Source of the DNA: Candidatus Woesearchaeota archaeon
Lineage (GTDB): Archaea; Nanobdellota; Nanobdellia; Woesearchaeales; 21-14-0-10-32-9
Length of the DNA stretch: 33,477 nt
Direction: 5' to 3'
NCBI GenBank assembly: GCA_020854775.1
Contig: JAHKLZ010000004.1
Span: forward strand, 1 to 33,477
A model generated the notes under the pieces. That model was not told the origin of the DNA and did not search any database. It worked only from the letters and a program-made list of their open reading frames with translations. The position numbers and the translations under genes are program-made. Each line of letters opens with the position of its first letter. Position 1 is the first letter of the stretch. Of this stretch, positions 1-33,477 are shown one piece after another.

Positions 1-675
1 TATTAAACTAGTTGTTGTTGTCCAAAAATCCCCGTTAACTAGAGTGGTGGGTGTCAAACCGTGTGGTAAATTCAAATAAGCAGAATCAGTTATTGACGCA
101 GGCAAATTTAATTTCCCTGTGAGTGTTCCTCCACTTAAAGGTAAATGACCTGTTTGTGAATAAGTGTAAGCCGTATTCCAATTCGTACTGGTTCCTCCTG
201 TCGCGGTGATTGTTCCGTTAACGTCTAGTTCGGTTCCTGGAGTCGTTGTGCCTATGCCTACTCTGTTCGTGGTGGTGTTTACGAATAAGGTGTTTGTGTC
301 TACTATTAGGTCTCCGCTTACTCCTAAGTCGCCGTCAACAGCGGTGTCTCCTCCTAGCCACGTTTCGCCTATTACTGTTAAATCATTACTTGGGGTGGTT
401 GTTCCTATTCCTAGTCTGGAATTGGTGTTGTCCCAGAACAAGTCATTGTTCCCACTTACTGTGTTGGGTGTCGTGGTCCAGAACGTGATTTGTCCTGGTT
501 GTACATCTCCTTCATGGTATAGTCCGCTGACTGAGTCTAGCACTTCGGTTAATGGTTTCCATTCAGCATTACCTTGAGTATCTACGGAGGTTAGCACACG
601 ATTTTCTTCTGGGGTTCCGCCTTCTATGCGGATCGTGCTTTCGAATACTGTTGGTAGGTTAAAACGTAGTTTCAA
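1..675 (-). CDS. Phage tail-fibre-like protein, N-terminal part (runs off left edge)
   Basis: An open frame of 225 codons reads from a TTG at 675 to the first base of the window with no stop, so the C-terminus is missing. The product begins MKLRFNLPTVFESTIRIEGG and holds two copies of a GIGTTTP motif (LGIGTTTPSNDLTV and VGIGTTTPGTELDVNG) about 45 residues apart. A 'LPLSGGTLTGKL' segment and a 'NLPHGLTPTTLVNGDFWTTT' segment follow. This vocabulary is typical of trimeric tail-fibre shafts of tailed viruses and related bacterial adhesins, which often end in an S74 self-cleaving chaperone (not visible here). The TTG start is chosen because a strong Shine-Dalgarno, GGAAGGTGA, lies six bases upstream and an in-frame TGA closes the frame just before. 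It is 44 bases downstream of a small regulator on the same strand. Family assignment is by motif recognition; whether it is proviral or a cell-surface adhesin is open. Confidence 0.7.
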   Translation of the reverse strand, partial: MKLRFNLPTVFESTIRIEGGTPEENRVLTSVDTQGNAEWKPLTEVLDSVSGLYHEGDVQPGQITFWTTTPNTVSGNNDLFWDNTNSRLGIGTTTPSNDLTVIGETWLGGDTAVDGDLGVSGDLIVDTNTLFVNTTTNRVGIGTTTPGTELDVNGTITATGGTSTNWNTAYTYSQTGHLPLSGGTLTGKLNLPASITDSAYLNLPHGLTPTTLVNGDFWTTTTSLI

Positions 676-681
676 CGTGTT

Positions 682-690
682 TCACCTTCC
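682..690 (-). promoter_or_regulatory. Shine-Dalgarno site of the tail-fibre-like gene
   Basis: On the minus strand this reads GGAAGGTGA, a near-perfect complement of the archaeal 16S rRNA 3' end, six bases before the TTG at 675. It decides the start, since no ATG lies nearby in frame. Confidence 0.75.
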
Positions 691-719
691 GCTTTTTTTG
701 TTTTGATAACCATTTTTTT

Positions 720-920
720 TTATAGTTCGTCCTCTAGTTTGATTTTTAGTTTCTGGGTGATGTTTAGGATTTTTTGTGCTTCTCTGATTTTTTTGTGTGC
801 GCTTCTTTCGAATTTTGAGACGGCTGCTTGAGAAATTTTTAGTTTGTTAGCTATCTCGGTTTGAGTAAGCTTTTGCTTACTTCTAAGTTCTAGAATTTCA
901 TATTCTTTTTTCGTTAACAA
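720..920 (-). CDS. Tfx-like helix-turn-helix DNA-binding protein
   Basis: This 66-residue protein starts MLTKKEYEILELRSKQKLTQ and contains the helix-turn-helix TEIANKLKISQAAVSKFERSA. The order LT-x-x-x-Y-E-I-L-E-L-R, then TQ-x-E-I-A, then the recognition helix matches the archaeal Tfx family and sigma-70 region 4-like regulators. It is shorter than usual Tfx proteins: the DNA-binding half is present, followed only by a charged helix. The start is TTG at 920, which matches the usual 'MLT' family beginning. A concentric inverted repeat covers its promoter, suggesting autoregulation. The tail-fibre-like gene follows 44 bases downstream on the same strand and is probably co-transcribed, so the regulator may control it. 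Target and function are inference. Confidence 0.75.
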   Translation of the reverse strand: MLTKKEYEILELRSKQKLTQTEIANKLKISQAAVSKFERSAHKKIREAQKILNITQKLKIKLEDEL

Positions 921-922
921 TT

Positions 923-971
923 GTACAACCTAAACAAGTTTTAATATGTTTAAAACCTATAATGGTTGTAC
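923..971. promoter_or_regulatory. Concentric inverted repeat, putative operator
   Basis: Outer arms GTACAACC (923-930) and GGTTGTAC (964-971) are perfect reverse complements. Inner arms GTTTTAA (938-944) and TTAAAAC (950-956) are also perfect and share exactly the same centre, base 947. The structure ends two bases before the start codon of the helix-turn-helix gene and abuts its TATA box at 976-983. Its position across the expected transcription start suits an operator bound by a dimeric or tetrameric regulator, most simply the neighbouring Tfx-like protein. A role as an origin or terminus element, or as an RNA hairpin, is possible. Confidence 0.6.
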
Positions 972-975
972 TAAT

Positions 976-983
976 ATATAAAT
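976..983 (-). promoter_or_regulatory. TATA box for the helix-turn-helix gene
   Basis: The minus strand reads TTTATATA, preceded by an A-rich BRE-like stretch (GCAAAACA). Initiation about 25 bases downstream would fall inside the inverted repeat and leave a short leader of about 30 bases. An alternative TATA-like sequence within the inner arms (around 940-955) could give a leaderless transcript. Confidence 0.5.
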
Positions 984-1063
984 GTTTTGCAAAAAACCAC
1001 TAAAATCACAGAATAAAAACAAATTTAGAAACACAATAAAATTAACAAGAAATTAACCAATTA

Positions 1064-1714
1064 TCACTTAACAATTTTCTTAAAAGAACCATCACTTTGA
1101 ACATGCAAAGCAAGAAAACCAACAGGAACATCACCATCCAAACCATGAACTTCCCTAACCTTATCAACAACGAAATTAGGAACATCATTAGCCAAATCAA
1201 GAAACGCATCAATATTAGCCAAATCATCATCAATCAAAACACAAAACCTATACAAACCAGAACTCAAATAACTAATAATTCTAGACTTCTTACGAACCGC
1301 GATACTCTCCCCACTCTTAATATTACCAACCCTATCAACATAAAAAACATCTTTATCAGAAACATCAATACCATGATCATAAAAAGTCTTAAGAAAAGTA
1401 TCCTTATCCTGAAAATCCTCACGAGCAGTCAAAACAACAATCTTAGAATTAACAACATCAACATTTTTTAACAAATCCTTAACCAAAGACAAAGTCTCAG
1501 GAATAGGCACAGAAGTCTCCCTAAAAAAAGAAGCATCCCTAAACTCAGAAAAATCAAAAACCTCACCAACACCAAGAACATAAGAATTATACTCCTTATT
1601 AGACAACTCCCTAACCAAAGAACCATTCTTAAAAACCTTAACCTTAGCAAAAGTACGAAACAAAGTCTCATCCAAATCCACAAAAACAACGCTGTTCTGC
1701 TTATTAACAAACAT
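1064..1714 (-). CDS. HAD-superfamily phosphatase
   Basis: The 216-residue product carries the haloacid dehalogenase motifs in order. Motif I is VVFVDLDETLF with the nucleophile and acid at D13 and D15. Motif II is IVVLTAR with T96. A lysine pair near 142-143 may serve as motif III. Motif IV is VLIDDDLANI with D162-D164. These support a Mg-dependent phosphohydrolase acting in the cytoplasm; the cap insert (about residues 30-85) does not identify a substrate. The ATG at 1714 is well placed, because a TTTATATAA box is centred 27 bases upstream, implying a leaderless transcript. The coding strand is T+G-rich, unlike the plus-strand genes nearby. The substrate is unknown. Confidence 0.8.
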   Translation of the reverse strand: MFVNKQNSVVFVDLDETLFRTFAKVKVFKNGSLVRELSNKEYNSYVLGVGEVFDFSEFRDASFFRETSVPIPETLSLVKDLLKNVDVVNSKIVVLTAREDFQDKDTFLKTFYDHGIDVSDKDVFYVDRVGNIKSGESIAVRKKSRIISYLSSGLYRFCVLIDDDLANIDAFLDLANDVPNFVVDKVREVHGLDGDVPVGFLALHVQSDGSFKKIVK

Positions 1715-1736
1715 AAAATAACAGAAATACTAATCA

Positions 1737-1745
1737 TTATATAAA
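1737..1745 (-). promoter_or_regulatory. TATA box of the HAD gene
   Basis: TTTATATAA on the minus strand, centred 27 bases before the ATG at 1714 and lying between that ATG and the stop of the upstream gene. The spacing predicts a leaderless mRNA. Confidence 0.65.
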
Positions 1746-1767
1746 TATTTAAGTCAAAAAAAACAAC

Positions 1768-2637
1768 CTAAAAAGTTTCCTTTAAACGACAAGCCCTACA
1801 AATATTACCCTCGGAAGGAAAACTACAAACTTCGCAAGTACCAGTAACAACAGGAGAATCATTACTAATCTTCAAATCCAAAAAAGTAGAAATGATATTA
1901 TCCTTAACACCAGGATTAATTACTTCAGCAGAATTAATAAAATCCCTAACCTTAGACCTAAAACTCAAACGAGCAAAAGGACACTCAACAAAAGGAACAT
2001 CAAAACCCTTCAAAAAAGCAAAAGCAAGAATCTCTTTCTCACGCAAATAATACAAAGGCTTAATCTTCCTAGTAAAACCATCACTCTCCCTAGTAATAGG
2101 ACCCTGACGATCAAACAAATCTAACTGAGCCTTAAACAAATTCATCAACACAGCCTGAGCCTCATCATCCAAATTATGACCAGTAGCAACCTTATCAAAA
2201 CCCTGAGAATACTTATTCAACATGAAACGACGAAAAGTACCACAAGCATTACACATAGAACCATGACTAGGCATATCATCCAAATCCCTACCAGTCTCAT
2301 CCTTAAAACTCTTAATAACTAAAGGAACACCATAAGAAGAACAAAAAACCCTAAGAAAATCCAAAGTCTCAGAACGATAACCCTCAATACCCTCATCAAT
2401 AGCCAAAGCAGAAACATCATAACCAAACTTATTCAACAAATACAATAAAACAACAGAGTCCTTACCACCACTCACAGCCACACAAACCCTATCATCCTTA
2501 TCCAACAAACCAAACCTAGATATAGTATCTTCAACTTTTTTCTCAAAATAATCCAAGAAATGAACCTTACAAAAACCAGACATAACAACTTTATCAGAAC
2601 AAACAGAACAACCCAACCTAACCACCAGAAACCACAC
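1768..2637 (-). CDS. ncsA: NcsA/TtuA-type tRNA 2-thiolation ATPase
   Basis: This PP-loop protein (up to 289 residues) should adenylate a tRNA uridine and replace oxygen with sulfur (2-thiouridine). An N-terminal zinc finger (CSVC ... FCKVH) is followed by the ATP-binding PP-loop CVAVSGGKDS near residue 55, a CNACG pair, the loop ATGHNLDDEAQ, a lone cysteine in FVECPFARLS, and a C-terminal zinc finger (CEVC ... CRAC). The CxxC plus the later single Cys match the three cysteines that hold the Fe-S cluster in TtuA. The start is uncertain: GTG at 2637 gives the longest form, while GTG at 2625 (MVRLGCSVC) better resembles family N-termini. It overlaps the end of the upstream ubiquitin-like gene, so the two are probably translated together. 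The family is clear; the exact tRNA position modified is inference. Confidence 0.85.
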   Translation of the reverse strand: MWFLVVRLGCSVCSDKVVMSGFCKVHFLDYFEKKVEDTISRFGLLDKDDRVCVAVSGGKDSVVLLYLLNKFGYDVSALAIDEGIEGYRSETLDFLRVFCSSYGVPLVIKSFKDETGRDLDDMPSHGSMCNACGTFRRFMLNKYSQGFDKVATGHNLDDEAQAVLMNLFKAQLDLFDRQGPITRESDGFTRKIKPLYYLREKEILAFAFLKGFDVPFVECPFARLSFRSKVRDFINSAEVINPGVKDNIISTFLDLKISNDSPVVTGTCEVCSFPSEGNICRACRLKETF

Positions 2638-2812
2638 TTAACAACTTAAGCTCATCATCACCTTCACAAACCTCATCCAAAGACACAAGCTCATTATTCT
2701 TAATAACTAAGACTTCCTCAGAATTAACGCCTAACAACTCTAACAAAGACTCATAAGTACCACTAAATTCTAACTCCTTCCAAGACTTATCTCGCTCAAC
2801 AAAAACCTTCAT
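2618..2812 (-). CDS. Ubiquitin-like sulfur carrier (SAMP/Urm1/TtuB-like)
   Basis: The 64-residue protein has the beta-grasp pattern MKVFVERDKSWKELEFSG... and ends exactly in SVVSGG. A C-terminal Gly-Gly is the hallmark of ThiS/MoaD/Urm1/SAMP carriers, which an E1-like enzyme converts to a thiocarboxylate. Its last 20 bases overlap the longest form of the NcsA/TtuA-type gene, so it most likely delivers sulfur for tRNA thiolation, as TtuB does for TtuA. It may also be conjugated to proteins. No E1 (UbaA/MoeB-like) gene is in the window. A weak TATA-like TTTTAATAA near 2832-2840 could give its own leaderless transcript; otherwise it is co-transcribed with the zinc ribbon 51 bases upstream. Confidence 0.8.
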   Translation of the reverse strand: MKVFVERDKSWKELEFSGTYESLLELLGVNSEEVLVIKNNELVSLDEVCEGDDELKLLSVVSGG

Positions 2813-2863
2813 AAAAACAAGAAATCAAAACTTATTAAAAAAAGTATCTAAAAACAAAATAAA

Positions 2864-3043
2864 TCACCAAGAAACAGGAAGCTCCCTAACAATCCTCGTC
2901 TTAGAAAAATCAGAATGAATCTTAAACGTCTTACCACAATAAACACAACGCTTACTCTTACCAGAAACCTCCCACCTACCCTTAATACGAGGAGCAACCT
3001 TTTGATCATTACCACACCTATCACAACGAACAACGAACATCAT
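2864..3043 (-). CDS. Small zinc-ribbon protein
   Basis: A 59-codon gene whose product contains CDRCG near the N-terminus and CVYCG about 26 residues later, a two-CxxC zinc ribbon, followed by a basic segment and a C-terminal VRELPVSW. Two consecutive ATGs (3043 and 3040) begin the frame; the first is preferred because a TTTTTATA box (3066-3073) is centred about 27 bases upstream. It is the first gene of the probable zinc ribbon - ubiquitin-like protein - NcsA operon. Such short ribbons are common in archaeal transcription, translation and RNA-modification proteins. The function is not known, and a link to tRNA thiolation rests only on context. Confidence 0.75.
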   Translation of the reverse strand: MMFVVRCDRCGNDQKVAPRIKGRWEVSGKSKRCVYCGKTFKIHSDFSKTRIVRELPVSW

Positions 3044-3065
3044 AACAAAAAATAAACAAAAAAAC

Positions 3066-3073
3066 TATAAAAA
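3066..3073 (-). promoter_or_regulatory. TATA box of the zinc-ribbon operon
   Basis: TTTTTATA on the minus strand, centred about 27 bases before the ATG at 3043, predicting a leaderless transcript for the zinc-ribbon, ubiquitin-like and NcsA genes. Confidence 0.5.
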
Positions 3074-3098
3074 CACTACCTCCACGAATGTCCAGTGA

Positions 3099-3698
3099 CT
3101 ACTTAAGAAAACTAATACCAAAACCACTATTAATATAACTAAGACTACGAGCATAAACATCAGGATTACTATTATGCGAAATCATCCTATTAACTTGCTT
3201 ATCCAAATCAAAATACTTCAAAGAACCAAGAATACTACGACCATTCTCAAACAAATTCTTATCAGGATCCAACACACCATTAAACCTCAAAACTTGCTCA
3301 GTCCTAACACGACTCTGATCACTAACATAAGAACCCTTACCAACCTCGACATTCTTCAACTCCTTAAAATGAACAAAAAAAGAAGAATCCAAAAAATCAA
3401 ACTCCAAACCAAAATGAAGACCAAAATCACCATACCTAAAATCAAAAAGCTCCTCAACCACTAAAACAGAACTAACACTCTCCTTCTCCATGTAATCCTT
3501 CAAAACCAAAGTCAAAGGAGAACAAGCCTGCATATAAAATAATTCTTTACTCTCCAAAATCTGATTAAGACTCTGCTTACCAAACTTCTCCCTAATATCA
3601 GAAGCAGACCAATTAACCAAGCTTATACTCTCAATCTTATTAAGCAAAGGCCTAAAAAAATCAGACAATTCCTTTTCTTCACGCAAACTAAAACTCAT
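3099..3698 (-). CDS. Unrecognised 199-residue protein, possible papain-like fold
   Basis: I do not recognise the family. ATG at 3698 is chosen over an upstream GTG at 3704 because a TTTATAAA box (3722-3729) is centred 27-28 bases before it. The protein has no signal peptide or membrane segment. A cysteine (C59) sits at the start of a predicted helix (QACSPLTLVLKDYM). Alternating hydrophobic strands follow, containing H95 (GLHFGLEFDF) and H110 (FFVHFKEL). A helix cysteine followed by strand histidines is the order seen in papain/transglutaminase-like folds, but this is only suggestive. A conserved-looking segment LRFNGVLDPDKNLFENG lies near residues 137-153. Its coding strand is T+G-rich like the neighbouring minus-strand genes, so it appears resident rather than recently acquired. 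Confidence 0.7.
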   Translation of the reverse strand: MSFSLREEKELSDFFRPLLNKIESISLVNWSASDIREKFGKQSLNQILESKELFYMQACSPLTLVLKDYMEKESVSSVLVVEELFDFRYGDFGLHFGLEFDFLDSSFFVHFKELKNVEVGKGSYVSDQSRVRTEQVLRFNGVLDPDKNLFENGRSILGSLKYFDLDKQVNRMISHNSNPDVYARSLSYINSGFGISFLK

Positions 3699-3721
3699 AA
3701 TCACTCAGAAATAACAACTTT

Positions 3722-3729
3722 TTTATAAA
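3722..3729 (-). promoter_or_regulatory. TATA box of the 199-residue protein gene
   Basis: TTTATAAA centred 27-28 bases before the ATG at 3698, implying a leaderless message and supporting that ATG over the GTG at 3704. Confidence 0.6.
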
Positions 3730-3748
3730 TATTATTCAAAAAACCAAG

Positions 3749-3772
3749 AAAAAAAATAAAAAAATAAAAAAA
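3749..3772 (-). terminator. Oligo-T terminator after the Yip1-like gene
   Basis: On the minus strand the sequence immediately after the stop at 3776 is almost only T (runs of T5-T8 broken by single A residues). This is the usual archaeal intrinsic termination signal. Confidence 0.5.
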
Positions 3773-3775
3773 TAA

Positions 3776-4298
3776 TTAAGCGTTAGGCGGAACCATATAA
3801 GAAGGACTCATCGCGCCATACAAACTGCCAAAACCAAGAATTAACAACAAAATAATAGGTATTAACAAAACCAACACAGCCTTCCACGCAGCTAACTTAT
3901 GAACCTTCATCAAAACAAAAACATTAAGACCTAAAATCCATAAACCAATAATGTACTGCAAAAACACACCTATAACAGGTATAAACGCGAACCAATACAA
4001 AATAAAACAATTACTCAAAGACCTAAAATACTGAGCGCCAGTAGCCTTACCCTTAAAAAGAAATTTCGCAATGAAATGATAAATAGAATAACCAATAACG
4101 AAACTAATTATCAAAATTATAGGCATAAAAATCAAACCCGTAACATTCAAAGCAGAAATCGCCATAGCCACACCAGCAAAGAGCCAAAGTCAAAAAACCA
4201 AAACCGGTAGCACTATTACTATTAGCCAACTTACTAATAGCTTTATCATCAAAAATTATAGCTCTCAAAGAATCCTTCACATTTTCCAAAAAAGACAT
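3776..4298 (-). pseudogene. Yip1-family membrane protein with a +1 frameshift
   Basis: The first frame starts MSFLENVKDSLRAIIFDDK and stays sensible to ...GFGFLTLAL, then would end in a Cys/Tyr-rich tail at 4104. The adjacent frame continues as a multi-spanning protein (GVAMAISALNVTG, FMPIILIISFVIGYSIYHFI, IPVIGVFLQYIIGLWILGL, VLVLLIPIILLLILGFGSLY). Joined together they resemble archaeal Yip1-domain proteins: a soluble N-terminal helix, then four to five membrane helices. The break lies between about 4176 and 4190; one surplus T in the CTTTGC at 4177-4181 would explain it. The frame-two codons further upstream hit a TGA at 4190-4192. The promoter and a perfect Shine-Dalgarno are intact, so this could be a very recent mutation, a sequencing error or a programmed shift. 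The function of the family here is unknown. Confidence 0.65.
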
Positions 4299-4305
4299 AA
4301 TAAAA

Positions 4306-4311
4306 ACCTCC
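4306..4311 (-). promoter_or_regulatory. Shine-Dalgarno of the Yip1-like gene
   Basis: GGAGGT on the minus strand, seven bases before the ATG at 4298. It selects ATG 4298 over the in-frame TTG at 4313, which lies within the same TTGGAGG string. Confidence 0.75.
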
Positions 4312-4351
4312 AATTAATTTTTTTTATTCAAATGAAGAATTGAAAAAAGAA

Positions 4352-4361
4352 CTTTATAAAG
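4352..4361. promoter_or_regulatory. Palindromic TATA box shared by divergent genes
   Basis: CTTTATAAAG is a perfect palindrome between two divergent membrane-protein genes (Yip1-like on the minus strand, thioredoxin on the plus strand). Initiation 25 bases to either side would give leaders of roughly 30 and 50 bases, both containing Shine-Dalgarno-like sequence. Shared use is inference. Confidence 0.5.
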
Positions 4362-4433
4362 GTATCTAAAGATTAACACAAAATAAATAAACAAAAACAA
4401 AACACCCCTAAATAAATAAGAGGACTTAATAAA

Positions 4434-4841
4434 ATGGGCAAAAGAAACAAAAAACAAGAAACAAAAAAAAATAATGTGCTTCTATACGCAACAGCAGGAA
4501 TACTAGCAGTACTAATAGGAACAATAGTATTCATAGTAGCAAAACCAACAAGTAACGTAGTAGCAGGAGAAGGAGAATTAGACGAATTCGCCAAGTGCCT
4601 AACAGAACAAGGCGCAATATTCTACGGAACAGAATGGTGCGGATTCTGCCAACAACAAAAAACAATGTTCCAAGAATCAATGCAACACATAAACTTCATA
4701 GACTGCGACCAAAACAGAAACACATGCCAACAAGAAGGAATCACAGGATACCCAACATGGAAAATCAACGGACAACTATACCCAGGCATGCAACAACTAA
4801 CAAGACTATCAGACATAAGCGGATGCGAACTATTCGCATAA
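4434..4841 (+). CDS. Membrane-anchored thioredoxin-like oxidoreductase
   Basis: The 135-residue product has a basic N-terminus (MGKRNKKQETKKNN) and one membrane anchor (about residues 15-36, LLYATAGILAVLIGTIVFIV). An extracytoplasmic thioredoxin-like domain follows with the active site EWCGFC near residues 67-72 and the cis-proline motif GYPTW near 105. Further cysteines (AKCL, DCD, NTC and a C-terminal SGC) match the pattern of the thioredoxin domain that partners or is fused to VKOR-type disulfide oxidases. It should form or shuffle disulfides outside the membrane, which fits the many Cys-rich exported proteins in this window. No VKOR or DsbB gene is present here. An AGAGGA sequence about ten bases upstream could be its ribosome-binding site. 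The fold is strongly supported; the partner is inferred. Confidence 0.85.
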   Translation: MGKRNKKQETKKNNVLLYATAGILAVLIGTIVFIVAKPTSNVVAGEGELDEFAKCLTEQGAIFYGTEWCGFCQQQKTMFQESMQHINFIDCDQNRNTCQQEGITGYPTWKINGQLYPGMQQLTRLSDISGCELFA

Positions 4842-4860
4842 AAAAACCTTTTTTTTTCTT
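4840..4860. terminator. Bidirectional terminator between convergent genes
   Basis: Seven A residues, CC, then nine T residues and further T lie between the stops of the thioredoxin gene and the convergent transglycosylase gene. Each strand ends its message in an oligo-T run. Confidence 0.6.
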
Positions 4861-4862
4861 TA

Positions 4863-5807
4863 TTAAATATTATCAATTCTATCCTGGCGTTGCTTCTCCA
4901 AAGAACGATACAAAGCCAAAAAATTAGACTCACCATTATTAGGATGATACAACCTAATTAATTCCTTATACATAAAAACCTTATCAGCATACTCCCTAGA
5001 CTCCTTAGGCAAAACAAATCTACCATTCTTCTCAAAATTAATAATATCATCAGCACTAAAAAAACCCTCAGAATTAGCATCATTAATAACTCTGCTAAGC
5101 GCACTAGGCCCCCTATTATAAGCAGTCAAAGCCAAAGTATCATTACCAAACCTGCGCTGAAGACTCCTCAAATACTTAGCAGACTCACGAACATTATCCT
5201 CATGAACAAAAGGATTAGAATCCAAATAAACATAAGGACTCAACTGATTAAGACCTAAACAATCAGCCCTAGAAATAGCATAAGGATTAAAACGAGACTC
5301 AACACTAGCAACAGCTAAAAGCAAACGCCTATCAACACCCTCCTCCCTAGCAATCCTGGCATACAACTCACCAAATAACTGAAGATTACCAAAAAGATCA
5401 TTCGCAGAACCAACCTCGCCAACCCTAACACCTAACAAATCAGCAAAATCACTCCTTCCCAAAATATTAATCTCATCAGAAATATCACTACCTTTCTTAG
5501 TCAAAACATGAATCCTATTAAAAGAACTACTAGCCAAAGAATAACCCCCAAAAACAGTATCATCAACCAAGTACTTATAATTAGAATAAGCATCATCATC
5601 CCAAACAAAATCAGAAGAATAAACAACGTTCCTCAAAGAATCAACATTAGGCTCACAAATAGCTTCTAAACTAGAAGCCTCAATTTTTCTAGAAGAAAAA
5701 GTATCAGAAATAACAGAACCAAGAGACACATACTTAGAACTACAAATACTAAGAGAAGTCAAAAGACTACTTAAAGCCAACACCTTAACCAAATTCTTTT
5801 TTCTCAT
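4863..5807 (-). CDS. Exported lytic transglycosylase (SLT/lysozyme-like fold)
   Basis: The 314-residue protein starts with a signal peptide (MRKKNLVKVLALSSLLTSLS, ending near residue 22-25). After an unrecognised region comes a goose-lysozyme/SLT domain at about 145-245. Key elements are LLLAVASVESRFNPYA with catalytic Glu at E170, GLNQLSP (185-191), and ALTAYNRGPSAL (226-237), equivalent to the AYNxGP motif of soluble lytic transglycosylases. These enzymes cleave MurNAc-GlcNAc bonds in peptidoglycan. Archaea lack murein, so the natural target could be bacterial cell wall or another glycan. An AAGGTG Shine-Dalgarno sits five bases before the ATG at 5807. The coding strand is T+G-rich like its minus-strand neighbours, so the gene has been resident long enough to adopt local composition. 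Confidence 0.85.
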   Translation of the reverse strand: MRKKNLVKVLALSSLLTSLSICSSKYVSLGSVISDTFSSRKIEASSLEAICEPNVDSLRNVVYSSDFVWDDDAYSNYKYLVDDTVFGGYSLASSSFNRIHVLTKKGSDISDEINILGRSDFADLLGVRVGEVGSANDLFGNLQLFGELYARIAREEGVDRRLLLAVASVESRFNPYAISRADCLGLNQLSPYVYLDSNPFVHEDNVRESAKYLRSLQRRFGNDTLALTAYNRGPSALSRVINDANSEGFFSADDIINFEKNGRFVLPKESREYADKVFMYKELIRLYHPNNGESNFLALYRSLEKQRQDRIDNI

Positions 5808-5812
5808 AACAA

Positions 5813-5818
5813 CACCTT
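5813..5818 (-). promoter_or_regulatory. Shine-Dalgarno of the transglycosylase gene
   Basis: AAGGTG on the minus strand, five bases before the ATG at 5807. Confidence 0.65.
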
Positions 5819-5917
5819 AATAATACATAAAAAAATCTAAAAAAACAATAAAAACGCATAACGCGTCCAATCATACTCTAAAGTTAATACTTAAGAAGGA
5901 AAACTAGAAATCAACAA

Positions 5918-5926
5918 TTATTTAAA
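5918..5926 (+). promoter_or_regulatory. TATA box of the Nudix-acyltransferase operon
   Basis: TTATTTAAA, centred 27 bases before the ATG at 5949; leaderless transcript expected. Confidence 0.55.
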
Positions 5927-5948
5927 AAACTAATCATTTTTAAAAGAA

Positions 5949-6374
5949 ATGAAAACAACAACGAACGCATTCATATTCCACAAAAACAAACTATTGCTAA
6001 TACTACACAAAAAAGCAAATATATGGATGCATCCAGGCGGACACGTAGAAGAAAACGAAACAATAACAAAAGCAATACACAGAGAAATCAAAGAAGAAAC
6101 CAACCTAGACATAAAAATATTAAACAAAGAAAAAGAACCTGACAAACCATTCATGATTTGGACACACAAAAAAAACAACGAAGAAATACAAAGAATAGAA
6201 TACATAGCAGAACCAACAAATCCAAAAGAAATAAAAATACAAGAAGAAGAAATACTAAATTATAAGTGGATAACAAAGAAAGAATTACAAGAAATAAAAA
6301 CAATACCAAGAATAAAAGAACTAGCAATAAAATCATTTGAAGAATACGAAGAAATAAAAAAACAATCAAAATGA
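5949..6374 (+). CDS. Nudix hydrolase
   Basis: The 141-residue protein contains a Nudix box, GHVEENETITKAIHREIKEE followed by TNL, matching GX5EX7REUXEEXGU except that the final glycine is Asn. The preceding WMHPGG is typical of the family. The REIKEE core should bind Mg for hydrolysis of a nucleoside diphosphate linked to another group. The substrate cannot be told from sequence; candidates include oxidised nucleotides or nucleotide sugars. A TATA box 27 bases upstream predicts a leaderless mRNA. Its stop codon overlaps the start of the acyltransferase gene (ATGA), so the pair is translationally coupled and may share a pathway. Confidence 0.85.
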   Translation: MKTTTNAFIFHKNKLLLILHKKANIWMHPGGHVEENETITKAIHREIKEETNLDIKILNKEKEPDKPFMIWTHKKNNEEIQRIEYIAEPTNPKEIKIQEEEILNYKWITKKELQEIKTIPRIKELAIKSFEEYEEIKKQSK

Positions 6375-7366
6375 GCAACAAAAACAGAAGAAGAAACACA
6401 TTGTGCTTAGCACTATCAAAAACATTCGCGTGGCCCTTAATTAAAACAACATCATTCAAAGAATACGAAGTTCCAAAAGAAACAAAAGAACTAATAAAAC
6501 GCCAAAACCAAAAAAAAGACTGCGCACTATTCTTTGCAGGACCACACAGAAGCATGTGGGAAACAGTAGGAATACCCTACACGATAACAAAATACGACGG
6601 AGACACACCCTTCGCGTTAATGGGAAACAACCTAATAAAAAAAGAAACAGGAATAAAAGAAGCCATCCTGAAATACGTAATAGAACGATCAGGAATAATA
6701 TGGGTGGAAAGAGAAAAAAATCCTAAAGCAGCAATACAAAAAATAATACAAACAACAGAAACAATACTAAGCAAAAACAGAAACATAATGCTATTCCCAG
6801 AAGGAACAAGAAGCAGAGACGGACTAGTAAAAGATTTCAAACCATCAATATTACAAGGAGCAATAAACGCATCAAAAAACACAGACGTATACATAATACC
6901 TATCAACGTTGATTACTCAAAACTACTAGAAATAAATGAATTCGCAAAAAACTCAGGAACATACACATTCACAGTAAAAGACCTAAACCAATGGAAAACA
7001 ACTCACCTAGGAGAAATATACATATCATTCGACAAACCAATACTAATAAGTCCCGACACAAACAGAAAAATAATAGCATATGAAACAAGAAAAAAGTGCT
7101 TGGACCTAGTAAAAATACAACCAATAAACATAGTATCAACAGCAATAACAAGACTAAACCAACAACAAGAACCACTAAAAAAAACAAACATAGAACAAAC
7201 AATAGAAATAATCATGAAAGAACTCGAACCACACCAAGAAAAATACAGAGGATTCAAAGAATACACAGAACCAAACAAAATAATAAAATTAACCAAACAA
7301 GAAATAAAACCAGAACTAATAACACAACACCAAATATACGCGAATTACATAGCACACTACTTCTAA
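6371..7366 (+). CDS. Glycerolipid acyltransferase (PlsC/PlsB-like)
   Basis: The 331-residue product carries acyltransferase block I as AGPHRSMWET (His-X4-Glu instead of the usual His-X4-Asp) near residues 56-65, then a GIIWVERE-like block II, and block III LFPEGTRSRDG near 140-150. The C-terminus IYANYIAHYF resembles the end of glycerol-phosphate acyltransferases such as PlsB. The family moves fatty acyl chains onto glycerol phosphate or lysophosphatidate at the membrane. That is unexpected in an archaeon with ether lipids, unless it modifies another lipid or protein, or uses scavenged acyl groups. It is coupled to the upstream Nudix gene by a four-base overlap. No strong membrane helix is visible. 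Family placement is firm; the substrate is open. Confidence 0.8.
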   Translation: MSNKNRRRNTLCLALSKTFAWPLIKTTSFKEYEVPKETKELIKRQNQKKDCALFFAGPHRSMWETVGIPYTITKYDGDTPFALMGNNLIKKETGIKEAILKYVIERSGIIWVEREKNPKAAIQKIIQTTETILSKNRNIMLFPEGTRSRDGLVKDFKPSILQGAINASKNTDVYIIPINVDYSKLLEINEFAKNSGTYTFTVKDLNQWKTTHLGEIYISFDKPILISPDTNRKIIAYETRKKCLDLVKIQPINIVSTAITRLNQQQEPLKKTNIEQTIEIIMKELEPHQEKYRGFKEYTEPNKIIKLTKQEIKPELITQHQIYANYIAHYF

Positions 7367-7373
7367 AAAAAAA
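7365..7373 (-). terminator. Oligo-T terminator of gpmI
   Basis: Nine A residues on the plus strand give a T9 run just past the gpmI stop on the minus strand. The convergent acyltransferase gene has no T-run of its own. Confidence 0.5.
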
Positions 7374-7376
7374 GAA

Positions 7377-8894
7377 TTAGAACTTAATAATGCTTTCACC
7401 AGTCATCTCATCAGGCTTAGGCAAACCAAGAAGGGAAAGAACAGTAGGCGCAACATCACGCAAACCCTTACCCTTAAGCAACTTCACGTTCTTAAAATCA
7501 GGATTATCAGAAACAAAAATAAAAGGAACAGGATTAACAGTATGACTAGTACGCCAAGCAGGAGTCTGATCCTCCGCGTTACCATGATCAGCAAGAATCA
7601 ACAAATCATAACCATTCTTTAAACCATGACTAACAATGCTACCAACACAAGAATCAACAGCCTCAACACCTTTTTTAATAGCACTAACAACGCCGGTATG
7701 ACCAACCATGTCACCATTAACAAGATTAACAACAACGAAATCAAACTCTTGCCTATCAATCTCCCTAACCAAAGAAGAAGTAACCTCAAAAGCACTCATC
7801 TCAGGCTTCAAATCATAAGTAGCAACCCTAGGAGAAGGAACAAGAATTCTACGCTCACCCCTAAAAGGCTTCTCAACCTGACCATTAAAAAAGAAAGTAA
7901 CATGAGCATACTTCTCAGTCTCAGAAATTCTCAACTGCTTCAAACCATTACCAGCAACAACACCCCCAAGAAGACCACTAAGAACTTGCTCATTAAAAGC
8001 AATCCTAGCATTCATACCCTTATAATACTGAGTCATACCAACAAAAAAAACCTTTTTCCTACACCTAAACCAACCACCAAAAAAAGGCTCAACAATAGCC
8101 CTAGTTAATTGACGAGTCCTATCAGTCCTAAAATTAAAAAAAATAAAAGAATCATCTTTCCCAAAACCCGCGTAACCCTTAAGCTTCCCAGGAACAATGA
8201 ATTCATCAGTAACCCCTGCACCATGACTTAACTTAATATAAGACTCAACATCATCAAAATCCGAAGCCTTACCAAGAACAACACAATCATAAACCTTACG
8301 AGTACGATCCCAACGCTTATCACGATCCATCGCGTAATACCTACCAGAAACACTAACAATCACACCAAAACCCAAAGAAACAAGCTTACGCTTAACCTTC
8401 CTAACAAGAACCAAACTATGAGTAACAGGAGAATCCCTACCATCAGTAAACAAATGAAGCTTCACATCCCTAAAATTCTGAGACTCACACAAATCAAGCA
8501 AAGCAAACAAATGACTAATATGACTATGAACACCTTCCTCCTGAAGCAAACCCGCGATGTGCAAAGACGAACCATGCTTCTTACAATTATTAATAGCACC
8601 CAAAAACTCAGAATTACTAAAAAAACTCTTATCCCTAATACTATTATTAATACGCTCCAAAGACTGCAAAATAATCCTACCAGAACCAATAGTCATATGA
8701 CCAACCTCAGAATTACCCTGATAACCCTTAGGAACACCAACAGCTTCACCACTAGCATTAACCAAAACATTAGGATATTTCTTCATCAAGAAATCAGTAT
8801 TAGGCGTATCAGAAGAAGCAATCGCATTATCATTCTTAGAAGAACGAAAACCCCAACCATCCCTAATAACAAGAATAACCTTATTCTTAACCAT
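7377..8894 (-). CDS. gpmI: 2,3-bisphosphoglycerate-independent phosphoglycerate mutase
   Basis: The 505-residue enzyme interconverts 3- and 2-phosphoglycerate in glycolysis and gluconeogenesis in the cytoplasm. Visible signatures are the metal-binding VIRDGWG near the N-terminus, the catalytic serine in QGNSEVGHMTIGSGR, LFTDGRDSP, GRYYAMDRDKRWDR, and the C-terminal metal site LADHGNAED followed by TSHTVNPVPF. The length matches the bacterial-type GpmI (about 510 residues) rather than the shorter archaeal ApgM. The ATG at 8894 (MVKNKVILVIRDGWG) is chosen because a TTATTTAAA box is centred 27 bases upstream. The frame is open for 35 further codons upstream, but these encode only Phe/Leu-rich sequence from an A-rich intergenic region. 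Confidence 0.92.
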   Translation of the reverse strand: MVKNKVILVIRDGWGFRSSKNDNAIASSDTPNTDFLMKKYPNVLVNASGEAVGVPKGYQGNSEVGHMTIGSGRIILQSLERINNSIRDKSFFSNSEFLGAINNCKKHGSSLHIAGLLQEEGVHSHISHLFALLDLCESQNFRDVKLHLFTDGRDSPVTHSLVLVRKVKRKLVSLGFGVIVSVSGRYYAMDRDKRWDRTRKVYDCVVLGKASDFDDVESYIKLSHGAGVTDEFIVPGKLKGYAGFGKDDSFIFFNFRTDRTRQLTRAIVEPFFGGWFRCRKKVFFVGMTQYYKGMNARIAFNEQVLSGLLGGVVAGNGLKQLRISETEKYAHVTFFFNGQVEKPFRGERRILVPSPRVATYDLKPEMSAFEVTSSLVREIDRQEFDFVVVNLVNGDMVGHTGVVSAIKKGVEAVDSCVGSIVSHGLKNGYDLLILADHGNAEDQTPAWRTSHTVNPVPFIFVSDNPDFKNVKLLKGKGLRDVAPTVLSLLGLPKPDEMTGESIIKF

Positions 8895-8916
8895 GAAACA
8901 AATAACAACTAAAGAG

Positions 8917-8925
8917 TTTAAATAA
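8917..8925 (-). promoter_or_regulatory. TATA box of gpmI
   Basis: TTATTTAAA on the minus strand, centred 27 bases before the ATG at 8894; it supports that start against the longer open frame. Confidence 0.6.
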
Positions 8926-8956
8926 TTTATCCAAAAAAAAAAACAAAAAAGAAAAA

Positions 8957-8965
8957 TAATATAAA
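8957..8965 (+). promoter_or_regulatory. TATA box of the coiled-coil protein operon
   Basis: TAATATAAA, centred 26 bases before the ATG at 8987; divergent from the gpmI promoter. Confidence 0.5.
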
Positions 8966-8986
8966 CAACAAATAAAAAACAAAAAA

Positions 8987-10279
8987 ATGTTGGGAACAAA
9001 AAATAATTATTACAAAAAAGGAATTCTACTAATACTAGTACTATTCACGCTAGCAAGCTCAGAATGCGAATTCGAATTCCCATCAAGAGACCCATGCGCG
9101 AACGACCCAGACTCAAGACACTGCTACCAAGACTTAGCAGTAGAAAGAGGAGACCCATCCTACTGCGAAAAAATAGAAGCACCAGAAGGATTTGACAAAT
9201 CAAACCCGCCAAAAGACAAATGCTACTTAATGGTAGCTGAAAGCACAGGCGATCCTAATCATTGTTTAAAAATGATAGGTGGAGAAGGATCCTACGAAAA
9301 AAATGATTGCATAATAAGCGTAGCGACACAAGAAAAAAACTTTGAAGCATGCGACATGCTAAGAGGAACCAATAAAGAAGAATGCTATGAAAGCATAGGA
9401 AAAACAATAAAACTAAGCGACTTATCAGAAACACAAAACAAAATAAGAGACATAGAAAACAAATTAAAATATGACTGGAGAAATCAAGAATTACAAAAAG
9501 AACTCAGAGAACTAAAAAAACAACAAGACTTAATGTACTCTAATTCACCACCAGAAATACAAAGAGATTATTTCAGAAACGAAAGAGAAAAACTATTCGA
9601 AGACGTAGAAGACGAAGAACTAAAAAGAATGATAGCGAAAGACTTCACGAGTTTCAGAGGACAAAACAAAGACGCAACAGTAACTGAGCTACTACAAAGA
9701 ATGGAACAAATAAAAGAAGAAAAACAAACACTACAAAGAATAGACCAAGAAGCAAACAAACTAATAGATGACATGAAAAATAACATAATAACGTACGGAT
9801 CAGGAAAAGCACAAGAAGCAGTAAATGCTGCGACGAGTCACGCGTGGGAATGGTCATTTTCTAGAGGAAGCGAAGAAATGAAGTGGCAAATGTCAAGACT
9901 AGAAGACATGAAAAACAAATATGACAGAGCATCCGCGCAGTACCAAGCAATAAATGAACAAATAGACAAATTCAAAAAAATATATGACGAAGTAAACGAA
10001 GTATACTCAAAAGTAGAAGAATTCAACAAATTATTAGCCGAAGGAAAAATCGAAGAAGGACACGCAGAAGTACTAAAAGGAGCAGTATTCCTAGGAAAAG
10101 GACTAGAATACGCAACTTCCTACGTCCCAATACTAGGAAGCACGATGTCAACAGTAAGCAAAGAAACATTTGATGCCACGGTGAAATTCGCAACAAAAAG
10201 AGCAAGAAGAACCACTAGCTTAAATAAATGCATAGAAGACCCACTAAACTGCGATCCTAACGGAATAACAGGATACTAA
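8987..10279 (+). CDS. Secreted protein with Cys-pair repeats and long coiled coil
   Basis: The 430-residue protein has a signal peptide (MLGTKNNYYKKGILLILVLF, cut near SS-E at 25). Residues 27-137 hold a cysteine-rich region of repeats of the form C-x4-A-x4-D/N-x3-C. Residues about 140-360 are highly charged and helical (KELRELKKQQDL, LLQRMEQIKEEKQTLQ, KVEEFNKLLAEGK), predicting long coiled coils. A less charged helical region (VFLGKGLEYATSYVPIL) and a C-terminal Cys pair follow. There is no C-terminal anchor. A lipoprotein gene starts two bases after its stop, so the two form an operon and may form one envelope complex. Similar Cys-pair repeats recur in DPANN secreted proteins as far as I recall. 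The function is unknown. Confidence 0.8.
   Translation: MLGTKNNYYKKGILLILVLFTLASSECEFEFPSRDPCANDPDSRHCYQDLAVERGDPSYCEKIEAPEGFDKSNPPKDKCYLMVAESTGDPNHCLKMIGGEGSYEKNDCIISVATQEKNFEACDMLRGTNKEECYESIGKTIKLSDLSETQNKIRDIENKLKYDWRNQELQKELRELKKQQDLMYSNSPPEIQRDYFRNEREKLFEDVEDEELKRMIAKDFTSFRGQNKDATVTELLQRMEQIKEEKQTLQRIDQEANKLIDDMKNNIITYGSGKAQEAVNAATSHAWEWSFSRGSEEMKWQMSRLEDMKNKYDRASAQYQAINEQIDKFKKIYDEVNEVYSKVEEFNKLLAEGKIEEGHAEVLKGAVFLGKGLEYATSYVPILGSTMSTVSKETFDATVKFATKRARRTTSLNKCIEDPLNCDPNGITGY
9122..9445 (+). repeat. Protein-level Cys-pair repeats
   Basis: Repeat units begin at the Cys codons at 9122, 9221, 9308 and 9383: CYQDLAVERGDPSYC, CYLMVAESTGDPNHC, CIISVATQEKNFEAC, and a terminal CYESIGKT half-unit. 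They have drifted at DNA level, so this is an old protein repeat. Confidence 0.65.
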
Positions 10280-10281
10280 AA

Positions 10282-11025
10282 ATGAAAAAAACAATAATCA
10301 CGATGCTGATATTAACCCTAATAATAATTAGCGGATGCTCTAACAAAACAGATTCAAAAAACGAAGAAATACTAAAAAAAGTATTAAGCCTAGAAAACAT
10401 AGAATACAACGAAATAAAAATAAACAATGAACAAATAATAATAAGCATAGAAACAAGCTCAGCAAACGAATACGACACACAACTAATAAACTGGTGGGGA
10501 ACCATTTTCGGAATATCATCAATGCTACAAGGAAATTACGAAGTAGTGATAATAGAAAACACAGTGAACAAAGAACCATACGCATACATAAGCACTAACA
10601 TATACACGATTCAAGACTTCGAAGAAGACAGAATATCAGACGCAGAATTCTGGGACGAAACACTCATAACATCAAACAAACCAAGAACAAAAGAAATACT
10701 AGAAGCATCAGGACTACCACTACAAACACTGAAACAACAAGAAACAAAAAAAACAAATCACGCAAAAACAATACTAATAATACTAATAATATTAATAATC
10801 ATAACCACGACGACGCTCCTAATACTAAAAATTAAACCAAACAAACCAAGAATAAAAACAAGAAGATACAAAGAAAAAATACTAGAAAAATCACACGAAA
10901 CAAAAAGAAAAATAAAAAAAATACACAGAGAAAAAATAAAACCAGCCACACACAAACTAAAACAAAAAATAAACAAACACACACAAAAATTCAGAAACAA
11001 ACTAAAACAAGAACCAAGAATATAA
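10282..11025 (+). CDS. Lipoprotein with transmembrane helix and basic tail
   Basis: The 247-residue product starts with a lipoprotein-type signal (MKKTIITMLILTLIIISGCS, lipid-modifiable Cys at 19). An acidic extracytoplasmic domain spans about 20-155. A hydrophobic helix at about 163-183 (ILIILIILIIITTTTLLIL) is followed by about 60 residues dominated by Lys and Arg (KIHREKIKPATHKLKQKINK). This implies an outer domain tethered by lipid and helix with a cytoplasmic tail that could contact nucleic acid or acidic partners. It begins two bases after the coiled-coil protein gene. I recognise no domain. The dual anchoring is unusual; alternatively the N-terminal peptide is an uncleaved anchor. Confidence 0.7.
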   Translation: MKKTIITMLILTLIIISGCSNKTDSKNEEILKKVLSLENIEYNEIKINNEQIIISIETSSANEYDTQLINWWGTIFGISSMLQGNYEVVIIENTVNKEPYAYISTNIYTIQDFEEDRISDAEFWDETLITSNKPRTKEILEASGLPLQTLKQQETKKTNHAKTILIILIILIIITTTTLLILKIKPNKPRIKTRRYKEKILEKSHETKRKIKKIHREKIKPATHKLKQKINKHTQKFRNKLKQEPRI

Positions 11026-11058
11026 AGAAACAGAAACGTTAAGAAGCGCACACAAATC

Positions 11059-11066
11059 TTTTTAAA
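11059..11066 (+). promoter_or_regulatory. TATA box of the GNAT gene
   Basis: TTTTTAAA, centred 28-29 bases before the ATG at 11091; it supports that ATG over the TTG two codons upstream at 11085. Confidence 0.5.
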
Positions 11067-11090
11067 TAAAAAAAAGAATATTTTTTGAAG

Positions 11091-11618
11091 ATGAAACAAA
11101 TAAAAACAAAAAGACTAATTCTAAGACCATTAAAAGATTCAGACGCACAAAAACTTTCAAAAATCGGGAACAACAAAAAAATATGGTTAAATCTCACAGA
11201 TAACTTTCCACACCCCTATACCCTAAAAGACGCACAAAAATGGATTAAAATAAACAAAGAAAAAGAATCAACAGAAAACTTCGCCATAACTATTAATAAA
11301 GAATTAATAGGGATGATAGGATACGAAAAAATAAAAGAACACGTAGTAAGCATAGGTTATTGGATAGGCGAACCATATTGGGGCAAAGGATATGTCACAG
11401 AAGCTCTCAAAGAATTCCTAGAACACTTATTTAAAAATCCTAACATTATAAGAATAGAAGCAAAAGTGTTCTCATATAATCTTGCATCCTGCAGAGTTCT
11501 TGAAAAACAAGGATTCACAAAAGAAGGATTACTAAGAAAACGAGAAAAAAAAGCTAATAAATACGTAGACGAATGGATTTACGCCCTAATAAAAGAACAA
11601 AAAAAAACAAAACACTAA
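11091..11618 (+). CDS. GNAT acetyltransferase, RimJ/RimL type
   Basis: The 175-residue protein opens KTKRLILRPLKDSDAQKL, the classic RimJ/RimL start. It contains FAITINKELIGMIGYEKI, then IGYWIGEPYWGKGYVTEAL with the acetyl-CoA loop (WGKGYVTEAL), and ends the fold with ASCRVLEKQGFTKEGLLR. It should transfer an acetyl group from acetyl-CoA to a protein N-terminus, amino sugar or small amine in the cytoplasm. The target cannot be assigned. ATG 11091 is preferred over TTG 11085 because of the TATA spacing. It precedes the RNase P gene but has its own promoter. Confidence 0.88.
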   Translation: MKQIKTKRLILRPLKDSDAQKLSKIGNNKKIWLNLTDNFPHPYTLKDAQKWIKINKEKESTENFAITINKELIGMIGYEKIKEHVVSIGYWIGEPYWGKGYVTEALKEFLEHLFKNPNIIRIEAKVFSYNLASCRVLEKQGFTKEGLLRKREKKANKYVDEWIYALIKEQKKTKH

Positions 11619-11622
11619 AAAA

Positions 11623-11630
11623 CTTATAAA
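11623..11630 (+). promoter_or_regulatory. TATA box of the Rpp30 gene
   Basis: CTTATAAA, centred 29 bases before the ATG at 11656, just after the GNAT stop; leaderless transcript expected. Confidence 0.55.
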
Positions 11631-11655
11631 CTAAAAAAACATTCTTAAAAACAAA

Positions 11656-12267
11656 ATGAACGAATTCACAGACATCTGCATCCCGAACGGAAACGAACAA
11701 GAATACATAGACATAGCAAAAAAACTAAAAACAACATCAATAATATTCCTATACGAACCAAAAAAACAACCAAAAAAAGAATACCTAGAAGAACTAAAAC
11801 AAAAAAATCCAAACACAAAAATAACAACAGCAAACCTAATCCTAAAAAACACGAATAAAACAGGAATGAACTTCGCAAAAGCAAACCTACAAACAATAGA
11901 AAACAAACACGTCACACACATCTACGACTTAGAAAGCATAGAAGAAAAAGACAACCACCACTACAGAAGAAGCGGAATGAACCAAGCACTAGCCAAAAAA
12001 ATAAAAGAACAAAACAAAACAATAATCATATCAACAGAACAACTAATCACAAACAAAGAACCACAAAAAATCATAGGAAGAATACAACAAAACCTAGAAC
12101 TCATAAAGAAATACGAACTAAAAATAGCAATCGCGAGCCTAGCAACAAAACCAGAAAACATGAGAGCACAAGAAGAACAAAAAAGCCTAATCCGAACCCT
12201 AGGACACGAATCCACAGCAAAAAAAGCAATCACAGAAATAAACAAAAATTTAAATAAAAACAAATAA
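11656..12267 (+). CDS. rnp3: Ribonuclease P protein component 3 (Rpp30)
   Basis: The 203-residue protein fits the PHP-like TIM-barrel subunit Rpp30 of archaeal and eukaryal RNase P, which helps the catalytic RNA remove 5' leaders from pre-tRNA. Supporting segments are VTHIYDLES, the central HHYRRSGMNQALAKKIKEQN (family: H-R-x-S-G-L-N-Q), IIISTEQLI, GRIQQNLELIKKYELKIAIA and ATKPENMRAQ near 163-172, followed by LIRTLGH. These correspond to the RMxQNI and ASxAxxPxxMR patterns of the family. A TATA box 29 bases upstream predicts a leaderless mRNA. This is one of the clearest markers that the genome is archaeal. Confidence 0.82.
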   Translation: MNEFTDICIPNGNEQEYIDIAKKLKTTSIIFLYEPKKQPKKEYLEELKQKNPNTKITTANLILKNTNKTGMNFAKANLQTIENKHVTHIYDLESIEEKDNHHYRRSGMNQALAKKIKEQNKTIIISTEQLITNKEPQKIIGRIQQNLELIKKYELKIAIASLATKPENMRAQEEQKSLIRTLGHESTAKKAITEINKNLNKNK

Positions 12268-12317
12268 AAAAAAACTAAAAAAATAACAATTCTAAGAAAA
12301 AAAATAAAAAAGAAACA

Positions 12318-12325
12318 TTTAAATA
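12318..12325 (+). promoter_or_regulatory. TATA box of the first giant surface gene
   Basis: TTTAAATA, about 50 bases before the TTG start. Initiation near 12345 would leave a leader of about 20-25 bases carrying the GGGTGA ribosome-binding site. Confidence 0.5.
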
Positions 12326-12360
12326 CAAAAACACAACAAGACAAACATATACGCAAAAGA

Positions 12361-12366
12361 GGGTGA
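12361..12366 (+). promoter_or_regulatory. Shine-Dalgarno of the first giant surface gene
   Basis: GGGTGA, three bases before the TTG at 12370 (GGTGA core). It justifies the TTG start; no ATG occurs nearby before the signal peptide. Confidence 0.65.
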
Positions 12367-12369
12367 ATC

Positions 12370-15300
12370 TTGAAAAAAGAAAGTAAAAAAAATACAACTC
12401 TAAATAAAAACAAACAAATAACTTTAACCCTAATAATTCTATCATTAATAATCTTATTCACAACCACAACAAACGCACAAACAAACCTAGAAGATTGTAA
12501 CGCAGAAGGAGGAATCTGGTGTGTGACTTCAGGAACTAACGGATTTTGTACTCAAGGTGGTGATGATGTTACTTGTAAAGTTTCTACAAGTCAAAACGTA
12601 ACACTTAGTCAAACACAAGGCGTTTATAATAGTAATAATCCAAAAATTTTTGATTTTAATGAATTAATAATAGAAGAAAATATTATATTGCAATTTTTTA
12701 ATGCGCCATATAGTAATAATGTACTTTATTCTGCAACTTCAGCTAATGAACCTTCTTCAGTTCGACGAACAGGAGCGTGGTATAAGTCTCCAAATACTTT
12801 ATCTGCTTCAAGAGGAGGTTCAGGAGGAAGAGGAGGAGTAGGTGGTAATGAAGATAATAGATTTGGCGGAGGCGGTGCTGCAGGAGCAGCAGGCGGAAAA
12901 ATAGGAATACACGGAGGTACTGCTAGTGGATTTTCAGGATCTATAGGTAGTAGATGGAGAGGAACTCAAGCAGGAAATGGTTATATTGGTGGAAAAGCAG
13001 GAGGCTTCGTGGTTTTAAATTTAAACAAATTAGTACTAAATGGTATTATTTCTGTTGATGGTGAAGATGGTCGAGATGGTCAAGATGGAGCAGATACTTC
13101 AGGCAGTAGAAGATATGGTGGTCAAGGAGGAGGTCCAGGATCAGGTGGTGGTGGTGCTGGAGAAATAAAAATTAATTTAGCAGATATAAGTACAGGTAGT
13201 CAAGGTAAAATTACGGCGATAGGTGGCGCTGGAGGATCTGGTGGAAAAGGAGGATCTGGTAATGGTGATCGTTTTGGTGGTGGTGGTGGCGCAGGGGGTG
13301 GTGGCGCTGGAGGAATAATATTATTTAGTTTCACAGGTGAAAATCCTGATTTATTTCAATTACCGCCTAATTTTTGTGAAGGAGGATCATCAGGTAGTCC
13401 AGGAGATCCAGGAGCTGATAGAGGTGGTGCGTTACCAGGAACTGTAGGATTAGGAGGTCCAGGAGGCATATGTAATCAACAAGTTTTGGAATGGAACCCT
13501 GACAACATTCCAGGATTAACAGATGAACAAAAAAGAATGATGATGTATGAGTACTGTAACACAGGCGGAACTAACGCGGATTCAGATGGAGACGGATTAC
13601 CAGACATGGCTGATCCTGATTGTTACGGAATGAATCATCAAGACCAAGCAGCATTCTTCATGGGTTGGGATTCAAGCATAAGAACTTATTATCCAAACAT
13701 TAACAATTATCCAGATACAGACATTGCTTGGTTTAATCCTTCAGCTAGTGATGGAAACGACTTGGTATGTGGAGATAATAAATTAAGAATAGGAAGTTGT
13801 AGTTGTAGCGTAACAACTTACAACGAAAATCAATTTAATTCTTGTAGTTACGACCAATACGCGGGTTATGATTATGGATGCGCAACAGACATGTCATGTT
13901 ATGGAGATAGTTACTGTGTGCCTAATGGTTGTGCTCCAGGATCGCCTCCTTTTTGCTCAGTAGATTATAATAATGAATGCGTATTCAGTGAATATGATGC
14001 GAGCGAGTATTGTTTTGATAAAGATGAAACTGAGTGTATTAATGATTGGTACTGCGAACCAATCTATGGTGTATATAACACTGAAACAAAGAGTTTTCCA
14101 CATGTATTTTCTAGTGCTGAATGTAACGGCGCTTCAATTCCAGGTACTAACACTAATTCTTGCAATTGGAACACACAAAATATAGAATATAATGACTTAG
14201 GCTATATAACTCCTGACGGATTATTTGTATGTTTAGATAATTCCAGAAACTTTGTTAAACTAGAAGGAGGATTAAGAAATGAACCACCTGTTAGTGCTCC
14301 ATTTAGAAATTATACGTGGCGCGAAGCATCTTTACACCCTGGAATATTAATGTACGGATATGACACGATGTTCGTATCTAATTATGAAGAATGGTTCTAT
14401 TGTGATCCTTATAACGAAGGAAAATTTGGTGAAAACAATATAAGTTTATTTAACACTTTTCCAAGCCCAGACAGTCTTACTAATCCAATGTGTACAGATA
14501 CAATATTTAGTTTTAACTTTTTTTCTAATGTAGAAGATTGTGATTATGAAGTAGGAGAAATAGCTGAATGTTATGAAGAATACTATGATGCGTCTGAAGG
14601 ATTCGTGTTCTGTCCTAAAAGCAGTGATGGAGAAATATTAAGACATGACTTAGGAGCCTCTGATGAATTCAGAGATCAATGTGGACTTTGTGAAGTAAAA
14701 ATAGGAGAAGACGAATGGACATCACTATTTAATTACTTACAATCATTAGCAAATGAGGACCTAGAACATTATTGTATAAGATTCCCTTACGATCCTATTT
14801 GTGATGAAGAAACAGGAGCTAGCGGAGAAGGAGATAGCAACATTATTCCTCAAGATGATTGTATTTCACCTGAGAACTGCTTAGGTGACTCTATAGATAC
14901 AACGATTAGCTGTGAAGCAATTCATTTAAGCTTAAATTTTAACTATCCTAGTTCAGACGATACTAAGGTTTGTGATTTAAACACTCAATATTGTAGAAAC
15001 GGAGAATTAGTAAACTCAGATGATGGCGCTTGTTGTTTAGGTCAAAATGCTTACTGTGAAAACTTTGAACAAGGAATGTGCTTAGAAATAGGAGGAAAAA
15101 TTTATTCTGAACAAGCTAACGAAATCTGTTTAGGAGTAACAATAGGTACTGATTGTTGCTTAGGAAGAGTAACATTATCTCCAGAAACAATACTAGCAAG
15201 CTACGTAAGAAACCAATCATACATTTGTTATCAAGACGTAGGAAAAGGATTCTTTAAAGAATGCTGTGGCTCAGTAACAGGTTGCTTTAACGAAAATAAC

Positions 15301-17982
15301 AATATGCTCACAAAAAGATATGTATTATCACGATACGTAATGGACGGAGGCCCAACTCATTCATTAATACACTTTGACACAGTTAATATTAGAGGACTAT
15401 TACAAGTTCTAGGACACGCTAATAATAAATATGACAACGCTAATCACTTAGGATTCGCACTTAGTAGCGTAGGATATGACCTTACTAATTTTGACTATTT
15501 ACAATTTGACTTCGCTACAAACAACAAAGACTTCTTGAAAGACCTAGTAATAGTTGACACACAAGGAAAAAACATATCATTTGATTTAAACGAACTAATA
15601 ACAGTAGATAATAAGAGATGGCAACACGTAATAATAAATCTAAATCAAGGCCACGCCATTACTCAACCAGGATTCTCAGAAGGAATAATAAAGGGTGATG
15701 AAGAACAAATAGATTTTGTACCTATGGATGGAAGTTCTACTTCAACAAACGAATTTGATAGAACTAAAGCTTACAAAATAGTACTAACATTTGACATACC
15801 TCAAGGAAGCACAATAGATTTCTTAATAGATAACGTGTTCTTAAGATCTTATTCAGATAATAATTTAGACATAAATTCTGAGCCTAGGTTCTGTTCAGGT
15901 AACTGGGGAACTTGGTTAGAAAACCTTGACGGTCCTAACGCGGATAATGACTCAGGATTCTTTGAAGGCTTTGAACCTAGAAGCGAGGATATGATAATTA
16001 ATGAGTACGGTCCTTACATGGATGGGTGTAACGGAGTAATAAGTTATGGTTGGACAGGAAGTGCTTGTTGTGGAGACGACACATTACCAGATAATGAAGG
16101 AGAATATTGGGTTGACAGAGAAGGTATTTGTTGGAATGGAAAAACGGTGCGTCACGATGATACAATCGCTAATACTATAACAAAGAATTATGGAACAGAA
16201 TCCATACAAGAAAAAGGTTTGTTGTTCTTTGGAGGCGAACCAATCCTGTGCGAAGTAAATCCTGATCAATATGATGATATTAATTTTATTTTTGACGGTG
16301 AAACCAATGAGGAATACACATTCAAAGACGCATTAGAAAACGCAGAAATAGTTGAACCTTTCACGATTAGAGGAAGATGGATATGTCAAAGAGATGAAGG
16401 ATGGATTAAAATAGATGATTTTAACAGAGTATCATTAATGGCTGCGTTCATGCTAGAAATAGTAAATAAATCAACCACGAAGAACTTATTCACAATAAGT
16501 TGCGGAGACATGGAGAAAACAATTAACTATGACGAACCAGTAAATAAAGACTTACTAGGATCATTCTGCTTACTAAGAAGAGGATCTAACAATAACTTAA
16601 TAGGATTACCACCAGGCTTAGAAGTCAGCGGAGACATCTACGTAGCTTTTGAATCTAAGAATCTTAGGGATCCAATTGTTAATAACTTAGATAGCATTCT
16701 TAACTTCCCAGCACTAGCAGGCTATACGTGGGATTGTTCAAACGTTCCTACTAATCCAAATCATAATGAATTCTTCACTAAGTGCGAATCAAATGAGAAC
16801 AAACCAATGCTTTACTATAACAAACCATTCAACATGTTCATACTATCTTACAAGAACTTAGAACAAGGATTCTTTGCAAGGATGTGGGATTCATTAGTTA
16901 ATTTTTTCAAAAAATTATTTGGAACCATAGAAACAGATGTTACAAGCATTAATTTGAATCTTCTTAACTTCACAGAATACAAAGACACATCAGAAGTATT
17001 CATATCAAAACAAAATAACAGATCAATCATAGGTAAATCAGAAGACATAGGAGGCATAAAGAAAATAAGAGTAGAATACAATAATTTAACTTCGAACGTC
17101 GCTTTCTTAGTAGATATGATTAAGACTAAATACAACGTAGAAAACGCGTTATGGATTCCTCAAAATTACACTCAAATAATATTCGTAGAAATCAGAGGAT
17201 CACAACGTGAAAACCTAAAACTTAATGAATTAACATCACTACTAAGATTAAAAGACATACCTGACGCGAGCGTGGACTTCGGACTTGGAAGAAACTGTTC
17301 AATAAGAATAGATGATGAAGATTCAAATTGGTTCTCCGGAACAAAAAATTATGTTTATCTACAAAAAGAAGCAAATAATCCTGATTTATGTGGGGAAGCA
17401 ATACTTCTTGAATGTGCGGATGGCGAATTATCTAGTGAAGAAAATGAATTTTATTCTAATTGCATCCAAAAACACGAAGTATCCTTGTTTAAAAAACTAG
17501 ATGAAAATAAAGAACTTATTTCAACTCAGTTTATTGAAGAAAACTCAGAATTTTCACACAATATAAAATTATATGAAGAACAAAATGATGTTTGGCATGC
17601 TTTTGTTAATTGGACTAATGATGAAAAATTTTATGAAAACACTCAGCTAAATTTTGTTATTAATCAAAATATAAATATAACTATGAATTACTTATCAAAT
17701 CCTGATCTAAAAAAATTAACTATTGAAACAGAACCTTGGTTCGGAGGAGAAGTTATCTTAAATCAAGAACAAGACATGTCTCACTACAAATTAAGTGAAA
17801 CAAACGGATATTTAGAATTAATTCTTCCTGAAGGATTTGAAGTAAATCTTTCTGCACAAGGAAAAAATAATCATGAATTCTCACATTGGTGGATTGATTC
17901 AAATGCTTACGCATATTCTCCATACACATTTAATATGCCTTCACAAAACAAAGTAATAGGTGCGGTTTTCATAGAAAATTAA
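12370..17982 (+). CDS. Giant secreted Gly-rich and Cys-rich adhesin-like protein
   Basis: The 1870-residue protein starts at TTG with a signal peptide (basic MKKESKKNTTLNKNK, hydrophobic core, cut near TNAQ-TN at 36-37). Residues 148-366 are strongly glycine-rich. A calcium-loop sequence DSDGDGLPDMADPD follows (404-417), then a long cysteine-rich region to about 990. A jelly-roll-like segment (about 1000-1165, with FDYLQFDFATNNK and IDFLIDNVFL) recalls carbohydrate-binding modules, but this is tentative. The C-terminus (FSHWWIDSNAYAYSPYTFNM, then VIGAVF) matches the InlB B-repeat pattern of surface adhesins. No C-terminal anchor is visible, so it is released or held by partners. Codon use shifts to T-ending codons right after the signal peptide, unlike the flanking genes. 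A role in adhesion is inference. Confidence 0.8.
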   Translation: MKKESKKNTTLNKNKQITLTLIILSLIILFTTTTNAQTNLEDCNAEGGIWCVTSGTNGFCTQGGDDVTCKVSTSQNVTLSQTQGVYNSNNPKIFDFNELIIEENIILQFFNAPYSNNVLYSATSANEPSSVRRTGAWYKSPNTLSASRGGSGGRGGVGGNEDNRFGGGGAAGAAGGKIGIHGGTASGFSGSIGSRWRGTQAGNGYIGGKAGGFVVLNLNKLVLNGIISVDGEDGRDGQDGADTSGSRRYGGQGGGPGSGGGGAGEIKINLADISTGSQGKITAIGGAGGSGGKGGSGNGDRFGGGGGAGGGGAGGIILFSFTGENPDLFQLPPNFCEGGSSGSPGDPGADRGGALPGTVGLGGPGGICNQQVLEWNPDNIPGLTDEQKRMMMYEYCNTGGTNADSDGDGLPDMADPDCYGMNHQDQAAFFMGWDSSIRTYYPNINNYPDTDIAWFNPSASDGNDLVCGDNKLRIGSCSCSVTTYNENQFNSCSYDQYAGYDYGCATDMSCYGDSYCVPNGCAPGSPPFCSVDYNNECVFSEYDASEYCFDKDETECINDWYCEPIYGVYNTETKSFPHVFSSAECNGASIPGTNTNSCNWNTQNIEYNDLGYITPDGLFVCLDNSRNFVKLEGGLRNEPPVSAPFRNYTWREASLHPGILMYGYDTMFVSNYEEWFYCDPYNEGKFGENNISLFNTFPSPDSLTNPMCTDTIFSFNFFSNVEDCDYEVGEIAECYEEYYDASEGFVFCPKSSDGEILRHDLGASDEFRDQCGLCEVKIGEDEWTSLFNYLQSLANEDLEHYCIRFPYDPICDEETGASGEGDSNIIPQDDCISPENCLGDSIDTTISCEAIHLSLNFNYPSSDDTKVCDLNTQYCRNGELVNSDDGACCLGQNAYCENFEQGMCLEIGGKIYSEQANEICLGVTIGTDCCLGRVTLSPETILASYVRNQSYICYQDVGKGFFKECCGSVTGCFNENNNMLTKRYVLSRYVMDGGPTHSLIHFDTVNIRGLLQVLGHANNKYDNANHLGFALSSVGYDLTNFDYLQFDFATNNKDFLKDLVIVDTQGKNISFDLNELITVDNKRWQHVIINLNQGHAITQPGFSEGIIKGDEEQIDFVPMDGSSTSTNEFDRTKAYKIVLTFDIPQGSTIDFLIDNVFLRSYSDNNLDINSEPRFCSGNWGTWLENLDGPNADNDSGFFEGFEPRSEDMIINEYGPYMDGCNGVISYGWTGSACCGDDTLPDNEGEYWVDREGICWNGKTVRHDDTIANTITKNYGTESIQEKGLLFFGGEPILCEVNPDQYDDINFIFDGETNEEYTFKDALENAEIVEPFTIRGRWICQRDEGWIKIDDFNRVSLMAAFMLEIVNKSTTKNLFTISCGDMEKTINYDEPVNKDLLGSFCLLRRGSNNNLIGLPPGLEVSGDIYVAFESKNLRDPIVNNLDSILNFPALAGYTWDCSNVPTNPNHNEFFTKCESNENKPMLYYNKPFNMFILSYKNLEQGFFARMWDSLVNFFKKLFGTIETDVTSINLNLLNFTEYKDTSEVFISKQNNRSIIGKSEDIGGIKKIRVEYNNLTSNVAFLVDMIKTKYNVENALWIPQNYTQIIFVEIRGSQRENLKLNELTSLLRLKDIPDASVDFGLGRNCSIRIDDEDSNWFSGTKNYVYLQKEANNPDLCGEAILLECADGELSSEENEFYSNCIQKHEVSLFKKLDENKELISTQFIEENSEFSHNIKLYEEQNDVWHAFVNWTNDEKFYENTQLNFVINQNINITMNYLSNPDLKKLTIETEPWFGGEVILNQEQDMSHYKLSETNGYLELILPEGFEVNLSAQGKNNHEFSHWWIDSNAYAYSPYTFNMPSQNKVIGAVFIEN
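12811..13470 (+). repeat. Glycine-rich low-complexity region
   Basis: About 220 codons of GGX-type sequence (RGGSGGRGGVGG, GGGGAGGGGAGG and similar) with two interruptions of ordinary beta-strand sequence (VVLNLNKLVLNGIISVDG and EIKINLADIS). It is reminiscent of Gly-rich beta-helix or autoaggregating surface domains. Confidence 0.7.
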
Positions 17983-18016
17983 AAGTATTAATATAAAAAA
18001 GTAATATCTCGAAACC

Positions 18017-18024
18017 TTTATATA
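18017..18024 (+). promoter_or_regulatory. TATA box of the MEMO-like gene
   Basis: TTTATATA, centred 26-27 bases before the ATG at 18047. The more upstream ATG at 18038 would be only about 17-18 bases away, so 18047 is the likely leaderless start. Confidence 0.65.
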
Positions 18025-18046
18025 CATAAATCTCTTTATGAATCAT

Positions 18047-18898
18047 ATGAGAAAAAACAAGTTAGCAGGTATTTACTACGCGGGAGCACCCACACTTATC
18101 AATAATCAAATAAAAAAAGCGTTCTTATCAGAAAAAGGACCGGGGGACTTACCAACAAAACCAAATTCTAAGACGCACGTAAAAGGAGCAATCGTGCCTT
18201 TATTCTCATATGACATAAGCGGTCCTTGCGCGGCTTGGTCATACAAACAAATAGCAGAAGAAAAAATGCCTGACGTATTCATAATAATAGGACATTCAAG
18301 TCAAGAATCAGGCATAGCTATGGAACCATACGAAACACCCTACGGAATAATAAGAACGGATCAAGCATTAGCAAGAGAAATAATAAAAAAAGGAAACATA
18401 AAACACAAAGAACCAATCTTTGACAGAGACGAATTCATCGAATCACAACTACCTTTCTTACAATACATATACGACTCGAACATAGAAAAAATAAAAATAC
18501 TACCAATACTAATAAGTCACGACGTAGAACTAAAAAAATTAGCAGTAGACATAAAAGAAACACTGCTAGAAACAAACAAGACCGCGACTATAATAGTGCC
18601 AACGAATATGACTAGTTACGGAGCGAACCACTCATACATACCATTCGAGAAAGACGCACACAAAAAAGTTTACGAATTAGACCAAGGAGCCTTAGACTTA
18701 ATACAACAAAACCAACCATTAGACTACCTAAAATACGTAGATGAAAAAGGAATGAACACAAACAATTACTTAGGAATAACACTTCTAATGCTAATACTTA
18801 AACCAAGAAAATCATTACTAGAACAATACTACACAACAGCTGACTTAAACAATGACACAAAGAACTTTATAAGCTTCGCAAGCCTAGTATTCAAATAA
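18047..18898 (+). CDS. MEMO-like protein lacking the metal-binding histidines
   Basis: The 283-residue protein follows the MEMO1/AmmeMemoRadiSam-B plan: N-terminal KLAGIYYAG, GAIVPLFSYDISGPCAAWSY, VFIIIGHSSQ, YETPYGIIRTD, and ESQLPFLQYIY. In canonical members the second block is PHAGYxYSGPxAA, the third ends GPSH, and the fifth is EHSLEVQLPFL. Here the first His is Leu (L52), the His of GPSH is Ser, and the EHS His is Glu (E129). The SSDF-H and CGYG regions near the C-terminus are also replaced (VPTNMTSYG, NNYLGITLLM). Metal-dependent chemistry is therefore unlikely and a structural or binding role more likely. It lies alone between giant surface genes with its own TATA box. A longer start at 18038 adds MNH. 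Confidence 0.8.
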   Translation: MRKNKLAGIYYAGAPTLINNQIKKAFLSEKGPGDLPTKPNSKTHVKGAIVPLFSYDISGPCAAWSYKQIAEEKMPDVFIIIGHSSQESGIAMEPYETPYGIIRTDQALAREIIKKGNIKHKEPIFDRDEFIESQLPFLQYIYDSNIEKIKILPILISHDVELKKLAVDIKETLLETNKTATIIVPTNMTSYGANHSYIPFEKDAHKKVYELDQGALDLIQQNQPLDYLKYVDEKGMNTNNYLGITLLMLILKPRKSLLEQYYTTADLNNDTKNFISFASLVFK

Positions 18899-18926
18899 AA
18901 AAAATTATTAGTTCTATTTTAGTAAA

Positions 18927-18937
18927 CTTATTAAATA
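18927..18937 (+). promoter_or_regulatory. TATA box of the pilin-anchored giant gene
   Basis: CTTATTAAATA, centred 27 bases before the ATG at 18959; leaderless transcript expected. Confidence 0.5.
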
Positions 18938-18958
18938 AATAAAAAAACAAACAATAAG

Positions 18959-21900
18959 ATGAAAAAAGAGGCTAACAAGAAGGCACAATTCACAGTCTTC
19001 GTAATATTAGGATTCATGATGCTAGTAGTAATGGGATTCTTATTATTGTTAATCAACGTAGCATCAGAGAATTCAACTCAACAAGAAGCAAGAAGACTAG
19101 TAAATGATTACTTAGACTCAGAATCAATAAATTATTATGTTTACACGTGCTTAGAATCCGCGACGAACAAAGCAGTAGATGAATTAATGATACAAGGAGG
19201 AATATACTACGCGGACCAAGAAGAAGAATACGGATTAGAAGCAGAAACAACGAAGCACATACAACTAGACATAACATTTGAAGAAACAGGAAGCTCACCA
19301 ATAACAAAACAAACAAATGTGTCATACGGATTAACAAAAATAAATCCTTGCCCAGTAATAGAATACTCAATACCAGAATTTCCACTACACAGAACTAGAC
19401 TAAGCAGTTTATACAACACATATAGAAGATTCTTATCATGCTCAAGGGACTTAGAAGCAAACAAGGATTACTCAGGATTCTTCGGATATAATCAATTAAC
19501 CAGACTTTGTTATCATGGAAGCGAAAATCAATTAGATGGATCAAACTTTATAAGTCCTTGCAAACACAACGCGATGATATCAACAAATAACGTATCAATA
19601 GAATCAAAACTAAAAAACAGAATACAAGACTTACTAAACGAATGCATAGATTTTGAATACATAGGAAAAATACAAGGACATAACATAACAGTGAATGAAT
19701 CAGAAAGAGAACTAAAAATAATACTAAACAGAAATACTCTATCAGTAGAAGCAACATATCCATTCAGAGTAAGTCTAAGAAACAGAAACCCAGTACTAGT
19801 AAGACACAGCTTTAATTACGCATCTAATTTAAGAGTAACAAAACTTCATAACTTCGCGATAATGTTATTATTCGCAGACGCAAGCTTACACAACTTCGAC
19901 ATAAAAAAAGATTATAATAATCCATTCTTTCACCAAATAATACCTAATTTAAAAAATTATTACGATTCTTATTTCGACGTGGAAGTAATAGAATTCTTAG
20001 ACACATTACATAATCACAAGTATGATCGAGTACTAATCATAAAAGACAGAGCATCATACATAGGAGGAAGACCTTTAACGTTCGCTACAGCGATACAAAA
20101 CAGAAACCCTGCCTTGGACTTAATACATCAATACATATTAGAATTAAACGCGGATTACGACATATTCGTACAAGAAGGAGAAGGATTTCAAATAATACCA
20201 GAAGGATACGACCCAGATGACAGAGCATTAAGATATGAATACAGCGGGTGGAAAGAAACATACGACGAAATATGCCACGTAATGCTAGGATCATTAAATT
20301 GTCAAACAATACCTATAACAGATGATTTCATTAAATTAACAGACTCAGAAGAATTCCAACAAACAAGAAGAATAGTAAGTTATCCAGAAACAACATCGAC
20401 AGACATAGGATTACACGTAGTAAGAGTAACAATATACGACAAAGAAGAATTATACGATTATCAAGACGTAAAAATATTCGTGTTCAAACAACCAGAAGCA
20501 GAAATAGACCTAGAAAAACCATATCCTCCAATGGACATACCAGATAATACAATAAGCATAGAAGACCCAGCTTGGTTCAACGCAAAAATAAACAACACAG
20601 AATTCTACGAAACAAGCGAAACATACGACTCTTTAGATATGCAAATAATAAAACTTAACTGGCTACTAACCGATTCGGAAGGAAACGAAATAATAAACGA
20701 AACACACGATGAATTAAACACACCCATAAACGAAATACAAGAATTCAGATTACCAAGACAAGACTACACAATACAAACCATAAAAAGATTAAACTTAACA
20801 AACATAGGAAACTATGCATTAACAGCTTTCTTCACAGTGAAAGTACAAGACGGACAAGGAGGAACAATAGGAATATTTTCAAATGATGCAACTTTTGATT
20901 TCGAAGCAAAACAATGCATACCTCACAGAGCAACACAACCAAGCTATCCATACTCAACAACTAATTTTCAAATAGGACAAAAAATGTACGGAGAAGGATT
21001 CGGAGCAAATCACACTTGTTGCACAGATAACTACGAATATCAAGGAGAAGACAAAAAATGTTATGAAGCAACATGGTACGGAGAATTCCAAAAATTAAAA
21101 CAAAAAGCACAAGACTTAATGAAAACAAACATGTTAACTAATTACGAAGGAACATCCAGTTTAACATTTAATCCGAACCATCCTGCTCAAAATAGAATAA
21201 ATTCAATATACAAATTAGTTTTTGAAAGAAACTGCGACGGAGAAAGAGGAAACATATGTGCGGGAGACGCAACAGCCACACTCACAATACAAGGAACTCC
21301 TTGCTCATACAACTCAAACTTACTAGAACAATGTAATGGGCCACCAATACAAAACATGAATCCTTCAAGTATTCCTATGCTTTGTCAAGCATACACAACA
21401 ACTACTTTAGCAAACCCTATAAGTTTTGAGAAAATATTCACACAAGAAGGAACAGGAGCGTGCTCAACAACTAATTCATGCGCACAAAAAATGGACGCGT
21501 TCTACAGATTAGTACCAGCAAACTACGGAAACTACTTATGCACACAATTTTATTGCGAAAACGGTGAATGCACAAGATCATTCAGTAATTATTGTAGCTG
21601 TGACACAAACTGCGGAGCAATATGCGATTCAACAACAACATTTCCACAATGGTCAGAAACAACTTGTAGATATTCTTGCAATGAAAATTGCAATTATAAT
21701 TGGCAAAGAACAATGTGTAATGTGAATGATCCAATCACTCAAGCAGGAAGATATTGTTACAGAAACACTGATAAATATTGTTATTACAACGTGGGTTGTA
21801 CAACATCAGGAAGAACCCATAGAAAAGGAGATTATTGCGAAGAAGAAACATTATTCGAAGTAAGCTTATCAGAGTGCATAGTAGATGATGAATTAGTAAA

Positions 21901-22303
21901 TTTCATACCAAACCATGATACAAACACAGCCAGCAACAGTTATACTTTGAACGGGTGCTTATACGAAGAAAATACTAATAGATGTGATAGTCAAGGAATA
22001 TGTTCACTAAAATTAGACTTATTTAAATGCGCAGAAGGATTCGAACCATCATGCACAGCATCAGGAGCAAAATGCGGGAATTACGACACGCAATACGTAG
22101 AAATACAACTAGAATTACTACCTCCTGCAAACAACCAAAAAGGAGAAATGCCTAACGGAGATGGAAACGATGAATTCGAAATAATCACAATAGAACCATT
22201 CCGCATATTACTAAAAGATTACATAAAACAACCAAATAACTTAGAATTAAGCCAATTATTTAACTGCGACCAAATACAAGGATTAACATACCCTGTTAAT
22301 TAA
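18959..22303 (+). CDS. Giant protein with class III (pilin-like) signal peptide
   Basis: The 1114-residue product begins MKKEANKKAQFTVFVILGFM. A charged leader, KKAQ followed by Phe-Thr, and an unbroken hydrophobic helix to about residue 33 form the type IV pilin/archaellin class III signal, cut after the A-Q region by a PilD/FlaK-like peptidase. The rest is outside: an unrecognised mixed domain (35-460), a PKD/cadherin-like strand block (about 470-512, DIGLHVVRVTIYDKEELYDY), a second beta domain to about 650, and a Cys-rich region from about 652 to 1065 with many CxxxC spacings (YCSCDTNCGAICD, CNENCNYNWQRTMC). It is ten times longer than a pilin. It may be held in the membrane by the helix or form a filament tip. 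No pilus motor genes are nearby. Function unknown. Confidence 0.8.
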   Translation: MKKEANKKAQFTVFVILGFMMLVVMGFLLLLINVASENSTQQEARRLVNDYLDSESINYYVYTCLESATNKAVDELMIQGGIYYADQEEEYGLEAETTKHIQLDITFEETGSSPITKQTNVSYGLTKINPCPVIEYSIPEFPLHRTRLSSLYNTYRRFLSCSRDLEANKDYSGFFGYNQLTRLCYHGSENQLDGSNFISPCKHNAMISTNNVSIESKLKNRIQDLLNECIDFEYIGKIQGHNITVNESERELKIILNRNTLSVEATYPFRVSLRNRNPVLVRHSFNYASNLRVTKLHNFAIMLLFADASLHNFDIKKDYNNPFFHQIIPNLKNYYDSYFDVEVIEFLDTLHNHKYDRVLIIKDRASYIGGRPLTFATAIQNRNPALDLIHQYILELNADYDIFVQEGEGFQIIPEGYDPDDRALRYEYSGWKETYDEICHVMLGSLNCQTIPITDDFIKLTDSEEFQQTRRIVSYPETTSTDIGLHVVRVTIYDKEELYDYQDVKIFVFKQPEAEIDLEKPYPPMDIPDNTISIEDPAWFNAKINNTEFYETSETYDSLDMQIIKLNWLLTDSEGNEIINETHDELNTPINEIQEFRLPRQDYTIQTIKRLNLTNIGNYALTAFFTVKVQDGQGGTIGIFSNDATFDFEAKQCIPHRATQPSYPYSTTNFQIGQKMYGEGFGANHTCCTDNYEYQGEDKKCYEATWYGEFQKLKQKAQDLMKTNMLTNYEGTSSLTFNPNHPAQNRINSIYKLVFERNCDGERGNICAGDATATLTIQGTPCSYNSNLLEQCNGPPIQNMNPSSIPMLCQAYTTTTLANPISFEKIFTQEGTGACSTTNSCAQKMDAFYRLVPANYGNYLCTQFYCENGECTRSFSNYCSCDTNCGAICDSTTTFPQWSETTCRYSCNENCNYNWQRTMCNVNDPITQAGRYCYRNTDKYCYYNVGCTTSGRTHRKGDYCEEETLFEVSLSECIVDDELVNFIPNHDTNTASNSYTLNGCLYEENTNRCDSQGICSLKLDLFKCAEGFEPSCTASGAKCGNYDTQYVEIQLELLPPANNQKGEMPNGDGNDEFEIITIEPFRILLKDYIKQPNNLELSQLFNCDQIQGLTYPVN

Positions 22304-22347
22304 AAAAATAGAATAATAACAAAAAAACAATAGACGAAGGCAAAAGA

Positions 22348-22355
22348 TTTATAAA
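22348..22355 (+). promoter_or_regulatory. TATA box of the third and fourth giant genes
   Basis: TTTATAAA about 80 bases before the ATG at 22435, giving a leader near 55 bases. That leader holds CGTT-ATAA-AACG followed by a second CGTT (22399-22414), a short dyad of unknown meaning. Confidence 0.5.
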
Positions 22356-22424
22356 CAATAAAAAATAGATAAATTAATAAATAAATAAGAAGAAAACACG
22401 TTATAAAACGCGTTAAAAAAAGAA

Positions 22425-22429
22425 GGGTG
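22425..22429 (+). promoter_or_regulatory. Shine-Dalgarno of the third giant gene
   Basis: GGGTG five bases before the ATG at 22435. It favours that ATG over the in-frame GTG at 22429, which lies inside this site. Confidence 0.55.
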
Positions 22430-22434
22430 TGTTC

Positions 22435-25400
22435 ATGAACAAAAATAACTTCTCAAAAACAACTATAAAGGTAGTGCTAGCACTAATCATAATATCAACA
22501 ATAATACTAACAACTAATGAAGCAAAAGCACAAACAAATCAATGGTGCGTATATGAAGATACGGACGGATTATTATATTATGCATCTATTCCTAGTGATA
22601 TAAGTAGCGAAGATTGTACTGGAACTACGAATCAAGGCGTAGTTATATCTACTGATAATCCTGATTTGGGATGTTGTTGCTTAGATCCTATCAAACATTG
22701 GCCTCAAGAATTATGTGCTAAACACGAAACGATTTGGAAACTTGATTCTGATTCAAGTCAATGTGATCAAATATGTGGCGCATATACCTTTTTTCAAGTA
22801 ACACTAACACTAGATTTTAACCAATTCTTAGTTCAAAATGATGAACTAATGACTATGTCTGGTTCATACACAATAGGAGGAAGAACAGGAACTTTTAACG
22901 TTGATGATGATTCATTTACTGTGCCTAATATACCTGAAGGAACTCATGACATAAATATTGTTGTAAATTTCGAATCAGCATCAGGATTTAAAGGAACAAG
23001 TTGCTCAGGAAGCTTAAATCAACAAATAATTGATGAAAACAAAGCATTCATTATTTCAATAGTAAGTTGTACATTAACAAGTGGACTAAGTGGCGAATCA
23101 GGAACAGGACAAAAATATAATTTAACTTTGACAACAACATACACGGGATTAGGAACACAAACACCAACCAGTCCATCAATAACATATTCATTAAAAAACA
23201 CGGAGAATATTGTTGTAAAAACAGGAATACTAACTCAAGATAATAAAATAACAGATATCTCAGAAGGAACTTATAATTTAGAACTAATAACGAACTTCAG
23301 ATTATCAAATAATCATTATTCTTGCAAAGGCGAAAAAAACAACATACAAATAGAAAAAAACGAAGAAGAATCAATAACGCTCACATGTACACTAACAGGA
23401 AATTATGATTGTGAAGAAGACGAAACATGTACTCTAATCTGCGAAGAAGGATACGAATTATCAGGAAATGATTGCGTGCCTGAAGACGGAGACCCGACAA
23501 CACCAAGTGATTGTATACCTCAATGGAGCATCCAATGGGAATATCCTCTTAATCAATGCGGAACAGGAACAATCATAGTAACTAACACTTGTGGGATGTC
23601 TAACCAAGAATTAGCTGATGCAGGAGTTCCACAATCAGTAGAACCTGTTCTTTGCCCAGAAGATCCATCAGACCCAGAAGACTTAGAAACTTGCGGAGAT
23701 GGAGAATTACAAGATCATGAAGAATGTGAATACAGAGGACCAAACGGGCCTATATTCAGAAACGGAAATACATGCGCTGAATACTATAATAATCCTAATC
23801 AAGTAGGTAACTTAATATGTACAAATTATTGTAAAATAGAAACTTCTTTCTGCGACGTTTGTCCTACAATGCCATCAGGATGTTCATCAAGCCTTCAATG
23901 TAATCAATGCAGTGTGTGCGCAGAAGCACCACTATGTAAACCAGTTTGTTCAATAGAAAGATTAAACGATTTCAGAATAAACGCGCCTATAATCCCTATT
24001 TTTAACGAAGTAATAGGACTAAGATTCTCATGGACAATAGATAATCATTGCAATTCAACAATAAAAATAAGAAGATGCATATCACAAGAAGCAAACACTA
24101 ATTGTGCTCCAGCAATTACAGGAACAGAACTAACATCAATCCCCGCAACTAATTCACCATACTTAGATACGGCTTTTGAACCTCAACACGGAGGAAAAGA
24201 TGTTTGTTATCAATTAACATACAGAGAAAGAATAGAAGGACAACTAGTAACAAAACAAACAGAAATAGTATGTCAAAAATTACCACATTTTGAGTGTCTA
24301 AATAACGGAGGCGCAAACTTTTGTTACGACACAATAACTCCTGCTAGTTGCAATAGTAACACAGGACAATTAAATTTAGGAAGCGAATGTACAAACGCGG
24401 TTTGCGTGAATCCATCAATAATGAATGGACAAATAATAAACGGAGAAGCATGGTGCCTAAACGTAGAAATCTGTGATAGTTGCAGTGGTCCCTTCGGAGT
24501 TTATTCATATCAAAGCGAAACCTTTGACGCGGACTGCGATTTCAGAACAACCCTTGCTTGTTTCAGAGAAGATTATTCTAATAGACAAACAATAAAAGGA
24601 AAATACAATCCTTGCTCAGACATACAAAGTTGTTATGATTACAAAACAGAATATACTTGCGAACAAAACACTTGCGGAACAGTAGGACTTAACGATTGCG
24701 AATGGAACCCATTAACAACCAATAACGAATTAGGAATAGGAGTGTGCAGACCAATAAACGAAGAAGAAAGAGATTGTAAAGCATGCGACGAAAACCACTT
24801 ATTTGGAGAACACTGCCCAGAATACTTATGTAACTTATACGGTGATTGTTACTACAACGCGGAACCAGAAAAAACAAGTAACGCATTCATAGTCAATCAA
24901 TATTACTGCAACAACAAATACGAAGTAGGATGTGAAACCTACAATGATAAAGAAGAATGCGAAGGAAACTCAGAATACGAACTAGATGTTAGTTATTCAT
25001 TATTAATATCAGGAAGTTTTGCTAGAATAAGCGGAACACACAACATACTTGCCGAATCAAACGATCCTTTAACCTTAAAAAAATGTGTTTGGAACGGAGA
25101 AACTTGTGTGAGAGACGCTTCATACCAAAAAGAATACAGAACACAAGAAAACATGCATTATTTAGAATCAGACTGTGAAAATAATAAACAAAGCATTGAA
25201 TGCTTAACAAATTTTGAAAACCCAAATACAACTATTTACATAGGCGCAGAAGAAATGCAAAATAAGACTTATTCCTTATGGCAATTAACACACGTACTAG
25301 GAATAAACACATCAGAACAAGTCAAACACACATATTTCTCATTAAATAAAACAAATAATGAATATCCTAAAATGGTTCAACAAATATTTAGGAATAATGT

Positions 25401-26580
25401 AAATAATCTAGAATTAGATAATCCAACTCAGTATTTTTTAAGATATTATTCTATGGATGAGTCAAACAACTTAGAACAAATAAAAACTAAAAGAATAATG
25501 TTATTACCAGAACTAAACATTTCAATAAGTCATAACATAGTAGGCGCGTATTTAGAAGAAGCACAACAAGTAGTATCAAATCTAACAGTGACTACAACAA
25601 CACAAACACCTAGCTACGAATTCTTATGCAAAGCAGAACTATTACTAGAAGACCAAGATGAATACTTACCAATAGGAGAAAAAATAACAAGAACCTCGAA
25701 CGACGGACAAATAATTTGGGATTCATACAAATCATTAGTAGATGGACAATACTTTTTTAACGTGACTTGCTGGGATGAATACCAAAGAGGATACCACGAA
25801 ATAAAACCAATATTAATATCAATGGATGACACAATAACTGATCCAACACCAAGAGGCGTAACACTACCACGAAATCCTGATTTAGAAGTATCAATAAGAA
25901 CAAAAGAAAACGCGGATTGCGAATTAATCTTCGAAAAAAACGTATCAAACGGAGAAAATCATGAATTAGGTGATAGTATAAATTTAATAGCCTCACAAGG
26001 TGGAAAATTACACACGAATAACATTGACGCGTCAATCGAAGGAGTATACATACTAAGACCAAAATGCACATTCACAGGAACAATACCTCAAGGAGTGCCT
26101 GATAACGGAGAATTCATAGGAAACAACGGAGACTTAGTATACTTCGCAATAGACAAAACACCGCCTCAACTAAGACTAATAGATGTAAACAAAACAATCT
26201 ACAACGAAGACCAAGAACCAGTAGATTACACTAATTCAACAATTGCAAAGAACAGCATAGAATTATTATTTGAATGCAACAAAACAATACCTGGACTAGT
26301 ACAAGGACCAAGAGATTTATCATCACCATGCGCACAACCAATAACTTACGAAATAATACACAACAAAGGCTTCGGAGATGAATTAAAAGAAACAAACACA
26401 GTAAGCTTCGGACAAGGATTCACAGTAACAGCACCAACAACATTCACAAACATATACTTAAACGTTACAGTAAGTGACTTAGTAGGAAACACAAAGAATC
26501 ATAGGATATTCCTAAACCTAAGAAGCGACGCATTACAAGGAATGCCACAAATCATAATATACGACGCGGGACAATCCTAA
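22435..26580 (+). CDS. Giant secreted Cys-rich surface protein
   Basis: The 1381-residue protein has a signal peptide (MNKNNFSKTTIKVVLALIII, cut near AKAQ-TN at 33). Two beta-sandwich-like segments (about 115-200 and 205-310) contain NIPEGTHDINIVVNF and DISEGTYNLELITNF. A Cys-rich block follows, including CGDGELQDHEECEYRG (from residue 420), a DUF4215-like pattern seen in archaeal and bacterial surface proteins. Further Cys clusters run to about 930. Near the C-terminus IDKTPPQLRLIDVNK resembles Ig-like or bacterial 'DTTPP' domains. There is no C-terminal anchor. The ATG at 22435 is preferred to GTG 22429 because GGGTG sits just upstream. The fourth giant gene begins 24 bases after its stop, so they are co-transcribed. 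The function is presumably structural or adhesive. Confidence 0.8.
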   Translation: MNKNNFSKTTIKVVLALIIISTIILTTNEAKAQTNQWCVYEDTDGLLYYASIPSDISSEDCTGTTNQGVVISTDNPDLGCCCLDPIKHWPQELCAKHETIWKLDSDSSQCDQICGAYTFFQVTLTLDFNQFLVQNDELMTMSGSYTIGGRTGTFNVDDDSFTVPNIPEGTHDINIVVNFESASGFKGTSCSGSLNQQIIDENKAFIISIVSCTLTSGLSGESGTGQKYNLTLTTTYTGLGTQTPTSPSITYSLKNTENIVVKTGILTQDNKITDISEGTYNLELITNFRLSNNHYSCKGEKNNIQIEKNEEESITLTCTLTGNYDCEEDETCTLICEEGYELSGNDCVPEDGDPTTPSDCIPQWSIQWEYPLNQCGTGTIIVTNTCGMSNQELADAGVPQSVEPVLCPEDPSDPEDLETCGDGELQDHEECEYRGPNGPIFRNGNTCAEYYNNPNQVGNLICTNYCKIETSFCDVCPTMPSGCSSSLQCNQCSVCAEAPLCKPVCSIERLNDFRINAPIIPIFNEVIGLRFSWTIDNHCNSTIKIRRCISQEANTNCAPAITGTELTSIPATNSPYLDTAFEPQHGGKDVCYQLTYRERIEGQLVTKQTEIVCQKLPHFECLNNGGANFCYDTITPASCNSNTGQLNLGSECTNAVCVNPSIMNGQIINGEAWCLNVEICDSCSGPFGVYSYQSETFDADCDFRTTLACFREDYSNRQTIKGKYNPCSDIQSCYDYKTEYTCEQNTCGTVGLNDCEWNPLTTNNELGIGVCRPINEEERDCKACDENHLFGEHCPEYLCNLYGDCYYNAEPEKTSNAFIVNQYYCNNKYEVGCETYNDKEECEGNSEYELDVSYSLLISGSFARISGTHNILAESNDPLTLKKCVWNGETCVRDASYQKEYRTQENMHYLESDCENNKQSIECLTNFENPNTTIYIGAEEMQNKTYSLWQLTHVLGINTSEQVKHTYFSLNKTNNEYPKMVQQIFRNNVNNLELDNPTQYFLRYYSMDESNNLEQIKTKRIMLLPELNISISHNIVGAYLEEAQQVVSNLTVTTTTQTPSYEFLCKAELLLEDQDEYLPIGEKITRTSNDGQIIWDSYKSLVDGQYFFNVTCWDEYQRGYHEIKPILISMDDTITDPTPRGVTLPRNPDLEVSIRTKENADCELIFEKNVSNGENHELGDSINLIASQGGKLHTNNIDASIEGVYILRPKCTFTGTIPQGVPDNGEFIGNNGDLVYFAIDKTPPQLRLIDVNKTIYNEDQEPVDYTNSTIAKNSIELLFECNKTIPGLVQGPRDLSSPCAQPITYEIIHNKGFGDELKETNTVSFGQGFTVTAPTTFTNIYLNVTVSDLVGNTKNHRIFLNLRSDALQGMPQIIIYDAGQS

Positions 26581-26594
26581 TTTAATTATTATAA

Positions 26595-26602
26595 GAGGGG
26601 AG
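26595..26602 (+). promoter_or_regulatory. Shine-Dalgarno of the fourth giant gene
   Basis: GAGGGGAG ending two bases before the ATG at 26605. It provides internal initiation within the operon. Confidence 0.65.
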
Positions 26603-26604
26603 AT

Positions 26605-29600
26605 ATGAAGAAATTACTAATAGTATTAGTACTAATAATGACATTACTAATACAAACAAACGCATTAACACCGGATCAATGGTATGTTAAAGGACCTAAA
26701 GCATTAGATTTATCAGGAGATGAAATAGAAGATTCTCTAGTTATAACTTTTTTTCAACTAAAAAGAGAAGAATATGACATATCAAGACCAACAATAAATG
26801 TAACGTTTGACGAAGAAGTAGAAATAATAAATTTTAATTTAATAAGACTTGACGGATTATCCACAGATAATTGGTGGTTAAACAACAAACAAGTAGGACC
26901 AGTAGAACCAGAAAATTATTCTTCATTACCAAACCCTGACGAAATATGGTCAGCTACTGAAGAACAAATAACAAGAATACAAAGCAACTCAAACTCATAC
27001 AGACCTGATCATATATTATCGAACGGAATATATTTATTTAGAGTACAAGGATTCAACGAACCAAACCTAACAATAGATGTAAGAACAGTATTCAAAATAA
27101 ATGTTTCAGCAATGAACTTCTGGGTTATAGATCCAAGCACAACACAAATACAAAAACCAGACTTCGCAGTATCAAACACAACAACTTTTAATTTAACAAT
27201 AGAAACAGAAAGACAAGCCACGGGGTGCGCATACGTAACTAACAGACCAAACAATTTAGGAATAGCATATTCTAACGCGCTAAATAACCCAAATCAAATA
27301 TTCATAAATACAACACAACACAACACAACTTTCAAAATAGAAATAACAGACGGACCAGGATTCGCATACGAAAACGGATTCAAACAATTATACGTTATAT
27401 GTGAAGAAAGCACTGAGCCTCCAAGATACTCCTACAAAAACATAAGATTCTCAGTCATAACAGAACCACCAACAATAAACATAACAGCGTTCCCAGAAAC
27501 AATTATAGATGCAACGAATCCATCAAGCAACATACAAATAGAAACAAATCACTTCACAACATGCACAATTGATTACAACGACGCAGAACTTCAAAACAAC
27601 CAAAAACCAACATATTCACTAAAACCAACTTTAGAATTTACAAGCGAATCAGCATACAAAACAATTCATAATGACATAATACAATTTCAATCATCACCAG
27701 CACTCATAGAATTTGAATTCACAATAAACTGCACGAACCTAGCAGGATTATCAAATACATCAACACAAAACATAACAATAAAATATGATGACCTAAGAAA
27801 ATTTAATTTTACTTCACCCATAGGAACATTAAACACAAAAAAAATAAACGTTTCAGGACTATACATAAGAAGAAACGCGAATTGTGAAGCAATAATAAAT
27901 GATGAACAAACAAAACACGCACTCACATTTAAAGGACTACAAAATAACGGTTACTACAAATACGAAAAAGAAATACAAACAACCCTAGAAGACGGAAACC
28001 ACAAAGTATACGTAAAATGTGATTACATGCAATTTCATGACGAACAATCATTCATAATAAACACTAGACCAATGAGTTTGTGGATAACAAATCCTATAAC
28101 AACTGAGATAAACAAACCTTTCTTCGCAGTATCAACTCAGAACGAAATAGAAATAGAAATAGAAACAGAAAGAAATATTAACGAATGCAGATACGGATTA
28201 TTCCTACAAGGAGGAAGCACAGCAACACCAACACCGAGTCAACTACCAGGACTATATAATTTCTTCACAAACACCCTAGAAAAAGAATCAAACAAAGAAC
28301 TAAAAATAACAAGCTTTGATATGAATTCAGGAACGAATCTTCTAAATATACACGGAATACAACTATATCCTTTACACATAGTATGCAACGTATCAGATCC
28401 ACTACCCGGACAAAGCACATACTTTTATGAAAGACTAGGATTCAGAAAAATAACAACGACACCAAAAATAGAAATAACTGCTAGTCCATCAAAAATATGG
28501 AGCTCAGACTTCACATCATCAACAATAACACTAACAACTCCAGGACAACAAACAACATGCGAAATAACACCCCGTTCTAGTCAAGAAGCCATACACACAA
28601 TAGATGAAAAATTTCAAGGACTAACAACATCACCATCAAATTATGAAGAAACAAGAACAGGAACAATACAATTCACAGCTGTACCATCAGCCAACATAAA
28701 TTTAGAAGTAGAATGCACAAACCTAGCAGGACTAAAAAACACAACGACGTTTAACATAGAAATAGCTCACGGAGACTACTTAGAAATAAAAAAACCAGAA
28801 ATAGAAGGATCAAACAAAATAAACATAGAAGCATTATTTTCATCACAAAACGCGGAATGCGAAGCATGGTTCAATGAAGCAATAACAACAAAAAGAACAT
28901 TAAACAAACAAAGCACGAATCAACAAACAGGACTAACAAGTTATACACTAAACAACGTAGACACAGGATTACCCGACGGACAACACACAATAACTGTTAA
29001 ATGTGACAACGCACAAGAAAACAAAGAATTCAGCATAGATATGACTCCGCCAACAAACATAGGAATAACACTAAACAATGAATACGCAAAAACATGCACG
29101 AACTTCGAAGACGAAAACAAATTCGAAGTAGCATTCACATCAAAAGACGCAACAGGAGTAACAAAATACGAATATGAATTAGTCGCAGAACCAAACCAAC
29201 CAGTAACATTCCCAAGACTAACAGGAACAATTAACTGCGAAGATAACTGTGACGAAAGCAGTATTAACGAAGTCATAACACAAATAAATATACCTGCACA
29301 AATAATAACATACTTTACACAAGGAAGCCCAAACACGGATTATAACGAAGTAAACGCGAAAATAAGAGTTAAAGCAACAGACAAATTCAATAAAGTAAGC
29401 ACGTGGCAAGAAAAAATAATAACATTCACAACTAACGAACACATAACGTGCTACTCATCACTAAACATATGGGTAACAACACCAACCAACACAAACGTAA
29501 TAAAACCAGACTTCGCAGTATCAAGAACACCACAAGGAAACCTAGCTCTAGAAACACAAAGACCAGTAGAAGCATGCATATACGATTATAGCTCATTAAC

Positions 29601-32600
29601 ACAAAATATAAAACAAAAATACCAAGAATACGTAGACGCAGGAAACGCAATACAACCAAATCAACAAGGACAAATAATAATACCTGACTTTAATTTCGCA
29701 ACAACAACTCCTTTAATAAGACATCATTTAAACCCAGAATTAAGTCTTAGAAAAATAGAAGTAATATGCAAAGAAACAAACGAAGAATACTCTTTCAAAA
29801 GAATATACTTCAACCATTTAACAACTAATCCTGACATAACAGCTCAAGTAAATCCAGAAATAGTAAGAAACAAAGCAGTACCACAATCAGAAGTAACAAT
29901 AACAATAAACAACGGACCAACACAAGGAGCAGTATGCTTCCTAGAATTTCAAGGAACACAAAGTCATTACCCAACACACAATTTATTATCACAAACAAAT
30001 TTTAACGCAATACAAAATTATTCAACAAACATAAAAGACACACTAATATTCTCAACAGCTATTCCAATAAGAAACTTAGATTTCACAGTTAATTGTACGA
30101 ACTTAGCAGGACTATCAACAAAAACACAACCATTAAACATAAAAACTAATTTATCAGACGAATTATTCATAGAAATAAGATCACCAATACGAAACAATTG
30201 GTACTCAAACTCACTAAACGTAGACATACTATTCTCAGGATTTGACAAAACATGCAACGCGTGGTTCAACAGCGAAACCACTAAACAACCACTAACAAGA
30301 ACAGGAACAATACAAGGACTACAAAACTATCAAAGACTAATAACAATAACTAATTTAGAAGAAGGACAAAACACACTAAGAGTACAATGCGAAGGAATGG
30401 AAACAACAGAAACAACCACTTTCTACAAAGATAACCAACCACCACACAACTTACAACTAGAACTACTAAACGAAAAAGAATACACTTGCTCACATTCACT
30501 AATACAAGGAGAAATATCAGCACAAGACGACGGCTCAGGAATAAACAGATACGAAATAGAACTAGAATACACAGGAAACAACAACGCACAAAGCTTTGAA
30601 AAAGTAACAGAAACAATATACCAAGATGGAACCGCGATATTCCAAATACCAGTACCATCAAAAACACTAAGTTACCTAGCAAGTAACGTTTTAAGCCAAG
30701 TACCAGCGAAACTAACACTAAAAGCATACGATGAAGTAGGACTCTCAGCAACAAAAACAAAAAACATACAAATAACAACGAACGCTTACGCGGAATGCCT
30801 AGACTCAATAAAAATGTGGGTGGAAGAACCAGCAAACCACAGCATAATAAGACCTGACTTCGCAATGTCAGATAAAGACATATTTAACCTAACACTAAGA
30901 ACAGAACACCCAGTAGAAGAATGTAAATACGACAGAGACATAAATCCTGCAATATCAATAGAAAACATGTATGACAACTTAAGATACACATTCAAACAAG
31001 AAACACAAGACAAATACGTAATAGAAAACCTAAACTTCGCAGAAGCAACCACATATTATTCGCAAGTAATAAAACACGGAATAACATTCAGAAAAATAGC
31101 GGTACTATGCAAACAAAGAGTTGAACTAACACAAGGACAATACTATTATGACTACGCATACAAAGAAATATACTTCAACGTAATAAAAGAACCACCACAA
31201 ATAAGAACAAACGCGTTCCCAGAAGTAGTAGTAGACCACATATTTAACCCAGCATCAGAACTCACAATAAACATACTAAACGGAAACACACAAGCATCCG
31301 CGTGCAGAATAGAACTAGATGACTTACCAGAAGAATTAGGAGGTGGAAGCAACCCAGAATATTCTTATAACATGTACCCCATGGATTTCACACACATAAA
31401 TAATTATTCAACACAAATAAAAGACATAATAAAATTTGCAAGTTATCCAGCACCATACAATTTCACGCTAAACATAACATGCACTAACCTAATAGGAAGA
31501 TCAAGCAAAACCACCCAAAAAATAAAAGTAGACTACGACGATAAATTAAACTTTAAACTAATAATGCCGCCATCAAAATACCTAAACACAAAAACAATGG
31601 ATTTCACAGGAATATACGTACAACCAGACGAAAATTGCTACGTTAATTACACAACTACGCAACCACAAACACTACTTTATACAAACGAACAAAACATCCT
31701 AGGATATTACTTATACGAAAAAAAAGAACTAAACACAGGACTAGAAGACGGAACACACACAATACTAGGCTCATGCGAAGGACTAACACAAGAACAATCA
31801 TACCAAGGACAAATAAGAATAGACACAGTACCTCCTTACAATTTAACAATAAACACGGACTCAAACACATACACATGCTCAACAGAAAGAATACAAGCAA
31901 CACTAAAAGCACAAGACGAATTATCAGGAATAAGCCACTACGAATACAACATAACTCATGTATCAACAGAACCAGCATTCAACCCAATAACAAGATCAAC
32001 AAGCACAGGAACACTAAACGAAAGAATAACAGCACTACAAGTACTAGAAGGACAAAAAATAAGAATAACAGCGAAAGCATTCGATAACGCAGGAAACTCA
32101 ATAACACAAACAAAAGAACTAACCATATCCAACAATTCATTAACAGCCTGCGACGTAACACCACCAATAATAAGAGTAAACACAACACAAAAACAAGACA
32201 AAACATGGGACGTACTAGTAAATTGCTTCGACGCACACAGCGGATGCAAACCACAATACACATACAGCGTACACACAAACATATCAGAACAATGCAAATT
32301 TGACAACACAAAACCACTAGGAGAACTATTCAGAATAACAGATTCTTCAAAATACTGCGCGAAAGTATGCGACAACAACAATAACTGCGCACAAAAAACA
32401 GACCTACTAGAAACAGCACAACCACAACACTGCTTCAACACAATAAAAGACGGAGACGAAACAGACACCGACTGCGGAGGATCTTGCTTAGCATGCGAAG
32501 TAAACAAAAAATGCATAATTAATTCAGATTGTAAATCAAACTATTGCTTATTAGGAACATGCACGGTAACAAGCTGCACAGACGGAATACGAAACGGACT

Positions 32601-33477
32601 AGAAGTAGGAATAGACTGCGGACAAGCATCAGGATGCGGAAAATGCCCATTAGAATCAACATGTGACCACGACGTAGACTGCGAATCAGGAAACTGCTTA
32701 AACGGAACTTGTAATCCACCAGCGTGTGATAATAACAAAAAAGACGGAGACGAAACAGACATAGACTGCGGAGGATCAATTTGTGAACCTTGCAAACTAG
32801 GAAATAAATGCTTAGAAAACAAAGACTGCGAATCAAACTATTGCTCAAACGGAACATGCAGAGACCCATCAACACAAGACCCAACAATAACAAGACCAAC
32901 AACAAAAAAAGAAACAAACACACCAGGACTAATAATGCTAATACTAGGAGTAGTACTAGGAGGCGTCGGAGGAACATTACTATACTTAGAAACGCAGAAA
33001 AAAACACTTCAAGGACAAGAACAACAAACACAAACAATGAAACAAGCAATATCCTTAGACGTACCAAAAGTATCAACCTTGAATAACGCAAAAAAAACAA
33101 GAGAACTAACACCAGACGAAATAAGACTAAGAAAACAAGCATGGGAACGAGCACTAAAACTCAAAAGCAAAAAAAGAGAAGACACACTAAGCGCGTTTGA
33201 CAAAGAAGAACAAACAAACGAAACAAAAACAGAAACAAAGAAAGAAGAAACAACAGAAATAAAAGAAGAAAAAGAAAAAGAAAAAATATTCACAAAAGAA
33301 GACAAAGCAAAAGAAGCAGTAGACGAATACGTAGACATACTAACACTAAAAGGAAAAGAAACAGACGACTTCGAAAAACTCAAAAAAACAACGCAGAACA
33401 CAGAAAAAGGAACAACGAAACCAACAACACAAAAAATAACGAACAAAAAAAATTCAACTAATCCAACAACTAAAAAA
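26605..33477 (+). CDS. Giant repeat surface protein with C-terminal anchor (runs off right edge)
   Basis: An open frame of 2291 codons reaches the last base with no stop, so the end is missing. The product starts with a signal peptide (MKKLLIVLVLIMTLLIQTNA). After about 150 residues come four repeats, the first about 320 and the others about 450-460 residues. Each has an aromatic W-V/I-x2-P-x5-IxKPDFAVS start, a CTNLAG block, an LEDGxHxxxxxC block, and in copies 2-4 a TPPxN domain. Three Cys modules of the DGDETDxDCGG type follow (from residue 1943). Next are a membrane helix (about 2109-2128, LIMLILGVVLGGVGGTLLYL) and a Lys/Glu/Thr-rich cytoplasmic tail. Many NxT/S sites suggest glycosylation. 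It is a type I membrane-anchored surface protein, co-transcribed with the gene before it. A stalk or adhesin role is inferred. Confidence 0.85.
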   Translation, partial: MKKLLIVLVLIMTLLIQTNALTPDQWYVKGPKALDLSGDEIEDSLVITFFQLKREEYDISRPTINVTFDEEVEIINFNLIRLDGLSTDNWWLNNKQVGPVEPENYSSLPNPDEIWSATEEQITRIQSNSNSYRPDHILSNGIYLFRVQGFNEPNLTIDVRTVFKINVSAMNFWVIDPSTTQIQKPDFAVSNTTTFNLTIETERQATGCAYVTNRPNNLGIAYSNALNNPNQIFINTTQHNTTFKIEITDGPGFAYENGFKQLYVICEESTEPPRYSYKNIRFSVITEPPTINITAFPETIIDATNPSSNIQIETNHFTTCTIDYNDAELQNNQKPTYSLKPTLEFTSESAYKTIHNDIIQFQSSPALIEFEFTINCTNLAGLSNTSTQNITIKYDDLRKFNFTSPIGTLNTKKINVSGLYIRRNANCEAIINDEQTKHALTFKGLQNNGYYKYEKEIQTTLEDGNHKVYVKCDYMQFHDEQSFIINTRPMSLWITNPITTEINKPFFAVSTQNEIEIEIETERNINECRYGLFLQGGSTATPTPSQLPGLYNFFTNTLEKESNKELKITSFDMNSGTNLLNIHGIQLYPLHIVCNVSDPLPGQSTYFYERLGFRKITTTPKIEITASPSKIWSSDFTSSTITLTTPGQQTTCEITPRSSQEAIHTIDEKFQGLTTSPSNYEETRTGTIQFTAVPSANINLEVECTNLAGLKNTTTFNIEIAHGDYLEIKKPEIEGSNKINIEALFSSQNAECEAWFNEAITTKRTLNKQSTNQQTGLTSYTLNNVDTGLPDGQHTITVKCDNAQENKEFSIDMTPPTNIGITLNNEYAKTCTNFEDENKFEVAFTSKDATGVTKYEYELVAEPNQPVTFPRLTGTINCEDNCDESSINEVITQINIPAQIITYFTQGSPNTDYNEVNAKIRVKATDKFNKVSTWQEKIITFTTNEHITCYSSLNIWVTTPTNTNVIKPDFAVSRTPQGNLALETQRPVEACIYDYSSLTQNIKQKYQEYVDAGNAIQPNQQGQIIIPDFNFATTTPLIRHHLNPELSLRKIEVICKETNEEYSFKRIYFNHLTTNPDITAQVNPEIVRNKAVPQSEVTITINNGPTQGAVCFLEFQGTQSHYPTHNLLSQTNFNAIQNYSTNIKDTLIFSTAIPIRNLDFTVNCTNLAGLSTKTQPLNIKTNLSDELFIEIRSPIRNNWYSNSLNVDILFSGFDKTCNAWFNSETTKQPLTRTGTIQGLQNYQRLITITNLEEGQNTLRVQCEGMETTETTTFYKDNQPPHNLQLELLNEKEYTCSHSLIQGEISAQDDGSGINRYEIELEYTGNNNAQSFEKVTETIYQDGTAIFQIPVPSKTLSYLASNVLSQVPAKLTLKAYDEVGLSATKTKNIQITTNAYAECLDSIKMWVEEPANHSIIRPDFAMSDKDIFNLTLRTEHPVEECKYDRDINPAISIENMYDNLRYTFKQETQDKYVIENLNFAEATTYYSQVIKHGITFRKIAVLCKQRVELTQGQYYYDYAYKEIYFNVIKEPPQIRTNAFPEVVVDHIFNPASELTINILNGNTQASACRIELDDLPEELGGGSNPEYSYNMYPMDFTHINNYSTQIKDIIKFASYPAPYNFTLNITCTNLIGRSSKTTQKIKVDYDDKLNFKLIMPPSKYLNTKTMDFTGIYVQPDENCYVNYTTTQPQTLLYTNEQNILGYYLYEKKELNTGLEDGTHTILGSCEGLTQEQSYQGQIRIDTVPPYNLTINTDSNTYTCSTERIQATLKAQDELSGISHYEYNITHVSTEPAFNPITRSTSTGTLNERITALQVLEGQKIRITAKAFDNAGNSITQTKELTISNNSLTACDVTPPIIRVNTTQKQDKTWDVLVNCFDAHSGCKPQYTYSVHTNISEQCKFDNTKPLGELFRITDSSKYCAKVCDNNNNCAQKTDLLETAQPQHCFNTIKDGDETDTDCGGSCLACEVNKKCIINSDCKSNYCLLGTCTVTSCTDGIRNGLEVGIDCGQASGCGKCPLESTCDHDVDCESGNCLNGTCNPPACDNNKKDGDETDIDCGGSICEPCKLGNKCLENKDCESNYCSNGTCRDPSTQDPTITRPTTKKETNTPGLIMLILGVVLGGVGGTLLYLETQKKTLQGQEQQTQTMKQAISLDVPKVSTLNNAKKTRELTPDEIRLRKQAWERALKLKSKKREDTLSAFDKEEQTNETKTETKKEETTEIKEEKEKEKIFTKEDKAKEAVDEYVDILTLKGKETDDFEKLKKTTQNTEKGTTKPTTQKITNKKNSTNPTTKK
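27118..32154 (+). repeat. Four large tandem protein repeats
   Basis: The W-x3-P...KPDFAVS motif starts at 27118, 28078, 29467 and 30814. The CTNLAG motif falls at 27730, 28714, 30094 and 31480 (CTNLIG in the last). Periods are 320, 463 and 449 codons by the first motif and 328, 460 and 462 by the second. Copy 1 lacks the final TPPxN domain present in copies 2-4. DNA identity is low, so the duplication is old and maintained at protein level. Confidence 0.8.
32431..32859 (+). repeat. Three Cys-rich DGDETDxDCGG modules
   Basis: Modules at 32431-32562, 32575-32712 and 32725-32859 each hold an acidic loop (DGDETDTDCGG, EVGIDCG, DGDETDIDCGG), a CxxC or CGKC, and an end of the form DCxSxxCxxGTC. 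Eight or so cysteines per 45 residues predict compact disulfide-bonded knots just outside the membrane anchor. Confidence 0.8.

Follow-up and report, generated by a model that had tools for sequence, protein, structure and literature searches.

Predicted giant surface proteins at the head of a conserved gene cluster with pilin-like members in a Woesearchaeota archaeon

Woesearchaeota are tiny, probably symbiotic archaea, and the genome considered here encodes four giant proteins in a row on one strand. What might such proteins build, and do they act on their own? The window, that is the whole stretch of DNA analysed (33477 bases), is the entire contig C4, one of the 58 contigs that make up a 1.18 Mb genome. 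Its four giant open reading frames (A, B, C and D; 1870, 1114, 1383 and >2291 codons), all on the plus strand, had been singled out in a preliminary description as consecutive genes for surface proteins. The ORFs are real, their length and their conservation in relatives ruling out chance frames, and order and strand are as described, but a fifth gene, of the Memo family, sits between the first two giants. The genes concerned are:

11656-12267, plus strand: RNase P component 3-like gene (NCBIfam RNaseP3Mthb, 3.9e-10), a housekeeping gene 5' of A
12370-17982, plus strand: giant A, 1870 aa, TTG start; predicted secreted, Cys-rich
18038-18898, plus strand: Memo-family gene, 286 aa (Pfam Memo, 3e-27), between A and B
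18959-22303, plus strand: giant B, 1114 aa; pilin-like N-terminus, beta/Ig-like middle, Cys-rich C-terminus
22429-26580, plus strand: giant C, 1383 aa from GTG, or 1381 from the ATG at 22435; predicted secreted, Cys-rich
26605->33477, plus strand: giant D, >2291 aa, open; signal peptide, Ig-like stalk, DCGG Cys motifs, C-terminal helix and tail

The intergenic gaps from A through Memo, B and C to D measure 24-125 bases, so that these genes could share a single transcript. Codon adaptation is uninformative for expression here, codon usage differing strongly between the genes of the two strands; the cause is probably the strong GC and AT skew across the window, with its strand switch near 8990. 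Giants A-D gave no Pfam match above cut-off, no usable NCBIfam match and no PHROGs match. Membrane helices were predicted throughout from hydropathy alone.

Are the genes kept together elsewhere? Within the same genus and family the order RNase P3-like gene, A, Memo, B, C, D recurs with identical order and strand. Profiles for each gene were built from loci of the own genus and family and some from the wider order (here always the taxonomic order of the window's genome), and were applied to 20 further loci picked solely for having B. C directly follows B in 19 of the 20, the one exception being a contig end; in 16 a separate or fused D comes after C, the remaining loci being cut; and A lies upstream in 10. 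As a pattern rather than an estimate of rates, the counts having been made among the matches listed and including some genomes that supplied the profiles, the best listed place per genome has A and B on a shared contig in 81 genomes and within 6 kb (<=6 kb) in 76, with A upstream on the same strand in 76/76; B and C share a contig in 91 genomes and are close in 89 (same order and strand in 89/89), and A and C share one in 73 and are close in 69 (69/69). The conserved A-B-C order spans dozens of families. The preliminary description had held that a lack of synteny in relatives would tell against it; order and strand turn out to be conserved across the order. The RNase P3-like gene was found upstream of A in many relatives. 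Such constant housekeeping neighbours rule out a mobile island, and the term "island", used earlier, is best replaced by that of a fixed chromosomal locus adjoining the RNase P component 3-like gene. Between A and B, the Memo gene occurs in 12 loci, which belong to the own family and to several others; most distant families lack it.

Gene order apart, comparison brings out fusions. C and D form one protein in L051, L081, L093, L096, L099, L104-L106, L109, L110 and L112, and in many distant families this single protein has ~1650-2170 residues. Families with the fusion have a shorter A (~750-1100 residues) and a shorter B (~400 residues), from which it follows that the giant sizes in the window arose by lineage-specific expansion of an older locus. 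In a sample of 371 genomes of the phylum the profile of A matched 143 genomes, none of the matches listed lying outside the order; that of C matched 146, with few and weak matches beyond it.

The secretion and anchoring topology was likewise read from comparison. Giants A and C had been called free. It is correct that they have no other membrane helix (hydropathy), but each starts with a signal-like helix (residues 16-34 in A) and is predicted to be secreted. Their relatives look alike, with an N-terminal signal-like helix and rarely any other membrane helix (hydropathy and alignments). The parts of these two proteins are:

12802-13494, plus strand: Gly-rich part of A (maximum of 41 Gly in 100 residues), without conservation in most relatives
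15202-17259, plus strand: conserved Cys/Trp-rich region of A, residues 945-1630, ending at a conserved W..LT..LR motif
17830-17973, plus strand: InlB B-repeat-like C-terminus of A (Pfam Flg_new_2, 23.2 bits, below the cut-off of 23.6)
23926-26178, plus strand: disulfide-rich core of C, residues 500-1250, with >20 invariant cysteines in 14 genomes

The Cys/Trp-rich region has invariant cysteines and tryptophans in 17 relatives. Inspected by eye, residues ~1010-1160 look like a carbohydrate-binding beta sandwich. An AF2 model of part of A is of low confidence (mean pLDDT 54.6), and the fragment gave only weak Foldseek matches, among them agarases and the carbohydrate-binding module CBM35; only a hint of a lectin role for A may be taken from this. 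A membrane-anchored thioredoxin-like protein (Pfam 7.2e-7) is encoded at 4434-4841 of the window (plus strand), with relatives near B in L072 and L073, and may be connected with the formation of disulfides in the Cys-rich giants. In several distant genomes a radical SAM enzyme, which might modify a surface peptide, is encoded near A (L043:17837-19288; Pfam 1.1e-12; relatives in L047, L049 and L050).

The features of D are:

27109-27927, plus strand: stalk repeat unit 1
28069-28905, plus strand: stalk repeat unit 2
29458-30297, plus strand: stalk repeat unit 3
30805-31662, plus strand: stalk repeat unit 4
32926-32982, plus strand: C-terminal membrane helix (hydropathy), kept in all complete D proteins examined
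32983-33477, plus strand: Lys/Glu-rich cytosolic tail with recurring [DE]xFxxLxxM-like motifs (nine tails aligned)

The four units measure ~280 residues each and are spaced 320-463 residues apart. There is one in the congener G001 (L034) and zero to three in other relatives, and with this varying number D looks like a stalk of adjustable length. Complete D proteins in relatives have a signal-like helix, the C-terminal membrane helix and a Lys/Glu-rich tail, in which the [DE]xFxxLxxM motifs recur at varying positions; these motifs suggest a binding partner in the cytoplasm. Here D is truncated by the contig end. The congener's D stops ~35 residues past the matching region, so that what this D lacks is probably just the last part of its cytosolic tail. 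The surface stalk earlier attributed to the four proteins together fits D (four Ig-like units, then a membrane helix), and the fusion of C and D in many families supports a joint structure.

Giant B begins differently:

18974-19120, plus strand: pilin-like N-terminal helix of B (KKAQFTVFVILG..., residues 6-54)

This strongly hydrophobic helix directly follows KKAQ. In an alignment Gln10 of B is invariant in 16 relatives, as are many Cys, Gly and Asp residues. The anchoring first described for B (pilin-like, N-terminal) and for D (C-terminal helix) is kept across relatives by hydropathy and alignment. B lacks the Glu5 of typical pilins, and so do two small proteins encoded downstream, E and F. 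Some minor pilins are also without Glu5; its absence from B, E and F nevertheless weakens the pilin reading. The AF2 model of B (mean pLDDT 57.6) opens with a long pair of N-terminal helices, after which come beta-rich domains; for these the best Foldseek matches were generic Ig/cadherin stacks with low TM-scores. No solved structure related to B by sequence was found. The AF2 folds (pLDDT 55-58) are of low confidence and are treated as provisional. The B profile matched 243 of the 371 genomes, short relatives of its N-terminus only included, and almost every one of its closest named relatives carries the label of a Woesearchaeota or Nanoarchaeota archaeon. A second, compact B-like pilin (254 aa) is encoded in the own genome on C19 (L150:9562-13060), followed by a 905-residue secreted protein; this is a possible paralogous mini-locus.

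Where does the cluster end? Where relatives have longer contigs, a conserved series of small genes comes directly after D; every one of them has a short, positively charged start and a single hydrophobic helix. The first are E (~165 aa), F (~340 aa), G (~165 aa) and H (~165 aa), present in 21, 22, 22 and 23, respectively, of the 24 genomes whose flanks were examined. Beyond H come further short single-helix membrane genes (families c7, c6, c9, c8 and c13), until OB-fold-like and RadA-like neighbours are reached; these two were recognised by eye in their sequences. The complete chromosome G020 has the row unbroken. Judged from this gene order, the four giants are the upstream end of a larger conserved cluster and not the whole system. 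E and F were searched for in the window's own genome and not found; an assembly gap is the simplest reading, the contig ending inside D, and gene loss may be the alternative.

The pilin-like genes are the more widespread part. F, matched in 283 of the 371 genomes, is phylum-wide, whereas hardly any match to A or C lay outside the order. The complete genome G092 belongs to another order; its row consists of a B-like gene, a gene for a secreted protein of 1143 residues, E, F, one for a secreted protein of 1019 residues, G, H and an S-layer-like gene. Together with the distribution of F, this row indicates that the pilin-like core is older than the giants.

The readings of the cluster part over the starts of these small proteins. 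We favour a type-IV-pilus-like module of minor pilins and adhesins that would display the giant adhesins for attachment, and consider that it may equally well prove right or wrong. The main rival, which we regard as rather unlikely, is a static membrane-anchored envelope complex without a pilus: KK[GA]Q would then mark signal anchors that stay uncleaved, and the giants would be carried on the outside by a scaffold of the many single-helix proteins (B, E-H and those further downstream). The comparison of starts bears on both. Among B, E, F, G and H proteins that have such a helix (clusters c1, c2, c3, c4 and c11), 76 of 100 carry [KR][GAS]Q ahead of the first one, against 8 of 92 other ORFs with an N-terminal helix from the same loci. 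By this motif enrichment several subunits appear to carry class III (prepilin) signals, and the strong excess of Gln after Gly, Ala or Ser speaks against plain anchors. Many downstream families, on the other hand, have KK[GA] without the Gln, as a scaffold of anchors would allow, and the missing Glu5 of B, E and F points the same way. True class III pilins again speak for a pilus: unmistakable ones (KKGQxALEFLxTYGW) adjoin B in L036, L077 and L087, while in L043 the genes upstream of A include one like an A24 prepilin peptidase (Pfam 4.3e-6). No VirB11/T2SSE-type ATPase or TadC was seen inside the cluster in relatives, and D is a conventional C-terminally anchored protein; both facts suit the static complex.

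For the pilus-like module, the machinery would have to be supplied from elsewhere. The own genome has one A24 prepilin peptidase (PF01478, 8.3e-17, G000:C5:54543) and four T2SSE-type ATPases. On C17, C5 and C18 an ATPase is followed by a TadC-like gene, and class III or similar pilins lie near the ATPase on C17 and C18 (both by reading the sequences). Processing, pilus assembly, filament formation and partner binding, as we infer them, would run as follows. B and E-H, with their class III-like signals, would be trimmed by the single A24 peptidase and then come together as a minor-pilin-like complex, which would sit either at the membrane or on the tip of a type IV filament that ATPase/TadC pairs from other loci would power. 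As a modular pilin, B would bear a large Ig-like, Cys-rich head; A and C would be disulfide-stabilised secreted adhesins carried by the complex. D, as a membrane-anchored Ig-like stalk, would connect C to the membrane and, via its tail, to the cytoplasm. Projecting past the S-layer, the complex would grip a partner cell or a surface. The giants probably form a large adhesive surface structure, and their use in host attachment is plausible.

Could the giants themselves be the S-layer, or a Woesearchaeota substitute for it? They are large, predicted secreted Ig-like proteins, one with a C-terminal membrane helix, and in G092 the S-layer-like gene stands just 3' of H. The own genome, however, encodes a separate S-layer protein of the Methanocaldococcus type (PF05124, a frame of ~733 aa) at C5:69008-71023, PF05124 matches occur in 54 of 60 relatives, and giants A-D had no PF05124 match in Pfam. 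We rejected this reading as extremely improbable.

Another reading is that the cluster encodes a pseudopilus-like secretion system, with the giants or effectors as its cargo. Five pilin-like proteins, one of them large, recall GspG-K of type II secretion, and some genomes have M23 peptidase- and amidase-like domains downstream; in G020 an M23 peptidase domain (1e-16) and a weak Amidase_3 match come after pilin-like starts (L111:7560-9578 and L111:10545-11516). The M23 catalytic motif is present in just 3 of 8 genomes, however, A, C and D have signal peptides of their own, and no outer-membrane pore is expected in a cell with an S-layer, which leaves this reading very improbable. A secreted muralytic machine was not adopted either, the M23 motif being unconserved.

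How new is such an arrangement? Makarova, Koonin and Albers (2016) described archaeal pilus loci in which minor pilins are accompanied by large proteins, some of them secreted, others Cys-bearing and anchored at the C-terminus (PMC4858521). The earlier statement that the giants belong to no described system therefore holds only in part, large secreted or C-terminally anchored proteins beside minor pilins being known from archaeal type IV pilus loci (PMC4858521) and the giants of the relatives preceding pilin-like genes. The likeness extends to a large secreted and a C-terminally anchored Cys protein beside minor-pilin-like genes, and to an ATPase and TadC that may serve pilins encoded elsewhere (PMC4858521). 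The cluster differs in having no ATPase or TadC, no DUF2341 (PilY1-like), four giants, a fixed order across the taxonomic order, and C-D fusions; neither DUF2341 nor a PilY1 C-terminal domain was found in the giants with Pfam, NCBIfam or PHROGs. Large adhesin-like proteins in archaeal pilus loci are thus already known; new by comparison are the four giants that head a cluster conserved across the order, with a pilin-like core that spans the phylum.

Bacteria are known to have modular pilins onto which adhesive domains are grafted (PMC8179133). Like PilB of Streptococcus sanguinis (PMC8179133), B combines a pilin-like N-terminus with a large grafted module and a proposed position at the filament tip; unlike PilB, it has a ~1000-residue Ig-like, Cys-rich module in which no vWA domain was found, and its processing is predicted. 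Bacterial PilY1 with FimU-PilVWXE is similar by analogy, a giant tip adhesin being encoded with about five minor pilins, but there is no detectable sequence relation, the present system is archaeal, and the membrane-anchored D has no counterpart. The giant repetitive adhesins of the SiiE type share an Ig-like repeat stalk, as a generic Foldseek similarity of B; anchoring and export are different and no homology is claimed. No description of Woesearchaeota surface or pilus clusters was found in the open-access library searched, most subscription papers and preprints lying outside it.

The same phylum includes Nanobdella aerobiophila and YN1, whose attachment organelle is a large envelope structure at the contact with the host (PMC11104419, PMC11420986). 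According to these two cryo-tomography papers of 2024, the proteins of the Nanobdellota organelle are unknown (PMC11104419, PMC11420986). The cluster (B, E-H and the giant surface proteins) might encode it, with a phylum-wide pilin-like core and with A, C and D as fast-evolving, lineage-specific host-binding parts. We think this quite unlikely. The organelle is known from other lineages of the phylum, while A and C were found almost solely in the order of the window's genome.

In the 2016 census the cognate pilins of some nanoarchaeal ATPases could not be found (PMC4858521). The locus, conserved order-wide, with hardly any annotation and with a pilin-like core that spans the phylum, offers concrete candidates for two questions: which proteins hold the host in DPANN archaea, and which pilins match some of the nanoarchaeal pilus ATPases. 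With the candidate proteins of the cluster both become directly testable.

Two further genes of the window, both on the minus strand, deserve mention. The contig end (1-675) cuts a protein whose start has repeated VGIGTTTPxxxLxVxG motifs, which resemble phage tail-fibre or large surface proteins. Archaea are a group without peptidoglycan, and the window encodes at 4863-5807 a lytic transglycosylase (SLT, Pfam 9.6e-16) with a signal-like N-terminus, which could hint at a bacterial partner or at DNA of bacterial origin.
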